A DNA stretch of 60,986 nt from assembly GCF_002210095.1 (NCBI RefSeq), contig NZ_AQQR01000021.1, positions 1 to 60,986 on the forward strand. Direction: 5' to 3'. The notes beneath the pieces are model-generated. The model was not told the origin of the DNA and made no database searches. It saw only the letters and a list, made by a program, of their open reading frames with translations. The stretch is from Marinibacterium profundimaris (lineage in GTDB: Bacteria; Pseudomonadota; Alphaproteobacteria; Rhodobacterales; Rhodobacteraceae). Shown here one piece after another: positions 1-60,986 of the stretch. The translations under genes were made by a program, and so were the position numbers. Within the stretch, counting starts at the first letter, position 1. Each line of letters opens with the position of its first letter.

Positions 1-1
1 C

Positions 2-1114
2 CGGGTCCTGTTCATCGACTATGCCACGCCGCGGCCCGACCGCGACGCCGGCAGCTATGCCGCGATCCAGGAGATCAGGCTGGTGCAGTCGCTGGGCTAC
101 AAGGTCACCTTCATGCCGCGCAACATGGCGCATCTGGGCGGCTATACCGAGGAGCTGGAGAAGATGGGGGTCGAGATGATCTATGCCCCCTTCTACATGA
201 CGATGGATGAATACCTGGACAAGCATGCCCAGGATTTCGATGCCTTCTACATCACCCGCTTCTACGTCGCCCGCGACGTGATCGCCAAGCTGCGCAAGCT
301 GGCGCCGCAGACGCGGATCCTGTTCAACAACGCCGACCTGCACTTCCTGCGCGAGTTGCGCGCGGGGCTGGCCAATGACGATCCCACCCGGATCGAGGCC
401 GCCCGCCGCACCCGCGAGATCGAGCTGGACGTGATGACCCAGGCGGATGTGGTGCTGTCCTACAACGACACCGAACACGCGGTGATCCAGTCCCATACCG
501 ACGGGGCGGTGAAGATCGCGAAATGCCCCTGGGTGGTCGAGGCGCCCGACACCGTGCCCCCGCGCGAGGGCCGCGCCGGCATGTCCTTTCTGGGCAATTA
601 CCATCACCACCCCAATACCGAGGCCGTGGAATGGTTCGCGCGCCAGGTGATGCCGCTGCTGCAGACGACCCATCCGGAGCTGGAATTCGTCATGTACGGC
701 TCGGCCATGCCCGACGAGGTCAAGGCGCTGGCCAGCGACCAGATCCGGGCCCAGGGCTTCATCGAAGAGATCTCGGACGCCTATGACCAGCACCTGATCT
801 TCACCGCGCCGCTGCTGTCGGGGGCGGGGATCAAGGGCAAGGTGCTGGCCGCGCTGGCCCATGGCGTGCCCTGCGTGATGACGCCGACGGCGGCCGAGGG
901 GATCGGCCTGCGCCATGGCCACGATTGCATGATCGTCACCACGCCCGGCGACTGGCACGACGCGATCGACGCGCTGATCACCGATCCCGAGCTCTGGCAC
1001 GCCATCTCCCGCAACGGGCGCGACTACGTGGCACGCAGCTTCTCCTTCGAGACCGCGCGCGGCCAGATGCGCACGGCCTTCGAGGCGGTGGATCTCTATT
1101 CGCCGGAATTCTGA
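2..1114 (+). CDS. Glycosyltransferase family 4 domain, C-terminal part of a larger protein (5' truncated by window edge)
   Basis: The reading frame is open from base 2 with no start codon of its own, so the 370 residues seen are a C-terminal fragment. They form a GT-B glycosyltransferase of the GT4 type, which moves a sugar from a nucleotide donor to a growing glycan at the cytoplasmic face. The first residues, RVLFIDYATPRPDRDAGS, are the usual opening of GT4 modules that follow a GT2 module. The donor-binding stretch GAGIKGKVLAALAHGVPCV with a downstream TAAEGI lies about 100 residues before the end. The partner GT2 module is probably the truncated gene at the other end of the window. A strong hairpin terminator follows 28 bases after the stop. 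Confidence 0.9.
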   Translation, partial: RVLFIDYATPRPDRDAGSYAAIQEIRLVQSLGYKVTFMPRNMAHLGGYTEELEKMGVEMIYAPFYMTMDEYLDKHAQDFDAFYITRFYVARDVIAKLRKLAPQTRILFNNADLHFLRELRAGLANDDPTRIEAARRTREIELDVMTQADVVLSYNDTEHAVIQSHTDGAVKIAKCPWVVEAPDTVPPREGRAGMSFLGNYHHHPNTEAVEWFARQVMPLLQTTHPELEFVMYGSAMPDEVKALASDQIRAQGFIEEISDAYDQHLIFTAPLLSGAGIKGKVLAALAHGVPCVMTPTAAEGIGLRHGHDCMIVTTPGDWHDAIDALITDPELWHAISRNGRDYVARSFSFETARGQMRTAFEAVDLYSPEF

Positions 1115-1141
1115 CCGGATCCTCGGACCATCGGACATGAC

Positions 1142-1165
1142 AAAGGCGCCCCCGGGGCGCCTTTT
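1142..1165 (+). terminator. Rho-independent terminator after the GT4 gene
   Basis: AAAGGCGCCCC and GGGGCGCCTTT form a perfect GC-rich stem with a tiny loop, followed by TTTT. It lies 28 bases after the stop codon at 1114. The A-rich left side could make it work for the opposite strand too. Confidence 0.75.
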
Positions 1166-1273
1166 CATATCGTCGGTACAGATATCATGGGGCCGCATCC
1201 GGTATCGTCAGGCCGAATGCCGCGTCCCCGCCAGGGCGAGGGCAGGGGGATCACGCCGCGTCGCAGGCCCGCG

Positions 1274-1525
1274 TCAGTTCGACGGGGCTGTCGTCGTGGT
1301 GGTCGTGGTCGTGGTGCTGTCGTCGCTGTCGCCGGATGCGATGACCACGATCAGAAAGCCCAGGGCGGTCGCCCCGATGACGGTTCCCGCGACCAGATCG
1401 GTGTCGCCGGCAAGCGGTGCCGGAACGCTCGGCGCGGGGGCCGGCGTGGGCGCGGGCTGAGCCGCCAGAAGGGTCGGGGCCGCCACCATGGCCGCCGCGG
1501 CGAAAAGGGCCGGAAGGGTCTTCAT
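1274..1525 (-). CDS. Small secreted poly-threonine protein, YjbE/GfcA-like (copy 2)
   Basis: An 83-residue protein with a signal peptide (MKTLPALFAAAAMVAAPTLLA), a Pro/Ala-rich spacer, a hydrophobic segment (GTVIGATALGFLIVVIA), an acidic GDSDDS and a tail of nine threonines ending APSN. The same plan (signal peptide, Gly/Ala hydrophobic stretch, Asp/Gly/Ser, poly-Thr tail) occurs in E. coli YjbE and GfcA, first genes of the yjbEFGH and gfc exopolysaccharide operons. YjbF and YjbH homologues lie just upstream in transcription. The start at 1525 is chosen because the signal peptide follows it and GGGAG and TGGAG precede it. It is a paralogue of the gene at 1958-2209. Its function is unknown in the family; a secreted factor acting with YjbF/YjbH is inferred. 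Confidence 0.75.
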   Translation of the reverse strand: MKTLPALFAAAAMVAAPTLLAAQPAPTPAPAPSVPAPLAGDTDLVAGTVIGATALGFLIVVIASGDSDDSTTTTTTTTTAPSN

Positions 1526-1957
1526 GCTCCACACTCCCAGGTGAGACTTAACATAAGGTAACGCATCCCCGTCCCGTTCACAACGAGATCCGCAGCGCCC
1601 TGCCCCCGCCACAGCGACAATCCGCCTTCGGGCCATGGGCCTCTGCGGGACCTCGGGGAGAGGCGAGAGAGAGCTTCGGAGCTGCGCGCGGGAGAGAGGC
1701 CCGGGCGAGACATCCGCCCTATCCTCCGGGAGCGCGGCAGGACGAGGCGGGAAGAGGCTCGGGGCCGCCCGGGCGGTCAGGCCCCGTCACGCAAAGGGCC
1801 CAGCCCGCAAACGCTCGACAAAACGCTCACAAAAACGGGCCAGACATGCAAAAGGCAGGCCCCTCAAGGCCTGCCCTGTCGGCCATCCGGCCGAATATGT
1901 GCAATCTGACCGTCGCGCGCGGCCCCGGGATCACCCCAGGTCGCGCGGGCCGCCACC
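1526..1957. other. Intergenic spacer between the two YjbE-like genes
   Basis: This 432-base spacer holds the terminator at 1850-1875 and a purine-rich stretch (about 1660-1710) with no convincing coding content. On the minus strand TTGTGA lies upstream of the 1525 start but no good -10 box is spaced correctly. I see no gene here. Confidence 0.5.
1850..1875 (-). terminator. Rho-independent terminator downstream of YjbE-like copy 1
   Basis: On the minus strand an 8-bp stem (GGCAGGCC / GGCCTGCC, plus-strand positions 1854-1861 and 1868-1875) with a 6-base loop is followed by TTTT. It lies about 80 bases past the stop of the gene at 1958-2209 and separates it from the second copy. Confidence 0.65.
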
Positions 1958-2209
1958 TCAGTTGGTGGTGGTCGTCGTGGTGGTCGTGGTGGTGCTGTCG
2001 TCGCTGTCGCCCGATGCGATGACCACGATCAGGAAACCAGCGGCGGTGGCGCCGATGATGGTGCCGGTGGTCAGCTCGTTGTTGCCGGCCAGCGGTGCGG
2101 GCACGGTCGGAGCCGGCGCAGCCGTCGGGGTCGGAGTTGCCTGCGCGAGAGCGGCAACGGGAAGTGCTGCAACAGTCGCAGCGGCGATCAGAGCGGTGAT
2201 GGATTTCAT
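1958..2209 (-). CDS. Small secreted poly-threonine protein, YjbE/GfcA-like (copy 1)
   Basis: An 83-residue protein built like its neighbour at 1274-1525: a signal peptide (MKSITALIAAATVAALPVAALA), a Thr/Ala/Pro spacer, the segment GTIIGATAAGFLIVVIA, then GDSDDS and ten threonines with a final Asn. From the hydrophobic segment onward the two copies are nearly identical, while the N-terminal halves differ, which points to selection on the C-terminal half. AGGAG lies about 10 bases before the ATG. The gene is the last of the capD-yjbH-yjbF series or has its own promoter at 2237-2264. As with E. coli YjbE and GfcA the molecular role is not known; export and association with exopolysaccharide are inferred. 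Confidence 0.78.
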   Translation of the reverse strand: MKSITALIAAATVAALPVAALAQATPTPTAAPAPTVPAPLAGNNELTTGTIIGATAAGFLIVVIASGDSDDSTTTTTTTTTTN

Positions 2210-2236
2210 GCTCTAAAACTCCTTTGAATCTACTTG

Positions 2237-2264
2237 ATTATCCACGTAGCGCAGCAAGATGCAA
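2237..2264 (-). promoter_or_regulatory. Possible sigma-70-type promoter for YjbE-like copy 1
   Basis: On the minus strand TTGCAT and GATAAT are separated by 16 bases in an AT-richer island. The predicted start of transcription is about 20 bases before the ATG at 2209. The -35 match is weak. Confidence 0.4.
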
Positions 2265-2366
2265 AATTCAACGTCAACTGCCTGTCTTCCGGCCCCCCGG
2301 CAGCTTTTTTCCGCTGCATTGCGGAAATGTGGCCAATTGAGCACCACCGCAGGCGGGTGACGGGTG

Positions 2367-3083
2367 TCACGGCGTCAACTGGCGGAAGGTGACGTAGCCG
2401 ATATTCGGCCCCGCCCATTGCCGCGACCGCCAGACGGTCGGGCCGCGCGAATCGACCCAGTAGTCATTGACCACCGTGCCGCCCTTCAGCTCGCAGGTTT
2501 CGCGCAGGTGGCGCGTGGCATGGCGGCGCTCGACGATGACGATGGTCTCGGGGCCCAGGTCGTCGACGGCGCAGACGAAATTCATCACCACCGGCTTGTT
2601 GTCGAGCGCGGAATAGACCTGCCGCTTGGCCCCCTGCCCCGCGCTGCGCGACCGCACCGCCGCCAGCGCCGGGCCGCCCTCGGCCGAGACCAGGTCGCCG
2701 CCCAGGCCCCGGGTCTCGATCAGCACGCCGTCGCGCAGGGTCAGCGAGACATCGTTTTCCGTGCGCCAGACCAGCAGGCGGCCGCCCTCGGAGCCGGCGG
2801 CCTGGCCGTTGCGCTCGGCCGAGATGTACATGAAGGCGCGGCTGCCGGTCTTCTCGATCTCGGCCTGGATGAATTCGCCGTCGATCGTGTTCAGCACCGC
2901 GCGGGTCAGCGGCGGCTGCGCCGCGGCCTCGTCGGGGCTGACCGCCCGGGTCGCGGCGGCCTGCAGCGCGGCGAGGGTCTTCAGCGTGGCGCTGGTCTCG
3001 TCGCCGCGGTTGGAACAGGCGGCCAGCAGCGCCAGCGCGGCCAGCAGGGCGGGACGCAAAAGCCCGGGTTTCGCGAACATCAT
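2367..3083 (-). CDS. yjbF: YjbF/GfcB-family outer-membrane lipoprotein
   Basis: A 238-residue protein with a lipoprotein signal peptide whose lipobox is LLAAC (Cys near residue 23), so it should be lipid-anchored in the outer membrane after export. The body is the YjbF/GfcB type seen in exopolysaccharide operons, with the conserved end ...NDYWVDSRGPTVWRSRQW. In E. coli YjbF and GfcB are encoded with YjbH/GfcD and are needed for the corresponding extracellular polysaccharide. Its start overlaps the stop of yjbH by four bases (ATGA), so the two are translationally coupled. A YjbG/GfcC homologue, normally between them, is absent. Confidence 0.85.
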   Translation of the reverse strand: MMFAKPGLLRPALLAALALLAACSNRGDETSATLKTLAALQAAATRAVSPDEAAAQPPLTRAVLNTIDGEFIQAEIEKTGSRAFMYISAERNGQAAGSEGGRLLVWRTENDVSLTLRDGVLIETRGLGGDLVSAEGGPALAAVRSRSAGQGAKRQVYSALDNKPVVMNFVCAVDDLGPETIVIVERRHATRHLRETCELKGGTVVNDYWVDSRGPTVWRSRQWAGPNIGYVTFRQLTP

Positions 3084-5371
3084 TGCCAGAACCTCACCGA
3101 CTGGTCGTCCAGCGCCTTCCTGTGGGCCGCGCGGACCTGCGGATAAAGCCGGCCCGGCACGTTCAGCCTCTGGCCGCCGTCACGGGTGATCGGCGTGATC
3201 GTGGTGCCGACGGTCTGGCGGCTGGGCTGGCCCAGGATCCAGTTCACCGGCATCGAGAAGCGGATGCCCTTGTCGAACGAGCCTTCGCCGAATTCCTCGG
3301 CCGAGACGTTGGTGATCGTGAAGAAGGCGCCGATGCTCCAGCCGTTGTCGAAGGTCCGGTCGAGCGAGAAGGTGCCGCCCCAGTCGCCGGCCAGGTAGCG
3401 CCCGGCCGAGAATTGCGCCAGCAGGCCGGGGCCGAATTCGTAATAGGCCGTCGCATGGCCGGTGGCGACTTCGTAATCGTACTGGCCGAAGCCGAAGAGC
3501 TGGTCCTGGTCACGCTGCGCGACGTAGTTCGCCTCGATCCCCAGGCCCAGCGGGCTGTTCACCGGCTTCCACAGCAGCTCGGTCGAGACCCCGCCGAACA
3601 TCTGTTCGAGATAGCCGACCGTCGCCCGCGCATAGAGATCCCTGCCCGGCCGCCACTGCCTGGCGGCATAGAGGTTGCGCATGGTGAAATCGTACTTGGC
3701 GTATTCCGCCCAGTCCGAGCGCACATGCGGCAGCACCGAGTTCGAGGGCCGCCCGCCGTCGAGATCGCCGAACAGCTTGTAGCGCAGCGCGCCACCGACG
3801 ATCCAGCCGGGCGCCGGACGGTAGGCGCCGTTCAGCTCGATGCCGACATCCAGCCGGATCGGCTTGTCCGGGTCGAAATAGCTGGGTTCGAAATAGGGCT
3901 GCAGCGCATAGGTGAAGCGGGGATAAAGCCCGGTGTTCAGCGCCGCGTCCGGGCTCAGCTGCGGCGGGTCGGAATAGCCCAGCAGCGCATCCGTCGCCGC
4001 GGTCGCGTCGGGCTCGTATTCCAGCACCTCCAGGTCCGAGCGCCGGATGGTGATCCGGTTCAGCGCCATGCCGCCCGATTGCGGCACGATGTGGAAGGTC
4101 TCGACCGAGGGCGGCAGCACCTGCGCCATGGCCCGCGCGACCCGGCCGACCGCGCCCATCTGCGGCCAGTAGCGGCGGTTGGAATAGCGGACCTCGGCCA
4201 CATGGGCGGAAATGGTCAGCGCCTCGACGGTGATGCCCTGCGGATCCAGCACCTCGATCAGGTTGTCGCGCAGCGCCGGGGGCACCTCGCGGCTGCCGGC
4301 CCAGGCGGTCGACCAGGCCTCGGGATCGGTGCGCGGATCCTGCCGCACCAGCACCGGTTGCGGCGCCGGGATCGCCAGCGGCGTGGCCGGGACCCTTGGG
4401 TTGGCCTGGATCTGGATGTTGAAGCCGAATTCGGAGCCGTACATGTAATAGCCGCCGAGCCGGATCGCGTCGTTGATCTGGTATTCGACCCCGAAGTTGA
4501 TCGGCGACTTGCGCTCGAAGACGTTGGTGTCCTGCGTGGCCAGCACGTAATCGTCCGAGGAATATTCGACCTTGATGCCCAGCTTCTCGGTCGGCCGCCA
4601 TTCGATCCCGCCGAAGGGGGCGAAGGGGCCGCGGAACCAGCTGTCGTAATCCGCCTGGCCGCCGGTGGAATTCGGATTGTAGGCCGGCCGCGTGCCGGTG
4701 CTGGCGATCGACCCGAAAGAGCCCAGAACCCCCCAGCCAAGGCCGCCGGTGACCTTCAGCGACCCGGTATTGCCAAAGCGCGACGGCGGCAGGGCAAAGG
4801 TCTTGGTCGCGGCGATATATTCGCCCGACGAGATCCCCGTGCCGATGAAATCCTGCAGGCCCAGCGTCACCGCCGGCAGCCGGTCGGTTTCCTTCAGCAG
4901 GCGGAAGCGCAGGTCGAAGCCGCGGTCGTAATAGGTTTCGAACCCGGCGAAATTGGCATTGGCGAGCGAGTTGTAGCGGAAGCTGGCCGCGATCCAGGGC
5001 AGCGCCTGGAAGGACAGCGTGTAGCGCCCGACCCCGCCGAACCAGGACACGCCCACGTCGATCTGACCGTCGGGCTGCGCCTCGCCCGAGGGCATGTCCA
5101 TCAGGCCCGGCGCGCCGTAGAAGTTCAGCGACGGGCGCCCGGGATAGCGGAAAATGGTCGGCGCGGCCTCGGGCGTGCCGGGGGCCGCCATCGGATCCAC
5201 GGGGCCGGTGACAGTGTTCAGCCCCTCGCCCAGCCATCGCGCCTGCGCCATCGCGCCCGGTCCCGAAAGCGCCCCTGCCACAGGCAGGATCAGGAAAGCC
5301 GTCAAGGCTGCTCCGGCGGCGCGCCCTGCGGGCGCGAAGGCGCCCTGCCCTGGCTGAAATCTTGTCGTCAC
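3080..5371 (-). CDS. yjbH: YjbH/GfcD-family outer-membrane exopolysaccharide protein
   Basis: A 763-residue exported protein with a signal peptide ending near AMAQA and a long body rich in beta-strand patterns and aromatic residues, typical of an outer-membrane beta-barrel. FYGAPGLMDMPSGEA near residue 85 and NFGVEYQINDAIRLGGYYMYG are characteristic of the YjbH/GfcD (DUF940) family, which assists exopolysaccharide or group-4-capsule secretion. The chosen start is GTG at 5371; the ribosome site is weak (AGGG). The 3' end overlaps yjbF by four bases. It lies downstream of capD with a likely terminator between them, so it may have its own promoter in 5372-5526. Confidence 0.85.
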   Translation of the reverse strand: MTTRFQPGQGAFAPAGRAAGAALTAFLILPVAGALSGPGAMAQARWLGEGLNTVTGPVDPMAAPGTPEAAPTIFRYPGRPSLNFYGAPGLMDMPSGEAQPDGQIDVGVSWFGGVGRYTLSFQALPWIAASFRYNSLANANFAGFETYYDRGFDLRFRLLKETDRLPAVTLGLQDFIGTGISSGEYIAATKTFALPPSRFGNTGSLKVTGGLGWGVLGSFGSIASTGTRPAYNPNSTGGQADYDSWFRGPFAPFGGIEWRPTEKLGIKVEYSSDDYVLATQDTNVFERKSPINFGVEYQINDAIRLGGYYMYGSEFGFNIQIQANPRVPATPLAIPAPQPVLVRQDPRTDPEAWSTAWAGSREVPPALRDNLIEVLDPQGITVEALTISAHVAEVRYSNRRYWPQMGAVGRVARAMAQVLPPSVETFHIVPQSGGMALNRITIRRSDLEVLEYEPDATAATDALLGYSDPPQLSPDAALNTGLYPRFTYALQPYFEPSYFDPDKPIRLDVGIELNGAYRPAPGWIVGGALRYKLFGDLDGGRPSNSVLPHVRSDWAEYAKYDFTMRNLYAARQWRPGRDLYARATVGYLEQMFGGVSTELLWKPVNSPLGLGIEANYVAQRDQDQLFGFGQYDYEVATGHATAYYEFGPGLLAQFSAGRYLAGDWGGTFSLDRTFDNGWSIGAFFTITNVSAEEFGEGSFDKGIRFSMPVNWILGQPSRQTVGTTITPITRDGGQRLNVPGRLYPQVRAAHRKALDDQSVRFWQ

Positions 5372-5458
5372 GTGCCCTGCCCAGTCGTTCCAATGGCCTT
5401 AGACCATGGCCTGCCTGCCCCGATCAATCCACCCCCTGCCCGATCCCGCGGCACCGGC

Positions 5459-5491
5459 GAAAAAAACCCGGGCCTGCGGCTCTGATGCCGC
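5459..5491 (-). terminator. Possible terminator between capD and yjbH
   Basis: On the minus strand GCGGC-ATCAGA-GCCGC forms a short hairpin, followed after nine bases by a run of seven T. It lies about 35 bases past the capD stop. The gap between stem and T-run is longer than ideal. Confidence 0.4.
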
Positions 5492-5526
5492 GGTTTCGTC
5501 CGTTCCTCCCGGAATTCGGAAATCTC

Positions 5527-7455
5527 TCAGGAACTGCGCCCGCCGGCGGTGCCGGTGCCGCTCATCAGGCGGTAGCCCTCGACCCAGCGGGTGATGACGG
5601 CGCGGGCCGCGTCCTCGTCGCTGGCCGCCAGCGCGTGGCGCAGCGACCGCAGGACCGAGGCGACCTCGATCTCGCTCAGCTTCTCTTCGCGCGCGCAGAA
5701 GATCTTCTGGTGGCGGGTGCCGATCAGGTCGCCGGTGATGGTCAGCTCTTCTTCCAGCTTCTCGCCGGGGCGCAGGCCGGTGATCTCGATATCGATATCG
5801 CCTTCGGGATGCTCGGCGTCGCGCACGGTGTAGCCGGCGCTTTCGATGACCTGGCGCGCCAGGCGCATGATCGGCACCGGCTCGCCCATGTCGAGCACGA
5901 AGACCTCGCCGCCGCGGGCCTCGGCCCCGGCCTTCAGCACCAGTTGCACGGCCTCGCGGATGGTCATGAAATAGCGCTTCACGCGGGCGTCGGTCACGGT
6001 GACCGGGCCGCCGCGGCTGACCTGGTCCTGGAACAGCGGCACGACCGAGCCCGACGATCCCAGAACGTTGCCGAAGCGGACCATGGTGAAGACCGTGTCG
6101 TCGAACCGGGTGGCCAGATCCTGCACGACCAGCTCGGCCATGCGCTTGGACGCGCCCATGATGTTGGTGGGCCGCACGGCCTTGTCCGAGGACACCAGGA
6201 TGAACCGTTCCACCCCGGTCTCGGCCGCCTCGCGGGCCAGTGTCTGGGTGCCGAAGACGTTGTTGGCAAGTCCGGGAAGCGGGTTCGCCTCGACCAGCGG
6301 CACATGTTTATAGGCGGCGGCGTGCAGGACGACCTTCACGTCGTGATCGGCCAGCACCTTCTTGACCTGGCGCGGATCGGTGACCGACCCCAGCACCGGC
6401 ACCAGGTCGATGGAGGTCCCCTCGACCAGCTGCGACAGTTCCTGGTGGACGGTGTAAAGCGCCAGTTCCGACAGTTCGTAAAGCACCAGCTTGGCCGGCC
6501 GGCACGACAGCACCTGGCGGCAGAGTTCCGAGCCGATGGAGCCGCCGGCGCCCGAGACCAGCACCGCGCGGCCGCGATAGCTGTCGCAGGCCTCGCCCAG
6601 CGTCACGTCGCAGGCGGCACGGCCGAGAAAATTCTGCGGGGCGACGGGCGCGAGCTTGTCGATCAGCGCCTCCTCCCCGATCAGCTGCGCGAAGGAGGGC
6701 AGCGCCTGCACCTCCAGCCCCATCTTTTGCAACCGGCGCGCGATCTGCGCCTGCTTGGGCTGCGACAGCGAGGGCATGGCCAGCAGCACGCGGTCGACGC
6801 GGCGTTCCTTGACCAGCTCGGGGATCCGCGCGGGCGGGCAGACCGGCAGCCCGGCCAGCATCATGCCCTGCAGCGAGGTGTTGTCGTCGACGAAGGCGAC
6901 CGGGTCGATCGTCTGGTGCGGCTTCAGCGCGGTGGCCAGCTGCATGCCCGTGGTGCCGGCGCCGTAGATCAGCACCCGGCAGCGCGGCTTGGCGCTGGTA
7001 TAGACCGCCATCACCACCTGGTAGAGCACCGCGCGCATCGCCACGGCGAAGAGGAAGTAGATGATGCCGAACATCACGTGGGTGCCCGGCGGGAAGGGCA
7101 GATCCCACAGCGCCGAAAGCACCGCCGAGGCGCCCGCGGTCAGCAGCGCGAAGATCGCCGTCAGCCCGACGGCATGGCGTTCATAGGCGTTCAGCTGGAT
7201 CTGCGGGATGCCCAGCCAAAGCGACAGCCCCGCGGCCGAGGCCACGAGATAGGGCAGGATCGGGGTGGTTTCCCCCAGCGCCGCCATGGGCGTCATCGGC
7301 AGGGACTGGACGACAAAGGTAAACAGCAGGGCCACCGGGATCAGCGCCAGATCTATGCCCAGAAAGACATAGCCTTTTTGCCGGCGCGTCAGGGTGTTCA
7401 GAAAACTCAGCATATTCAGGTCTCTGTCCCCAAAAGGTCGTTGGCTGTTCCCCAT
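5527..7455 (-). CDS. capD: Membrane-bound nucleotide-sugar 4,6-dehydratase, WbpM/CapD family
   Basis: A 642-residue integral-membrane enzyme. Residues about 28-150 hold four hydrophobic helices. A CoA-binding-like Rossmann domain follows (LIYGAGTTGMQ, 163-172), then the short-chain dehydrogenase domain with SGAGGSIGSE at 301-310. The catalytic region reads SSDKAVRPTNIMGASKR (422-438): a Met replaces the usual active-site Tyr of YxxxK, as in WbpM, whose triad is Ser-Met-Lys. Such enzymes convert UDP-GlcNAc to UDP-4-keto-6-deoxy-GlcNAc, precursor of QuiNAc or FucNAc residues. An alternative ATG at 7413 begins MLSFLNTL; AAGGGG precedes the chosen one. First gene of the leftward yjb block. Confidence 0.92.
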   Translation of the reverse strand: MGNSQRPFGDRDLNMLSFLNTLTRRQKGYVFLGIDLALIPVALLFTFVVQSLPMTPMAALGETTPILPYLVASAAGLSLWLGIPQIQLNAYERHAVGLTAIFALLTAGASAVLSALWDLPFPPGTHVMFGIIYFLFAVAMRAVLYQVVMAVYTSAKPRCRVLIYGAGTTGMQLATALKPHQTIDPVAFVDDNTSLQGMMLAGLPVCPPARIPELVKERRVDRVLLAMPSLSQPKQAQIARRLQKMGLEVQALPSFAQLIGEEALIDKLAPVAPQNFLGRAACDVTLGEACDSYRGRAVLVSGAGGSIGSELCRQVLSCRPAKLVLYELSELALYTVHQELSQLVEGTSIDLVPVLGSVTDPRQVKKVLADHDVKVVLHAAAYKHVPLVEANPLPGLANNVFGTQTLAREAAETGVERFILVSSDKAVRPTNIMGASKRMAELVVQDLATRFDDTVFTMVRFGNVLGSSGSVVPLFQDQVSRGGPVTVTDARVKRYFMTIREAVQLVLKAGAEARGGEVFVLDMGEPVPIMRLARQVIESAGYTVRDAEHPEGDIDIEITGLRPGEKLEEELTITGDLIGTRHQKIFCAREEKLSEIEVASVLRSLRHALAASDEDAARAVITRWVEGYRLMSGTGTAGGRSS

Positions 7456-7909
7456 GGCCCCTTGTCAGAGCACGGGACGTTCAGAGAAAATGGCACCAGC
7501 CCAATGCAGTAAAAACAAGCAGCTGTACAAATAGCACGCAAAACGCTCTTATCCCAAATTAAGTATTTCGCCAAAGGTAAATGTCGCGGCCGCAGCATAC
7601 GGCCAGTGGGAAGCGGTCATTTGGGCGGATGCCCGCCGGTTTTACGCCCCATTTCGCCCGGAAGTCGGGCGAATCCCCCCCTGCTGTCCCCGTTGTTTCC
7701 CGTTGTCGCGAAAGGGTTTTCCACGGCGCGGCCTGTTTTACCAGTACCGTTTCACCCGCAGTCTTAAGACCTGTCCCGCGCTTCGGATCGGGCCCCGGGC
7801 CGCGGCCCCGGCGGCGCTGTCGCCCGGGCTGAATTAAGATCTGGCGCAGGCGGCGGCCCCCCCGTTCCTGTCCCGGTCCCGCCCCCGTGTCCTGCCTGTT
7901 CCTGCCCCC
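7456..7909. other. Intergenic region with probable capD promoter
   Basis: A 454-base gap between two leftward genes. The part next to capD (about 7500-7575) is distinctly AT-rich for this sequence and is the likely promoter/leader of capD, although no pair of boxes is clearly spaced. The half next to kpsT is GC-rich with several CCCGGGCCG-type palindromes and no convincing gene. Confidence 0.45.
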
Positions 7910-8623
7910 TCAGCCCCCGGCCCGCGCCCGCGCCGCGCTGGTCATGCGGTCGATCGTGGCCCGCGTGGCCCGGCGCATGTTGTCCTCGTGGGCCGCGATC
8001 GCCTCCTCGAGATCCTCGTAGAAGGTCGCATGCCCGCCCTCCAGCACCACGCCCACGTCGCAGAGTTCCCGGATCAGCCCCATGGAATGGTTCACCACCA
8101 CCGCGCCGGAATGTTTCATCCGCGCCAGGAAGACCGCATTGGCCTTGTCCTTGAAGGCCCCGTCCCCGGCCGAGGTGGTCTCGTCCACGAGATAGGTGTC
8201 GAACTGGAAGGCCATCGACAGGCCAAAGGCCAGCCGCCCGCGCATGCCGGTGGAATAGGTCCGCACCGGCATGTGGAAATGTTCGCCCAGATCGGCGAAT
8301 TCCTCGACGAAATCGCGGGTCTCGTCGGTATCGGCGCCGTAGACGCGGGCCACGAACTTCACGTTCTGCGCCCCGGTCATGTCCTGACTGAACGAGCCCG
8401 CGAACCCCACCGGCCAGGACAGCGAGCCGGTGGTGACGACCTCTCCGGAGGTCGGCGGCACCAGCCCCGAGATCATGTTCAGCAGGGTGGATTTACCGGT
8501 GCCGTTGCGCCCCAGAAGCGCCACCGCCTTGTTCGAGGGCAGCACCAGGTTGAGATCCTCGCAGATCACCTTCTCGCGGCCCGCGGTGCGGTAGATCTTG
8601 GTGAGGTTGCGCAGCTCGATCAT
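7910..8623 (-). CDS. kpsT: ABC transporter ATP-binding protein for polysaccharide export (KpsT/CtrD-like)
   Basis: A 237-residue nucleotide-binding subunit that would power export of a lipid-linked polysaccharide through a KpsM-type channel. Walker A is GRNGTGKS (38-45), the ABC signature is the STGMRGRL form (124-131) typical of KpsT proteins, and Walker B is FDTYLVDET (141-149). The length matches short capsule exporters without the C-terminal sugar-binding domain of O-antigen Wzt proteins. It follows kpsE by 79 bases on the same strand, while kpsM is divergent at 10656. Confidence 0.92.
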   Translation of the reverse strand: MIELRNLTKIYRTAGREKVICEDLNLVLPSNKAVALLGRNGTGKSTLLNMISGLVPPTSGEVVTTGSLSWPVGFAGSFSQDMTGAQNVKFVARVYGADTDETRDFVEEFADLGEHFHMPVRTYSTGMRGRLAFGLSMAFQFDTYLVDETTSAGDGAFKDKANAVFLARMKHSGAVVVNHSMGLIRELCDVGVVLEGGHATFYEDLEEAIAAHEDNMRRATRATIDRMTSAARARAGG

Positions 8624-8702
8624 CGGCTCGGTCCCTTGGCTTCCGTCAGCTCCGTCAGGCCTGCCCCGGCAGCGCCGGGACGGCCGGGGTCAGGCGCCCG
8701 GA

Positions 8703-10226
8703 TCAGCGCCTGTCGCGCAGCGCATAGGCCACCAGCACCAGGAAAGCCCAGGCCACGAAGAGGAACAGCACGATCACCGTCAGCGTGCTGACCCGGTCGG
8801 GATATTCCGCGCGCTCGGCCTTGGTCGGCGGCACGTGGGCGGCCAGGTAGCGGCTTTGCCGCCGCGCCTCGTTGCGGGCCGAATCAAAGGCCACCCGCGC
8901 CGCGGTATAGGCCTCCTGGGCGAATTGCAGGTCCGCGGCCAGCGCCTCGTACTGACCGACCAGGTCGGCCACCGTGGCCGACTGGTCGGCACCTTCCAGC
9001 CCGATCACCGAGCGTTCGGCGGCGATCTGCTTCTCGATCGCCTCGATCCGGCGGTCGATCTGGGTGACCCGGGGGTCGTTCTCGCGCGCGGTGTCGGCCA
9101 GCAGCTGGCGTTCGATCTGCGCCTGGGCCAGCTCGGTCTCCAGCGCGCCGATCAGGCCGGACTGGGACTGGCTCTGGATCGTGGGATCGACGATCTGGGT
9201 CCGGTTCCGGAAGGCCTGCAGCTCGATCCGCGCCTCGCGCAGCTGCTCCTGCGCCTCTTCCAGCTCGTCCCGGGCATAGCTGATCGCATCCTCGCGCGCG
9301 ATCGCCGAAAGCCGGTTGATCATCGCGCTGCTCTCTTCGTAGATCGCCTCGGCGATGGCCTGGGCCTCGTCCGGATCGAAGGCCAGCACCCGCAGCTGGA
9401 TCAGGCCGGAATTGCTGTCGTAGTAGATCTTGACCTTCTTGCCCCAGTGCGCGGTCAGGTCCTCGATCGTGCCGGGCCCGTTATAGGCGAAGATCGGGTC
9501 CTTCTCGACCCCGGGCCGGGACCACATCGCGCGGATGCCCAGGTCCTTGTCCACGGCCGAGACCAGCTGCTGGCTTTGCAGGAATTCGTAAAGGATATCG
9601 GTGTCCGACGAGCTGGAGCCCGACAGGTCCGACACCCCGAACAGCCCCTCGATCGAGGGGCCCTGTTCCTCGGTCCGGACCGAAAAGCCGACATAGGAGG
9701 CATATTGGTCGGTCGCCCGTTCCCACAGGTACCAGGCCGACAGGGCCGCCGGCAGCAGAACCAGGAAGATGAAGCTGGTGACCATCATGTAATGGCGCCG
9801 CTTGGCCCGGGCGCGGTGCACCGGGGGGGCGGCATTGTCGATGGCGGCCTGCTTGTTGGCCTCGGCCTCGGCCCGGGCCAGTTCGCGCTCGGCCTTCTGG
9901 GTCTCGGCGATGGCGCGGGCTTCCTTGCGGGCCTTCAGCGCCGCCTCGGCCTCGGCGCGCACGGCCTGGGCGGCGGCGCGGCGCGCGGCCAGCGATCCGG
10001 GCTTCGGCTCGCCCGTCTCCGGGTCGATTTCCCCGTCTGTACCGGCGTCCGTACCGGCGTCGGTCTCGTCCCGCTCGGTCTCGCCGGTCTCGGTGTCGTC
10101 ACTCTGCCGGAAGCGCTGTGCGTCCTGGTCGGTCTGTGTCCCCGGGTCTTCGGCTCCGGTCTGTGCCGCCCGTTTCGGGTCGGCGGAGGAGGATGCGGTC
10201 AAAGGGCGCTCCGGACTGACGGTCAT
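8703..10226 (-). CDS. kpsE: Polysaccharide export inner-membrane protein, KpsE/CtrB-like (PCP-3)
   Basis: A 507-residue protein with an acidic, Thr/Asp/Glu-rich cytoplasmic N-terminus (about 1-80), an Ala/Arg/Glu coiled-coil-like stretch (80-130), one membrane helix near 147-166, a long periplasmic coiled coil, and a final helix near 480-500. This is the PCP topology of KpsE/CtrB, which bridges the KpsMT transporter to the outer-membrane Wza/KpsD channel. The Glu/Ala-rich N-terminal extension of about 140 residues is longer than in E. coli KpsE. A well-spaced promoter lies just upstream (10247-10275). Confidence 0.9.
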   Translation of the reverse strand: MTVSPERPLTASSSADPKRAAQTGAEDPGTQTDQDAQRFRQSDDTETGETERDETDAGTDAGTDGEIDPETGEPKPGSLAARRAAAQAVRAEAEAALKARKEARAIAETQKAERELARAEAEANKQAAIDNAAPPVHRARAKRRHYMMVTSFIFLVLLPAALSAWYLWERATDQYASYVGFSVRTEEQGPSIEGLFGVSDLSGSSSSDTDILYEFLQSQQLVSAVDKDLGIRAMWSRPGVEKDPIFAYNGPGTIEDLTAHWGKKVKIYYDSNSGLIQLRVLAFDPDEAQAIAEAIYEESSAMINRLSAIAREDAISYARDELEEAQEQLREARIELQAFRNRTQIVDPTIQSQSQSGLIGALETELAQAQIERQLLADTARENDPRVTQIDRRIEAIEKQIAAERSVIGLEGADQSATVADLVGQYEALAADLQFAQEAYTAARVAFDSARNEARRQSRYLAAHVPPTKAERAEYPDRVSTLTVIVLFLFVAWAFLVLVAYALRDRR

Positions 10227-10246
10227 TGTATGTAAGGATTCCGTGA

Positions 10247-10275
10247 TACATAAACGCAGGAGTTTTATTCAGCAA
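10247..10275 (-). promoter_or_regulatory. Sigma-70-type promoter for kpsE-kpsT
   Basis: On the minus strand TTGCTG and TATGTA are separated by exactly 17 bases (plus-strand 10270-10275 and 10247-10252). Transcription would start about 15 bases before the kpsE ATG at 10226. The surroundings are AT-rich compared with neighbouring DNA. Confidence 0.55.
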
Positions 10276-10655
10276 GCCGACAGCGCCCCGCCCGGGGAGG
10301 AGGCCCGCACCGCCGCCGCCAGCCCGACGTTCCGAGAGACGGCCCCGAGAGACAACCCAAGACCCGCGCCGGGACCCGCACCGGGACCCGGCATCCGGGA
10401 CCTGGTATCCCGTCTCCGGAGTTCCGGCCTCCGCCGCGCCCGGGTAGAAAGCCCCGTCCCCACCCGAATCCAGAGGTCCCCAATGAGGTCCCCACTCCGG
10501 AGGTCCCGTATCCACAGCTTCCCGGCCCCGGCGCCTCGGTCCCGGGGGGCCCAAGGCCGAAAGCCCCGAAACCGCAGCAGAACTCAGACCGCCTGCCCCG
10601 AAACGCTCCGGGGCGCCCTGCTTCTTCAGACACGATCGACATCCGCAGATCCCGC
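10276..10655. other. Divergent spacer upstream of kpsM
   Basis: These 380 bases are rich in short repeats of GGACCC/GGTCCC type and have no stable gene. I see no clear promoter for the rightward kpsM gene. The stretch may be a long leader or degenerate coding sequence. Confidence 0.4.
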
Positions 10656-11513
10656 ATGACGGCCACACCCGATACCTCGTCCGCCTCCTCTTCGCTTTCG
10701 GATTACGCCCCGCCGCCGGTGGCGCGCGCGCCCGACCCCAGCACCAACCGCCGCTTCGCCACGTGCCGCACGATCGCTGCGCTGATCCTGCGCGACATGT
10801 CCGCGACCTATGGCCGCTCTCCGGGGGGCTATGTCTGGATGGTGCTCGAACCCGTGCTGGGCATCACCCTGCTGACGGCGATCTTCTCGGCCGGGTTCCG
10901 CAGCCCCGCGCTCGGCACCAATTTCGCGATCTTCTACGCCACCGGGCTGGTGCCGTTCCTGATGTATTCCACGATCTCGAGCGCGGTGGCCAACGCGGTG
11001 CGCACCTCGCGGCCGCTGCTGGCCTACCCGGGCGTGACCTTCTTCGACACGCTGGCCGCCAAGCTGCTGCTGACGACGCTGACCCAGGCGCTGGTGTCCC
11101 TGATCGTGATCACCGCGATCCGGTCGATCTACGTGACCCAGACGGTGATCGAGTTCGGCACCATCCTGACCGGCTATACCATGCTGATCGGCTTCGCCGC
11201 GGCGGTCGGGCTGCTGAACGGCTTTTTGTTCATGAAATACGAACTCTGGGGCCGGGTCTGGAGCATCATCAGCCGGCCGCTGGTGTTCATCTCGGGGGTG
11301 ATCTTCCTCTATGAGAACATGCCCGAACCCTATCGCGGCTGGCTCTGGTGGAACCCGCTGGTGCATTGCATCGGCAAGATCCGCTCGGGCTTCTACATCC
11401 ATTACGACGCCCTCTATGCCAGCCCGATCTACGTCTTTATCGTCACGGGGCTGGTCGGCCTGACCGGCATGCTGTTCCTGTCGCGCCATTACCGCGAATT
11501 GCTGGAGATCTGA
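10656..11513 (+). CDS. kpsM: ABC-2 type polysaccharide export permease (KpsM/CtrC-like)
   Basis: A 285-residue integral-membrane protein with about six hydrophobic helices after a Pro-rich N-terminal 35 residues. The segment LILRDMSATYGRSPGGYVWMVLEPV is the conserved N-terminal amphipathic region of the KpsM/Wzm family. It should form the channel through which KpsT drives the polysaccharide across the inner membrane. The gene is divergent from kpsE-kpsT and is followed after six bases by a GT2 gene, so these two are probably cotranscribed. Confidence 0.92.
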   Translation: MTATPDTSSASSSLSDYAPPPVARAPDPSTNRRFATCRTIAALILRDMSATYGRSPGGYVWMVLEPVLGITLLTAIFSAGFRSPALGTNFAIFYATGLVPFLMYSTISSAVANAVRTSRPLLAYPGVTFFDTLAAKLLLTTLTQALVSLIVITAIRSIYVTQTVIEFGTILTGYTMLIGFAAAVGLLNGFLFMKYELWGRVWSIISRPLVFISGVIFLYENMPEPYRGWLWWNPLVHCIGKIRSGFYIHYDALYASPIYVFIVTGLVGLTGMLFLSRHYRELLEI

Positions 11514-11519
11514 GCCCCG

Positions 11520-12446
11520 ATGTCCGCCGCGTCCGCGCCCGCCCTCTCCTCCGGCCCGCCCGTCCGCATCCTTCTGGCGACCTGGAACGGCGCGCGCTAC
11601 CTGCAGGCGCAGCTCGACAGCTACCTCGCGCAGGACCACGACAACTGGGCGCTCTGGGTCTCGGACGACCTGTCGACCGACGGCACATGGGAGATCCTGC
11701 AGGCCTTCGCCGCCCGCCACCCCGAGCGCGAGATCGTGCTGAAACGGGGGCCCGGGCGCGGCTCGGCGGCGAATTTCCTGTCGCTGCTCTGCGACCCCGA
11801 GCTTCCCGTGGGCCCCGTGGCCCTGTCGGACCAGGACGATGTCTGGCTGCCGAACCGGCTGACGGTGGGGCTTTCGGGGCTGGACCGGGCGCATCCCATG
11901 GTCTCGGCCGCCCATACGCTGGAGACCGACGCCGCGCTGCGCCCGACCCGGCGCAAGCCGCGCCGGCTGCCGCGGCCGTCGTTCCACAACGCGCTGGTGC
12001 AGAACATCCTGGCGGGCAACACGCTGACGCTGAACGGCCCGGCGCTGGTGGCGCTGCGCCACGGCGGCGTGGCCCATGTGCCGTTCCACGACTGGTGGGT
12101 CTACCTGCGGCTCTCGGCGGTGGGGGCGCAGGTGCATGTGCATGACGACCGGGTGCTCTACTACCGCCAGCACGACAGCCAGACGCTGGGCGCCCACCGC
12201 GGGCTGATCGCCGGGGCCCAACGCATGGGCGCGCTTGCGGGGGGCCGCTACCGCGCCTGGGTCAAACAGAACCTCACCGCGCTGGTGACCCGCCCCGAAG
12301 GCCTGCTGCCCCCGCACCGCATCGCCGCCGAACGCCTGCTGAACGACCCGATCCGCCTGAGGGCCTTGCGCGAAAGCGGCGCCCGCCGCTCGGACATGGC
12401 CGGCCGCCTGATCCTGCCGGCGCTGGCCCTGACCCGGCGGATGTAA
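11520..12446 (+). CDS. Family 2 glycosyltransferase, rhamnosyltransferase-like
   Basis: A 308-residue GT-A enzyme. The N-terminal motif ILLATWNGARYLQAQLDS, then SDDLSTDGT near residue 49-57 and LSDQDDVW near 102-109, are those of GT2 enzymes of the RfbF/WbbL type that commonly transfer L-rhamnose. The DQDD carries the metal-binding acidic pair. With an rfbABCD operon on the same molecule, dTDP-rhamnose is a plausible donor (inference). It follows kpsM by six bases. Confidence 0.85.
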   Translation: MSAASAPALSSGPPVRILLATWNGARYLQAQLDSYLAQDHDNWALWVSDDLSTDGTWEILQAFAARHPEREIVLKRGPGRGSAANFLSLLCDPELPVGPVALSDQDDVWLPNRLTVGLSGLDRAHPMVSAAHTLETDAALRPTRRKPRRLPRPSFHNALVQNILAGNTLTLNGPALVALRHGGVAHVPFHDWWVYLRLSAVGAQVHVHDDRVLYYRQHDSQTLGAHRGLIAGAQRMGALAGGRYRAWVKQNLTALVTRPEGLLPPHRIAAERLLNDPIRLRALRESGARRSDMAGRLILPALALTRRM

Positions 12447-12505
12447 CGGCGCACAGCTGACGGGCGCCCTGTCCCGGGACCTGTGCCCCTGGCCGGCGTT
12501 GCGTC

Positions 12506-12654
12506 GGAGTATTTGACCCAAGAAGAAGACAGGAGGACGGCGCGGACGGCCCTCCCCTCGGCTTGTTTGCAGATGTCGGACCCGAGGGCGGCAAACAGGG
12601 GGGCCATTGGGGCAGCGTGACCACCCCATGTCTTCACCTTTGGAAAAATACTCC
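12506..12654. repeat. Nested palindromic repeat, family 1, copy A
   Basis: The outer arms are GGAGTATTTGACCCAAGAAG at the left and a complement-like arm ending GGAAAAATACTCC at the right. An inner pair TGTTTGC / GCAAACA (12564-12597) encloses a short core. The same design recurs at 29518-29703 and 41973-42124, and without the inner part at 38971-39085. It fills the gap between two genes that converge here. Confidence 0.75.
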
Positions 12655-12690
12655 TGCGACCGGCCCGCAACAGGCGCGCCGCCCAGGCCT

Positions 12691-13503
12691 TCAGGTGCTG
12701 ACGCCCAGGCGCTCCATCAGTTCCAGGTCGCCCTCGGCGAAGGCTTCCAGATCGGCGCGGCCCCTGTCGGTGGCGATGCGGTTCAGAAGCTTCGGCCAGC
12801 GGCTCTGCTCGCGCGCCATCGGGCCCGCGTTGACATAGGTCCCCGTCACCGAGATCTGCGCGCCGAAGCGGGCGGCGATGTCGGCTTCCAGCTGGCCCAG
12901 GCCGGAGATCGGGTAGATCCGGTCGATATGCGAGGTGTTGGCCAGCGCCTTCTCAAGCCTCTGCGCCGCGGTCAGGTCGCGCAGCTCGGGCCGGCCGCGC
13001 ATCTTCCGCGTGGCCAGGTAGGAGACGTAGAAATTGTCGTAATGATCCCGGATGAAGGCATTGAACCCGGCCGGTCCGCCAAAGAAATACTCCTCGGCCG
13101 ACCGCTGCAGGATCAGCTTCTTGCCGTGGTTCTCGGGGCGCTCCAGCGCCGCGCGGTCCAGCGCCTCGGCCTCCTTCAGCAGGAAGAAGTAGAAGGACGC
13201 GATCCTCTCGCGCGGGTCGCGCAGCACGGTGAAGGTGAAGCGCCCGCCGGGCAGGGTTTCAAGCTCGGTCCAGTCGATATGGCCGGAATAGAGCGCATAG
13301 CCCGCCGGCATCTGCGGCGCGTCGCCCGGGGCCTGGGTATGGGTGCGGATCGGGCTGACATGCCGCCCCCCCACCATGGCGGCCAGGGCGTTGTGGATGG
13401 TCTGTCCCGCCGTCTTGGGGATGTGCAGGAAGACGATCGGCGATTGCGCCGCCAGCGCCGTGCCATTGGCCGAAGCCTGGGAGGTCAGGGATGAAATCGG
13501 CAT
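12691..13503 (-). CDS. Sulfotransferase-family protein
   Basis: A 270-residue protein with the PAPS-binding loop IVFLHIPKTAGQT near residue 22-34 and the downstream VLRDPRERIASFY, which supplies the second (3'-phosphate) Arg/Ser contact. Both are typical of type-2 carbohydrate sulfotransferases, which transfer sulfate from PAPS to sugar hydroxyls. The start at 13503 (MPISSLTS) is chosen over upstream frame because GGAG lies 8 bases before it and the core domain begins soon after. The acceptor cannot be told from sequence; the position among polysaccharide genes suggests a glycan. One of ten such proteins in the window. Confidence 0.82.
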   Translation of the reverse strand: MPISSLTSQASANGTALAAQSPIVFLHIPKTAGQTIHNALAAMVGGRHVSPIRTHTQAPGDAPQMPAGYALYSGHIDWTELETLPGGRFTFTVLRDPRERIASFYFFLLKEAEALDRAALERPENHGKKLILQRSAEEYFFGGPAGFNAFIRDHYDNFYVSYLATRKMRGRPELRDLTAAQRLEKALANTSHIDRIYPISGLGQLEADIAARFGAQISVTGTYVNAGPMAREQSRWPKLLNRIATDRGRADLEAFAEGDLELMERLGVST

Positions 13504-13591
13504 GGTCTCACTCCGAGGGCTGGGCCTTGTCCGGCCGTTGTCCCGCCGCCGGGCGGGGCTTGAGCATTCACTCCGGCCCGCGCCGGACAGC

Positions 13592-14317
13592 TCAGCTGTT
13601 GCGCAGGTCGAAGACGTCGGGCTGGAACTCGGGCTCGCCATCCATGCCCAGCACGCCGGTGACGAACTGGTGCGGCTTCGACGGGTCCAGATGCGTCAGC
13701 TGCCAGGGCGCGAACCGCCACCAGCGCGAACGCAGCATGCCCGAGATGATGTTGGGGTCCACCCGCCAGCGCTTGATCACCGCCGGGTTGCCCGCGACCA
13801 CCGCATAGGCCGGCACGTCCTTGGTCACCACCGCGTTGGCCGCCACCACCGCGCCATGGCGGATCGTCACGCCGGCGGCGATATAGGCGCCGTGGCCGAT
13901 CCAGACGTCATTGCCGATATTGGTGATCTTCACCCGGGTCGGCGGGCCATCGAAGGTGAACTTGTAATCGTGGTATTCCCGCCCGCCGGTGAAGTTCCGG
14001 CCCAGCGAGAACAGCTGATCCCCCAGGTAGAAGGCCGGCGAGGTCGACACCCAGCTCATCGGGTGGTTCTGCCGCCCGATCTGCACGTCTTCCCCGAAGG
14101 AGCAGTAGCGCCCGATCCGCGCGGCGAAGCAATAGCCCGACACCTGGTAGGAGAACGCCCCCAGTTCGATCGAATGTTCGTAATTGGTCCATTTCAGGCT
14201 GCCCGGCGCCTCGAGCACCGTGTGCCGCGGCAGGCCGACCTGGCCGCCGTTGCCGCGCGGCAGAACCTCGATCCCGGCGTTTTCCAGCCGTTTTATGGGT
14301 ATGCTGATCTTGCTCAT
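13592..14317 (-). CDS. Left-handed beta-helix (hexapeptide repeat) acetyltransferase
   Basis: A 241-residue protein of the CatB/LbH acyltransferase type. It has imperfect hexapeptide turns ([14 protein letters not shown], and later [45 protein letters not shown] in consecutive blocks) ending with the typical AGNPA. Such enzymes use acetyl-CoA to acetylate sugars. The start overlaps the stop of the upstream glycosyltransferase by four bases (ATGA), so the two are translationally coupled and probably act on the same glycan. Substrate is unknown. Confidence 0.85.
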
Positions 14318-17016
14318 GATGCATCGGCCCGCCGGACCGACCCTCGGGTCATCGGGCCGGTGTCGCGGGCGGTCTCTCCTGTCGTGCGGTCTTCGTCGGC
14401 ATCTTCATCGGGACGGACGCCACCGGCCAGCCCGCTGTCGTCCCTGAGCGCGCTCAGCACGTCGCGGGCCAGCGTGCCGTCGGCATCGAAGGGCACCGCC
14501 CGGCCGTTGTCCGCGCGCGCCACCGCCGCGCCCTGGGCGCCGATGGCGAAGGCATAGACCGGCAGGCCGGTGGCCAGCGCCTCGTGGGTGGTGAAGGAAA
14601 AGGTCTCGGGCCAGACCGAGGGGATCAGCCAGTCGGTGATGCCGTAGCGCGCCGCCAGGTCGGGCAGCTCGGCGATCTCGTAATCGCCATGCACCGGGAC
14701 GCTGGCGGGCGGGATATAGGCCGGGTCCACATTGCCGATCAGCACCAGGCTCAGGCCCTGTTCGCTCTCGATCAGCCGGCCCAGATCGGCCACCACGGCG
14801 GCGCCCTTCTGGTAGCCGATGTTGCCCAGCACCGCGACCGTGCGCGGGCCCGCCTCCGGCGGGACGAGGCGCGGCACGCGGGCCAGCATCTCGTGCGGGC
14901 GCAGCACCAGCTTGCCGGCGTGGTCGGGATAGGCCGCGCTCACCTGCAGGTGGCTGTCGTCCGAGAACACCACCAGCGCGTCCGCCCGCGCCATCAGCGC
15001 GCCCCAGGCCCCGCGCCACTCGGCCAGGGTGACCCTGGTGCCGTCGGGACGCTGGATGCCATGGGCGCTGTCGGTGCGGTCATCGGTGACCGGGCCGCGA
15101 TAGCACCCGTCGGAATCGAGCAGCGTGTAGGAGGGCGTCAGCGGGAAGAAATCGTGGAACAGCACCTCGAGCGTGTCGGTCTCGCCCAGCAGCTCCAGCA
15201 GGTGGCCGGGCAGCTCGGCCGGGTCCGGGTCGCCCACCGCGCAGGAATAGACCAGGTGGCGCCGCGAGACCGGCTCCAGCAGGCGTTTCACGAAATCCCA
15301 GTCCTCGGTCATGCCCGCCACGCGGCCGGCCTTCGACACCACCTCGACCTGCCAGCGCGACGGCCCGCCCAGCCGCAGCACCAGCGACGGCCGGCCACGG
15401 TCGAGGTCGGTCTCGATCCGGCGCTCCAGGTATTTCTCGGCCCCGCCGCCCATGGAATGGGCCACGTAGATCGGAAAGCCGGTCTCTTCCTCCGCCTCGC
15501 CCGGGCGGCTCATCGCCCAGGCCACGGCCAGCGCCACGCGCGCGGTGACCAGCGGGTCGGCGGCGATGAAGCCCTGCACTTCCATGTCATAGGGCGGGTA
15601 GCGGCGCGCGATCGTCTCGTTGTTCTTCTTGACCAGCTTGAGCTTCTCTTCGCTGCCGAAGCTCTCGCCGCCGCGGTGTTCCACGAAGAGCCCGGGCAGC
15701 CCCAGGTGCTTGCCGCCCATGGCGCGGATCTTCTGGCACCAGTCGACCTCCTCGCCGTAGCCGCGGCCGAAGGAGGTGTCGAATTCCGGGACCTTGCGCA
15801 GGTAGTCGATGTTCATCGCCATGCAGAAGCCCACGCCGGTGGGGGCCTCGGCCAGGGTCGCCTCGGGGTGGAAGGTCCGGGCCAGGGCGTCCATCGCGTC
15901 GCCCTGCCCCGGTTCGATCACCGTGCGGGCGCAGATCGCCGGGACAGAGAAGATCTCGGCGTCGTTGGACATCGGCGTGACCGTGGCCACGTCGCGGCCC
16001 GCCAGGATCGGGCGCAGCAGGCGGCTGGCCCAGCCGGCCGGCACGAAGGCGTCCGAGTTCAGAAGCATCACGTGGTGGCCGCGCCGGAGCGCCTCGGCGA
16101 AGCCGCGGTTGACCGACCGGATGAAGCCCTTGTTCTCCTCGTTCAGCAGCAGCGTGATGCGGCCCGGCGCTTCGGCCTCGCGCTGGCCGACCCAGTCGGT
16201 CAGCCAGGGCCGCACCTCGGGGTCCGAGGAGCAATCCTCGATCACCACCAGGTGCCAGGGCAGGTCGGTGTTCTCCACCACGCGGGCCAGCACGTCGGGC
16301 AGCAGCGAGAAGGCGTTGTAGACCGGCAGCACGATGGTGACCGGCTGCGGATCGGGGGCGGGGGTCGGCGCAGAAGCGGGGGCCGGCGCAGAAGCGCGGG
16401 CCGGACCAGAGGCGTGGCCCATGCCCTCCGCCCCGCGCGCCTCCGCGAAGAGATGCACATCCATCGGCGCCGCCTCCGGCCGGGTGTCCAGCCCCAGGAT
16501 CCGCTTCACCTCGGCCCGGGCGGCGGTGTCGTTGGACCGCAGCGCCTTCACCGCGTGGGGCGCCGCGCGCAGCACCGCGCCGAGAAACCGCAGGAACAGC
16601 CCCGCGCTGTTGCGCTTCAGCTGCAGCCGGCCGATCGGCGCGCAATGGTGCTGGATCCTGCGCGGCCCGGCCTCGGCCAGCAGGGTGAAGCGGCCGTTGC
16701 CGAAGGGCTGGGTGATCTCGAACCCGACCCGGGGCGAGATGCCGTAGGCCTCGGCCACGTCGGTGCGCAGGACCGAAGGCCGGGTCACGCCGCGGCTCAC
16801 CCCCGAGACCAGGGTGATCCGCTCGGCGGTGGTCCAGCCGGTGAAGGTGACCCTGTCGCCGTGCAGCACCACGCGGTCCACGTGGCCGGTGATCTGCCCG
16901 GTGTCCAGCGCCCCGCGCTTCGACGCGCTGGTGGCGCCGAAGGAGAACCCTGTCACGGCCAGGTGCCGGTGCTGCCGGGCATAGCGCCTGAACAGGCCAA
17001 GCAATCTTCTGAACAC
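14314..17016 (-). CDS. Bifunctional glycosyltransferase (GT2 followed by GT4)
   Basis: A 900-residue protein. About 200 N-terminal residues have no recognised domain, then comes a low-complexity Ala/Pro linker ([17 protein letters not shown]). A GT2 domain starts at [11 protein letters not shown], with EDCSSDP and, further on, [11 protein letters not shown] and a GG-rich acceptor loop. The C-terminal third is GT-B/GT4-like, with [14 protein letters not shown] and the donor site [21 protein letters not shown]. It probably adds two sugars in sequence. GTG at 17016 is chosen: AGGAG lies 11 bases upstream and the preceding in-frame residues are low complexity. Coupled to the downstream acetyltransferase gene. 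Confidence 0.85.
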
Positions 17017-17630
17017 GCCCCTGGATGCTCCTGTTGTCGTCCCTGCCGCGGCGCAGCTACGCCGGCCGCGGGTCCCGTGGGACGTATCGTGAAGGGCCGC
17101 CGGTGTCCATCGCGCAGCATGCAAGAGCGTTACCCTGCCGGGCAGACCTTTGCGCCGATGCCCGGCGCGTCCCCGCCCTTCCCCGCCGGTCTGCGGGCCA
17201 TCTTTCGCCGGTCCCCCCGCGTCCGCCGTCCGCGTCTTTTGTCGCGCCCCCGCGGCGCCGCCCGGTCCCCTGCCCTCGCATCACGTCAGAGGCCAAACAC
17301 CAGCAGATCCCAGCCCGGCCCAGCCCGGCCCACTCCCTGTCACGACGATCCCGGGATCCGGCCCATGGACCCCCACCCCGGTCCCGTCGGGGACCCCTCC
17401 GGTCCCCCGGGTTTCCGCGCGGCCTGCAGGATCGCGCCGCCCGCCCCGGTTGCCGGCCCTGACGGGCCGCCACCTGATCTGCCACCCGATCTGCCGCCCG
17501 GTCTGTCCCCCGATCTGCCACCCGGTCCGCCGCCTGTCGCGCAACACCCACCGCACGCCCTGCTCACCGGGCGTTCAGACCCGGCCGCTAGCCCTCTTGC
17601 CCGACATCGGCCAGCGCGAAGGTGCCCCCC
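17017..17630. other. Long divergent intergenic region
   Basis: These 614 bases separate two divergent genes and are very C-rich on the plus strand. Reading frames crossing it on either strand are Pro/Arg/Gly-rich and look like high-GC noise. It contains a 12-base tandem repeat (17470-17529). No clear promoter or RNA was recognised. Confidence 0.45.
17470..17529. repeat. 12-base tandem repeat, five imperfect units
   Basis: Five consecutive 12-base units of the form CCACCCGATCTG with one to three changes each. The unit length is a multiple of three, but no supported gene covers it. Confidence 0.7.
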
Positions 17631-18752
17631 ATGCCCGACACAGCCCAAAGCTCCCCCGTCCTCTCCCTGCCCTATATCCAGCCCTCCCAGGCGCAGAAGC
17701 ACGTGACCCACAACGCCGCCCTCGCCGCGCTCGACACGCTGGTGCAGGCGGTGGCCGTGGACCGCACCCGCACCGCGCCGCCCGATCCGGCGACCCCCGG
17801 CGCGGTGCATATCGTCGCCCCCGGCGCCACCGGCGACTGGGCCGGCCAGGACGATGCCATCGCCACCCGTGACGGCACCGGCTGGACCTTCCTGGCGCCG
17901 AAACCCGGCTGGCGCGTGCACGTGCTGGACGAGGGCTTCGACGTGATCTTCGACGGCGGCGAATGGGACTCGGCGCGGCCGGATTTCGACAACCTCCTGG
18001 GGCTGGGCATCGGCACCAGCGCCTCGGCCGGCAACCCGCTGTCGGTGGCGGGCGACGCCACGCTGCTGACCCATGACGGCGCCGGCCACCGGCTGAAGAT
18101 CAACAAGGCCTCGGCCTCCGACACCGCCAGCCTTCTGTTCCAGACCGGCTGGTCCGGCCGGGCCGAGATGGGCACGATGCAATCCGACGATTTCGCCATC
18201 AAGGTCAGCGCCGACGGCAGCGCCTGGACCGTGGCGCTCCGCTTCGACGCCGCCAGCGGCGCCGCCTCGGGCGCGGCCGTGCAGCAGGATCCCTCCGACA
18301 CCACCGCCGGCCGGCTGGCGCGCGCCGATTACGCCTATGGCCCCGGCAACCTGCTGGGCCAGGTGTCGGACTTTCAGGGCACGCCCACCGGCGCGGTGAT
18401 CGAAAGCGGCACGGCGGGCGGCGGGCGGTACATCCGCTGGGCCGACGGCACCCAGATCTGCACCGCCGAGCTGGTGCTGAGCCATGCCGGGGCCGAGCGG
18501 CTGGAAGCCTACTGGAGCTTTCCCAAGGACTTCGCCGGCGCGGCCGAGGTCAGCCTTTCGGCGCTGCTCGATGCCGGGGATTTCGCCGCCAGCGTCTCGG
18601 GCCCCGGGCTGGACGCGGCGCTGGCACCCGCGGCCAGCGCGATCACCGCCACCGGCACCACGATCCGGCTTTACCGGGTTGCGGGGGCAGCGGATTTCTC
18701 AAGCGGCGACAGCGCCGCCTGCCGGGTCACCGCGATCGGCCGCTGGCTGTGA
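17631..18752 (+). CDS. DUF2793-domain protein (phage/GTA-tail associated module)
   Basis: A 373-residue protein that starts, after a few residues, with LSLPYIQPSQAQKHVTHNAAL, the hallmark of DUF2793, a domain found in alphaproteobacterial phage-tail and gene-transfer-agent-like proteins and in some polysaccharide loci. The rest is Ala/Gly/Asp-rich with beta-strand character and ends in a compact domain (YIRWADGTQICTAELVL) resembling phage tail-fibre tips. No signal peptide is visible. ATG at 17631 is preferred over GTG at 17622 because GAAGGTG is correctly spaced. Its role among sugar genes is unknown. A GC-rich hairpin without a T-run follows the stop. Confidence 0.75.
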   Translation: MPDTAQSSPVLSLPYIQPSQAQKHVTHNAALAALDTLVQAVAVDRTRTAPPDPATPGAVHIVAPGATGDWAGQDDAIATRDGTGWTFLAPKPGWRVHVLDEGFDVIFDGGEWDSARPDFDNLLGLGIGTSASAGNPLSVAGDATLLTHDGAGHRLKINKASASDTASLLFQTGWSGRAEMGTMQSDDFAIKVSADGSAWTVALRFDAASGAASGAAVQQDPSDTTAGRLARADYAYGPGNLLGQVSDFQGTPTGAVIESGTAGGGRYIRWADGTQICTAELVLSHAGAERLEAYWSFPKDFAGAAEVSLSALLDAGDFAASVSGPGLDAALAPAASAITATGTTIRLYRVAGAADFSSGDSAACRVTAIGRWL

Positions 18753-18937
18753 TCGCGGCCGGGGGCGCGCGGGACTCCCCCGCGCGGCCCCACGCAACAC
18801 GGCCCCGCGCCGGGGCACCGGCCGCCAGTGTCCCATATCTAAGACACTATCCCAAATAAGATCCCCCAGGCGCCCCCCGCGCGCGCGCTGGTCCGCCGGC
18901 CTCTCCCGGTGCTTGCCTTCCCGGTGCGGTCTGGTAA

Positions 18938-18953
18938 CGAAGGATATCCTTCG
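18938..18953. other. Perfect 16-base palindrome upstream of a sulfotransferase gene
   Basis: CGAAGGATATCCTTCG is a perfect palindrome 31 bases before the ATG at 18985, flanked by GGT and ACC-like bases. It could be an operator or a hairpin in the leader. There is no direct evidence for either. Confidence 0.45.
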
Positions 18954-18984
18954 GACCAGGTCCGGCGCATCCCGGGAATCCGCC

Positions 18985-20031
18985 ATGCCCAGCTCTCTTC
19001 ACCTCCACATCGGCCACGGCAAGACCGGCAGCAGCTATCTGCAATCGGCGCTCGCCCTGTCGCTCCCGGCGCTGGAGGCGGCCGGCATCTGCTACCCGAT
19101 CGACGAGGCCACCGCGCGCTCGGCCGGCGAAGGCAACATCTCGGGCGGCAACATCCACGGCCGGGCCGGCGCCCTCGCGCAGCTGGCCGCCTCGGGCCGG
19201 GTGCCGAACGACCGCGCCTGCCTGCTCTCGGCCGAGAGCCTGTTCTACTACATCATGAAATCCCCCGAGGGCTTTCTCGAGGATCTCGCCGCCCTGCGCG
19301 GGCCCGATCCCGACAGGGTGCCGCTGCACGTGCTGCTCTACCTGCGCGACCCGGTCGATCACGCGGTGTCGCATTACCAGCAGTCGGTCAAGCGCGGCAA
19401 TTACACCGGCACCCTGGCCGACAGCCTCGGCCTCTACCGGCTGCCCGCGCAGACCCTGCGCGTGCTCGAGGTGCTGCGCGGCGCGGGGGCCGAGGTCACG
19501 ATCCTGAACTATTCGCGCCACCGCGCCCGGCTGCTGCCGACGCTGGAAAACTGGCTGGGCCTGGCCCCCGGCACCCTCGAGATCCCGCCGGTGGCCCAGG
19601 TCAACCGCTCGCCCACCCGGGCCGAGCTGGAGCTGCAGCGCCTGGTCAACGCCTCCGAGGCGCGGCAAAGCTGGCGCGTGGTCTCCGATCCGCTCTGCAA
19701 CCAGCTGCCCGAGATCCGCTCGGAACAGCCGGCGCTGTCGTCCGGGGCGCTGGCCGCCTTCCTCGACCAGATGGCCGCGGTGATCGGCTCCGACGCCTAT
19801 GCCGCCGCCGTGCCCGAGGCCGAACGCCCACGGGTCGGCACCCTGGCCGATTACGCGGGCCGCTTTCCCGATCCCGACGCGCAGGACGAGGCCGTCTACA
19901 GCTTCACCGCCGCCCAGCTGCAGGTGCTGGCCGGCGCCATCGGGGCCGAGATGAAGCGCTCCGACCACCTGCGCGACCGCCTGGAAAAGGCCCGCCGGCA
20001 GATCCACCGCCAGAAGAAGACCGCCGGCTGA
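18985..20031 (+). CDS. Sulfotransferase-like P-loop protein
   Basis: A 348-residue protein opening with SLHLHIGHGKTGSSYLQSAL. The GHGKTGSS loop is the sulfate-donor (PAPS) binding loop of bacterial sulfotransferase-like proteins, followed by LLYLRDPVDHAVSHYQQSVKRG, which supplies the conserved Arg and Ser for the 3'-phosphate. The C-terminus is a basic helix (RDRLEKARRQIHRQKK). The start is the first ATG before the P-loop; the ribosome site (GGGAA) is weak. The acceptor is unknown, and the genomic context suggests a glycan. It converges with the next sulfotransferase gene. Confidence 0.75.
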   Translation: MPSSLHLHIGHGKTGSSYLQSALALSLPALEAAGICYPIDEATARSAGEGNISGGNIHGRAGALAQLAASGRVPNDRACLLSAESLFYYIMKSPEGFLEDLAALRGPDPDRVPLHVLLYLRDPVDHAVSHYQQSVKRGNYTGTLADSLGLYRLPAQTLRVLEVLRGAGAEVTILNYSRHRARLLPTLENWLGLAPGTLEIPPVAQVNRSPTRAELELQRLVNASEARQSWRVVSDPLCNQLPEIRSEQPALSSGALAAFLDQMAAVIGSDAYAAAVPEAERPRVGTLADYAGRFPDPDAQDEAVYSFTAAQLQVLAGAIGAEMKRSDHLRDRLEKARRQIHRQKKTAG

Positions 20032-20068
20032 TCCCGGGCACGGGGTGGGTCACCCCGCCGCCGGACCC

Positions 20069-20092
20069 GTAGGGTGGGTTTTCAACCCACCG
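20069..20092. repeat. Short palindromic GTAGGGTGGG repeat (family 2)
   Basis: GTAGGGTGGGTTTTCAACCC and CACCG form an 8-bp stem (GGTGGGTT / AACCCACC) with a 3-base loop. The element overlaps the 3' end of the leftward gene and supplies its stop codon (20082-20084). Confidence 0.75.
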
Positions 20093-20987
20093 CTCCCCCC
20101 TTCGGAGCCCGCGTGACCCGGGCCACGTGTTTCGTCCAGGCCTCCAGGAAGGCCACCCCCGCGCCGTCGTCGTCCAGCCGCTCCACCGCGCGGCGCATCC
20201 AGCCCACCGGGTCGGGCGGCGCCGCCTGCAGGATCGCCTCCAGCGCCGGGCGCCGCGCCTCCACCGGTCCGATCGTCTCGTCGGCAAAGAACCCCGTCGC
20301 CCCGATCTGGCGCATCTTGCCGAGCGCGTCGCGCTCCACCTGCTGCATCTCGGCCACCGGCGGCTTGGGCCGGGCCGCGCTGCGTTCGCGCCGGCGCACG
20401 ATCCGGCCCAGCTCGTCCTCGCGGAACTCGGGGGGCACGTCCGGCGCCACATGGGCCAGCGCCTGCCCCATCACCGCCCGCCAGTCCGCGACCAGCGGCC
20501 CCTGCGGCACCGCCAGGATGTGATCGCACCGCTCCAGCCGGTGCAGCGCCCGCAGCAGCACCAGCGCGTCGCCGAAGGCAAAGAGCGCCCCGCGCCCGCG
20601 CGGCCAGCTGTCCTCGGGATCCGCCGCGCGCATCGCATAGGACGCCGCCACCTGCTCCAGCGGGCGCAGGCACAGAAGCGACGGCACCGGGCCCAGCTGG
20701 TCGTAAAGCGCGGCGAGGTTGTAGAAATAGGTCGGCGTCTTGTTGCCCCAGACCCGGATCCCCCCGCCCCGCGCCGTCACCTCGGCGACCGAGGACGGGC
20801 GCCAGAGCGGATCGTCATGGGCCAGGAAATCCCGCGGCGCGCGCAGGGCCCCGTGATCCATGAAGGTCGGAAACACCTCCAGCCCGCAATGCACCCCCGG
20901 CACCGCCGAGAGATAGGCCGCCACCGCCGAGGTCCCGCTGCGCGGCAGGCCGTAGACGAGGTAATCGAGCGGTCTCAGGCGGGGCAT
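20082..20987 (-). CDS. Sulfotransferase-family protein
   Basis: A 301-residue protein with the PAPS loop YGLPRSGTSAVAAYL near residue 12-26, the common form in sulfotransferase family 1/3 enzymes, and LLCLRPLEQVAASYAMR as the 3'-phosphate-binding region. The last residues (GGAVG) and the stop codon are encoded by a dispersed palindromic repeat, so the C-terminus may have been replaced when the repeat arrived (inference). The next leftward gene, another sulfotransferase, is 162 bases upstream. Confidence 0.78.
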   Translation of the reverse strand: MPRLRPLDYLVYGLPRSGTSAVAAYLSAVPGVHCGLEVFPTFMDHGALRAPRDFLAHDDPLWRPSSVAEVTARGGGIRVWGNKTPTYFYNLAALYDQLGPVPSLLCLRPLEQVAASYAMRAADPEDSWPRGRGALFAFGDALVLLRALHRLERCDHILAVPQGPLVADWRAVMGQALAHVAPDVPPEFREDELGRIVRRRERSAARPKPPVAEMQQVERDALGKMRQIGATGFFADETIGPVEARRPALEAILQAAPPDPVGWMRRAVERLDDDGAGVAFLEAWTKHVARVTRAPKGGAVG

Positions 20988-21005
20988 CCCGGCACCTCCG
21001 GCAGG

Positions 21006-21041
21006 GCATCAGACGGGGCATCAGACGGGCCATCAGACGGG
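21006..21041. repeat. 12-base tandem repeat, three units
   Basis: Three direct units of GCATCAGACGGG (the third begins CC) lie in the 162-base spacer between two sulfotransferase genes. The unit length again is a multiple of three. Confidence 0.65.
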
Positions 21042-21149
21042 GCAGCGCGACAGCCCCCGAACGGGAAGCGGCCCCCTGTCGGACCACGCATCAGGACAGG
21101 TATCGGGGGGGCCAGGCGCATCGGCGGGAGGACGGGCATCCGGGCGGGC

Positions 21150-22070
21150 TCAGCCTGCGCCGCCGCAGGCGGGCTCCGTCTCCCGGAAATAGCTTTCATA
21201 GCCGTAGCCCATCGCATCGCCCACCGGGCCGCAGATCTTCACGAAGGTCTCCTTCTCCGCCTCGGTCCAGTCCAGCTCCGAGAACTTCAGGAACCGGGTC
21301 GGATCCCGCGTCGCGCTGGCCGCCTGCGGGCGCTCCGAGACGAGATAGGCGGCCATCCCCGCCTCCTCTTCCGGGGGCAGCTCCAGGTAGGCGGCGATGC
21401 GGGCGGCGATCGCCCCGGGCCGCACCGCCAGGTCGTTGAAATCGAAGGCCAGGTAATTGCCCTCCAGCTCCTCCTTCACCGTGGCCCAGGACCGGTTGCA
21501 CCTGGCCCAGACCCGGCACTGGGCTTCGAAACTCCGGCCGCTGAACTTCCTGATCTTCGACTGGACGTTGTCCACGTGCCGCCGCGCGCAGAAGATGAAC
21601 TTTGCATCCTGGTGGTAGCGGTTCAACAGCGGCACGGCGGCGACCATCCGGCTGGTCGGCGTCTTGTCCAGCAGGTAGCCCGACCGCCGCTGTTCCGACA
21701 GATAGGCCTCGTAGCCGCGAAACAGGTGGCGCAGCAGCGCCTCGCGGTCGATCCCGGCGCGGGCATTGCCCGGCCTTGGCCCGGCGGTGGTGGTGGCGCC
21801 ATAGGCCAGCACCTCCTCGGAGAGGCGCGACAGCAGGGGCTGCATGTGGCCCTCGCCGTAACCGTTGTAGCGGGTCCGCGCCAGCGCGTTGCGCAGCGCC
21901 GAGGTGCCCGAGCGCGACGAGCCCAGGATGTAGACGATCCGCGTCCTGCCGTCCTCGGGATACATCCCGTGCAGGCGGTCCCGGCGGCGCGGCCCCCGGG
22001 CCCGGGCCTCCTCCGCGTCGGGGACCGGCGCGGTGTCCCCTATGCCCGGCATCTCCGTCGGTCCCGACAT
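21150..22070 (-). CDS. Sulfotransferase-family protein
   Basis: A 306-residue protein with a charged N-terminal extension and then VYILGSSRSGTSALRNAL near residue 46-63, a sulfotransferase PAPS loop, with FIFCARRHVDNVQSKIRKFSGRS downstream as the second phosphate-binding element. DKTPTS upstream of that is also typical. The architecture matches bacterial sulfotransferase family 3. The acceptor is not predictable; it lies between a sulfotransferase and a GT4 gene on the same strand. Confidence 0.78.
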   Translation of the reverse strand: MSGPTEMPGIGDTAPVPDAEEARARGPRRRDRLHGMYPEDGRTRIVYILGSSRSGTSALRNALARTRYNGYGEGHMQPLLSRLSEEVLAYGATTTAGPRPGNARAGIDREALLRHLFRGYEAYLSEQRRSGYLLDKTPTSRMVAAVPLLNRYHQDAKFIFCARRHVDNVQSKIRKFSGRSFEAQCRVWARCNRSWATVKEELEGNYLAFDFNDLAVRPGAIAARIAAYLELPPEEEAGMAAYLVSERPQAASATRDPTRFLKFSELDWTEAEKETFVKICGPVGDAMGYGYESYFRETEPACGGAG

Positions 22071-22100
22071 CCCGTCTCCCGTCCTTCTCCCGTCCGTGGC

Positions 22101-23456
22101 TCAGCCGGCCGTGCCCGGCGCCGCGCCGCTGTCCGGCCGTCCCGCGATCCCGGGCTCATCCGCGGCCTCTTCCGGGGCCCCCGACACAGCCCCCGAGACA
22201 TCCGCCGTCACATCCGCGATCACGGCCCGGTGCGCCGCCCAGGCGTCTTCGACCGAGATCTCGTCGGGCATCTCCTGCGCCATGCTCTGCCACAGCTCGG
22301 CATTGCCGATGCAGATCTGCATCAGCTGCGCCAGCTCGGTGTCCGATCCGGGCAGGAACGAAAACCCGTTGACCCCCTCGATGATGCGGTCCGACAGCCC
22401 CCCCGCCCGCGAGGCCAGCACCGGGCGCCGCGCGTCCCAGGCCTCGGAGACCACAAGCCCGAAGGTTTCGGGCCAGATCGAGGGCGTCAGCACCCAGTCG
22501 ACCGAGGACATCAGCTCGAAGACGTTGTCGCGGCTGTAGGATCCGACCTCGGTCACCACCAGCTCGGGCGGCGCGCCGTCGAGCACCGCCTCGATCTTGT
22601 CCAGGTAATCGGCGGTGGCATATTCCTTGTTGCCGCCGAAGACCTTGATCTCCACCGGTTTGCCGGTCGTCTCGGCCACCCGGCGCGCGGCCTTGAGCGC
22701 GACGTCGATCCCCTTGGCATCGACGAACTGGCCGAAGAAGCCGAAGACGTTCAGCCCCGGGCTGTGCTGCGGCACGAACCCCTCGGGGCGGCGGCGGCGG
22801 TGGCCATTGGCGATGACGGTGATCCGGTCGGCGTCCAGCCCCCAGTCGACATACCGCTGTTTCAGGTAGTCCGAGGGCGCGATGAAGCGGTCGACCCTGG
22901 CAAAGGCGCTCTGGAAGCCGCGGCGGCGCAGGATGAATTCATCCGTGGTCCGTTCGGGGAAGCAGCCGGTGCACTGATCGGGCCGCGTATCCTGGCAGAT
23001 CCCGCCCTCGTGGTAGCGGTACAGCTGCCCCTGCCGGTGACAGATCGGCAGGTATTCGTGCAGCGTGTAGATGATCCTGGCCCCGGGCAGCACCTTGCGG
23101 ATCAGCTCGATCACGTCGAGCCCGACCCAGAGCGAATGGTGCAGGTGGATCACGTCGGGCCTGTGGTCGCGCAGGAACCGGGCCAGCGCCTTGTTGCGGC
23201 GCGGGTCGTACATGCGGTGGAAGAAATCGTCGAACCGCCGCCCCGGCATCAGGAACTCGTCCTCGCTGTCGGGCAGCGCGGTGATCGCGGCGCCGACCTT
23301 GGAATATTGCGGAAAGCGGTTGCCGTCGATCGCCGCCAGCATGACCGCCTCGACCTGCGGATCGGCGGCGGCTGCATCGTGCAGGTCCTTGGCCACGTAT
23401 TGCGCGCCGCCCCGCATGACCCGGGGATGGTAAAGCGAAAGGGTGAGAAACTTCAT
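22101..23456 (-). CDS. Glycosyltransferase family 4
   Basis: A 451-residue GT-B enzyme. The N-terminal domain opens MKFLTLSLYHPRVMRGGAQYVAKDL, with the acceptor-side Gly-Gly typical of GT4, then VIHLHHSLW. The donor domain has FGFFGQFVDAKGIDVAL and the catalytic SIWPETFGLVVSEAWDARRPVLA. The cysteine cluster CHRQ...CQDTRPDQCTGCF is a recurrent metal-like motif in such GT4 proteins. The last 40 residues are Ala/Glu/Asp-rich and probably disordered. ATG at 23456 lies 11 bases after the stop of the preceding GT2 gene. Confidence 0.88.
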   Translation of the reverse strand: MKFLTLSLYHPRVMRGGAQYVAKDLHDAAAADPQVEAVMLAAIDGNRFPQYSKVGAAITALPDSEDEFLMPGRRFDDFFHRMYDPRRNKALARFLRDHRPDVIHLHHSLWVGLDVIELIRKVLPGARIIYTLHEYLPICHRQGQLYRYHEGGICQDTRPDQCTGCFPERTTDEFILRRRGFQSAFARVDRFIAPSDYLKQRYVDWGLDADRITVIANGHRRRRPEGFVPQHSPGLNVFGFFGQFVDAKGIDVALKAARRVAETTGKPVEIKVFGGNKEYATADYLDKIEAVLDGAPPELVVTEVGSYSRDNVFELMSSVDWVLTPSIWPETFGLVVSEAWDARRPVLASRAGGLSDRIIEGVNGFSFLPGSDTELAQLMQICIGNAELWQSMAQEMPDEISVEDAWAAHRAVIADVTADVSGAVSGAPEEAADEPGIAGRPDSGAAPGTAG

Positions 23457-23467
23457 CTTGCCGGGCC

Positions 23468-24955
23468 TCAAAGCTGGGACAGGTCGGTGGCGGCGGGCGC
23501 CAGGAAGGGCGAGCCGGCGAACCGGCGCGAGTAATGCGCGCGGTTCAGCCACATCACCGCGCGCAGCCGGGCCGGGCGCGGCTTGCTCACGCCCTCCATG
23601 TGGATCCAGCGCGATCCCCGGTCCAGCCGCACGGGGCGCCCGGCCTCGAGCATCTTGAGGCAGAAATCGGCATCCTCGTAATAGGCGATGATGTAATCGG
23701 TGGGCAGGCCGCCCATCTCGTCGAACACCGCCTTGCGGATCCGCCACAGCGCCGCCGTCACCAGCAGCCCCTCCTCGGGGACCTCGCGCAGCGCCTCGGC
23801 CAGCTCTTCGGGGCTGTCGTCCACATGGGCGGTCAGCCCCTTGCCGTAATGCTCCACCCGCAGCACCGGTTCGGAAAAGCCCTGGCGCGCGTCCACCGCC
23901 ATGTCGGCGGTCGTGTACATGCCCGAATGCATCAGCGACCCGTCGCCGTAGTACAGAAGCGCCCCGTCCAGCCCCTCGCCCGGGTCGCCCGCCAGGAAGG
24001 CAAAGGCCTGCTCTTCCTGCCCCTCGGGCGGGAAGATGTCGGGGTTCATGAAGATCAGCACCTCGCCGCGCGCGACCTTCGCGCCGTGGTTGTTGCCGGC
24101 CGAAAAGCCGGAATTGCCCGAACAGACATGGACCGAGATCGAGACCTCGTGCAGCTGGCTGAAGGCGGCGATCTGATCGGCCAGCACATGGGTTTCGCCG
24201 GTGAACTCGTTGAGCACCAGGATCACCTCCGCCGGCTGGCCGTCCAGCGCCGGCGCCAGGGTTTCCAGCTGCGGCATCAGCATCGAGATATCGCGGTAGA
24301 TGGTGATGATGATCGACCGGTTCACCGGCCGGTCGGCGCCGGTCTCGTAGAGGCAGCTGAAGCTGAGCCGGTCGAGGTAGGTCTCCCAGAGCTCGGTGAT
24401 GCCCGGGGCCAGGTGCCGGGCCGCGTCCATCGTCGTGCCGATGGCGCCGTCGGCCAGCACCGCGCAGGTGGTCAGCGCCTCGGTCATGAACTTCTGCACC
24501 GACATCAGGCGGGTGGTCGCGCTCTGGAAATGCTCCTTGCCGTTGACCAGGATCGTGATCGCCGAATGCGGGTCGAAATCGGGAATGCGCATCACCAGGA
24601 CAAAGCCCGAGGGCCGGTCGAAATCGCCGATCGCCTCGGCCACGTCGAGCCGGCGGTACCAGCAGAAGCGGTCCGAGAGGTCGTCGAAATCGTATTGCAT
24701 GTAGCCCACGACGAACGACAGCGTGATCCGGTCGGCCAGGCGCCGGTCGGCCCAGCCCGCCAGGCAGACATGCCCGTCCTCCGACAGGGCCATCTTCTCG
24801 ATGCGCATGTAATCGGCAAGCGTCACGCCGCGGCGTTCGTTCTGGCCGTACTTGTCGTAATGCTCGCGCAGCGCGACGTCGTCCTCGTTGCCGTAAAGCT
24901 CGCCCAGATCGCCGTTGTCATCGGCATATTGCTTGTGAAGGAAAGTGGTTCTCAT
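23468..24955 (-). CDS. Family 2 glycosyltransferase with N-terminal EPS-associated repeat motif
   Basis: A 495-residue protein. Residues about 205-440 are a GT2 domain: VILVLNEFTGETHVLADQI, SGNSGFSAGNNHGAKVARGEVLIFMNPDIFP (with the NPD metal site), and YYEDADFCLKMLEAG as catalytic-base region. Residues 7-42 carry one degenerate unit ending REHYDKYGQNERRG, like the repeats of the small protein encoded upstream at 25169-25756. Between lies a beta-rich segment of unknown role. It is followed 11 bases later by the GT4 gene, implying an operon. Confidence 0.83.
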   Translation of the reverse strand: MRTTFLHKQYADDNGDLGELYGNEDDVALREHYDKYGQNERRGVTLADYMRIEKMALSEDGHVCLAGWADRRLADRITLSFVVGYMQYDFDDLSDRFCWYRRLDVAEAIGDFDRPSGFVLVMRIPDFDPHSAITILVNGKEHFQSATTRLMSVQKFMTEALTTCAVLADGAIGTTMDAARHLAPGITELWETYLDRLSFSCLYETGADRPVNRSIIITIYRDISMLMPQLETLAPALDGQPAEVILVLNEFTGETHVLADQIAAFSQLHEVSISVHVCSGNSGFSAGNNHGAKVARGEVLIFMNPDIFPPEGQEEQAFAFLAGDPGEGLDGALLYYGDGSLMHSGMYTTADMAVDARQGFSEPVLRVEHYGKGLTAHVDDSPEELAEALREVPEEGLLVTAALWRIRKAVFDEMGGLPTDYIIAYYEDADFCLKMLEAGRPVRLDRGSRWIHMEGVSKPRPARLRAVMWLNRAHYSRRFAGSPFLAPAATDLSQL

Positions 24956-25030
24956 GTGTCCCCCGGCATCGGGGAGCGGTCAGCGCCGCCCCGGCCCGTC
25001 CTGTTCCATCTTCATGCGCGTCCCGGCCAG

Positions 25031-25118
25031 GCCGGCGCCTCTGTGTCGTCCGGCCCTGCCGGCGCCTGTATCTCGTCCGGCCGTGCCGGCGCCTGTATCT
25101 CGTCCGGCCGTGCCGGCG
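25031..25118. repeat. 27-base tandem repeat, three units plus a partial
   Basis: Three near-identical 27-base units starting GCCGGCGCC and containing CTCGTCCGGCC, then a 7-base partial. On the minus strand an open frame through it would read repeated nine-residue RPDEIQAPA units, but that frame lacks other support. It lies in the spacer between two leftward genes. Confidence 0.75.
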
Positions 25119-25168
25119 GGTTCATAACCTCCGTCCGGGCCGGCTGCGACCGCTTCGGTTTACCGGAT

Positions 25169-25756
25169 CTATGGGTCTGCCCCGTCCCGGGATGCAAGCC
25201 GGAAAGACCGTCCTTCCCCGAACCCCACCTGCACGAAATGGTCCAGTGCACTGCGGAAGGCACCTTCGCGGATCGAGGCCAGCACATCGGGATAGTTTTT
25301 CAGGTAATCCGCGTTGTCGAGCCTGACCCGGTAGGGCATGCGGCCCTCGTAGATGCCGGTCTGCAGGTAATGCGCCCGGCCCGAGGCCAGCACCCCGCGC
25401 GCCACCGCGTCGGCCACGTCCGCGTAGCGGCCCAGGTACCATTCCTCGTCCACCAGCGCGCCCAGCCCCGCCGACAGCGCCTCGGCCAGCACGTCGCGCG
25501 GCAGGCCGACCTGGCCGCCCTCCACCCGGGCCTGGGTGCGGATCCGCCGCAACAGGTCCAGCCGCGCGCGCTCGTCGGTCTCGACGTCGGCAAGCTGCCG
25601 GGGGGCCGCCGGAGCTTCGGGCGCCTGCGGTGTTTCGGGCGGCGTGTCGGGCGGCGTGTCGGGCCCTGTTTCGGGCGCAGCGGCCCGGCTGTCCCGGTCG
25701 TTCCGGTTCTTGCCGGGCCCGTCCTCGTTCCCGACCTCGCTCTCGTTCTGGTTCAT
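25169..25756 (-). CDS. Protein with two YPDV...HY...G..EGR repeats, EPS-locus associated, function unknown
   Basis: A 195-residue protein without signal peptide. Residues about 1-55 are polar and Pro-rich, with PDTPPDTPPETPQAPEAP. Two related units follow: WYLGRYADVADAVARG...AHYLQTGIYEGR and DYLKNYPDVLASIREG...LDHFVQVGFGEGR. Such units recur next to or fused with glycosyltransferases in bacterial surface-polysaccharide genes; their function is not established. A degenerate copy lies at the N-terminus of the next glycosyltransferase, which suggests the two proteins share a binding partner (inference). Confidence 0.6.
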   Translation of the reverse strand: MNQNESEVGNEDGPGKNRNDRDSRAAAPETGPDTPPDTPPETPQAPEAPAAPRQLADVETDERARLDLLRRIRTQARVEGGQVGLPRDVLAEALSAGLGALVDEEWYLGRYADVADAVARGVLASGRAHYLQTGIYEGRMPYRVRLDNADYLKNYPDVLASIREGAFRSALDHFVQVGFGEGRSFRLASRDGADP

Positions 25757-26187
25757 CCTGCCTCCCGGAATCCGTCTCGCCCTTCAATAGCAAGGATGGG
25801 ACAGGAGACAAACAGAGCGCGCCACCGCAGGCGCCTGCGCTCTCTTCCCCAGCCCGCCTGCCCTGCCATTGCCTCCATCCGTGCCTTGCGCCCGATATTC
25901 CGCCCACCGGAGTGTCGCAGGTTCCGCCGCCCCATGCGAGCCTTCCCCGGGGTGCCGGCAAATATTGCCCAAACCCGCCCCAGCGGATAAGGGAGATGGA
26001 ACCGCCCCGGCCGGCCGGCAAAAGGCGCCCGCGGCCGGGAGGACACGCCCGGAGAGGGACCGACGCAGGACCGGGCAGGGCAGACGAGATCACCGGGGGC
26101 ACAAGGCCCGGGCCGCACGCGGCCTGCCCGCCCCGACGCATCCTGGCGGCGGCCGGGCAGAAGACGACAGGCAGACGGGCAGACCCC
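25757..26187. other. Divergent intergenic region
   Basis: These 431 bases lie between divergent genes. Notable items are a hairpin at about 25817-25850 (AGAGCGC arm, GCAGGCGCCTGC palindrome inside) and a near-palindrome GGCAAATATTGCC at about 25957-25969. The latter may mark a promoter or operator region for the leftward gene. No gene is supported. Confidence 0.4.
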
Positions 26188-26895
26188 ATGAAATTCATCC
26201 ACCTTCACATCCCGAAAACCGCGGGCACCTCGCTGCGCGAGAGCATCGTCGTGGCCCATCCCGAGCTGAAGGTGCAGGGCATCGTCGACCCGGTGCCCGA
26301 GACGATCCCGGCCGAGGTCGACATCGTGTCGGGGCATATCTCCCACGAGGACGCGATGCGCTTCGGCGGGCAGATGGGCACCGACCAGGTGGTCACCGTG
26401 CTGCGGCACCCGATCGACCGCTTCGTGTCGATCTACTACTTCTGGCGCGAGCTTTACGACAAGGACATCGAGAAGACCCGCAAGACGACGACGGCGCACA
26501 AGCTGTCGCTTCTGGATTTCGCCCGGGCCATGGACGAGCCCGAGCTGTGTTCGGAGCTTTACAACCGGATGTCCTGGCAGCTGCATTCCAGCTACCGGCT
26601 GATGCGGCGCTTCGAGATGCGGCGCGATCACGGGATGACGCAGGACGACCTGGCCGAGCAGGTGATGGCGAACCTGCGCAGCTTCGCGGTGGTCGGGTTC
26701 CAGGACCATTACGGGGATTTCGTCGCGGCGATCAACGACCGGTTCAAGCTGGATATCGAGAACCGCAAGATCAACGTCACCCAGCGGCGCAGCTCGGTCG
26801 AGGACCTGTCGCATGCCGAGCTGCAGGCGATCCTGCCCTGGGTCTCGGTCGACATGGAAGTCTACGCCGCCGCCCTGCGCGAATTCGGCAAATAA
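26188..26895 (+). CDS. Sulfotransferase family 2 protein
   Basis: A compact 235-residue protein beginning MKFIHLHIPKTAGTSLRES, so the PAPS loop is at the extreme N-terminus, as in type-2 sulfotransferases related to heparan/chondroitin enzymes. HPELKV... SGHISHEDA supplies a likely acceptor-site His, and VLRHPIDRFVSIYYFWREL the 3'-phosphate site. The ATG at 26188 is chosen because the domain begins immediately. The stop is followed 13 bases later by repeat R1. Confidence 0.83.
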   Translation: MKFIHLHIPKTAGTSLRESIVVAHPELKVQGIVDPVPETIPAEVDIVSGHISHEDAMRFGGQMGTDQVVTVLRHPIDRFVSIYYFWRELYDKDIEKTRKTTTAHKLSLLDFARAMDEPELCSELYNRMSWQLHSSYRLMRRFEMRRDHGMTQDDLAEQVMANLRSFAVVGFQDHYGDFVAAINDRFKLDIENRKINVTQRRSSVEDLSHAELQAILPWVSVDMEVYAAALREFGK

Positions 26896-26908
26896 AGCGC
26901 GCGCGGGC

Positions 26909-26975
26909 GAATTCCAGGACGCCCTGGGCTCCGCCCGTTCGCAGGCGACCTGTTTCGCGCGCGAAACATCTGCCG
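26909..26975. repeat. Family-3 repeat R1 (short form) with 18-base palindrome
   Basis: It begins GAATTCCAGGACGCCCTGGG, continues CTCCGCCCGTTCGCAGGCG and ends with the palindrome at 26951-26968. Compared with R2 (28301-28402) it lacks the internal AAAAGGTCC...GGACCTTTT hairpin. All three copies found flank the parAB-repA module. Confidence 0.75.
26951..26968. promoter_or_regulatory. Candidate parS-like partition site, copy 1
   Basis: TGTTTCGCGCGCGAAACA is a perfect 18-base palindrome. Its arms TGTTTC and GAAACA equal those of chromosomal parS (TGTTTCACGTGAAACA) with two extra central bases. A role as ParB site is inferred from this likeness and from the position 1.5 kb from parB. Confidence 0.5.
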
Positions 26976-26980
26976 GGGAT

Positions 26981-27053
26981 GTAGGGTGGGGTTCCACCCC
27001 ACCGTTTGCACGCACCGATGACCGGAGGCGGTGGGGTGAAACCCCACCCTACG
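26981..27053. repeat. Inverted pair of family-2 GTAGGGTGGGG repeats
   Basis: GTAGGGTGGGGTTCCACCCC ACCG at 26981-27004 faces CGGTGGGGTGAAACCCCACC CTACG at 27029-27053. Each can fold alone and the two can fold together. The right copy ends a few bases from the stop of the leftward gene at 27057. Confidence 0.8.
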
Positions 27054-27056
27054 CCC

Positions 27057-28106
27057 CTAGCCCTTCTTCTCCAGCGTCTCGCGCAGCTCGGCCACCTCTT
27101 CCTTCAGCGCCAGCACCTGCGCCTGCAGCGCGAAGGTCATGCGGAACAGCATCTGCTGCAGCTCCCAGTCGCTGGCCTCCAGCTCCGGCGGGGTCACCGG
27201 GTCGAAGACCATGGGCGGCTGCCCCTGCTCTTGCAGCCGTGCATTGATCTGCTCCAGGTCCGCGCGGAACGTCTCCTGCGTGGCCTCCACGTCGCCGGCA
27301 TCGGGCAGCAGCTCCTGCGGCTTCGGCACCACCCCGTTGGGATTGCGCGTGATCTGCAGCGGCGCCGCGAGCCGCCGGAAATCCGCCGCCCAGGTCGGCC
27401 CCGGCCGCGAGCCGCTGAACACGGTCCAGGCCGTCATCAGCCCGGCGCCCCGCGCCTCGTTCGCCCGCACCGAGGACACCCCCTCGAGCCCCAGGATCTG
27501 CCCGCAGAAATGCTGCGCCACGTCCCCGATCTCGTCGAAATTATAAAGCTCGATCTGCGGGAAATGCTGCGCCCAGGTCTCGACATGATCGGCATAGGTC
27601 AGCCGCGGCGCGGCCTCCTCCAGCCAGTCGGCATACTTGTGCAGCGCGCCCTGGTGGCGCTTCGACCGGATCTCGAATTCCGTGTAGGCCGAGATCGCGC
27701 GCTTGTCGTGGCGCCGCATGTAGACCACCGGGCGCACCTTGACCCCGTCGGCGGCGACCTTCTGCAGGATCCGCAGGATCCGCCACTTCTGCACCAGGAA
27801 GGCCTCGTTGCTCCAGACCACCTGGCGCACGCCCAGCCCGGCCAGCCGCTCCAGCTCGTCGCGCAGGACCTGCTCCACCTCCGCCTCCACCGGGGTGTCG
27901 GGGCGGGGGGCAAAGAACAGCTGCGGCCGGTCGCGTTCGCACCAGGCATGCGCCGTGGCGCCGGGCACCTCTTCCAGCGCGAGCCCCATGTAGGACAGGC
28001 CCGCCGCCGCCAGCGCCTCGGGATTGCGCATCAGCGTGAATTGCAGCGAGGTCGAACCGGCCTTGCCCGCCCCGATATGGACGATGAGTTCGGGAAGATC
28101 TGCCAT
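27057..28106 (-). CDS. Sulfotransferase-like P-loop protein
   Basis: A 349-residue protein beginning MADLPELIVHIGAGKAGSTSLQ. The GAGKAGSTSL loop is of the sulfotransferase-like type found also at 18985. VVYMRRHDKRAISAYTEFEIRS is the likely 3'-phosphate site. The C-terminal 35 residues (LQQMLFRMTFALQAQVLALKEEVAELRETLEKK) form a coiled coil, which suggests oligomerisation. ATG at 28106 is chosen; GGAAAG precedes it and upstream sequence in the same frame belongs to repeat R2. Confidence 0.75.
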   Translation of the reverse strand: MADLPELIVHIGAGKAGSTSLQFTLMRNPEALAAAGLSYMGLALEEVPGATAHAWCERDRPQLFFAPRPDTPVEAEVEQVLRDELERLAGLGVRQVVWSNEAFLVQKWRILRILQKVAADGVKVRPVVYMRRHDKRAISAYTEFEIRSKRHQGALHKYADWLEEAAPRLTYADHVETWAQHFPQIELYNFDEIGDVAQHFCGQILGLEGVSSVRANEARGAGLMTAWTVFSGSRPGPTWAADFRRLAAPLQITRNPNGVVPKPQELLPDAGDVEATQETFRADLEQINARLQEQGQPPMVFDPVTPPELEASDWELQQMLFRMTFALQAQVLALKEEVAELRETLEKKG

Positions 28107-28300
28107 GATGGTCTTTCCAGGATGGGCCAGCGCCGGGACGTCCCGCGCCGGAGGTCGCGTTGTGCCGCCCGTGATGCCATCGCCCCGGCCCGAAAGGCAA
28201 GCGTGGGGCGGGGGCCGGTTGAACAGGAGTGCGGGTGGAACAGGAGCGCCGGGCAAATGGCAGGAGAGGGCAGGGGGCGGCGGAGCCACCGGATGACACG

Positions 28301-28402
28301 GAAGCGCCGGGACGCCCTGGGCGCCGCCCGTTCGCAGGCGAAAAGGTCCACCGGACCTTTTCCGGGAAGCTTGCTCACTGTTTCGCGCGCGAAACATCTG
28401 CC
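28301..28402. repeat. Family-3 repeat R2 (long form)
   Basis: About 100 bases: GACGCCCTGGGCGCCGCCCG, then GCGAAAAGGTCC / GGACCTTTTCCG as an internal hairpin, AAGCTTGCTCAC, and the palindrome at 28379-28396. It matches R3 (33515-33610, opposite orientation) over almost its full length with a scatter of changes. It fills most of the gap between parB and the sulfotransferase gene. Confidence 0.8.
28379..28396. promoter_or_regulatory. Candidate parS-like partition site, copy 2
   Basis: A second exact copy of TGTTTCGCGCGCGAAACA, 41 bases beyond the 3' end of parB. See the copies at 26951 and 33515. Confidence 0.5.
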
Positions 28403-28408
28403 GTGGCC

Positions 28409-28432
28409 GTAGGGTGGGGTTTCACCCCACCG
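28409..28432. repeat. Family-2 GTAGGGTGGGG repeat
   Basis: GTAGGGTGGGGTTTCACCCC followed by ACCG folds into a 7-8 bp stem. It ends four bases from the parB stop codon at 28437. Confidence 0.8.
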
Positions 28433-28436
28433 CTCC

Positions 28437-29468
28437 CTACCGCCGCTCCAGCCAGTCCTTCAGATCCGCCAGCAGCGCCTCGTCCACCTGCTCGCCCGCA
28501 AGCTCGATCCGCCCGCTCTCCGGCCAGTGCCTCAGCACCAGCCCGGCGGTGATGTCGTAGCGCGTGAGATCCGGCAGCGGCTTCGCCCCCTTGCCCGCCG
28601 CCCTGTTCACGGCCCCCTTGGGCACGTCCGGCGCCGCATGGGCCTCACCCTCTTCCAGCATCCCCTGCAGCACCGCCAGCTCCTCGGCGGACGAACGCGC
28701 ATCCGCCCGTTCCAGCCGCGCACGCAGCTCCTCCGCGCCGCCCTCCTCCAGCCGCTTCACCAGCGCCAGGCCCAGCTTCTCGGAAATCGTCCAGGGATAG
28801 CGCAGCACGTCGTCCAGCGCCGCGACCAGCCCCATGAACGACCCGATCTTCGACCGCTTCGACCGCGGCGCCGCGCCATAAAGCCCCTGCAGCGCCGCCC
28901 GGTCGGTCTCGAACACCCCCTCGGCCACGGCCCGGTGCGCGATCCGCGCGCGCTCGTAATGGCTCAGCCCCGCGCGGATCTCGTTCTCCTCGACCATCGC
29001 CACATAGGCCGCCTCGGCGCTCTCCGGCGCGGTCACCAGCGCCTTGACCGTGGCAAAGCGCGCCTCGCCGGTCTCCTCGTGCAGCCGCGTCAGCGCCGAG
29101 AGCCGCCGCCAGCCGGAGATCAGCCCATAGCGCCCGCCCTCCAGCTTCACCACCTCGATCGGCGTCTGCTGCCCGCGCGCCTTCAGCGAGGCCATCAGCG
29201 CGCCCATCTCCTCCTCGTCCAGCTGGATCCGGTCGCGCACCAGGTGCCCGGCGGCAATCGCCCCGATCGGCAGCGCCTCGATCAGCCGCCCCTCGTCCCG
29301 CGCCGCCTGCAGCGCCCCCGACAGCTCCGCCAGCGCCGCGGCCGACGCCGCCTCTCCGGCCACGGAGGCGATCGGCGCGGGGCCAAGACCCGCCGGCCCC
29401 GCCGCGGGGGCAGGGGAGGCAGACAGGTAATCCCCCTGCGCCGGGGTCAGTCGCTTGCGTTTGGCCAT
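28437..29468 (-). CDS. parB: ParB-family plasmid partition protein
   Basis: A 343-residue protein with an Ala/Pro-rich N-terminus and the ParB/Srx core: LPIGAIAAGHLVRDRIQLDEEEMGALMASLKARGQQTPIEVV, then YGLISGWRRLSAL (the box that binds CTP in ParB proteins) and VEENEIRAGLSHYERARIAHRAV leading to a helix-turn-helix region. ParB binds centromere-like sites and is moved by ParA. It lies downstream of parA on the same strand, but 234 bases away, the gap holding repeat B. The candidate palindromic sites are just beyond its 3' end. Confidence 0.87.
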   Translation of the reverse strand: MAKRKRLTPAQGDYLSASPAPAAGPAGLGPAPIASVAGEAASAAALAELSGALQAARDEGRLIEALPIGAIAAGHLVRDRIQLDEEEMGALMASLKARGQQTPIEVVKLEGGRYGLISGWRRLSALTRLHEETGEARFATVKALVTAPESAEAAYVAMVEENEIRAGLSHYERARIAHRAVAEGVFETDRAALQGLYGAAPRSKRSKIGSFMGLVAALDDVLRYPWTISEKLGLALVKRLEEGGAEELRARLERADARSSAEELAVLQGMLEEGEAHAAPDVPKGAVNRAAGKGAKPLPDLTRYDITAGLVLRHWPESGRIELAGEQVDEALLADLKDWLERR

Positions 29469-29517
29469 GTCAGAGCTCCTCTCGCGATCGGGTTAATCCC
29501 TGGTGAGCGTTGCGGTC

Positions 29518-29703
29518 GGGGGCTCTGCCCCCGTCGCCTGCGGCGACTCCCCCGGAGGTATTTTTGCAAAGATGAAGACAGGGGACAGCGCGCGGCCCGG
29601 CCCCTTGCCATGTTTGCAGATGTGGGATCCGCAGGGTGGAAAACAGGGCGCGCGCCCGGGGCCGTCGCGTCCACGTCCTGTCTTCATCTTTGCAAAAATA
29701 CCT
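29518..29703. repeat. Nested palindromic repeat, family 1, copy B, inside parAB
   Basis: The outer arms GAGGTATTTTTGCAAAGATG... and the perfect complement ending CTTTGCAAAAATACCTC are 28 bases each. An inner pair starts TGTTTGCAGATGTGGGATCC (29611-29645). To the left lies a second hairpin-rich arm (GGGGGCTCTGCCCCC, then GTCGCCTGCGGCGAC). The right end touches the parA stop codon. The element sits between cotranscribed parA and parB. Confidence 0.85.
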
Positions 29704-31073
29704 CATTCCCCGCTCTCCACCATGTCCCGCCGCCAGGTCCCGATGAGCAGACGCTTGAAGGCGGCATAGGTCGCATCGAAGGTCTCGCGCCCGCGGGCAT
29801 AGGTCTCGCGGTTGAAGTCGCGGTAATCGGCCTCGTAGATGCCCGAGACCTGCTCGCCCGCCTGGCCGATCAGCGCGGTGAAATCCTGCCGGTGGGGCGA
29901 GAGGGTGCGGCCGAGGTAGGCCTGGATCAGCGAGGCCATCTCGCCCTGTTGCGCGCCGTCGTAGCGGGTGATCACCGCGCGCACCGCGTCCCATTGGAAA
30001 TTCAGCTCCTCGCGGCCCAGGGCGCGGGCGGCGATGTTCTCGCCCTCCTCGATCGAGGCGAAGGTGGAATGGAGCATGTCGAAGAAGCGGCCCGTGCTGT
30101 CGAATTCGAGGAACGACGCGCCGAGGGGGACCAGCAGGATGTCGGCCGCCGCCAGCCCGTTGATCGTCAGGTAGCCGAGCGCGGGGGGCGTATCGATGAA
30201 GATCACGTCGTAATCCGACAGCACCCCGTCGGCCTCCAGCCGGTCGGTCAGCGCGTCCCAGAGCTTCCAGCCGCGCGAGGAGATCCGCCAGACCGGGATC
30301 TGGAATTCCGCCCAGTAGAGGTTCAGCTGCGCGCCGATCAGGTCGATATTGGGCCAGTGGGTCGGCTGCACCAGGTCCTTCGAGGACATCTCGAGCGCGG
30401 TCGACAGCATCTCGTCCAGCGGCTGGGGCGCCTCGCCCCGGGCGGCGCGGGCGCGGTTTTCCTCGCGCAGGTGGTCGCCGTAATGGCGGGCGATCAGCGG
30501 GAAGGCGGTCTGCCATTCGTCCTCGACGCGGCCGCCGAAGATCGAGGTCATGGAGCCCTGGCTGTCCAGGTCGATCACCAGCACCCGGTAGCCGTCGAGT
30601 GCCGCCGACATCGCCAGATGCGCCGCCGTCGAGGTCTTGCCGACGCCGCCCTTGAAATTGGCCACCGCCACGAGTTTGGCGGGCAGGCCTTCGGGCCGGT
30701 AAGGTTTGTATTCCTTCGCGCGCGAGCCCTGGCTGGCGAAATGGGCGCGCAGGCGCAGCACCTCGTCGAGGGTGAACCACTTCGCCCCGCCGTCGGTTTC
30801 CGAGCGGCCCTGGGGCAGGTCGGGATTGGCCTTCAGCACGCGGCGGAAATGGGCCTGGGCCACCGGGATCAGGTAGCGCGTGATCTCCCAGGTGGAGAAG
30901 AGGCGCAGCGATTTGCGCCCCTCGGTGTCCAGCCCGCGCGAGGCGAGATCGGCGCGGCCGCGGGCGCAGGCCTCGGCGATCTGTGCGAAACCGGCGGTGG
31001 TGCCGGGGGCGTCGAGCTCGGCCAGGGCGGCGTCCGCGTCGATGTTGAAATAGGGGGGGAGGGTCCCGGCCAT
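29703..31073 (-). CDS. parA: ParA-family partition ATPase with N-terminal DNA-binding domain
   Basis: A 456-residue type-Ia ParA. The first 130 residues hold a helix-turn-helix region (STWEITRYLIPVAQAHFRRVLKAN), expected to repress the par promoter. The ATPase domain follows with the deviant Walker A KGGVGKT (141-147), VLVIDLDSQGSMTS as Walker A', and DVIFIDTPPALGYL as Walker B. It is the motor for plasmid segregation with ParB. An inverted repeat lies 40-56 bases upstream of its ATG. It is divergent from repA across the origin. Confidence 0.93.
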   Translation of the reverse strand: MAGTLPPYFNIDADAALAELDAPGTTAGFAQIAEACARGRADLASRGLDTEGRKSLRLFSTWEITRYLIPVAQAHFRRVLKANPDLPQGRSETDGGAKWFTLDEVLRLRAHFASQGSRAKEYKPYRPEGLPAKLVAVANFKGGVGKTSTAAHLAMSAALDGYRVLVIDLDSQGSMTSIFGGRVEDEWQTAFPLIARHYGDHLREENRARAARGEAPQPLDEMLSTALEMSSKDLVQPTHWPNIDLIGAQLNLYWAEFQIPVWRISSRGWKLWDALTDRLEADGVLSDYDVIFIDTPPALGYLTINGLAAADILLVPLGASFLEFDSTGRFFDMLHSTFASIEEGENIAARALGREELNFQWDAVRAVITRYDGAQQGEMASLIQAYLGRTLSPHRQDFTALIGQAGEQVSGIYEADYRDFNRETYARGRETFDATYAAFKRLLIGTWRRDMVESGE

Positions 31074-31112
31074 ATCTGGTCTTCCGCTCGATGTGCCTTG
31101 TTTTTCGCATTC

Positions 31113-31129
31113 TACGCCAAAAGGGCGTA
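31113..31129. promoter_or_regulatory. Inverted repeat upstream of parA, possible operator
   Basis: TACGCC-AAAAG-GGCGTA lies 40-56 bases upstream of the parA ATG. On the minus strand it runs into TAGAAT, a fair -10 box. Autorepression by the ParA N-terminal domain is the usual arrangement in this family, so an operator is a reasonable inference. Confidence 0.45.
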
Positions 31130-31230
31130 CATGGGAAGGATCGCGGCAGGTTGGCGGGATTTTCTTTGCAGATTCGGGCCTTGGGGCCCCTTTGCGCGGC
31201 GCGGATCAGGGCGGATCCGAAGGCGGCGGA

Positions 31231-31437
31231 AATTTTCTGATGAGTTAGAATCTGGTTATCTAAGTGTTAGGGGCGCCGGGGTGAGGGGGCAAGTCCTTGG
31301 ATGGACATGGGAAATTCGCGGATCTGGAGGGAGAGGCGACTCTGATCCCACGATAAGGCGACTCCGATCCCCCGACAGGGTGACTCTGATCCCCCGATGC
31401 GCAGCGCGGGGCGCGCTGGACGGGGGGATGTGGACAA
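31231..31437. other. Candidate origin of replication (AT-rich segment, iterons, DnaA-like box)
   Basis: From left to right: an AT-rich stretch at 31231-31270, unusual in this DNA; three direct repeats of 22 bases at 31335-31356, 31357-31378 and 31379-31400 (core GGCGACTCTGATCCC, then CCCGAT or similar); and TGTGGACAA at 31429-31437, one base from a consensus DnaA box read on the other strand. A 22-base period places the units on one face of the helix. All lie between divergent parA and repA, the expected place for RepA-binding iterons. Confidence 0.7.
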
Positions 31438-31554
31438 GTCTAGGGTGGCGTCAATGAAACCACGAAGCTCTGAGCCGGACGTCCGGAGCCCGGGGCGCAG
31501 GACGTGGCAAGACGGGACAACCGGCCGCAGAGCCGGCAGCAGAGGACAGGCAGG

Positions 31555-32580
31555 ATGAGCGGCGCGGTCACAGCCGGCGCCGGGGGGCTGATGCCCGACC
31601 GGCACCCGCAGGGGGATTTCTTTCTCTGCGACATCTTCGATGCGCTGCCCAAGGACGACCTGGCGTCGATGGAGCATCCGCTGTTCTCGCTGTCCACCCG
31701 GCCCGACCGGCGGGTGCTGGAGTATGAGCACAACGGGGTCGAGATCACGGTGGTGCCCTCCGTGAAGGGGCTGGCCACGATCCATGACAAGGACATCCTG
31801 ATCTTCTGCATCAGCCAGCTGATGGCGGCGATCAATGCCGGGCGGAAGGTCAGCCGGACGCTGCAGCTGAAGGCGCATGACCTGCTGGTGGCCACCAACC
31901 GCGAGACCAGCGGCGATGCCTATCGCCGCCTGCGCGAGGCCTTCGAGCGGCTGGCCGGCACGCGGATCACCACCAATATCGTCACCGGCGAGCGCGAGAC
32001 GACGACGGGCTTCGGGCTGATCGAAAGCTGGGAGATCGTGCGTCGGTCGCGGGGCGGGCGGATGGTGTCGGTCTCGGTGACGCTGAGCGACTGGCTGTTC
32101 CGGGCGGTGCTGTCGAAATCGGTGCTGACGCTCAGCCGCGATTACTTTCGCCTGCGCAAGCCGCTGGAGCGGCGGATCTACGAGATCGCGCGCAAGCATT
32201 GCGGGCGGCAGGAGAGCTGGCGCGTGTCGGTCGAGGTGCTGCTGAAGAAATCCGGCTCGGCCTCGCCGCGGCGGGTGTTCCGGGCGATGCTGCGCGAGAT
32301 GATCGCCAAGGACCACCTGCCCGATTACCAGATGCGCGAGGAGCCGGGCGACCTGATCCGGTTTTCGCTGCGCGAGGGCGTGGTGGAGGTGGTGCCGCCG
32401 CCGCTTTTGAAGGCCGACACGCTGGAGCGGGCGCGCGACATGATGCCGGGGGCGGACGTGCATGCGCTGGAGGCGGAATGGCGCGGCTACTGGGTGTCGA
32501 CCGGGCGGCCGAAGCTGCGCAGCCCCGATCGCGCCTTCCTGGGCTTTGTCGCGGGCAAGGCGGGCCGGGGCGCGGGCTGA
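31555..32580 (+). CDS. repA: RPA-family plasmid replication initiator RepA
   Basis: A protein of 341 residues (358 if GTG at 31504 is used) of the RPA/RepA initiator family found on roseobacter and other alphaproteobacterial plasmids. Recognisable stretches are LPKDDLASMEHPLFSLSTRPDRR, KDILIFCISQL, and the winged-helix part RDYFRLRKPLERRIYEIARKHCG. It should bind the iterons just upstream and open the origin. ATG at 31555 is preceded by AGGACAGGCAGG. The C-terminus ends SPDRAFLGFVAGKAG, typical of the family. A cluster of family-2 palindromes starts ten bases after the stop. Confidence 0.9.
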   Translation: MSGAVTAGAGGLMPDRHPQGDFFLCDIFDALPKDDLASMEHPLFSLSTRPDRRVLEYEHNGVEITVVPSVKGLATIHDKDILIFCISQLMAAINAGRKVSRTLQLKAHDLLVATNRETSGDAYRRLREAFERLAGTRITTNIVTGERETTTGFGLIESWEIVRRSRGGRMVSVSVTLSDWLFRAVLSKSVLTLSRDYFRLRKPLERRIYEIARKHCGRQESWRVSVEVLLKKSGSASPRRVFRAMLREMIAKDHLPDYQMREEPGDLIRFSLREGVVEVVPPPLLKADTLERARDMMPGADVHALEAEWRGYWVSTGRPKLRSPDRAFLGFVAGKAGRGAG

Positions 32581-32589
32581 CGGGAAGGG

Positions 32590-32695
32590 CGGTGGGTTGG
32601 AAACCCACCCTACGGGCGGCGGGACAGGAGGGTCGGGTGGGGTTTCACCCTACGGGCGGTGGGGCAGACGCGTAGGGTGGGGTTCTACCCCACCG
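32590..32695. repeat. Cluster of three family-2 palindromic repeats
   Basis: CGGTGGGTTGGAAACCCACC CTACG at 32590-32614, a shortened copy around 32634-32664 and CGTAGGGTGGGGTTCTACCC CACCG at 32671-32695. They fill the gap between the convergent repA and fkbM genes. Confidence 0.8.
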
Positions 32696-32705
32696 TGCCG
32701 CGGGC

Positions 32706-33401
32706 TCAGCCGAGCAGCTCTTGCCGGATCGCGACCCGGTCGAGGCAGCGGCCCTTCTTGCTGTGCCCCGTCCGCAGCACCCGGTAGCCGAGCGCCCCGA
32801 GCCGGTCGCTGGTGCCGCGTTTTTCGGGGCCGATCTGCTCCCACAGCAGGATGTCCGGCAGCGGCGCCCGGTCCGCGCTGTCGATCAGCAGGCCGACGAG
32901 GATCTCGTCATAGCCCTCGGCGTCGATCTTCACGAAATCCGCCCGGTCCCAGTTCACCAGGTCCAGCGCCATGTCCGGCGGCAGGCAGGCGACCTCGATC
33001 CCGGTGACATCCGCGTCTTCGGGGGTCGGGCGGCCCATCAGGCTGGAGCTCTTGCCGTCGCGCCCCGCCACGTGCAGCACCCGGCGTTCGACCTGTTCGG
33101 TGATCGCGCAGTTGAGGAAATGCAGACGGTTGGAATGGCCCGCGTAATTGGCCACCAGCCGGTCGTAGGTCTCGGGGATCGGCTCGATCAGCAGGGCGCC
33201 CCAGGCCGGGTGATCGCGCAGGAACTCGAAGACGAAGTCCTTGTTGTCGGGCTTGGCATATTCATACATCCCCTCGTTCGCGCCGATCTGCATCAGCCGC
33301 CGCGGCGCCTCCTGCCCCATCGGCACCAGGAGGCGGGCAACCAGCTCGGCCTCCTCGATCTCGTCCGTGTCGGGAAAGGCGAGGAGGCTGGCAGAGGTCA
33401 T
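32706..33401 (-). CDS. FkbM-family SAM-dependent methyltransferase
   Basis: A 231-residue protein with a SAM-binding start (RLMQIGANEGMYEY) and ADFVKIDAEGYDEILVGLL, the characteristic FkbM motif. FkbM enzymes O-methylate sugars and other hydroxyls, and are common in polysaccharide loci. The start at 33401 (MTSASLLAFPD) is chosen; GGAA lies about 7 bases before it, and upstream sequence in frame runs into repeat R3. It is divergent from the rhamnose operon. Confidence 0.85.
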   Translation of the reverse strand: MTSASLLAFPDTDEIEEAELVARLLVPMGQEAPRRLMQIGANEGMYEYAKPDNKDFVFEFLRDHPAWGALLIEPIPETYDRLVANYAGHSNRLHFLNCAITEQVERRVLHVAGRDGKSSSLMGRPTPEDADVTGIEVACLPPDMALDLVNWDRADFVKIDAEGYDEILVGLLIDSADRAPLPDILLWEQIGPEKRGTSDRLGALGYRVLRTGHSKKGRCLDRVAIRQELLG

Positions 33402-33514
33402 GTGCAATTCCGGGTTGAGTTTCTCTTGCGGCTGACCGTAGCACGTGATCGCCTTTTGGGCTATGTGATTGCTGCTGTTTCCGGAGGATGCGGGCGCCCG
33501 GCGGAGGGGCTGAA

Positions 33515-33532
33515 TGTTTCGCGTGCGAAACA
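33515..33532. promoter_or_regulatory. Candidate parS-like partition site, copy 3
   Basis: TGTTTCGCGTGCGAAACA is the same palindrome with one central change, about 0.9 kb past repA. The three sites bracket the replication module. Confidence 0.45.
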
Positions 33533-33610
33533 GTGAGCAAGCGTCTCGGAAAAGGTCCGAGGGACCTTTTCGCTTGCGAACGGGCGGAGCCCCAGGGCTT
33601 CCTGGAATTC
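33515..33610. repeat. Family-3 repeat R3 (long form, inverted relative to R2)
   Basis: It starts with the 18-base palindrome, then GTGAGCAAGCG, the hairpin GAAAAGGTCC / GGACCTTTTCGC, and the GGGCGGAGCCCCAGGGC end, finishing TCCTGGAATTC. It is the reverse complement of the R2 design. Its GAATTCC end matches the left end of R1. Confidence 0.8.
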
Positions 33611-33808
33611 GTCCAGTGGTCGCAGCCCCCGTGCCCGGGATCCGGCGCCCGGCCCGCGCGCCACCAGCCCCCCACCAGCCCCCCAACAGCCCAGTCCCCC
33701 GCCGTCTGCCGGCCCCTGCCGCCGCCCGTGACCCGCCTGTCGCGCCAGCCCGTGACACCGCGGGCCGGGGTTGCTAAGAGAACCCGTGATTGAGCGGAAA
33801 CGAGGCCC

Positions 33809-34369
33809 ATGCAGATCGAAGAAACGCCGCTTCCAGGTGTCGTGATCCTGACCCCGAAACGCTTCGGCGATGCCCGTGGCTTCTTCTCGGAAAGCTGGAA
33901 CCGCAGGCTTCTGGCCGAGCACGGGATCGAGATGGATTTCGTGCAGGACAACCATTCCGTCTCCGAAGCCGTGAACACCGTGCGCGGCCTGCATTTCCAG
34001 GCGCCGCCCGATGCCCAGGACAAGCTGGTGCGCTGCGGGCAGGGGGCGCTCTTTGACGTGGCGGTCGACATCCGCAAGGGCTCGCCCACCTATGGCCAGT
34101 GGTTCGGCACTGAACTTTCGGCCGAGAACGGCAGGCAGCTGCTGGTGCCGGCGGGCTTCCTGCATGGCTTTGCCACCCGCGCGCCGCATACGGAAATCAT
34201 CTACAAGTGCACCGATTACTACGCGCCGCAATCGGACGGCGCCGTGCGCTTCGACGATCCGGACATCGGCATCGACTGGGGCCTGACGGGCGAGGCGGTG
34301 CTGAGCGACAAGGATGCCGCCGCGCCGCTGCTGAAGGATTTCGACAGCCCCTTCATCTGGCAGGGTTAG
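33809..34369 (+). CDS. rfbC: dTDP-4-dehydrorhamnose 3,5-epimerase
   Basis: A 186-residue cupin-fold epimerase, the third enzyme of dTDP-L-rhamnose synthesis, acting on dTDP-4-keto-6-deoxyglucose. Visible motifs are FVQDNHSVS, TVRGLHFQ (catalytic His62), and EIIYKCTDYYAP (Tyr132). Length and motifs are those of a normal active RmlC. It is the first gene of a rightward operon with rfbB 43 bases downstream. Confidence 0.95.
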   Translation: MQIEETPLPGVVILTPKRFGDARGFFSESWNRRLLAEHGIEMDFVQDNHSVSEAVNTVRGLHFQAPPDAQDKLVRCGQGALFDVAVDIRKGSPTYGQWFGTELSAENGRQLLVPAGFLHGFATRAPHTEIIYKCTDYYAPQSDGAVRFDDPDIGIDWGLTGEAVLSDKDAAAPLLKDFDSPFIWQG

Positions 34370-34412
34370 GCCCGGTCCCGATGGCGGAGGATCTCTTGCA
34401 AAGGAATAAGGC

Positions 34413-35459
34413 ATGAAGCTTCTTGTCACCGGCGGCGCCGGGTTCATCGGCTCGGCCGTGGTGCGCCAGGCGATCGGGCAGGGCCACCAGGTGGTCAATG
34501 TCGATGCGCTGACCTATGCCGCCTGCCTCGACAACGTGGCAAGCGTGGCGGACGCGCCCGGCTATGCCTTCGAGCAGGCCGACATCCGCGACCGCGCGGC
34601 GATGGACCGGATCCTCGACAGCCACAAGCCGGATGCGATCATGCACCTGGCCGCGGAATCCCACGTGGACCGGTCGATCGACGGGCCCGGCACCTTCATC
34701 GAGACCAATATCACCGGCACCTACACCCTGCTGGAGGCCGCCCGGAAATACTGGGCGGGGGCCGGCAAACCGGAGAGCTTCCGGTTCCACCATATCTCCA
34801 CCGACGAGGTCTTCGGGAGCTTGCCCGATGACCCGCAGGTGATGTTCACCGAAACCACCGCCTACGATCCGCGCTCGCCCTATTCGGCGTCCAAGGCCGC
34901 CTCCGACCACCTGGTCAGCGCCTGGCACCACACCTACGGGCTGCCGGTGGTGATGACGAATTGCTCGAACAATTACGGCCCCTTCCATTTCCCCGAGAAG
35001 CTGATCCCGGTGATCATCCTGGGTGCGCTGGCCGGCAAGCCGCTGCCGATCTACGGCGACGGGTCGAACGTGCGCGACTGGCTTTACGTCGAGGATCACG
35101 CCGACGCGCTGCTGACGGTGGTGCAGAAGGGCGAGATCGGCCGGTCCTACAACATCGGCGGCGAGAACGAACGCACCAACCTTGAGCTGGTGCAGACGCT
35201 CTGCGGCATCCTCGACCGGCTGCGTCCCGGCGCGGCACCCTACGCCGAGCAGATCACCTTCGTCACCGACCGGCCCGGGCATGACGCGCGCTATGCGATC
35301 GACCCGACCCGCATCCGCGAGGAGCTGGGCTGGCGTCCCTCCGTCACCGTCGAGGAGGGGCTGGAGAAGACCGTGCAATGGTATCTCGACAACGAGGCCT
35401 GGTGGCGCGCGCTGCAGACCCGCGAGGGTGTCGGCCAGCGCCTGGGCAAGGCCGGCTGA
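34413..35459 (+). CDS. rfbB: dTDP-glucose 4,6-dehydratase
   Basis: A 348-residue short-chain dehydrogenase-fold enzyme, the second step of dTDP-L-rhamnose synthesis. The NAD site is GGAGFIG (7-13). The catalytic region has STDEVFG (Thr130-Asp131-Glu132) and YSASK (Tyr157, Lys161), as in active RmlB. The ribosome site AAAGGAATAAGGC precedes the ATG. The 127-base gap to the next gene is G-rich with short GGCAGG repeats. Confidence 0.95.
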
Positions 35460-35586
35460 CCGGATGCGCGCGGGCAGGGGGCAGGGCAGGGTCCGGGGGA
35501 CCGGCAGGGCAGGGGGCCAGGCGCCGGCGACCTGCGTTCTGACTTGCGTCCTGAACGCCCCCCCGTTCGGACAGGAGGGCTGAGCC

Positions 35587-36303
35587 ATGCCGATCGCGCG
35601 GGTCTCGGGCAAGCTGGTGCTTTTCATGCATGTGCCCCGCTGCGGCGGCACCTCGATGGAAGATTACCTCGAGGCGCGCTTCGGCCCGCTGGCGTTTCGC
35701 AGCCGGTTCTTCCTTGACCTGCCGCCGCCGATGCGCTGGACGCGCACCGCGCCGCAGCACGTGGCGGCGACCGACCTGGCGCGGCTGTTCCCGGCGGGGT
35801 TCCTGGACGAGACCTTTGCCATCGTCCGCCACCCGGTGGAGCGGCTGAAAAGCGTCTTCCGGTTTCAGCGCGACGTGGAACGGCGGTTCGGCCCGCGGCT
35901 GGATTTCGAACGCTGGCTGGTGCGCATGCAGAAGCAGGAGGCGATGCAGCCCTTCCTGCTCGACAATCACATCCGGCCCATGACCGAGATGGTGCCCGAG
36001 GGCGCGCGGATCTTTCACCTGGAACAGGGGATGGACCCGGTGATCGCCTGGCTGGACGATCTGGCCGGGGGGCCGGCGCCCGGGGTGCCGATGAAGCTGC
36101 GCAACAATTTCGCCGAGCGCGTGGCCTGGGCGAAGATCGAGCCGGGGCCGGAGCCGGTGGTCACCGACCGCGTGCGCGAGATCCTCTCGACCCGCTATGC
36201 CCGCGATTTCGAGCGCTTCGGCTACGATCTGGAACCGCCCGGCGCGGATACTTGTACGGATACAGGCGCGGATAAAGGCCCCGACCCGACGCCTGCGCCC
36301 TGA
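35587..36303 (+). CDS. Sulfotransferase-family protein inside the rhamnose operon
   Basis: A 238-residue protein with the PAPS loop LVLFMHVPRCGGTSMEDYL near residue 10-28, where Arg-Cys replaces the usual Lys-Thr, and FAIVRHPVERLKSVFRFQRD as the 3'-phosphate site. The C-terminal 20 residues are Asp/Thr/Pro-rich. It lies between rfbB and rfbD on the same strand, with AGGAGGG before the ATG and 27 bases to rfbD. The context suggests sulfation of rhamnose or a rhamnose-containing glycan (inference). Confidence 0.8.
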   Translation: MPIARVSGKLVLFMHVPRCGGTSMEDYLEARFGPLAFRSRFFLDLPPPMRWTRTAPQHVAATDLARLFPAGFLDETFAIVRHPVERLKSVFRFQRDVERRFGPRLDFERWLVRMQKQEAMQPFLLDNHIRPMTEMVPEGARIFHLEQGMDPVIAWLDDLAGGPAPGVPMKLRNNFAERVAWAKIEPGPEPVVTDRVREILSTRYARDFERFGYDLEPPGADTCTDTGADKGPDPTPAP

Positions 36304-36330
36304 ACACTTGGTTTACAGAAGGTTTGCCCC

Positions 36331-37200
36331 ATGAACATTCTCGTCTTCGGCCACACCGGACAGGTCGCCACCGAACTGGCCGCCGCCGGCGACGCGGGCT
36401 TTGACCAGGTCGACACGATCACCTGCCTGAACCGCGACCTGGTGAACCTGGAAGACCCCGACGCCTGCGCCGAGGCGATCCGCGAGCGCAAACCCGACGC
36501 GGTGATCAACGCCGCCGCCTACACCGCCGTCGACCGCGCCGAGGAGGAAGAGGACCAGGCCCGCGTCATCAACGGCGAGGCGCCGGGCGCCATGGCCCGG
36601 GCCTGTGCCGGGCTGGGCATTCCCTTCGTCCAGATCTCGACCGATTACGTGTTCGCCGGCACCGGCACCGACCCCTGGGCGCCGGGCGATGCCACCGCGC
36701 CCCTGGGCGCCTATGGCCGCACCAAGCTGGCCGGCGAACAGGCGATCGCCGAGGCCGGCGGGGCCCATGCGATCCTGCGCACCTCCTGGGTGTTCTCGGC
36801 CCATGGCAACAACTTCGTGAAGACCATGCTGCGCCTGGGCGAAAGCCGCGACCAGCTGACCGTGGTCTCGGACCAGGTCGGCGGCCCGACCCCCGCCCGC
36901 GCCATCGCCGAGGCCTGCCTGACCATCGCCGACCAGCTGATCCGCGATCCCGGCAAGTCCGGCATCTACCATTTCTCCGGCGCGCCGGATGTCAGCTGGG
37001 CCGGGTTCGCGCGCGAGATCTTCGGGCTGGCCGACATCACCTGCGAGGTGGTGGACATCCCGACCTCGGATTACCCGACGCCGGCGGCGCGGCCGCTGAA
37101 CTCGCGGATGGAGTGTTCGGCGACCGAGGCCACCTTCGGCATTCCCCGCCCCGACTGGCGCGCGGCCACGGCCGAGGTGGTGCAGCGGGTCCGGGGCTGA
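36331..37200 (+). CDS. rfbD: dTDP-4-dehydrorhamnose reductase
   Basis: A 289-residue enzyme for the last step of dTDP-L-rhamnose synthesis, reducing the 4-keto group with NAD(P)H. GHTGQVA (7-13) is the nucleotide site, STDYVFAG precedes the active site, and YGRTK (Tyr128, Lys132) is the catalytic pair, all as in RmlD. The next gene starts four bases after the stop. Confidence 0.95.
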   Translation: MNILVFGHTGQVATELAAAGDAGFDQVDTITCLNRDLVNLEDPDACAEAIRERKPDAVINAAAYTAVDRAEEEEDQARVINGEAPGAMARACAGLGIPFVQISTDYVFAGTGTDPWAPGDATAPLGAYGRTKLAGEQAIAEAGGAHAILRTSWVFSAHGNNFVKTMLRLGESRDQLTVVSDQVGGPTPARAIAEACLTIADQLIRDPGKSGIYHFSGAPDVSWAGFAREIFGLADITCEVVDIPTSDYPTPAARPLNSRMECSATEATFGIPRPDWRAATAEVVQRVRG

Positions 37201-37204
37201 GCCC

Positions 37205-38047
37205 ATGGCGCCGCAGCCCCCCCAGCCGCGTCTGTTGCGCTATGCCGCCGCGCATCGCAGGACGCTGGCCACCAACCCCGATCACGGCTTTGCCGCGGAT
37301 TACGCGCTGTGCCATTACCGGGCCGGGGCGGTCTACAGCTTCATCCCCAAGAACGCCTGTTCGACCCTGCGGCTGAGCCTGGCCATCGCCAACGGCGCCA
37401 TCGCGGGGCCCGAGGACTGGACCTGGATCCACGCCAACAACCCGACCTTCCGCGCCGCGCTGCGCGACCTGGCCACGGCGGATTTCACCTTCACCGTGCT
37501 GCGCTGCCCCCATGCGCGGCTGGCCTCGGTCTTTCTCGACAAGATCGTCGGCCGCAGCCCGGAATACTGGCTGCTCTTCCGCGAGACCGGCGAGACGATC
37601 GACCCCAAGCGCTTCAGCTTCCGCGATTTCGTGGGGCTGGTGAGCGCGGACGACGACTGGCAGCAGCTGAACGAACACTGGCGCCCGCAGGTCGATTTCC
37701 TGGTCTACGCCGAATACGACGCCTGGTACGCGGTGGAACGCATGGCCGAGGCGCGCGACGACCTGGCCGCGCGGATCGGCTTTGACCTGGTCGATGCGCG
37801 CGGGCTGACCCGCCACGGCACCGACCGGTTCGACCTGATCGAGGGCGATTACGCCGATACGTCCATGGCCGAACTGGCCGCGCTGCAGGAGGCGGGCCGC
37901 GCGCCGTCCCATGCGGCCCTTTACGACGACGCGCTGGTCGGGGCGGTGGCGCGGGCCTGGGCCTGCGACCTGGCGCTTTACCGCGACCGGATCGGGGCGG
38001 CGACCCTGACCTTTCCGGACGCGGATTTCGAACCCAAGGAGACCTGA
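37205..38047 (+). CDS. Sulfotransferase-family protein inside the rhamnose operon
   Basis: A 280-residue protein with YSFIPKNACSTLRLSLA near residue 44-60. IPKNACSTL is the PAPS loop form of Golgi-type and bacterial family-2 sulfotransferases. FTVLRCPHARLASVFLDKIVG is the second phosphate site, with Cys where Asp or His is usual. It is packed between rfbD and rfbA with spacings of four and three bases, so it is certainly in the same transcript. Confidence 0.82.
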   Translation: MAPQPPQPRLLRYAAAHRRTLATNPDHGFAADYALCHYRAGAVYSFIPKNACSTLRLSLAIANGAIAGPEDWTWIHANNPTFRAALRDLATADFTFTVLRCPHARLASVFLDKIVGRSPEYWLLFRETGETIDPKRFSFRDFVGLVSADDDWQQLNEHWRPQVDFLVYAEYDAWYAVERMAEARDDLAARIGFDLVDARGLTRHGTDRFDLIEGDYADTSMAELAALQEAGRAPSHAALYDDALVGAVARAWACDLALYRDRIGAATLTFPDADFEPKET

Positions 38048-38050
38048 GAC

Positions 38051-38923
38051 ATGACCAACCGCAAGGGGATCATCCTGGCCGGCGGCTCCGGCACGCGGCT
38101 TTACCCGATCACGGAGGGCGTGTCGAAGCAGCTCCTGCCGATCTACGACAAGCCGATGATCTACTACCCGATCTCGGTGCTGATGCTGGCCGGCATCCGC
38201 GAGATCTGCCTGATCACCACGCCGCAGGACCAGGAGCAGTTCAAGCGGACCCTGGGCGACGGGTCGCAATGGGGGGTGACGTTCACCTATGTGGTGCAGC
38301 CCTCGCCCGACGGGCTGGCGCAGGCCTATATCCTGGCCGAGGAATTCCTTGACGGCGCGCCCTCGGCGATGGTGCTGGGCGACAACATCTTCTTCGGCCA
38401 CGGGCTGCCGGAACTGATGGCGGCGGCGGATGCGAAACCGGCCGGCGGCACGGTCTTCGGCTATCACGTGGCCGATCCGGAACGCTATGGCGTGGTGGCC
38501 TTCGGGGACCGGGGCCAGGTCACGCAGATCATCGAGAAACCCGCGGTGCCGCCGTCGAACTACGCGGTGACGGGGCTTTATTTCCTCGACGGCACGGCGC
38601 CCGCCCGCGCGCGTGAGGTCAAACCCTCGGCCCGCGGCGAGGTCGAGATCACCACGCTTCTCGAGATGTACCTGGCCGAGGGCCAGCTGGACGTGCAGCG
38701 CATGGGCCGCGGCTATGCCTGGCTGGATACGGGCACGCACGGCTCGCTGCTGGACGCGGGCAATTTCGTGCGCACGCTGGAAAGCCGGCAGGGCCTGCAG
38801 ACCGGCTGCCTGGAAGAGATCGCCTTCCAGAAGGGCTGGATCGACGCCACGGCGCTGAAGGAGATGGCGGAACGCTACCGCAAGAACCGCTACGGCGAAT
38901 ACCTGATGAGCCTTCTCGGCTGA
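38051..38923 (+). CDS. rfbA: Glucose-1-phosphate thymidylyltransferase
   Basis: A 290-residue nucleotidyltransferase, first enzyme of the dTDP-rhamnose pathway (glucose-1-phosphate plus dTTP). The signature GGSGTRLYP is at 11-19, followed by KQLLPIYDKPMIYYPI, and VLGDNIFFGHGL and EKPAVPPSNYAVTGLYF, all as in RmlA. It closes the rfbC-B-ST-D-ST-A operon. Repeat C lies 48 bases after the stop. Confidence 0.95.
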   Translation: MTNRKGIILAGGSGTRLYPITEGVSKQLLPIYDKPMIYYPISVLMLAGIREICLITTPQDQEQFKRTLGDGSQWGVTFTYVVQPSPDGLAQAYILAEEFLDGAPSAMVLGDNIFFGHGLPELMAAADAKPAGGTVFGYHVADPERYGVVAFGDRGQVTQIIEKPAVPPSNYAVTGLYFLDGTAPARAREVKPSARGEVEITTLLEMYLAEGQLDVQRMGRGYAWLDTGTHGSLLDAGNFVRTLESRQGLQTGCLEEIAFQKGWIDATALKEMAERYRKNRYGEYLMSLLG

Positions 38924-38970
38924 GGTCGCGCCAGGCGGACCGACGGCATCGCGGGTGGTGCCGTCGGGGT

Positions 38971-39085
38971 GGAGTATTTGTATCCAAGAAGAAGACAGGG
39001 GACGGGTCTTCGGGGTATCCCCTGTCTTCTTCTTGGCCCAAATACCTCCGGGGGAGTCGCCGCAGGCGACGGGGGCAGCGCCCCC
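38971..39085. repeat. Palindromic repeat, family 1, copy C (no inner palindrome)
   Basis: The arms GGAGTATTTGTATCCAAGAA and a complementary CTTCTTCTTGGCCCAAATAC CTCC enclose about 25 bases. The right flank (GTCGCCGCAGGCGAC, GGGGGCAGCGCCCCC) matches the left flank of copy B in inverse orientation. It lies between convergent rfbA and wza and may act as a two-way terminator. Confidence 0.8.
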
Positions 39086-39101
39086 ATCACCCGGGTTCAG
39101 G

Positions 39102-40217
39102 TCAAAGCGAGTTCGCCGCGTTGAAGACGCCGAAGAACTGGCCGAAGATCTGCGAGATCGTCAGGACATCGTTGATCGGCGATTCGGTGGCGATGATCAC
39201 GTCGCCGGAATTGACCGTGAAGTTCTGCGCCGAGAACAGCCCGTCGAAATTCGTCAGGTCGACCGAGAAGACCACCCGCGTGTTGCGCGGGCCGCGCACG
39301 CCGGGACCCACGGCCGAGCCGGGATATTCGCGCAGGATCAGCAAGCCGCGCGGGTCGGCGGTGCGTTCGTTCACGCCGCCGATGATCGACACCGCGTCCA
39401 TGGCCGAGACGTGATCCTTCGGGAAATTGTGCAGCGCCTCGGTGCCGGTGGCGCCGAAGGACAGGAAATAGCGGTCGTCGTTTTCCACGAAGACCTTGTC
39501 GCCGCCGCGCAGGAGCGTGTCGTAGTTCGGGTTGTTCAAAAGCCGGTCGATCGAGGTCCCGTAGATAGAGGAGCCCCGCATCAGCCGGATCTGGGGATTG
39601 CTCAGCGTGCCCGAGACCCCGCCGCCGGCGGCGATCAGGCTCATCACCGTGTAGTTGCGGTCGGGCATCGGGTAGGTGCCGGGCGCGGCGACGCCGCCGA
39701 TCAGCTCGACCGAATTGCCGCGGCCTTCGACCATGCCCAGCTGGACCTGGGCCGAGGGCACGATCGCCTCGAGCTGGGACTGGATTTCGCGCCGGGCCAG
39801 GTCGGGCGTCAGGCCGATCACGTCGACATCGCCGATATAGGGAACGAAGATCGTGCCGTTGGGCGCCACGCGCAGCTCGCCCAGCTGGACGGCGCGCTGT
39901 TCCTGGGTGGTCAGCAGCGAATTGTCCGAGCTGTCCCAGATCGTCATCGCCAGCATGTCGCCGGACTGGATGATCTGGCTCGAGGCGCCGGCGGTCTTGC
40001 CGATCCATCCCAGGCGTTCGGTCTTGCCTGTGTTGGGCCATTTCTCCACCGTGGGGAGAAAGGCGCGGGTGACGCTGTAGACGGCGAATTCGCTGTTGTC
40101 GTCGGCGACTTCGCGCAGGATCTCGTTGCTGGCCGGGCCGCTGGCGGGCAGACGGCCGCATGCGGCGAGGGCAAGACAGGTCAGGGCGATCAGGCAGAAG
40201 CGGATCGGGTGGTTCAT
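39102..40217 (-). CDS. wza: Polysaccharide export outer-membrane lipoprotein (Wza/KpsD-like)
   Basis: A 371-residue protein with a lipoprotein signal (LIALTCLALAAC, lipobox LAAC). The polysaccharide-export (Poly_export) domain has IIQSGDMLAMTIWDSS and LGELRVAPNGTIFVPYIGDVDVIGLTPDLARREI. Two SLBB-type beta-grasp repeats follow (VELIGGVAAPGTYPMPDRNYTVMSLIAAGGG, then a second). Such proteins form the outer-membrane exit for capsule and exopolysaccharide. It should pair with KpsE/KpsMT elsewhere in the window. ATG at 40217 is chosen because the signal peptide starts there. Confidence 0.92.
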   Translation of the reverse strand: MNHPIRFCLIALTCLALAACGRLPASGPASNEILREVADDNSEFAVYSVTRAFLPTVEKWPNTGKTERLGWIGKTAGASSQIIQSGDMLAMTIWDSSDNSLLTTQEQRAVQLGELRVAPNGTIFVPYIGDVDVIGLTPDLARREIQSQLEAIVPSAQVQLGMVEGRGNSVELIGGVAAPGTYPMPDRNYTVMSLIAAGGGVSGTLSNPQIRLMRGSSIYGTSIDRLLNNPNYDTLLRGGDKVFVENDDRYFLSFGATGTEALHNFPKDHVSAMDAVSIIGGVNERTADPRGLLILREYPGSAVGPGVRGPRNTRVVFSVDLTNFDGLFSAQNFTVNSGDVIIATESPINDVLTISQIFGQFFGVFNAANSL

Positions 40218-40304
40218 GAGAAGCGGATGGCCTGTATTCCGTGCTGGTGCGCCGACGTTAATGGCCGGGAGGCGAGGGAGGGTCAAACTATTCCGTATCA
40301 AAAG

Positions 40305-41207
40305 GTGCAGATTCCTGCCGTCTTCGTCATTGGGGCCACAGGCCGCCTGGGACAGATCCTGCGCCGTCACTGGGGCGACGCAGGCGCGGGCGCGCCGGTG
40401 ATCTGGGGCGCGCGGCGGGCCGGGCCGGATCGGGGCGCGGGGCTGGTGGCCTGCGATCCGCTGGGCGATCCGGACGGGCTGGCGCGGGCCGCGGCGGGGG
40501 CGGGGGCCGCGGCGGGGGCGGGGGCGCTGCTCTGCCTGGCCGGGGTGACCCCGGCGGCGGCAAGCCGCGGCGCCGATTTCGACGATGACGCGCGGCTGGC
40601 GCTTGCGGCGATGGCGGCCGGCGATGCGGTGGGCGCGCATGTGTTCCTGTGTTCCTCGGCGGCAGTCTACGGCCGCGCGGCAGGCCCGCTGCGGGAAGAG
40701 GACGCGCCGACCCCGGCGGCGCCCTACGGCGCGGCCAAGGCGGCGATGGAGGCGGCGGTGCTGGCGCGCGCGGCGCGCACCGGCCAGAGGGTGACGATCC
40801 TGCGCATCGGCAATGTCGCGGGGGCGGATGCGATCCTGGGCGGCTGGCGCGAGGGCTTTGCCCTGGATGCCTTTCCCGATGGCACGACCCCGGCGCGCAG
40901 CTACATCGGCCCCGGCATGCTGGCGCGGGTGCTGGGCGCGCTGATGCGGCGGCGGGACCTGCCGCAGGTGCTCAATATCGCGGAACCGGGGGCGGTTCAG
41001 ATGGGCGCGCTGCTGGATGCGGCGGGCCTGCCATGGACGGCCCGCGCCGCCGGGGCGGGGGCGATCGCGCGGGTGGAGTTCGACACCGCCCGGCTGGAGG
41101 CGCTGGTGCCGCTGGAGCCCGCCCGGCCCGGGGCGCTGGTGGCGGACTGGCGTGCCGACCGGGCGGCGGAGGCGGCGGGGACCACGGTGGGAGGGCCGGT
41201 GGGGTGA
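40305..41207 (+). CDS. NAD-dependent epimerase/dehydratase-like protein
   Basis: A protein of about 300 residues with the Rossmann motif GATGRLGQ near its N-terminus, SSAAVYGRAAGPLREED, and YGAAKAAME (YxxxK), so an extended short-chain dehydrogenase acting on a nucleotide sugar. The start is uncertain: GTG at 40305 has no good ribosome site, whereas GGAGGG sits seven bases before an in-frame ATT at 40290. Composition is extremely Ala/Gly-rich. The last residues and stop (GGPVG) come from a family-2 palindromic repeat. Confidence 0.75.
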   Translation: MQIPAVFVIGATGRLGQILRRHWGDAGAGAPVIWGARRAGPDRGAGLVACDPLGDPDGLARAAAGAGAAAGAGALLCLAGVTPAAASRGADFDDDARLALAAMAAGDAVGAHVFLCSSAAVYGRAAGPLREEDAPTPAAPYGAAKAAMEAAVLARAARTGQRVTILRIGNVAGADAILGGWREGFALDAFPDGTTPARSYIGPGMLARVLGALMRRRDLPQVLNIAEPGAVQMGALLDAAGLPWTARAAGAGAIARVEFDTARLEALVPLEPARPGALVADWRADRAAEAAGTTVGGPVG

Positions 41208-41220
41208 AACCCCACCCTAC
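41197..41220. repeat. Family-2 GTAGGGTGGGG repeat overlapping a gene end
   Basis: CGGTGGGGTGAAACCCCACC followed by CTAC. The TGA within it (41205-41207) is the stop codon of the epimerase-like gene. Confidence 0.8.
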
Positions 41221-41314
41221 GCCGGCGGCCGGCGGGGATCGGACCCGTCCCGCAGGGACGCGGGGCGCGCCCGGGTCTTGCGCGCGGGGCCGCGCCGGGC
41301 CATGACCCTTGGCC

Positions 41315-41929
41315 ATGACACCAGCCAAGCGCCTTCTCGACCTGTTCTTCGCTGTCCTGCTCGTGGGTCTCCTGGGGCCGGTGATGCTGGGCCTGCTGAT
41401 CTGGCTCTGGGTGAAACAGGGCCGGCCGCTGTTCTACGTGGCCGAGCGGATGAAGACCCCGGACCAGCCCTTCATGCTGTGGAAGCTCAGGACCATGACC
41501 GTGGTCGACAGCGATGCCGGCGTCTCGGGCGGGGACAAGGCGGCGCGGATCACGCCCGCCGGCGCCTGGCTGCGGGGCAAGCGGCTGGACGAGTTCCCGC
41601 AGCTGTGGAACATCCTGCGTGGCGACCTGAGCTTCGTCGGTCCGCGCCCGCCCCTGCGCGCCTATGTCGAACGCTTCCCGGAGATCTACGGCGAGGTGCT
41701 GAAATCCCGCCCCGGGGTGACCGGGCTTGCGACCATCGTCTACCACAAGCACGAAACCGCCCTGCTGGAGCGCTGCGCCACGCCGGAGGAGACCGACGCG
41801 GTCTATGCCCGCAACTGCGTGCCAAGAAAGGCGCGGCTGGACCTGATGTACCAGAAGAACCGCAACATCTGCGTGGATTTCGACATCGTCTTCCAGACCA
41901 TCGGCAACCTGGTGCGGCGCGGGAAATAG
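41315..41929 (+). CDS. Initiating sugar-phosphate transferase (polyprenyl-phosphate hexose-1-phosphate transferase)
   Basis: A 204-residue monotopic membrane enzyme of the bacterial sugar transferase family. It has an N-terminal hydrophobic hairpin (LFFAVLLVGLLGPVMLGLLIWLW), then WKLRTM, KRLDEFPQLWNILRGDLSFVGPRPPL with the catalytic Asp-Glu pair, and SRPGVTGLATI. It starts glycan synthesis by moving a sugar phosphate to undecaprenyl phosphate. It is the short form without the extra membrane domain of WcaJ. ATG at 41315 is used. Confidence 0.92.
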   Translation: MTPAKRLLDLFFAVLLVGLLGPVMLGLLIWLWVKQGRPLFYVAERMKTPDQPFMLWKLRTMTVVDSDAGVSGGDKAARITPAGAWLRGKRLDEFPQLWNILRGDLSFVGPRPPLRAYVERFPEIYGEVLKSRPGVTGLATIVYHKHETALLERCATPEETDAVYARNCVPRKARLDLMYQKNRNICVDFDIVFQTIGNLVRRGK

Positions 41930-41972
41930 GGCGCCCTGTTCCGGGGGCGGTGCCCGGGAGAGCCGTGGTGTC

Positions 41973-42124
41973 GGAGTATTTTTGCCAAGAAGAAGACAGG
42001 GTTCGGTGCTTCGACCCCCGTGATGTGCCTTGTTTGCCACCCTGCGGATCCGACATCTGCAAACACGTCGAAGGTTGGATCATCCGCGCCGTCCTGCTGT
42101 CTTCTTCTTGGTAAAAAATACTCC
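41973..42124. repeat. Nested palindromic repeat, family 1, copy D
   Basis: The outer arms GGAGTATTTTTGCCAAGAAG... and a complementary arm ending GTAAAAAATACTCC enclose an inner TGTTTGC / GCAAACA pair (42031-42065). The inner core is inverted relative to copies A and B. It fills most of the 310-base gap before the WbqC gene; the rest of that gap shows nothing else. Confidence 0.8.
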
Positions 42125-42239
42125 GGCGCGCCACATCAGCCCGAGCGGACTTCGGGACAGGGCGGGATGGACCCTCTGGCGGGACAAGCGCTAGAACGGC
42201 GGCAGGGACGGGCAGGACAAACGGGAGCCGCCAGAGCAG

Positions 42240-42920
42240 ATGAGCCGGATCGCGATCATGCAGCCCTACCTGCTGCCCTACCTCGGCTACTTCCGGCTGA
42301 TGGTGGACGTGGATGCCCTGGTGCTGGGCGACGTGCAGCAGTTTCCCCGGCGCGGATGGGTGCATCGCAACCGGCTGACCGACGACAGGGGCGCCCCCGG
42401 CTGGCTGACCCTGCCGCTGAAGCCGAAACCGCTGGGAACCCGGATCGGAGAGATCGCCTTTGCCGAGGGGGCCGAGGTCACCTTTGCCCGGAACATGGCG
42501 CGCTTCGCCGCCTGCCGCAGTCCCAACGCGGCGACGGCGCCCCTGGTCGAGACGCTGGCCGCGCTCGAGGGGACGCCCCTGGCCGTGATCCGGCGCCTGC
42601 TGGAGCAGGTGGGCGCGGCGCTGGGGCTGCACACGCCGCTGCTGCTGCAATCCGACTTTCACGATCCCGCCGCCGAGGGGCTGAGCCCCACCGAGCAGAT
42701 CATCGCGCTTTGCCGTGCGCTGGGGGCGGATGAATATGTCAACGCGCCGGGGGGGCGGGCGCTTTATGACGGGGCGGAGTTCGCGCGGCACGGGGTGAGG
42801 CTGCTGTTTCACGATCCCTATCCGGGGCCGATGGACAGTATCCTGCAGCGGATGACCGACGCGCCGCTGGACGGGTTGCGCCGCGAGGTGGTCGCCACCG
42901 CCACGGTGCAGCCGGCATGA
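42240..42920 (+). CDS. wbqC: WbqC-family protein
   Basis: A 226-residue protein beginning MSRIAIMQPYLLPYLGYFRL, the hallmark of the WbqC family, found in O-antigen and capsule clusters next to nucleotide-sugar aminotransferases. The exact reaction is not firmly established in general; a role in modifying amino-sugar residues is usual. It overlaps the next gene by four bases (ATGA), so both are likely parts of one pathway. Confidence 0.87.
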   Translation: MSRIAIMQPYLLPYLGYFRLMVDVDALVLGDVQQFPRRGWVHRNRLTDDRGAPGWLTLPLKPKPLGTRIGEIAFAEGAEVTFARNMARFAACRSPNAATAPLVETLAALEGTPLAVIRRLLEQVGAALGLHTPLLLQSDFHDPAAEGLSPTEQIIALCRALGADEYVNAPGGRALYDGAEFARHGVRLLFHDPYPGPMDSILQRMTDAPLDGLRREVVATATVQPA

Positions 42921-43957
42921 GCGGGGCCGGGGACACCGCGGCGCCCCTGGGCGGGTTCTTCGGGCTGGAGCTGCCCGACACCGGTGCGGGGCTTTGGGCC
43001 CATTGGGGTGCGGCGCGGGGCCTGGCCTTTGCCAACGCGACCTCGGCGCTGGCCGCGCTGGTGCGCCGGGCGGCGCCGGGGGCGGTGTGGTTTCCGGGAT
43101 TTGTCTGCGCCGAATTCACCCATGCCGTACCGGAGGGGCAGCGCCGCTATTACGCGGTGGACGAGGATCTGGGGCCCGAGGCCGGTACGCTGGATCCGGC
43201 GCCGGGGGATATCGTTGTCGGTGTGAACTATTTCGGCCGGGCGGCGGGGGCAGCGGGGGCAGCCTGGCGCGCGCGGGTGGCGGCGCATCCGCGGGTCACC
43301 TTTGTCGAGGATTGCGCCCAGGCGCTGGACACCGGGGTGGCGCCCTGGGGGCAGTGGCGGCTTTATTCCCCGCGCAAGCTGGCCGGTATTCCCGATGGCG
43401 GGCTGCTGGTGCCCATGGACGGGGCGGGGGGCAGGCAGGTCCTGCCGCCCGCCCCCGAGGCCCCGCCCGTGGAGGCGGTGCAGGCGGCGCTGGCGGCCAA
43501 GCTCGCGCGGATGGAGCACCCCCTGGACAATGCGCTGTGGCATCCGATGAACCAGGCGCATGAAGCCGCCCATGCGGTCAGCGGGCAGGGGATGAGCACG
43601 CTGTCCCGCAGGCTCATGGGGCTGATCGACGTGGCCGCGGTGTCCGCCCGGCGGCACGAGAATTACCGGGTGCTGGCCGAGGCCCTGGCGCCATGGTCGG
43701 TGCTGGCCGATCCCGATCCCGCCTTCGTGCCCTTCGGCTTTCCGGTGCGGCTGGCGCCGGGGCAGAGGGACCGGGTGGCGCAGGCGCTTTACGGGCAGGG
43801 GATCTTTCCGGCGGTGCATTGGCGCGACCTGCCCGGCGTGCCCTCGGCCCGGGACCGGGCGCGGGCCGAGAGCTGGCTGACCCTGCCCTGCGACCAGCGC
43901 TGGAGCGTGGACGACATGGCGCGGATGGCGCGGGCCTTTGCCGGGGCGGCGGCATGA
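42917..43957 (+). CDS. DegT/DnrJ/EryC1-like aminotransferase
   Basis: A 346-residue protein with the fold-type-I PLP pattern: FANATSALAALVRRAAPGAVWFPGF, VEDCAQALD (Asp binding the PLP ring nitrogen) and YSPRKLAGIPDGG with the presumed Schiff-base Lys. Such proteins aminate keto-sugars made by 4,6-dehydratases. Spacing between motifs is shorter than in most family members, and the usual H-rich VDWWG-type segment is not obvious, so catalytic competence is likely but unproven. Coupled to wbqC. Confidence 0.75.
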   Translation: MSGAGDTAAPLGGFFGLELPDTGAGLWAHWGAARGLAFANATSALAALVRRAAPGAVWFPGFVCAEFTHAVPEGQRRYYAVDEDLGPEAGTLDPAPGDIVVGVNYFGRAAGAAGAAWRARVAAHPRVTFVEDCAQALDTGVAPWGQWRLYSPRKLAGIPDGGLLVPMDGAGGRQVLPPAPEAPPVEAVQAALAAKLARMEHPLDNALWHPMNQAHEAAHAVSGQGMSTLSRRLMGLIDVAAVSARRHENYRVLAEALAPWSVLADPDPAFVPFGFPVRLAPGQRDRVAQALYGQGIFPAVHWRDLPGVPSARDRARAESWLTLPCDQRWSVDDMARMARAFAGAAA

Positions 43958-44060
43958 GTGCCGCGGCAAAGGCCCGCGCGGGTGCCGCGATGGCGCCGCC
44001 CCCCGGGGGGCTTGCCCGCCTCCCGGCCTCTTCTGACCCCTCGACCCCGAAAGGAACGCC

Positions 44061-44954
44061 ATGAAGATCGCTGCCTGGCTTGGCTGCAAGGACGAGGCCG
44101 AGCTGATCGGCCATACGATCGCGCATCTGCGCGGGATCGGCGTGGATCACATCTATGCCGTCGACGTGAAATCCACCGACGGCACGCTGGACATCCTGCA
44201 GGCCGAGGCCGGCCGGGGCGACCTGGAGGTGCTGACCATCGATGTCGAGGCCGAGGGCCCCGAGAGCGAACACCGCGTGGCCGCGGAGGTCATGGCCCGG
44301 GCGACGGCGCGGGGCATGGACTGGCTGCTGTTCTGCGATGCCGATGAATTCTGGATGCCGCGCACGGGGCGGCTGCGCGACATCGCGGGGCTGGAGGAGG
44401 CCGACGTGATCGAGGCGCGGCGCTACAACGTGATGCTGGCGGAAGACGGGCCCTGCCTGCGCTTTCCGCTGACGGTGGACCGGCTGGACGAGGTGCTGGT
44501 GCATTGCCCGCCGCCCGCCGGCCGGGGCGGCTGGCGCAAGGTGCTGGCCGAGGATCCCTCGATTCCCTGGATCCGGGTGGTGCCAAGCCCCAAGCTGATG
44601 GTCCGGCTGACCGGCGTGGCCGCGGTGCAGGCCGGCCACCACGCGGTGCAGCAGGCGGGCGACGCGGCCACGCCGGTCAAGGTGACGGCACCGGATGCGC
44701 TGATCGCCCATGTGCCGTTCTCCACGCCCGGGCGGTTCCGGCTGAAGGTGCGCAACATCGTCGAGCTGCACGAGATGACCGGAGAGCCCTGGCCGGAGGG
44801 GCAGGCCTGGCACTGGCGCATGTTCCGCGACGGCGCGGCCGAGACCGGGGTGGAGGCGGAATTCGCCCGCAACATCACCGCGCCCGAGCAGCGGGACGAG
44901 ATGCGCGCCGAGGGCACGCTGCGGCCATTGTCGGAGCTGTGGGGCGCGGGCTGA
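44061..44954 (+). CDS. Family 2-like glycosyltransferase (Glyco_tranf_2_4 type)
   Basis: A 297-residue protein beginning MKIAAWLGCKDEAELIGHTIAHLRGIGVDHIYAVD, then DVKSTDGTLDIL and LLFCDADEFWMP with the metal-binding DADE. These mark the glycosyltransferase-like family whose members begin 'CKNE-' and act on surface glycans. A later His-rich segment HVPFSTPGRFRLKVRNIVEL resembles the acceptor side. AAAGGAACGCC precedes the ATG. Confidence 0.82.
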   Translation: MKIAAWLGCKDEAELIGHTIAHLRGIGVDHIYAVDVKSTDGTLDILQAEAGRGDLEVLTIDVEAEGPESEHRVAAEVMARATARGMDWLLFCDADEFWMPRTGRLRDIAGLEEADVIEARRYNVMLAEDGPCLRFPLTVDRLDEVLVHCPPPAGRGGWRKVLAEDPSIPWIRVVPSPKLMVRLTGVAAVQAGHHAVQQAGDAATPVKVTAPDALIAHVPFSTPGRFRLKVRNIVELHEMTGEPWPEGQAWHWRMFRDGAAETGVEAEFARNITAPEQRDEMRAEGTLRPLSELWGAG

Positions 44955-45051
44955 GGGCGCGTGCCCGGCGGACCGGACAGGGATCGCGACAGGGATCGCG
45001 CCGGGGGCCTGCCCGGGGCGCGCGGCCCTGACCTGGCCCCTGACCCGGTCC

Positions 45052-46017
45052 TCAGACCCGGTAGGGCGGGAAGCGGTCCGGGTTCAGGCGGTCTCCGGCG
45101 GCGGCGCAGAGCCTGTCATGGGCCCCCCGGTCATAGACCTGCCGGACCGAGAGCAGCGGGAATTCATCGGCGTTGAACCGCCCCTTGGTCCAGTGGATGC
45201 CGTCCCCCGGCGTGCCCGCCCCGCCGATGTTGAAATAGCGGACCCCCATCGCCCGGTAATGTTCGGCCATGCGCCAGAACATCCAGGCCCCAAGGGAGCG
45301 CCCCGCCTCGGTCGTGGCGGCAAGGTGGCCGTCCACGTGATCCCCGTGGCGGTGGGTGAGATAGGCGGCGACGATCCCGCCCTCCACCTCGGCGCCGAAG
45401 AGGTCGAGGCCGTCGGTTTCGTACCAGGTCTCGATACAGGCGCGGGGGAAGACGGAACTTGCCTTCAGCCGCGCCATCGCCGGGTAGTAGAGATCGAGGA
45501 AGGGCTGTTCCAGCCGCGCCCTGCCGGTGACAAAGCCCACGCCCTGGCGGTCGGGTTTCGTGATCGTCCTGCGGGCGTTGCGGCTGGTGCTCGTGGCCAG
45601 GTCCCAGGTGGAAAGATCGAAGCGGATCATGATGTTATGGGCGCGGATATGATCCGGGTCCAGCGCCTGCAGGCCGTGGTTGTCCAGCCCCAGCTGGATG
45701 TAGCCCGTCACCCATCCGCGGTCGGCCGCATAGGCGGCCCAGGCCTGCAGCGGGGCAAGGCTGTCGGGGACGATCGCGGCGCCCGACAGGCCCGGGATCG
45801 TGGCGATGTCGCTGAGCCCGCTGCCCGGTATGGGGCGCTCGACGAAGGGCAGCAGCATCCGCGCGCCACCCGCCTCCACCACCGCCAGCCGCGGGTCGAG
45901 CCCGGCGGCCGCCAGCCCGCGCGCATAGCCATGGGTATGCGACGGCAGGCCATGCGCCTCCACGGCGGCGGTCCAGGCCTCGGGCTCGGACAGGGTCAGG
46001 ATCGTGACAGCCGACAT
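45052..46017 (-). CDS. GNAT/FemAB-like acyltransferase family protein
   Basis: A 321-residue protein with two GNAT-like lobes, as in the FemAB/CelD-type families. AHNIMIRFDLSTWDLATSTSRNARRTITKPDRQGVGF and, further on, AYLTHRHGDHVDGHLAATTEAGRSLGAWMFWRMAEHYRAMGVRYFNIGGAG lie in the expected order. Members in polysaccharide clusters are thought to acylate sugars or transfer amino acids. The substrate here is unknown. Confidence 0.65.
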   Translation of the reverse strand: MSAVTILTLSEPEAWTAAVEAHGLPSHTHGYARGLAAAGLDPRLAVVEAGGARMLLPFVERPIPGSGLSDIATIPGLSGAAIVPDSLAPLQAWAAYAADRGWVTGYIQLGLDNHGLQALDPDHIRAHNIMIRFDLSTWDLATSTSRNARRTITKPDRQGVGFVTGRARLEQPFLDLYYPAMARLKASSVFPRACIETWYETDGLDLFGAEVEGGIVAAYLTHRHGDHVDGHLAATTEAGRSLGAWMFWRMAEHYRAMGVRYFNIGGAGTPGDGIHWTKGRFNADEFPLLSVRQVYDRGAHDRLCAAAGDRLNPDRFPPYRV

Positions 46018-46107
46018 GGGCTATGCTACGCGGCGCGCAGAGGGAACGGGCATCGGATCTTCGGGATCATCGGGGATCGGCCTGGCCCGCAGTCATGGAG
46101 AATTGGC

Positions 46108-46908
46108 GTGCAGCAGAACACGGTAGACCTCTGGGATCAAGGCTGGGCGCCGCTCTACGACGACATGGACAACGTGCGCAGCCCGAACCAGCACACGGCC
46201 TTCTACGTCGGTCTCGTGACCCCCGGAACGGGCAGCCTGCTGGACCTGGGCTCGGGCACCGGGTCGATCACCGCGCCGGTGGTGGAGAAGATGCGCGAGG
46301 GCGGCGCCGACCGTCCGGCGGTGGGCGTGGACCTGGCCCCGGCGATGGTCGAGCTTGCCGCCGCGCGCTATCCCGCGATCGACTGGCGCCTGGGCGACAT
46401 CAAGTGCCCGCCGGTGGCGCCGGAGGAGCGTTTCGACCTGGTGATCTGCTGTTTCCACACGATGCAGGCGCTGCGGACCGAGGCGGACATGGCCGAATCC
46501 CTGTCCAACATCCGCGACGCGCTGGCCCCGGACGGGCGCTTCGCCTTCGACATCTACCAGCCCAACCGCGCCTATCTGGCGAAGGCGGCGGCCGGCGGGC
46601 TGGAAGACGGGCGCGTGGTGCGGGAATTTTCCGACAGAACGGGGCGCAGGCTCAGGGTGCGGGAATATTCGACCTACGACCCCGAGACACTGCTGTTCAG
46701 CGGCACGTGGTACCTGCACGACGGGGTGACCGACGCGCGTCTGCCGCTGGAGCCGATGGACCAGACGCTGCGGCAGTATTTCGCGTCCGACATGGAGCGT
46801 CTGCTGGCCGACGCGGGGCTGCAGATCGTCGAGCGCTACGGCGATCTGGACCGGTCCCCCTTCACGCCCGAGGCGAAGCGGCAGGTGATCGTCTGCGGCC
46901 AGGGGTGA
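46108..46908 (+). CDS. SAM-dependent class I methyltransferase
   Basis: A 266-residue protein. SAM-binding motif I is SLLDLGSGTGSITAPVV, followed by VGVDLAPAMVELA, and FDLVICCFHTMQAL as motif II region. The start is GTG at 46108 with GGAG eight bases upstream. It is divergent from the GNAT-like gene by 90 bases. The methyl acceptor is unknown; position suggests a sugar. Confidence 0.83.
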   Translation: MQQNTVDLWDQGWAPLYDDMDNVRSPNQHTAFYVGLVTPGTGSLLDLGSGTGSITAPVVEKMREGGADRPAVGVDLAPAMVELAAARYPAIDWRLGDIKCPPVAPEERFDLVICCFHTMQALRTEADMAESLSNIRDALAPDGRFAFDIYQPNRAYLAKAAAGGLEDGRVVREFSDRTGRRLRVREYSTYDPETLLFSGTWYLHDGVTDARLPLEPMDQTLRQYFASDMERLLADAGLQIVERYGDLDRSPFTPEAKRQVIVCGQG

Positions 46909-46993
46909 GGGGTGCCAATCTCCCTCGTATAAGCATTGTTATGTGAAATACACCTGCCTGCCGCCCCGGGCCGGTCCTGTCTCATGCGCCCCC

Positions 46994-47022
46994 TTGCGGC
47001 GAATCCCCTGCGCGTCTATATA
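46994..47022 (+). promoter_or_regulatory. Sigma-70-type promoter of the cold-shock gene
   Basis: TTGCGG and TATATA are separated by exactly 17 bases. Transcription would begin near 47029, giving a leader of about 110 bases before the csp ATG, in line with the long structured leaders of cold-shock genes. Confidence 0.6.
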
Positions 47023-47140
47023 GGGCGGGCTAAGCATCTTCCTTCGATCTACTGTTTCCTGACCGCTTCAGTTGTTCTTATGACGAAACTGAGCCGGGCC
47101 ACCGCGTCGTGTGGGTGGCATTACTACAGGAGACATCACG

Positions 47141-47347
47141 ATGGCCAATGGCACCGTGAAATGGTTCAACGCCACCAAAGGTTTCGGATTCATCGCCCCC
47201 GAGCATGGATCGAAGGACATCTTCGTCCATATTTCCGCGCTTGAGCGCGCCGGCATCCACAAGCTGGATGACGGCCAGGCCGTGACTTTCGACATCGAAA
47301 GCGGCCGCGACGGACGTGAATCCGCGTCCAACCTCGCCCTGGCATAA
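47141..47347 (+). CDS. csp: Cold-shock domain protein (CspA family)
   Basis: A 68-residue single-domain cold-shock protein with RNP1 KGFGFI (13-18) and RNP2 DIFVHIS (26-32), and the usual [10 protein letters not shown] start. It binds single-stranded RNA and DNA and melts mRNA structure. ACAGGAG precedes the ATG by nine bases. A promoter at 46994 and a terminator at 47367 make it a single-gene unit. It is a rare non-polysaccharide gene in the window. Confidence 0.96.
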
Positions 47348-47366
47348 GCCGGCGCCGACATGACGG

Positions 47367-47401
47367 GACGGGCGGGGGTCTCCCCCGTTCGTCGACCTTT
47401 T
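47367..47401 (+). terminator. Terminator of the cold-shock gene
   Basis: A 12-bp stem (GACGGGCGGGGG with CCCCCGTTCGTC, two G-U pairs) and a 3-base loop, then GACC and TTTT. It lies 20 bases after the stop. Confidence 0.6.
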
Positions 47402-47528
47402 GCCGGCGCGGCATCCGACCGGGATGCCCTGCGGCCGCCATGGGCAGAGGCTGGTGTCCGAACGTTTTCGAACCCGCCTCCGAACCCCATGCAAAACAGG
47501 TGCAACCGGCACCTGAGAATTGAAAATC

Positions 47529-47792
47529 ATGATAGAAATCAACTGGGGCACGCCCCTGACCTACGTCGTGTCGCAAGACGGCGACACCAAGAAATTCACC
47601 ACGATCGAACAGGCCCGCTACTGGCTTCGCAAGAAATGGCCCGTCGCGGATCACCACCGGGACCGGGCGATCGACCATGTCGACGCGGCGATGCAATGCC
47701 TCGCTCCGGTCGACGCGGCCCGCCAGGCCTTTGCCCGGGCGGCGCAATCTGCCGGCTTCGTTGCCTGGCATGACACTGCCGCACCGGCCTGA
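47529..47792 (+). CDS. DUF982-domain protein
   Basis: An 87-residue protein with the DUF982 pattern: INWGTPLTYVVSQDGDTKKFTTIEQARYWLRKKWPV, then a His/Asp stretch, AMQCLAPVDAARQAFARAAQSAGF. DUF982 proteins are small, mostly in rhizobia and roseobacters, and have no known function. ATG at 47529 is preferred over TTG at 47520. It lies between the cold-shock gene and another small gene. Confidence 0.75.
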   Translation: MIEINWGTPLTYVVSQDGDTKKFTTIEQARYWLRKKWPVADHHRDRAIDHVDAAMQCLAPVDAARQAFARAAQSAGFVAWHDTAAPA

Positions 47793-47896
47793 CCGACCGG
47801 CGCCCCGTTCCGCGGCGCGCCCCGGCGGGCCCCGGCCCCATGCAGCCCCGCCGGCCCAAAGCACGGTCCCGGCGCGTAGCCCGAACAGGACCGAAG

Positions 47897-48157
47897 ATGG
47901 CAAGACTCACGAAAGAGACGATGTTCAAGAAGACCTCCACCCGCGCGGAGACGCTTCTGGACAAGACGACGCGCGCGGCGCAGGAAATCATCGACGACGA
48001 GACCGAGCTGCGCGCCACCAAGACCGCGCGCCTGCGCAAGGCCCGGCTCGAGCGGGAGGCCACGGCGCCGGCGACCCCGCCCAAGGCCGCCCGGACGCGC
48101 AAGGCCGCCACCGCCGGCAAGGCGGGCAAGACCGGAAAGACCGGCACGGGCAGCTGA
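47897..48157 (+). CDS. Small Lys/Arg/Ala-rich basic protein, function unknown
   Basis: An 86-residue, strongly basic protein beginning MARLTKETMFKKTSTRAETL. The middle, AAQEIIDDETELRATKTARLRKARLERE, is a likely amphipathic helix. The tail is a histone-like Ala/Lys/Thr repeat (RKAATAGKAGKTGKTGTG). AGGA lies eight bases before the ATG. It may bind nucleic acid or be a small regulator; I recognise no family with certainty. Confidence 0.55.
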   Translation: MARLTKETMFKKTSTRAETLLDKTTRAAQEIIDDETELRATKTARLRKARLEREATAPATPPKAARTRKAATAGKAGKTGKTGTGS

Positions 48158-48342
48158 TCCCCGTTTGATCCCCGACTGAGCCGCGATGAAGCCGGGGGCC
48201 CGCCGTGGCCCCGGGCCCGGGCGCGTGTCTCGCCCATTGCCTCCCCTGCCTTCGATGCCCCACACTCCGCCCGCGTGCCCGCGCCGCCGTACCGGAGATC
48301 GCCGGGACGGGGCCGAAACGGGACCGGAACGGGGCCAGAGAC

Positions 48343-50364
48343 ATGACAGACACCGCCATCTTCCGCAGCCTGCGCCGGGCCCGCCTCTGCACCCTGCTCT
48401 GTGCGGCCCTCGTCCTGGGCGCCGGGGCCGTGGCGGCGCAGCCGGCCCCGCGGAACGCGCCGGGAGAGCTGCGGCCGATCTGGCGGAACCAGCCGGTCAT
48501 CGGCATCTGGCTGAGCGGCGGACAGGGGCTGGAAAAGGTGCCCGCCTATCTCGATCACACCGATTTTCCCTATGCCCGCCGGCCCTACCCCGAAGAGGTG
48601 CCCTTTGCCGACCGGCTGACCGTGGTGCGGCTGCTGGGTGGCTGGATCCCCTCCGATCTCGGCAAGGGCGAGACGCGGGGTTACGATGCGATCGCCGAGG
48701 CCGACCTGGTCACCCGGCGCCATGGCGGGCCCAGCCTGCGGACGACGCCGCTGATCGATCTGGGGCCGCTGGATTGCGACGACGCGGCCGGCCGCTGCAC
48801 AGGCGACCTGCACTGGACGGTGCCCGAGGGCCAGGCCCTGCAGATCACCTCGGAGGGCGCGGTGCTGGTCTGCGCCGACAGCCCCGGCCGGCAGGCGGTG
48901 GGCGATTTCCGGATCGGAACGGAGCGGGTCTTCGATGTCTTTCTTGGGAAAGATTGTCCCATGAATGGGACACAAGAGAGCGGGCAGCAGCCGGTGGGCT
49001 CGATGACCGTCGATCCCTCGGAGCTGGTCTATCATTTCGAGCTGATGAAGGCCCGGCTCGATCCCTATATCGCGGCGGGCTACACCGACCTGACGCTGGT
49101 GCTGGACAATTTCCCCTGGGATTTGCCCTACGCGCCCGTGACCGGCACGATCGGCCAGACCGCGCCGCCGGCCAGCGTGGCGGAATGGGCCGCCTTCGTG
49201 GACCGGATGACGGGCGCGCTGATCGCCTATTACGGGCGCCCGGTGGTGGAACGCTTCCGCTTTCGCCTGGGCACCGAACAGCAGTCGAAGGACCGCTTTT
49301 CCGGCACGCCGGAGCAATACCTGGCGCTTTACGAGGCGACGGTGGAGACGATCCGGGGCCACCTGCCCGACGCGGTGATCGGCCCCTTCAACCAGGCCGG
49401 GGCCAGCGCCGATCCCGAGGGGCTGACCTATGCCTATCTCTACCGGGCGCTGCCCGATCCGGGCTATATCGGCTATGTCGCCCATTCGCTCTATTACGTC
49501 CCCAGGGTGCGGCAGGGCACGGTGGCCAACACCCATATCAGCCAGCGCCTGCCCGCTCTTCGCAGGCTCTGGGCCGGGCTGCCGATCCCCCGGGGCGTGC
49601 CGGTGGAATTCCAGGAATTCGGCGTGCTGCGGAACGTCCAGGATGTCCCTACCCCCGAGCCGGGCGCGCGGGGGGCCGCGATGCATGTGGCCGATGTCTT
49701 CGACCTGCTGGGCGCCGGGGTCGGCGGGCTCTGGCACTGGACGGCGTTCGAACGGCTGATCGTGGCCCGCGAAGGGGTCGAGACCCGGATCCTGCTGGGC
49801 CGGGGCTGGCTTTATCTGGTGCTGGAGCGGTTCCTGGGCGGGACGGTCTACGATGTCTCGCCGCTGGCGGGGGCGGAGGATGCACCGATGGTCGGTGCCC
49901 ATTACATCGACATGGATGAGGCGGGCGGCGGGGCGGACGCGCTGGTGGTCAGCGCCTTCAACCTCGATCCGGCGCGGGATTCCCCCGATCCCCGGAAGGT
50001 CACGGTCACCGTCCCGAAAGAGCTGATGCCCGATCCCGGCGCGGCGCGGATCGACCAGGTGGCGCTGAACCAGGGCAACGCGGTCTACGACCTGATCCGC
50101 GCCGACCTGGCGGCCGAGGGGCTGCTGGCGGCGAGGTTCGCCGATCTTCCCGGCGCGCCGACGGGGTTTCTCAAGGAGATGACCGGGCCCGAGGGCCAGG
50201 CCTTTGTCGCGCGAAACTGGGACAGGTACCGCGCCGGGATCGAGGACACGCTGATGCGGCAGCCCGCCGCCCCCGCGATCGCCGAGGAGACGGAGAGCTA
50301 CCGCATCACGCTGGACCTGCCGGCGCCCGGGGTGCTGGTGCTGCTGCTTGCCCCGGGGGGCTGA
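48343..50364 (+). CDS. Secreted glycoside hydrolase, GH39-like (clan GH-A)
   Basis: A 673-residue protein with a signal peptide (LCTLLCAALVLGAGAVAAQ). The body reads as a TIM-barrel glycosidase similar to GH39: FRFRLGTEQQSKDRFSGTPEQYLALYEATVETIRG aligns with the acid/base region, with Glu312 in GTEQQ, and PVEFQEFGVLRN holds the nucleophile candidate Glu425. The usual N-E-P around the acid/base is replaced by T-E-Q, so the subfamily is uncertain. It would act outside the inner membrane, perhaps trimming the exported glycan. Its stop lies nine bases from that of the convergent pectate-lyase-fold gene. Confidence 0.7.
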   Translation: MTDTAIFRSLRRARLCTLLCAALVLGAGAVAAQPAPRNAPGELRPIWRNQPVIGIWLSGGQGLEKVPAYLDHTDFPYARRPYPEEVPFADRLTVVRLLGGWIPSDLGKGETRGYDAIAEADLVTRRHGGPSLRTTPLIDLGPLDCDDAAGRCTGDLHWTVPEGQALQITSEGAVLVCADSPGRQAVGDFRIGTERVFDVFLGKDCPMNGTQESGQQPVGSMTVDPSELVYHFELMKARLDPYIAAGYTDLTLVLDNFPWDLPYAPVTGTIGQTAPPASVAEWAAFVDRMTGALIAYYGRPVVERFRFRLGTEQQSKDRFSGTPEQYLALYEATVETIRGHLPDAVIGPFNQAGASADPEGLTYAYLYRALPDPGYIGYVAHSLYYVPRVRQGTVANTHISQRLPALRRLWAGLPIPRGVPVEFQEFGVLRNVQDVPTPEPGARGAAMHVADVFDLLGAGVGGLWHWTAFERLIVAREGVETRILLGRGWLYLVLERFLGGTVYDVSPLAGAEDAPMVGAHYIDMDEAGGGADALVVSAFNLDPARDSPDPRKVTVTVPKELMPDPGAARIDQVALNQGNAVYDLIRADLAAEGLLAARFADLPGAPTGFLKEMTGPEGQAFVARNWDRYRAGIEDTLMRQPAAPAIAEETESYRITLDLPAPGVLVLLLAPGG

Positions 50365-50373
50365 CTGCTCCGG

Positions 50374-52881
50374 TCAGGGGCAGCAGACGAAGCGCAGCGT
50401 GCAGGTCTCTTCCAGCAGCACGGTGTTCAGGCGGAACCCGTCCTCCATCCAGCTGACGAATTCCACCCGGCAGACCTGGGCCGCGGCGGCATTGACCAGC
50501 CGCACGATGTCGCTGTCGTAGAACCAGGTCTTGGTGGTGCCCGCGGCATCGGTGGTGAAGGCCCAGGTGAAATCGTTGCGCACCCCGCTCCGCCTCCAGG
50601 AAAATTCGCCAAGCGCGGTGCTCAGGTCGTTGACCTGGTTGGTATGGGCGAAGACGCGGACGGATTTCGGCCGGAAGCCGGGGCGGATCTCGAACGGGCC
50701 GGTGCCGGTCAGGACCTGGTCGATGTTCACCGGCGCCTCGGAGGCATGGCCCAGGTTATACGCGATATGCAGCGGCATGGTCGGCTTGAACACGTTGCCG
50801 ATGGTCATGTCCCACAGCCCCATGCCGGCGGGGATGTTGCGCAGGTCGTTGCCGCGCACGGTCAGGTCGCCGGACTGGTTCGAGCCGCCGGCGCGCGCCT
50901 GGCGGAAGATATGCGACGGATAGCCCGGGCGGGTCTCGATGAAGGTATTGCCCTCGAAGCGGACGTTGTCGCAGCCCCCGGCGCTGGAGGTGCCGACGCT
51001 GATCACCGCCTCGGTGCGGATGTTGATCCCGGTGCCGCAGACCGGAACCGAGCCCTGGTTGTAATTGAAGCGCTCGGAAAACGGGCCGAAGGGCAGCCGG
51101 TAATTGCCGGTGGTCGTCAGCCCGGTGTTGTTGTTCCGGAAGGTGCAGTTCTCGATGATGTAATTATGCGACCCGGTGGCGACCAGCGCCTTGTTCGACG
51201 CGCCCTCGAGCAGGCAGTTGCGCACCGTCACGTTGCGGGCATCGGATTCGATCAGCTGCGAGGCGATGTCGGTCAGCACGTTGTCCTTGAGCACGCAATC
51301 CTCGATCAGCGCCTGCCCGCCGTTATAGCAGACGCGGGAATTGATGAAGACCGTGCTTTCCCCGCAGCCCGAGGCATAAAGCCGGCGCAGCGTGCCGCCC
51401 TTGGCCGGCATGAAGGCGATGGCCGAGCGTTCGGCGTCGATCACGGTGACATCCTCGACCAGGGTGCCGTCGCTGGGGGCATAGCTGGCCAGCGGGTTTT
51501 CCGGATTGCCGTAGGATTGCACCCAGATGCAGTGATAGGCGCCGTCGCTCTTGCCGCAATTCTCGAAGCGCAGGTTGCGGTAGACGCCGCGCAGACAGCC
51601 GCCGTCGGCCAGCGCGCGGCAGTGGAAGTTGCGGAACACCACGTTCTCGACCCGGGGGCTGACCACCTTGGAGAACGAGAGGCCGGAGCCGACCGCCTCG
51701 AAGTCCGGATTGCGCCGGTCGACCTCCGGCGTGGCCAGCAGCGAGACATCGGCATAGCCGCCCATCGGCCAGACCACGGGCGTGCCGGAATAGCCATACC
51801 CGCCGTCCTGCACGATCACGCTGCTCAGCGTGCCGTTCTCGATCGTCGCCACCGCCTGGGCGCCGCGCCCGCTGCCGCCCTCGAAATACAGGTTCACCGT
51901 GTCCGCCTGATAGGGATGGGTCGGATGGCTGTTCCAGCCCGAACCGCCGTTGTTGATGACGACATCCGTGATCTGGTTGCCGACCACGGTGGCGGCCAGC
52001 GACACGCCGGAAATCCCCGCCCCCAGCGCGCCCGAGCCGGGGCGGTAATCCTCCTCGGGGTCGGTGACCGGCGTGCCGTCGGCCTGCGCAAGCCAGCGCG
52101 AGAACGGCAGGTCGGTGCCGTCCAGCGTGCAGTTCACGATGGCGATGTCGCGGGCGTCGCGGTCGGGACCGGTCTTGTTGATGTCGCGGTTGCCCAGCCA
52201 GACCTCGCCCAGGGTGGTGTCGGGATGGACCTTCAGCGTGGTCACCCCCTCGCCCTGGCCCTGGAAGATCACGCCCGAGGCGATCGTCGTCTCGGTCAGG
52301 CAATAGGTCTTGCCCAGCCCGCCCAGCAGCACGCCGCCGCCCTGGCTTTCCAGGTAATCCATCGCCGCGTTCCAGGCGGCGGTGTCCTTCGACACGCCGT
52401 CGCCCTTCGCGCCGAAATGTTCCAGCATGACCGGCGCCACCGGCAAGAGCCCCGGCAGGTCCGGGATCGCCGTGGCGCCGGTGGCCCAGATATAGCCGAT
52501 GCCGCCGGCGCGGATCTCGTCGCCGTCCTGGCCCGGCTCCATCCCCGACAGGGTGCCGCGGCTGGCGGTCATCGGCCCCGGATCCGGCGTCCCGCCGCCC
52601 GGCTCCAGGTCAAGCTCGAAGACGTCGATCACCGCGCGCCCCTTGGGGCTGCCGGCCAGCCACAGCGTCTCGCCCACGTCGCAGCGCACCACCTGGCTGC
52701 GCCCCGGGCGCAGCAGATGCGCCTTGCGCGGCTCCAGCGCGGGCTGGGTTTCGGCCGGGGTGCGCGCCCAGCGGATGTCGGTGGACGCGGTGTTGCTGAC
52801 CAGCATCTCGCAGATGTCCACCGCCGGGTGGCTGTTGGTCGGGGTCCAGGCGGGGGTCAGGGTGTAGGGCGTCGATACCAT
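50374..52881 (-). CDS. Right-handed beta-helix protein with pectate-lyase-3 (glycan depolymerase-like) domain
   Basis: An 835-residue protein. The first 100 residues look like a phage-type attachment or decoration domain (CEMLVSNTASTDIRWARTP). At about 180 comes VMLEHFGAKGDGVSKDTAAWNAAMDYLESQGGGVLLG, the opening of Pectate_lyase_3 domains, as in tailspikes and polysaccharide-degrading enzymes. Many short strand-turn repeats follow (VRNCLLEGASNKALVATGSHNYIIENCTFRNNN). The C-terminal domain differs. No signal peptide is present; ATG at 52881 has AGGA nine bases upstream. It could be a depolymerase, epimerase or structural tailspike-like protein. Confidence 0.75.
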   Translation of the reverse strand: MVSTPYTLTPAWTPTNSHPAVDICEMLVSNTASTDIRWARTPAETQPALEPRKAHLLRPGRSQVVRCDVGETLWLAGSPKGRAVIDVFELDLEPGGGTPDPGPMTASRGTLSGMEPGQDGDEIRAGGIGYIWATGATAIPDLPGLLPVAPVMLEHFGAKGDGVSKDTAAWNAAMDYLESQGGGVLLGGLGKTYCLTETTIASGVIFQGQGEGVTTLKVHPDTTLGEVWLGNRDINKTGPDRDARDIAIVNCTLDGTDLPFSRWLAQADGTPVTDPEEDYRPGSGALGAGISGVSLAATVVGNQITDVVINNGGSGWNSHPTHPYQADTVNLYFEGGSGRGAQAVATIENGTLSSVIVQDGGYGYSGTPVVWPMGGYADVSLLATPEVDRRNPDFEAVGSGLSFSKVVSPRVENVVFRNFHCRALADGGCLRGVYRNLRFENCGKSDGAYHCIWVQSYGNPENPLASYAPSDGTLVEDVTVIDAERSAIAFMPAKGGTLRRLYASGCGESTVFINSRVCYNGGQALIEDCVLKDNVLTDIASQLIESDARNVTVRNCLLEGASNKALVATGSHNYIIENCTFRNNNTGLTTTGNYRLPFGPFSERFNYNQGSVPVCGTGINIRTEAVISVGTSSAGGCDNVRFEGNTFIETRPGYPSHIFRQARAGGSNQSGDLTVRGNDLRNIPAGMGLWDMTIGNVFKPTMPLHIAYNLGHASEAPVNIDQVLTGTGPFEIRPGFRPKSVRVFAHTNQVNDLSTALGEFSWRRSGVRNDFTWAFTTDAAGTTKTWFYDSDIVRLVNAAAAQVCRVEFVSWMEDGFRLNTVLLEETCTLRFVCCP

Positions 52882-53288
52882 CTGGCTTATCCTGTCTTTC
52901 CAAGCATTTGGGCCGAACATTCGGGCAGGCGGACAGCCCGCCAGGCGCCGGCATCCTTGTCGTGGAAGCTCTATTTCGTGGTTAACAGGGCGTCCGCGCA
53001 TCCGCGCAACTGCCCCGCGCCCGGCCCTGCGGCCCGCCCCCGCCTCGCGCGCAGGTTCCTGCCGCGGTGCTCGGCCGGGGCCCCGCCGCCGCAGAGGGCG
53101 CCGCGCCGTTCATCCGGCACGACGGCCTCGGCTTGTACGGTTTCCGGAAACATCCTAAGAAAACGGTTGATCCCATGCCCCCAACCTCGGCAGAAAGCCG
53201 GAACCCTAAGGGGGGCCGGGGCCCTTGGGCGCCCCGCGGGCGGCACGAGACGCAGACAAGACAGAGAACAAAGCGGAAGAAGCGCGGA
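52882..53288. other. Divergent intergenic region
   Basis: These 407 bases are mostly GC-rich and without a supported gene. The right part holds the possible promoter at 53133-53161. Near the left end GTTAAC and an AT-richer strip (about 52965-52990) could belong to the promoter of the leftward gene. Confidence 0.4.
53133..53161 (+). promoter_or_regulatory. Possible promoter with palindrome in the spacer
   Basis: TTGTAC and TAAGAA are 17 bases apart, and the spacer contains the perfect palindrome GTTTCCGGAAAC (53140-53151), a good place for a repressor. The -10 match is weak. It would drive the sulfotransferase-wcbI pair. Confidence 0.35.
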
Positions 53289-54002
53289 ATGGATCGCACG
53301 GTCGTCCTTCATTATCACCTGTTCAAGAACGCGGGGACGTCGCTCGACCAGATCCTCAGGCGCAACTTCGGCCCGCGCTGGGTCACGCGCGAATTCCCGA
53401 TGAGCGAGGACAACAGCGCCGAGCTTGCCGAGTGGATCCGCTCCGAACCCGGGGCCGTGGCCTTTTCCACCCATACCGCCATGGGGCCGGTGCCCCGGAT
53501 CGAGGGCGTGAACATCGTCTCGGTCATGCTGCTGCGCGATCCGGTCGCGCGGATCCGCTCGGCCTATCGCTTCGAGCGCAAGCAGGACGCCGACACCTGG
53601 GGCGCCGAGCTGGCCAAGCAACACGATCTCGAAGGATACGTGCGCGCCCGGCTCGAGCGGGTCAACGACCGCCAGTGCCGCAATTTCCAGACCCACCGCC
53701 TGGCCTCCATGGTGCCCGGCGACGCGCCCGAACTCGACCGGGCCCGCGCGGGGCTGCGCCAGCTGTCGGTGGTGGGGCTCGTGGAGGCCTTCGAGGACGC
53801 GGTGTCGGACCTGGCCGGGGCGATCCGCCCGGCCTATCCCGATTTCGAGTGGAAGACCGTGCGCGCCAACACCACCACCGCGGCGCCTCCGACCTCCGAA
53901 GACGCCCGTATCGACACGCTGATGGCCGAGGCGAACGCGGATGACAGGGCGCTGCTGGCCGAGGCCCGGGCGCTTCTGGACGGCGCCCGAGAGCCGGAAT
54001 GA
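53289..54002 (+). CDS. Sulfotransferase-family protein
   Basis: A 237-residue protein beginning MDRTVVLHYHLFKNAGTSLDQIL. FKNAGTSL is the PAPS loop and VMLLRDPVARIRSAYRFERK the 3'-phosphate site. THTAMG between them may supply acceptor contacts. It overlaps wcbI by four bases (ATGA), so the sulfotransferase and WcbI are translationally coupled. Confidence 0.8.
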   Translation: MDRTVVLHYHLFKNAGTSLDQILRRNFGPRWVTREFPMSEDNSAELAEWIRSEPGAVAFSTHTAMGPVPRIEGVNIVSVMLLRDPVARIRSAYRFERKQDADTWGAELAKQHDLEGYVRARLERVNDRQCRNFQTHRLASMVPGDAPELDRARAGLRQLSVVGLVEAFEDAVSDLAGAIRPAYPDFEWKTVRANTTTAAPPTSEDARIDTLMAEANADDRALLAEARALLDGAREPE

Positions 54003-54928
54003 AGCTGCTTGTCATAGGCAATTGCCAGGCCCGGCCGCTGTCGCGCATCCTGTGCAGCGGCGGCAGCTTCGAGGCGCTTGCCCCGATCATCCTGCACCTG
54101 TCGAAGGACGATCAGAAGGCCGAGCACGAGGCGGCGATGGATGAAGCCGACGTGATCCTGACCCAGCTGACGGCCGAGAATTTCCAGGTTGCGCATCTGG
54201 TGGCGGCGCGGGTGCGTGACCGCCATCCCGGCAAGGTGCTGATCTGGCCCAACCTGTTCCATGCCGGCCAGCATCCGTTCCTGCGCTACCTGACCCATCC
54301 CCGGTACGGTCGGATCCTGGGACCGCTCGACGCCTATCACGATCTTCGCCTGATCGCCGAATGGCGCGCGGCGCGTGGTCTGGGGCCGGCCCCTGCCGGG
54401 GATCTCGCGGCGCTTGCCGCCGAGGTCCATGCCGAGGCCAGCGCCACGCTGAGCGCGCGCGAGGCCGCCTGCGACGTGGGCGTGTCCGATCTGATCGCGG
54501 CCCATCACGCCGAGCGGCTGCTGTTCTACACCTTCAATCACCCGGTGCGCTGGCTTCTGGACCAGCTGGCCGGGCGCATCGCCGACCGGCTTGCCGACCG
54601 GCTGGGCCAGCCGGTCCCTCTGAAACCGCTGCCGCCGGCCTTCGAGCCGCTGAACCAGTTCACGCCGCCGCTGGCCGATGTGCTGGGCGAGCTGGACCAG
54701 GCGCCGCAGCCGCCCTATCGCGGCATCGAGGTCGAGCTTGCCCCCGGTCACGCGATCCGCCCCGGCGCCCGCACGACCTATACGCCCGAGGCGCTCAGGG
54801 CGCGGTATTTCGACTGCTACGATCACCTCGGCCCGCTGATGACCGAGGCGGTGGCCGATCTGCGGACAACGCCGGCGGCGGGTTTCGATCACGTCTTCCT
54901 GGGCCCCCGAACCCGAATCCGAACCTGA
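53999..54928 (+). CDS. wcbI: WcbI-family polysaccharide biosynthesis protein (putative acyltransferase)
   Basis: A 309-residue protein beginning MKLLVIGNCQARPLSRIL. GNCQA with the active-site-like Cys opens WcbI proteins, and LTQLTAENF and IWPNLFHAGQHPF follow as usual. WcbI is a CoA-binding putative acetyltransferase of capsule loci. It is coupled to the upstream sulfotransferase gene and converges with the GT61 gene. Confidence 0.8.
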   Translation: MKLLVIGNCQARPLSRILCSGGSFEALAPIILHLSKDDQKAEHEAAMDEADVILTQLTAENFQVAHLVAARVRDRHPGKVLIWPNLFHAGQHPFLRYLTHPRYGRILGPLDAYHDLRLIAEWRAARGLGPAPAGDLAALAAEVHAEASATLSAREAACDVGVSDLIAAHHAERLLFYTFNHPVRWLLDQLAGRIADRLADRLGQPVPLKPLPPAFEPLNQFTPPLADVLGELDQAPQPPYRGIEVELAPGHAIRPGARTTYTPEALRARYFDCYDHLGPLMTEAVADLRTTPAAGFDHVFLGPRTRIRT

Positions 54929-54967
54929 ATCCGAACCGCCAAGCGGCCTGCAATCGGCGCCTCCGCG

Positions 54968-56236
54968 CTAGCAGACCCGGCTCAGCGCCTCTTCCAGCCG
55001 GTCCAGCGGAACGACCACGTCACGGCGGTTGTGGGCCGCGTTATGCTGGACCGTCCTGTAATCGACCGTGCCGAATTCGGGATCCTGGCAGGTCACGGAT
55101 TCATAGCCCAGTCCACGCAGCCGGGCCATGTACCAATAGGCATGCGTCCCGCAGAGCGGCGCATGCAGTTCCACGACCGACCCACCGTCAGGCTGGAAGG
55201 CCAGGTTTGCCAGCCCTGCGCCATGCACCCCCATCAGCACCTCGACCCCGGCAAAAAGCTGCAGCTGCGCGCGGACGGACATCGTGGCCGGATCGCCGAA
55301 GGCAAAGCCGAAGCGTGCCGCAAGCGCGCGGGTCTCCTCGGCATTGACGATGTTGCGGGGCAGGCCCGGGGCCCGTTCGATCATGAACCGCCGCGCCTGC
55401 GGGCCGTCGGGATCCTTCGGGATCCGCGCGCGGATGCGCGCCAGAACGGCGAGATGCGCGTCCGAGCCGACCTGGGCCGGGTGGCGCAACCCGTTGAAAC
55501 TGTCCGACAGCAGCACCAGGTCGGCGAAGCGCACCGTGCCACGCACCCTGGGCCCCGCCCCCGACTGTCCTCCGGGCCGCCCCGCCAGCGCGCGCAAGGG
55601 CAGGCCCAGCATCGCCGCGATCTCGTCGGCATATCCGAAGGGGTGGAACAAAAGCGCCTGGCGCGCGCCGAAGGCGCTCTCGGCCAGAAAGGCCCGCGGC
55701 AGCTTGTCGAACAGGAAATGGCAGATGTTCGGCTTGATGAAAAAGTCATCAATCAGCACCGACGGCGCGTCGATCTCTTCCTCGACCTCTTCGAGGAAGG
55801 GCGCCGCGCCGAAGAACATGCCGTTGATCAGCCGGCCCTCGCGGTCGAACAGGTAGAATTCCGGCCGCCCCATCCTGCTCACGTCGAAGGACAGGCGCAC
55901 GTCGCGGAACCGGAAGGCGTCAAGCCGCAACCGGGGCATGCGCTGGTTGCGGTGGAAAACGTAGTGATCGTCGAAGGTGGGCGCGGCGATCTCGGGGCCC
56001 GGATCGGGCGGCATCACCGTGATGCGCTCTGCGGCGGCCTCGTCCAGCGGGGCCACGCCGATCTCGGGCCAGGCCGCATCCGCATCGGCCAGCATGGCCC
56101 GGATCTTTTCGGCGTCGAACAGCCAGTCGGTGGTCAGCACGCCGCTGAGCGCCCCCCGGGTCAGGCGCAGGAAATGGGTCGGCAGATCGTCGGGCGCCTT
56201 CGGGGGGGTGTTTTTCGGAGCCGCGGGCGCAGTCAT
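54968..56236 (-). CDS. Family 61 glycosyltransferase
   Basis: A 422-residue protein of the GT61 (DUF563) type, with IDDFFIKPNICHFLFDKLPRAFLAE, RRFMIERAPGLPRNIVNAEE and LMGVHGAGLANLAFQPDGGSVVELH, the typical final motif. In bacteria these act on capsule and LPS glycans. It overlaps the stop of the preceding sulfotransferase gene by four bases (ATGA), forming a two-gene unit. Confidence 0.88.
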   Translation of the reverse strand: MTAPAAPKNTPPKAPDDLPTHFLRLTRGALSGVLTTDWLFDAEKIRAMLADADAAWPEIGVAPLDEAAAERITVMPPDPGPEIAAPTFDDHYVFHRNQRMPRLRLDAFRFRDVRLSFDVSRMGRPEFYLFDREGRLINGMFFGAAPFLEEVEEEIDAPSVLIDDFFIKPNICHFLFDKLPRAFLAESAFGARQALLFHPFGYADEIAAMLGLPLRALAGRPGGQSGAGPRVRGTVRFADLVLLSDSFNGLRHPAQVGSDAHLAVLARIRARIPKDPDGPQARRFMIERAPGLPRNIVNAEETRALAARFGFAFGDPATMSVRAQLQLFAGVEVLMGVHGAGLANLAFQPDGGSVVELHAPLCGTHAYWYMARLRGLGYESVTCQDPEFGTVDYRTVQHNAAHNRRDVVVPLDRLEEALSRVC

Positions 56237-56796
56237 TCCGTCTTGCCCCGAACGGCCCATTTGTCGGTGTCGAGCTGGAAATCCAGCTTGCCCTGCAATT
56301 GCGCCCAGTCCGGCTTGTCGATGTCCCAGACGAACAGGCGCTCGCGCAGCGGACCCGAGAAGTACTCCAGCACCGCCAGGTGATGGCGGAACCATTCCAA
56401 GCGCCAGCGGTCGAAGGTCTCGGCATCGGTCTCGTAGCCGTAATAACGGCGATAGGCCGAGGTATAGGCCCCCTCGCCATGCTTGTGGCGGCTGCGGATC
56501 CAGCCCTCGACATTGCGGGTGTTGAGAATGAAGAGCGCCTCCGGGTAGGCGGCGTGCAAGTCCCGGAAATACCGGTAGCCCTCGGTCATGTCCCGGGCGT
56601 GGACATATTCCATGTCGGAAAAGACATTCACGTCGGGCCAGGGCGCCAGGGGCACGCCGCCGGTCTCGACCGCCTGCCGGATGTCCTTGGCCAGGTCTCC
56701 CCGCATCCAGTCGGCGGTCTGCAGCCCGTGCCGCTTGAAGAAATGGCTGATCGCGCGCGTGGCGCATTTGTTGAAACCGATCTGGATAATCTTCAT
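56233..56796 (-). CDS. Sulfotransferase-like protein
   Basis: A 187-residue protein beginning MKIIQIGFNKCATRAISHFFKRHG. GFNKCATRAI is a PAPS-type loop seen in sulfotransferase-fold proteins that accompany polysaccharide genes. FILNTRNVEGWIRSRHKHGEG is the 3'-phosphate-binding part. It is short for the fold. ATG at 56796 is used, with AGGA about 11 bases upstream. Translationally coupled to the GT61 gene. Confidence 0.75.
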   Translation of the reverse strand: MKIIQIGFNKCATRAISHFFKRHGLQTADWMRGDLAKDIRQAVETGGVPLAPWPDVNVFSDMEYVHARDMTEGYRYFRDLHAAYPEALFILNTRNVEGWIRSRHKHGEGAYTSAYRRYYGYETDAETFDRWRLEWFRHHLAVLEYFSGPLRERLFVWDIDKPDWAQLQGKLDFQLDTDKWAVRGKTE

Positions 56797-57200
56797 GCCG
56801 TCATGTCCTGCACCGCCGATCCCGGCCGGGCCAGTCGCGGCCCGCGCGCGTGGCGGGCCCATTGGCCGAAACCGGTCGGAGTTTTCGTCATCATTCGTTC
56901 CTCGCGGCCCTGACCTAGCGGATCAGGGACGATCTGGCGATGGGATTATGCCGATCGGACGGGGTCGGACGCCCGAAGCGCCGCACCGGCCCGGGGCGGG
57001 ACCGGCTTCGGACGTCTGGCGGGGGCGGCTGGACGGGACGCCGGCGGTGCGCGGAGGCGGCGCTTGCAGCCGCCTTGGCCTGGGCTCCGCCCGTTCGGCG
57101 CTGAAATCGGTCCACTGGACCGATTTCCGGGCGCGCCTTGGCCGGGGCTCCGCCCGTTCGACGCTGAAATCGGTCCACTGGACCGATTTCCGGGCGCGCC
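56797..57200. other. Intergenic region between manC and the sulfotransferase gene
   Basis: These 404 bases hold a 63-base tandem palindromic repeat (57083-57200) at the manC end. Closer to the sulfotransferase, GATTATGCC and GATCAGGGACGATC-type AT-richer spots may be promoter. No gene is supported; Arg-rich frames here are noise. Confidence 0.45.
57083..57200. repeat. 63-base tandem repeat with 25-base palindromes (family 3-related)
   Basis: Two direct copies start GGCTCCGCCCGTTCG at 57083 and 57146. Each contains GAAATCGGTCCA-C-TGGACCGATTTC, a palindrome with 12-base arms. The GGCTCCGCCCGTTCG part matches repeats R1-R3. The right end abuts the manC stop codon at 57201. Confidence 0.85.
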
Positions 57201-58658
57201 TCACCCCTTCGCGCCCTGGCCTCGGGCATAGATGTCCTCGTAGCGGATGATGTCGTCCTCACCCAGGTAGGACCCGGTCTGAACCTCGATCAGCACCATG
57301 TCGATCTTGCCGGGGTTCTCCATCCGGTGAACGGCGCCAAGCGGGATATAGACCGACTGGTTTTCCGTCACCAGTTTCACCTCGTCGTCGATCGTCACCT
57401 TCGCGGTGCCCTCGACCACGATCCAGTGCTCGGCCCGGTGATGGTGGCTTTGCAGCGACAGGCTCGCGCCCGGCTTCACATGGATCCGCTTCACCTGGAA
57501 CCGCTCGCGCAGGATCAGCGTCTCGAAATGGCCCCAGGGGCGGAAATCGACGGGCAAAGCCGTCGCCTGCGCCGCGCCCTTCTGCTTCAGCGCGGTGACC
57601 GCCAGCTTGACGTCCTGCGCGCGGCTGGCATCGGCCACCAGCACCGCGTCGGGCATGGCCACGGCCACCAGGTTCTCGACGCCCAGACCGACCAGTTCCA
57701 GCCCCGGCACCTCGGATCGCAGCAGCGAATTGCGGCACTCGATCGCGGTCACGTCGCCCGAGGTCGCCACGCCGTCGGCATCCGGGTTGCTGAGTTCATG
57801 CACCGCGGTCCAGCTGCCCAGGTCCGACCAGCCGCCCGAATAGGGCACGACCGACAGGTTGTCCGCCCGTTCCATCACCGCGTAATCGAGCGAGATGTCC
57901 TCGACCCCGGCCCAGGCCGTGGGATCGAGCCGCAGGAAGCCGAGATCCGCCTCGGCCTGTTCGACCGCGGTGCGCACCGGGGCGATCAGGGTGGGGGCAT
58001 GGGCCTCGAAGGCGGCGATGATGTCCCGGGCGGCGAACAGGAAGATCCCCGCGTTCCACAGGTAGGTGCCGGCCTCCAGCATGGTCTGCGCATTGGCAAG
58101 GTCCGGCTTCTCGACAAAGCCCTCCAGCGGCGTGGCGCCGCCCGAACCGTCCGGCTTCGTGCCGAGGCTGAGATAGCCATAGCCCGTCTCGGGGCGGTCG
58201 GGGGTGATGCCGAAGGTGACCAGCTGGCCGGCGCGCACCGCCTCCATGCCGCGCGCCACGGCGTCGCGGAAGGCGCCGGCATCGGGCACCACGTGATCCG
58301 AGGGCGCGACCAGCATCACCGCCTCCGGGTCCTTTGCCGCCAGGTAGAGCGCGGCGGCCAGCACGGCCGGCGCGGTGTTCTTGCCCTCGGGCTCGATCAG
58401 CACCGGGCCGGGGTCGATGCCCACCTCGGTCAGCTGCTCGGTCACGATGAAGCGGAAATCGGCATTGGTCAGCACCGCCGGCGCGCCGAAGGACAGCGCC
58501 CCTGCGCCGTCCTGCCCGGTCAGCCGCAGCGCCGAGGCCTGGAACAGGCTGGTCTCACCCACCAGCTGGGTGAACTGCTTGGGATAGCTCTTCCGGGACA
58601 GGGGCCAGAGCCTTGTGCCGGAGCCCCCGCTGAGAATGACCGGTGTGACGATATCCAT
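57201..58658 (-). CDS. manC: Mannose-1-phosphate guanylyltransferase / mannose-6-phosphate isomerase
   Basis: A 485-residue bifunctional enzyme. The N-terminal nucleotidyltransferase carries VILSGGSGTRLWPLSRKSYPKQF (8-29) and GFVEKPD. The C-terminal cupin PMI domain has QSHHHRAEHWIVVEGTAKV. Together they make GDP-mannose, precursor of mannose and, after further steps, other 6-deoxyhexoses or mannuronate. No manB (phosphomannomutase) or gmd was seen in the window. The stop is touched by a 63-base tandem repeat. Confidence 0.95.
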   Translation of the reverse strand: MDIVTPVILSGGSGTRLWPLSRKSYPKQFTQLVGETSLFQASALRLTGQDGAGALSFGAPAVLTNADFRFIVTEQLTEVGIDPGPVLIEPEGKNTAPAVLAAALYLAAKDPEAVMLVAPSDHVVPDAGAFRDAVARGMEAVRAGQLVTFGITPDRPETGYGYLSLGTKPDGSGGATPLEGFVEKPDLANAQTMLEAGTYLWNAGIFLFAARDIIAAFEAHAPTLIAPVRTAVEQAEADLGFLRLDPTAWAGVEDISLDYAVMERADNLSVVPYSGGWSDLGSWTAVHELSNPDADGVATSGDVTAIECRNSLLRSEVPGLELVGLGVENLVAVAMPDAVLVADASRAQDVKLAVTALKQKGAAQATALPVDFRPWGHFETLILRERFQVKRIHVKPGASLSLQSHHHRAEHWIVVEGTAKVTIDDEVKLVTENQSVYIPLGAVHRMENPGKIDMVLIEVQTGSYLGEDDIIRYEDIYARGQGAKG

Positions 58659-58930
58659 GGGTCTCTTGATCTCTCCTGTCGAATTCCGCTCCGAAACGCG
58701 CTAGGCCCGGGGGGAAATAAAATCGTTATCCGCTCCTGTCCTCATCCTCCACCTACCCCGGGAAGCACATGAAAAAACAGCGGGAAAATGCTGCAGATGC
58801 GCCTCGCGTCATGGTTGAGGCATTTTAGGGACTCCCCGGCCCTGCCCCGTGCCGTTAAGACGTGCACTCGAGACAGCAGGGCGCGGCGCGCAGGGCGGCA
58901 AATGCGGCAGATGAACAAGGACGACGTGAT
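58659..58930. other. Divergent region between manC and the GT2 gene
   Basis: AT-richer islands at about 58715-58735 and 58770-58785 may be promoters, but no box pair is clear. A tiny frame from ATG 58911 (MNKDDVI) ends at a TGA that overlaps the TTG start of the GT2 gene. It might couple its translation. Confidence 0.35.
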
Positions 58931-60986
58931 TTGAGCGAGAAAACAGATCTCCCCGACGGTGTGGCACAGGTCGTGCTGTCCAACGGCATCGTCATGGCAA
59001 ATGTCACGCAGGCCCTGCTCGACCGGGGGCTCGGGCTGGGCGTGGGCAACGACGAGGTCCGCTTCGAACCCGTGGGCGAGGAGGACGACGATCTTCCCGA
59101 GCTGCTGATCGAATACCGGCCCCGCTTCGACCCCGAGGACCTGGCCGAGACGATCGAGCCCGGGGACATGCCCGTCAAGAAGCTCTGCAACGTCAACATC
59201 AACAAGATGACCGACTGGGCGCTGGCCAATCGCAACACGGTGCAGATGGCCTTCCTCACCTCCGAACCCTGCGTGATCGGGCTCAAGACCCCGCTGCGGC
59301 TGGCGCCCCATGTCACCACGCTGGTGTTCCGCGCGGGCCTGGCCATCCACCGCGCCGCCGGCCGGCTGATCGTGACCACCACCGACCTCAAGACCGGGCG
59401 CCGCGAAAGCCGCGACTTCGCCTTCGATCCGACCTGCATCGGCGGGACCCAGATCGGCAAGTACCTGCAGATCGAACACAACCTGGCCCCGAGCGAGAAC
59501 GAGGTCGAACTCTCGCTCTCCGTCGCCTACGACAGTTTCGAGGGCACCGAGCCGGGCCAGACCGCCTTCTTCTTCGTCGCCGATCCCCATGTCGGCCAGG
59601 TCCGCGCCGGCAAGGGGCTGGCCGGGGCGCTGGTGATCGAGGGGCCGGGGATCGACCCCGGCGCCGACTACATCTGGGCCCGCGCGCCCGTCCCGGCCTT
59701 CCTGTCGGCCGAGGACGACCTGGAGCTGCTCGACGGATCCGACCGCTACCGGCTGCTCTCCGGGACGGGCCGCCGCATCGCGGTGACCGAGGATTACGGC
59801 CATGCGCTGGTCCTGAGCGCCTCGGAAACCGGCACCTACCGGGTCTTCATCGACGGCCAGTTCGCCTTTACCCAACACCTCGGGCCCGACCCGGCGCCGA
59901 TGCGGATGCCGTCGCAATATTTCACCGGCACCACCCACTGGGTCACCATCACCGACGAGATCGGCGCCGAGCAGCTCTTTGCCGACACCGTGCTGATGCC
60001 GCGCCTGCTGACGCCGCATGACGTGCTGAAGACCGAAAGCTCGGCCCCCTTCCCCGGCCCGCTCTTCGCCGCCGCCAGCCACCGCTACGAGGCGCTGCGC
60101 GCGCAGATGGCCGCGGGCCTCACCCCCGAGGAACAGGCCCAGGTCGCCTGGTGCCTGCGCGTGGTCGAGGGCGGCTATGGCAATGTCCGGCTGGAGCCGC
60201 TGGCCTTCCCCGAACATGACGAGCCCCTGGTCTCGATCGTGATCCCGGCCCACAACAAGGTCGAGGTCACCTACCTGGCGCTGGCCTCGCTGCTGCTGGC
60301 CCACAACAAGGCCAGCTTCGAGGTGATCGTGGTCGACGACGCCTCCACCGACGAGACCGCCCGGCTGGAAGAGATCGTCTCGGGCATCACGGTGATCCGC
60401 AAGACCCAGGCGCAGCGCTTCATCCGCGCCTGCAACTCCGGCGCGGCCCAGTCCCGCGGGCGCTATGTGATGCTGCTCAACAACGATGTCGAGGTCACCA
60501 ACGGCTTCCTCGACGCGCTGCTCGACGCCTTCGACCGCTTTCCCAAGGTCGGGCTGGTGGGCTCCAAGCTGCTCTATCCCGACGGGCGGCTGCAGGATGC
60601 CGGCGGCATCATCTGGAACTCGGGCAACCCCTGGAACTACGGCCATGGCCAGAACCCCTGGGATCCGCGCTTCTGCTATGCGCGGCAGGCCGATTACCTG
60701 ACCGGCGCGGCGATGATGACCACCCGCGAGATCTGGGACCAGGTCGGCGGGCTCAGCTCCTACCTGGAGCCGATGTATTTCGAGGATACCGATTTCTCGT
60801 TCAAGGTGCGCGAGGCGGGCTACAGGACCTGGTTCGTGCCCTCCTCGGTGATCTACCATTTCGAGGGCATGACCAGCGGAACCGACACCGGCTCCTCCAC
60901 CGGCTACAAGCGCTTCCAGGAGGTCAACCGGCCCAAGTTCAAGCGCCGCTGGGCCGCCGCCTATGCCGGTTTCGGCACCCAGGGGG
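58931..60986 (+). CDS. Family 2 glycosyltransferase with N-terminal beta-rich region (3' truncated by window edge)
   Basis: An open frame of 685 codons that runs off the right edge. TTG at 58931 has AAGGA nine bases upstream; GTG at 58862 is in frame as an alternative. About 430 N-terminal residues form a beta-rich region of unknown role. The GT2 domain starts PLVSIVIPAHNKVEVTYLAL, with VVDDASTDET, LLNNDVEV and YFEDTDFSFKVREAGY. The sequence ends AAAYAGFGTQG, just where related proteins pass into a GT4 domain that opens like the fragment at base 2. The two ends probably belong to one gene of more than 1,050 codons. Confidence 0.9.
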   Translation, partial: MSEKTDLPDGVAQVVLSNGIVMANVTQALLDRGLGLGVGNDEVRFEPVGEEDDDLPELLIEYRPRFDPEDLAETIEPGDMPVKKLCNVNINKMTDWALANRNTVQMAFLTSEPCVIGLKTPLRLAPHVTTLVFRAGLAIHRAAGRLIVTTTDLKTGRRESRDFAFDPTCIGGTQIGKYLQIEHNLAPSENEVELSLSVAYDSFEGTEPGQTAFFFVADPHVGQVRAGKGLAGALVIEGPGIDPGADYIWARAPVPAFLSAEDDLELLDGSDRYRLLSGTGRRIAVTEDYGHALVLSASETGTYRVFIDGQFAFTQHLGPDPAPMRMPSQYFTGTTHWVTITDEIGAEQLFADTVLMPRLLTPHDVLKTESSAPFPGPLFAAASHRYEALRAQMAAGLTPEEQAQVAWCLRVVEGGYGNVRLEPLAFPEHDEPLVSIVIPAHNKVEVTYLALASLLLAHNKASFEVIVVDDASTDETARLEEIVSGITVIRKTQAQRFIRACNSGAAQSRGRYVMLLNNDVEVTNGFLDALLDAFDRFPKVGLVGSKLLYPDGRLQDAGGIIWNSGNPWNYGHGQNPWDPRFCYARQADYLTGAAMMTTREIWDQVGGLSSYLEPMYFEDTDFSFKVREAGYRTWFVPSSVIYHFEGMTSGTDTGSSTGYKRFQEVNRPKFKRRWAAAYAGFGTQG

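Follow-up and report, generated by a model that had tools for sequence, protein, structure and literature searches.

Biofilm plasmids and sulfated surface polysaccharides

Biofilm plasmids decide the surface attachment of some marine roseobacters. pPGA1_65 of Phaeobacter inhibens, for which a biofilm role is reported, carries RepA-I, a complete rhamnose operon and a predominance of polysaccharide genes. The available text of PMC4148953 and PMC3910554 describes RepA-I, a complete rhamnose operon and mostly polysaccharide genes for pNanh_C61 and pDaep_C117 as well. In the excerpts of the literature searched, no chemical structure was found for the polymer of a biofilm plasmid.

Sulfated surface sugars are known for few bacteria. 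The first-pass annotation of the window, which is the whole 60,986-nucleotide stretch of DNA analysed here, had called such polysaccharides uncommon; that description stands, yet documented cases exist. According to the available excerpts, the synechan (xss) cluster on plasmid pSYSM of Synechocystis encodes two sulfotransferases (STs) and eight glycosyltransferases (GTs), its product contains sulfate, and, of the two ST mutants, one was not substantially altered. The excerpted account of the sulfated capsule of Vibrio sp. KMM 8419 takes the closeness of an ST to the rhamnose operon as pointing to sulfated rhamnose, and that of the Salipiger mucosus exopolysaccharide gives a sulfate content of 0.9%.

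The window resembles each of these systems in part. It shares RepA-I, a complete rhamnose operon and the dominance of polysaccharide genes with pPGA1_65, but encodes ten STs, whereas pPGA1_65 has three by profile (one annotated as an ST); many STs are thus not needed for this plasmid type. Like the synechan cluster, as described in the excerpts, it combines plasmid-borne ST, GT and export genes, and synechan itself contains rhamnose. Synechan, however, has Wzx/Wzy assembly, two STs and a product proven to be sulfated, whereas the window has ABC-type export, ten STs and a predicted product. The Vibrio locus, in the excerpted description, likewise has ABC export and an rml operon with a nearby ST, but carries three ST genes and cysNDC, while the search of the window replicon found none for PAPS synthesis. 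The presence of ten STs on this known kind of plasmid is unreported in the literature searched.

Replicon type

The window belongs to the roseobacter biofilm plasmids, in which RepA-I and ParAB accompany a dTDP-rhamnose operon; a role in biofilms is predicted here from gene content.

31555..32580 (+), RepA-I replication initiator, PF10134 346 bits
28437..29468 (-), ParB-like partition protein, PF02195 25.2 bits, slightly below the cut-off of 26.3
29703..31073 (-), ParA partition ATPase, PF13614 101 bits
33809..34369 (+), rmlC, PF00908 236 bits
34413..35459 (+), rmlB, 89% identical to pLA6_007 rffG and 83% to pPGA1_65 rfbB
36331..37200 (+), rmlD, PF04321 339 bits
38051..38923 (+), rmlA, 92% identical to pLA6_007 rmlA1
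58973..60986 (+), GT2-GT4 protein, N-terminal part, PF00535 78 bits; remainder at 2-1114, PF13692 72.5 bits

A RepA-I replicase with ParAB is present: RepA-I is 87% identical to the annotated RepA-I of pLA6_007 and 76% identical to that of pPGA1_65, and the ParA and ParB-like proteins are 85% and 50% identical to the ParA counterpart and the ParB-type protein of pPGA1_65. All four rmlCBDA genes lie within 33809-38923, with two STs inserted between them. In a comparison covering 17 kb and two end stretches of a contig from another assembly, bases 60986 and 1 of the window were located 37 bp apart within that single contig. By arithmetic, the gene spanning the window ends stays in frame across this gap. 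At about 61 kb, the window represents an almost complete circular biofilm plasmid of the RepA-I type, from a probable member of Marinibacterium.

Ten sulfotransferase genes

The ten ST genes are real, and all ten coordinates named in the first-pass annotation coincide with gene ends also chosen by a codon-usage gene call.

12691..13503 (-), ST 1, HIPKTAG loop, Sulfotransfer_2 29.2 bits (cut-off 22)
18985..20031 (+), ST 2, family A, HIGHGKTGSS loop, R121/S129; invariant motifs, model and fold search
20082..20987 (-), ST 3, GLPRSGTS loop, Sulfotransfer_3 27.9 bits (cut-off 27), borderline
21150..22052 (-), ST 4, GSSRSGTS loop, Sulfotransfer_3 49.5 bits (cut-off 27)
26188..26895 (+), ST 5, HIPKTAGTS loop, Sulfotransfer_2 32.1 bits (cut-off 22)
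27057..28106 (-), ST 6, family A, HIGAGKAGST loop; motifs, model and fold search
35587..36303 (+), ST 7, between rmlB and rmlD, Sulfotransfer_2 38 bits (cut-off 22)
37205..38047 (+), ST 8, between rmlD and rmlA, Sulfotransfer_2 36.3 bits (cut-off 22)
53289..54002 (+), ST 9, Sulfotransfer_2-like, HLFKNAGTS loop, 19.9 bits in Pfam, below the cut-off of 22
56233..56796 (-), ST 10, GFNKCATR loop, Sulfotransfer_4 39.1 bits (cut-off 22.8)

Seven of the ten pass a curated Pfam ST cut-off, with Sulfotransfer_2 (12691, 26188, 35587 and 37205), Sulfotransfer_3 (20082 and 21150) or Sulfotransfer_4 (56233). The proteins at 18985 and 27057 have no ST match in Pfam or NCBIfam and belong to family A, an ST group without a Pfam model. 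All ten nevertheless contain both a loop of the PAPS type and an R-x7-S element. A two-motif pattern of nucleotide loop followed by R-x7-S, composed after inspection of these ten sequences, recovered 10/10 STs and none of the 38 other gene calls in the window. Its background was 65 of 10,000 shuffled ST sequences and 38 of 5,558 other open reading frames (ORFs) from 39 replicon records, and its sensitivity was limited to 100 of the 146 ORFs picked by ST profiles in those records. In 18985 the first R-x7-S that the pattern picked up was spurious, and the invariant pair is R121/S129; the phosphosulfate loop and R-x7-S are invariant in both family-A alignments, A1 and A2. No eleventh ST emerged in the window from searches with profiles seeded from these ten.

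Structure prediction, set beforehand as a check, was run with AlphaFold for two of the ten and supported one of them. The 18985 model (pLDDT 94.4) retrieved only sulfotransferases at ranks 1-13 of a PDB fold search, the family member retinol dehydratase among them, although E was below 0.001 for rank 1 only (5.6e-4) and the query-length TM was at most 0.35 throughout these ranks. The search with the 27057 model (pLDDT 81) was ambiguous, listing tyrosylprotein ST-2 (TPST2) first, followed for the most part by kinases of the P-loop type and further nucleotide enzymes. Together with the PDB profile matches given next, the Pfam matches, the motifs and the 18985 fold search support the proposed ST identity of the set.

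Profile comparisons with the PDB covered further members. Alignment A5, comprising STs 1, 5, 7, 8 and 9 with relatives (14 rows), best matched heparan sulfate 2-O-sulfotransferase (E 3.8e-7) over a short segment, profile positions 10-95 of 235. The window STs differ from this Sulfotransfer_2 enzyme in that none of the ten shows a membrane-like segment by hydropathy. For alignment A4 (20082 and 21150; 11 rows), the nearest profiles were polyketide (PKS), tyrosylprotein and small-molecule STs, and retinol dehydratase was among its matches as well as those of the 18985 model. Such matches, and the absence of a curated family for 18985 and 27057, would suit the view that some of these proteins keep the ST fold but catalyse another reaction, as retinol dehydratase does, or are inactive. 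This is very unlikely, as the loop lysine or arginine and R-x7-S are retained in all ten.

The diversity claimed for the set was also confirmed, the closest pair by E-value being 25% identical over 122 amino acids (E 2e-8). The two family-A proteins, 18985 and 27057, share a 34-residue stretch at 50% identity.

Polysaccharide genes and a model for sulfation

The remaining annotation bears out the description of the STs as set among export, rhamnose and glycosyltransferase genes.

2367..5251 (-), YjbF and YjbH polysaccharide secretion genes, PF11102 100 bits and PF06082 681 bits
5527..7413 (-), PglF-like UDP-sugar 4,6-dehydratase, PF02719 374 bits, 92% identical to a pLA6_007 protein annotated pglF
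7910..8623 (-), KpsT-like ABC exporter ATPase, PF00005 61 bits, 88% identical to pLA6_007 kpsT_2
8703..10226 (-), KpsE/CtrB/BexC-like export protein, TIGR01010 221 bits, under its own cut-off of 437.5
10719..11513 (+), KpsM-like ABC-2 permease, PF01061 48.9 bits
11520..12446 (+), glycosyltransferase GT2, PF00535 48.6 bits
14314..16956 (-), glycosyltransferase with GT2 and GT4-like domains, PF00535 59.7 bits, PF13692 24.9 bits (below the cut-off of 27)
22101..23456 (-), glycosyltransferase GT4, PF00534 67.6 bits
23468..24955 (-), glycosyltransferase GT2, PF00535 37.2 bits
39102..40217 (-), Wza-like outer-membrane polysaccharide export protein, PF02563 and SLBB domain
41315..41929 (+), priming sugar-phosphate transferase, PF02397 155 bits
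44061..44954 (+), glycosyltransferase GT2-like, PF13704 61 bits
53999..54928 (+), WcbI-family polysaccharide enzyme, PF18588 111 bits
54968..56236 (-), glycosyltransferase GT61, PF04577 55.5 bits
57201..58658 (-), mannose-1-P guanylyltransferase / mannose-6-P isomerase, TIGR01479 570 bits (cut-off 373)

The Pfam scan, which took in the window genes apart from a few small or rml ones, gave no Wzx or Wzy family; an ABC/OPX-type export machine with a KpsM/T/E-type exporter is encoded instead. Donor synthesis is encoded away from the window, as had been predicted: a genome search for the APS kinase family had a single match, a bifunctional Sat-CysC on contig C18, outside the replicon (1044 bits, cut-off 669). 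The first-pass annotation had placed this supply on the chromosome, of which C18 may be a part.

Since ten diverse STs lie on a plasmid of the biofilm type, its surface sugar is probably sulfated. It is proposed that soluble PAPS-dependent STs sulfate the plasmid-encoded surface polysaccharide before export, a reading to which we give better than even credence. The plasmid would encode a polysaccharide built from rhamnose and mannose precursors. PAPS made by Sat-CysC would be used by the STs in the cytoplasm, where they may add sulfate to different residues, including rhamnose, as the glycan grows. Export through the KpsMT-like transporter, the KpsE-like protein and the Wza-like and YjbFH outer-membrane parts would follow, yielding a sulfated, polyanionic matrix or capsule that would serve in attachment. 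Were the polymer sulfated, this would explain a polyanionic adhesive in sea water, tie plasmid transfer to surface chemistry and make such plasmids a source of diverse bacterial sulfotransferases.

A heavy degree of sulfation, and its position-specificity at particular acceptor sites, are likewise predictions. A division of labour among the STs over different residues is plausible, given that they come from distinct families and that several are coupled to individual sugar genes: 37205 lies 4 nt from rmlD and 3 nt from rmlA, 53289 overlaps the WcbI gene by 4 nt and 56233 overlaps the GT61 gene by 4 nt. Several STs might instead act on O-antigen, lipids, small molecules or proteins, leaving the exopolysaccharide little sulfated. 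The PDB neighbours of alignment A4 favour such acceptors, and no conservation of acceptor sites is known across the ST superfamily. The position of all ten STs among polysaccharide genes, two of them overlapping such genes and two inside the rhamnose operon, argues otherwise and makes these other acceptors distinctly unlikely.

Conservation and distribution

A search for conserved ST sets on related plasmids, also set beforehand as a check, found one on pLA6_007 of Marinibacterium anthonyi. Its host is probably of the same genus, since genome G239, called the same genus, has the same RepA and ST places (contig C8). Eight of the ten STs have best-match orthologues there: 12691 (76% identity, dN/dS 0.34), 18985 (71%), 20082 (72%, dN/dS 0.63), 21150 (54%), 26188 (79%), 27057 (70%), 37205 (71%) and 53289 (75%, dN/dS 0.25). 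The orthologues of the borderline 20082 and the sub-threshold 53289 themselves score 32.9 and 22.9 bits in Pfam. There is no orthologue of 35587, which has a weak partial match (23%), or of 56233, which has no match. Genes shared between the two replicons encode proteins 54-92% identical, and on pLA6_007 the rml order is unchanged, an ST again separating rmlD from rmlA. This plasmid differs from the window in its size (104 kb), a RepC gene, type IV secretion genes, a sulfatase and three family-A STs of its own.

All eight orthologue pairs have dN/dS of 0.25-0.63, counted here as a sign of selection. Most of these values are above the range of the rep, par and rml genes, 0.13-0.28 with 0.46 for rmlD; weak constraint may therefore apply to some STs. 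Syntenic stretches of SP126 contain relatives of five window STs at 65-79% identity, including 12691 (79%) and 26188 (78%); none was found there for 21150. On other RepA-I contigs, the best near-full-length relatives are 28-67% identical and occur on few contigs, among them a 60% relative of 56233 on contig G126:C45; 21150 has no relative beyond pLA6_007 among those compared.

These strong differences between ST sets, the STs particular to either plasmid and the higher dN/dS would fit a fast-changing decoration repertoire, in which only some STs are active or important at once and variety itself, as a defence against phages or grazers, is selected in place of one heavily sulfated polymer. The retention of eight STs on pLA6_007 with dN/dS below 1, together with the five SP126 relatives, speaks against such turnover, which we consider fairly unlikely. 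Sulfation of the plasmid-encoded polysaccharide is the preferred reading.

The remaining 6.09 Mb of the genome contain 14 other STs, against ten in 61 kb, an approximately 71-fold difference in density (binomial p about 1.6e-14) that is a post hoc statistic because the window was picked for its STs. That choice is also what lends some colour to chance accumulation of STs with no coordinated role. Both the density and the recurrence of STs on other RepA-I replicons render chance highly improbable. In a partly selected sample of 38 RepA-I replicons, 34 carried one or more STs, five of them nine or more, and four had none; in a hand count taken roughly down the RepA ranking, 25 of 29 had at least one. 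The first-pass annotation is to be amended on this point, such STs being not unusual for RepA-I biofilm plasmids. A wider proposal, which we advance tentatively as possible rather than probable, is that the whole class of RepA-I biofilm plasmids serves as mobile sulfation systems: marine roseobacters would swap diverse ST sets, the broad family A included, and thereby vary how their rhamnose-containing surface polymers are sulfated, a parallel in bacteria to the combinatorial sulfation seen in animal glycosaminoglycans.

Counting against the preferred reading, ST numbers did not differ between replicon records with and without rml genes (p 0.39). Among 28 replicons that carry three or more rml genes, four have an ST inside the operon; the check covered 26 operons, leaving aside two replicons whose rml genes lie far apart, and 22 of these operons hold none. 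Conserved placement speaks in its favour: the position between rmlD and rmlA is occupied in the window, pLA6_007 and contig G213:C11, whose ST is 57% identical to 37205, and that between rmlB and rmlD in the window and contig G152:C15, which carries a 46% relative of 35587.

Ten sulfotransferases in the window

The first-pass annotation had placed ten sulfotransferase (ST) genes in the window, and the codon-usage gene call confirms them: all ten coordinates (12691, 18985, 20082, 21150, 26188, 27057, 35587, 37205, 53289 and 56233, used here as names) coincide with gene ends among the 48 genes called. Seven of the proteins pass a curated Pfam ST cut-off and 53289 falls slightly below it; Pfam and NCBIfam scans matched no ST family for 18985 or 27057. 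A two-motif test, composed after inspection of the ten sequences and consisting of a nucleotide loop followed by R-x7-S, found both motifs in all ten and in none of the 38 remaining gene calls. Eight or more of the ten are almost certainly STs.

Comparison of the ten with each other led to the rejection of recent tandem duplication as their origin; the diversity reported in the first-pass annotation makes position-specific action plausible. Hydropathy analysis revealed no membrane-like stretch in any of the ten, which fits sulfation in the cytosol prior to export. Elsewhere in the host genome (6.15 Mb in 60 contigs, the window contig included), 14 further STs were found, three by PF03567, seven by PF13469 and PF00685, and four by the profile of family A, a putative ST group that has no Pfam model. 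Set against these 14 in the remaining 6.09 Mb, ten STs in 61 kb give a post hoc density ratio of approximately 71-fold, in which 53289 is counted in the window despite being absent from the genome-wide PF03567 matches; excluding it leaves nine.

Family A, a putative sulfotransferase group

Family A is represented in the window by 18985 and 27057. In these proteins and their relatives, the HIGxGK(T/A/C)GS loop and the R-x7-S pair (Arg121 and Ser129 in 18985) form invariant or nearly invariant columns. In the structural model of 18985 (pLDDT 94.4), the loop comes after the first strand, and Arg121 lies directly past a strand, ahead of the helix bearing Ser129. Known STs place the loop, the arginine and the serine in the same way relative to these strands and the helix. 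A PDB fold search with this model returned ST-family entries at ranks 1–13, only one of them at E < 0.001, with TM scores (query length) of at most 0.35. The model of 27057 is weaker; its fold search returned STs at ranks 1, 5, 9 and 21, with kinases and other nucleotide enzymes predominating.

Single-sequence PDB searches with 27057 and 18985 found no ST, and STs came only from profile and fold searches. The family A profile retrieved five PDB sequences at E values up to 1, four of them STs (E 0.01–0.17). Profile–profile comparison gave weak matches to two other ST alignments, one with a probability of 50 and E of 1.6e-4 over 35 columns around R-x7-S, and the other with a probability of 17 and E of 0.0015. 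When named genomes were searched for a single conserved loop pattern, 86 relatives emerged, of which 79 loci were kept; they come from Alphaproteobacteria, Gammaproteobacteria, Cyanobacteria, Acidimicrobiales, Bacteroidetes and others. Within the fetched stretches of the 61 loci of at least 12 kb, a second ST is present in 30, a relative of the window glycosyltransferases in 27, and neither in 21. Outside the roseobacters, loci of this family with multiple ST hits occur in Zobellella endophytica (L148; seven hits in 17 kb) and a Parasphingopyxis metagenome-assembled genome (MAG; L133; five hits).

Replicon type and circularity

RepA of the window shares 87% identity with the annotated RepA-I of pLA6_007, a plasmid of Marinibacterium anthonyi, and 76% with that of the Phaeobacter inhibens biofilm plasmid pPGA1_65; ParA, ParB and rmlC-B-D-A (dTDP-rhamnose genes) are common to all three. 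G239, a genome from the same genus as the host, carries its RepA and an ST in positions matching those on pLA6_007; it is probably M. anthonyi, which would make the host a Marinibacterium. RepA-I plasmids with a rhamnose operon and mostly polysaccharide genes are described from Leisingera and Phaeobacter (PMC4148953, PMC3910554), and a P. inhibens replicon has been termed a biofilm chromid (PMC9025767). Bases 60986 and 1 of the window are separated by 37 bp within one contig of another assembly, and a glycosyltransferase gene spans the window ends in frame once these 37 bp are added. The window contig (C14, 60,986 bases) is therefore an almost closed circle of approximately 61.0 kb.

The bridging contig (61,035 bases) is part of a MAG labelled Fulvimarina sp. 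NAT173. The places of this contig agree with those of the fetched locus L130, 17 kb that are 100% identical to window positions 10985–28028. This MAG appears to hold a copy of the window plasmid, which indicates either a mixed bin or transfer of the plasmid. A second host RepA, 53% identical, is encoded on another contig (G000:C29:12866-13840), which is probably a further plasmid.

Sulfotransferases across RepA-I replicons

RepA matches occur in 104 of 295 family genomes, and 35 contigs were fetched at RepA identities of at least 68%. Six were chosen for STs already seen (G257, G152, G189, G063, G153 and G067); the other 29 were selected by working roughly down the RepA ranking, with some high-ranking contigs skipped and ST matches known beforehand, so that bias is possible. 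For contigs over 80 kb, G257 was covered whole, G043, G031, G200, G005, G035 and G067 up to a limit of 80 kb, and G288 up to 60 kb; several of the other contigs surveyed are short fragments. Because of their equal length, Pacificitalea pDY25-D and G149:C5 were treated as one plasmid, the 50-kb copy being omitted from the 38 replicons; 39 records were used for per-record ST counts, the two-motif test, relatives of the window STs and the rml tests.

Searches with iterated, overlapping profiles built from the ten detected at least one ST on 34 of the 38 replicons, at least five on 11 and at least nine on five (the window, pLA6_007, G257:C11, G213:C11 and G005:C16). At E < 1e-20, the ST total on the other 37 replicons falls from 136 to 118, 34 of 38 are still positive and four have at least nine. 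Among the 29 contigs taken roughly by RepA rank, 25 have an ST (median two), six at least five and two at least nine. Genome-wide, PF03567 and PF13469 matches each occur in 77 of 80 RepA-bearing genomes. Given this recurrence, the ST density singled out in the first-pass annotation places the window near the top of a graded range, but does not make it peculiar. Across the 39 records, rml presence showed no link to ST number.

Conservation of the ST set

The search for a conserved ST set on related plasmids, proposed in the first-pass annotation, succeeded on pLA6_007, where eight of the ten window STs have best-hit orthologues (54–79% identity; dN/dS 0.25–0.63); for 35587 and 56233, none was found there. 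Corresponding dN/dS values are 0.18–0.42 for glycosyltransferases and 0.13–0.46 for rep, par and rml genes, all being simple Nei–Gojobori counts on GC-rich genes. Syntenic stretches of another MAG (SP126) hold relatives of 12691, 18985, 20082, 26188 and, partly, 27057, and a Seohaeicola saemankumensis contig (L141) holds relatives of at least five window STs at 44–67% identity.

Downstream of one orthologous ST, the window carries a WcbI gene (53999–54928) and pLA6_007 a family A ST (L011:33103-34074), an exchange of one tailoring enzyme for another at this locus. pLA6_007 also encodes a sulfatase-family protein (PF00884, 108 bits; L012:4507-5814) amid its ST and glycosyltransferase genes; the window genes that were scanned yielded no sulfatase. 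Three other window proteins rank with the plasmid's most rapidly diverging.

Fast-changing window proteins (dN/dS against pLA6_007)
17631–18752, DUF2793 protein, 0.74
48343–50364, GH39-like protein (below its family cut-off), 0.61
50374–52881, beta-helix protein, 0.79

Polysaccharide genes and donor supply

The window encodes RmlABCD, a GDP-mannose enzyme and a PglF-like dehydratase for sugar nucleotides; a priming transferase and seven glycosyltransferase genes (the end-spanning one counted once) for assembly; and a KpsM/KpsT-like transporter, a KpsE-like protein, a Wza-like OPX protein and YjbF/YjbH for export. A hexapeptide acyltransferase, a GNAT protein, FkbM and other methyltransferases, WbqC and WcbI are also present; no Wzx or Wzy family was found among the window genes scanned. 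37205 lies 4 nt from rmlD and 3 nt from rmlA, and 53289 and 56233 overlap the WcbI gene and a GT61 gene, respectively, by 4 nt. An ST occupies the rmlD–rmlA interval in the window, pLA6_007 and G213:C11, and the rmlB–rmlD interval holds one in the window and in G152:C15. Of 28 replicons that have three or more rml genes, 26 of which could be checked, four carry an ST inside the rml operon. In the capsule locus of Vibrio KMM 8419, an ST by the rhamnose operon was taken as a sign of rhamnose sulfation (PMC11641403).

The only APS kinase family match in the host genome is a 572-residue protein on contig C18, which at 1044 bits (cut-off 669) matches a bifunctional sulfate adenylyltransferase/adenylylsulfate kinase (Sat-CysC). 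This enzyme supports a supply of the sulfate donor PAPS from outside the window; the first-pass annotation expected it to come from the chromosome, to which C18 may belong. It is proposed that Sat-CysC would produce PAPS, that the soluble STs would use it to sulfate residues of a glycan based on rhamnose and mannose precursors within the cytoplasm, and that the ABC/OPX machine would export the sulfated glycan. The STs probably make a sulfated exported polymer, and the first-pass interpretation as a whole is partly supported.

Comparison with published systems

The closest worked example is synechan, whose plasmid cluster contains two STs and eight glycosyltransferases and whose rhamnose:mannose:galactose:glucose:sulfate composition is 1:1:1:5:2; mutation of one ST abolishes bloom formation, and mutation of the other causes no substantial change (PMC8205485). 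The same paper deems ST genes in other bacterial exopolysaccharide clusters unknown. Elsewhere, a Vibrio capsule locus has three ST genes (PMC11641403), Pontiella F21 has three putative GAG-type STs, one in an exopolysaccharide-type cluster (PMC7356697), and Salipiger mucosus, of the Roseobacter lineage, makes an exopolysaccharide with 0.9% sulfate (PMC2953402). In the accessible text of a Nautella R11 study, an ST figures among the proteins peculiar to two strains, with no position given. No report on the STs of RepA-I plasmids was found in the literature searched, although most subscription papers lay outside its scope and absence is not proven. The window is a known kind of plasmid whose ST-rich property was not found reported, and this property is directly testable.

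Repeats and regulatory elements

No Rfam family reached its cut-off anywhere in the window. Near the rml operon, the promoter scan gave two matches against 0.6 expected, and the terminator scan four against 4.0. A 161-nt direct repeat (80% identity) lies at 1290–1450 and 1968–2128, one copy falling at a small predicted gene with two matches on pLA6_007. Directly 3′ of the mannose-1-phosphate guanylyltransferase gene, at 57071–57196, is a 63-nt tandem duplication (97% identity) with a palindromic core. An intergenic repeat with the core GCCAAGAAGAAGACAGG occurs at 12517–12533, 29566–29693, 38983–39037 and 41984–42112. At up to three mismatches the core has seven matches in the window against 0.12 expected, six of them forming inverted pairs, and genome-wide it has 16 exact copies against none for the reversed control.
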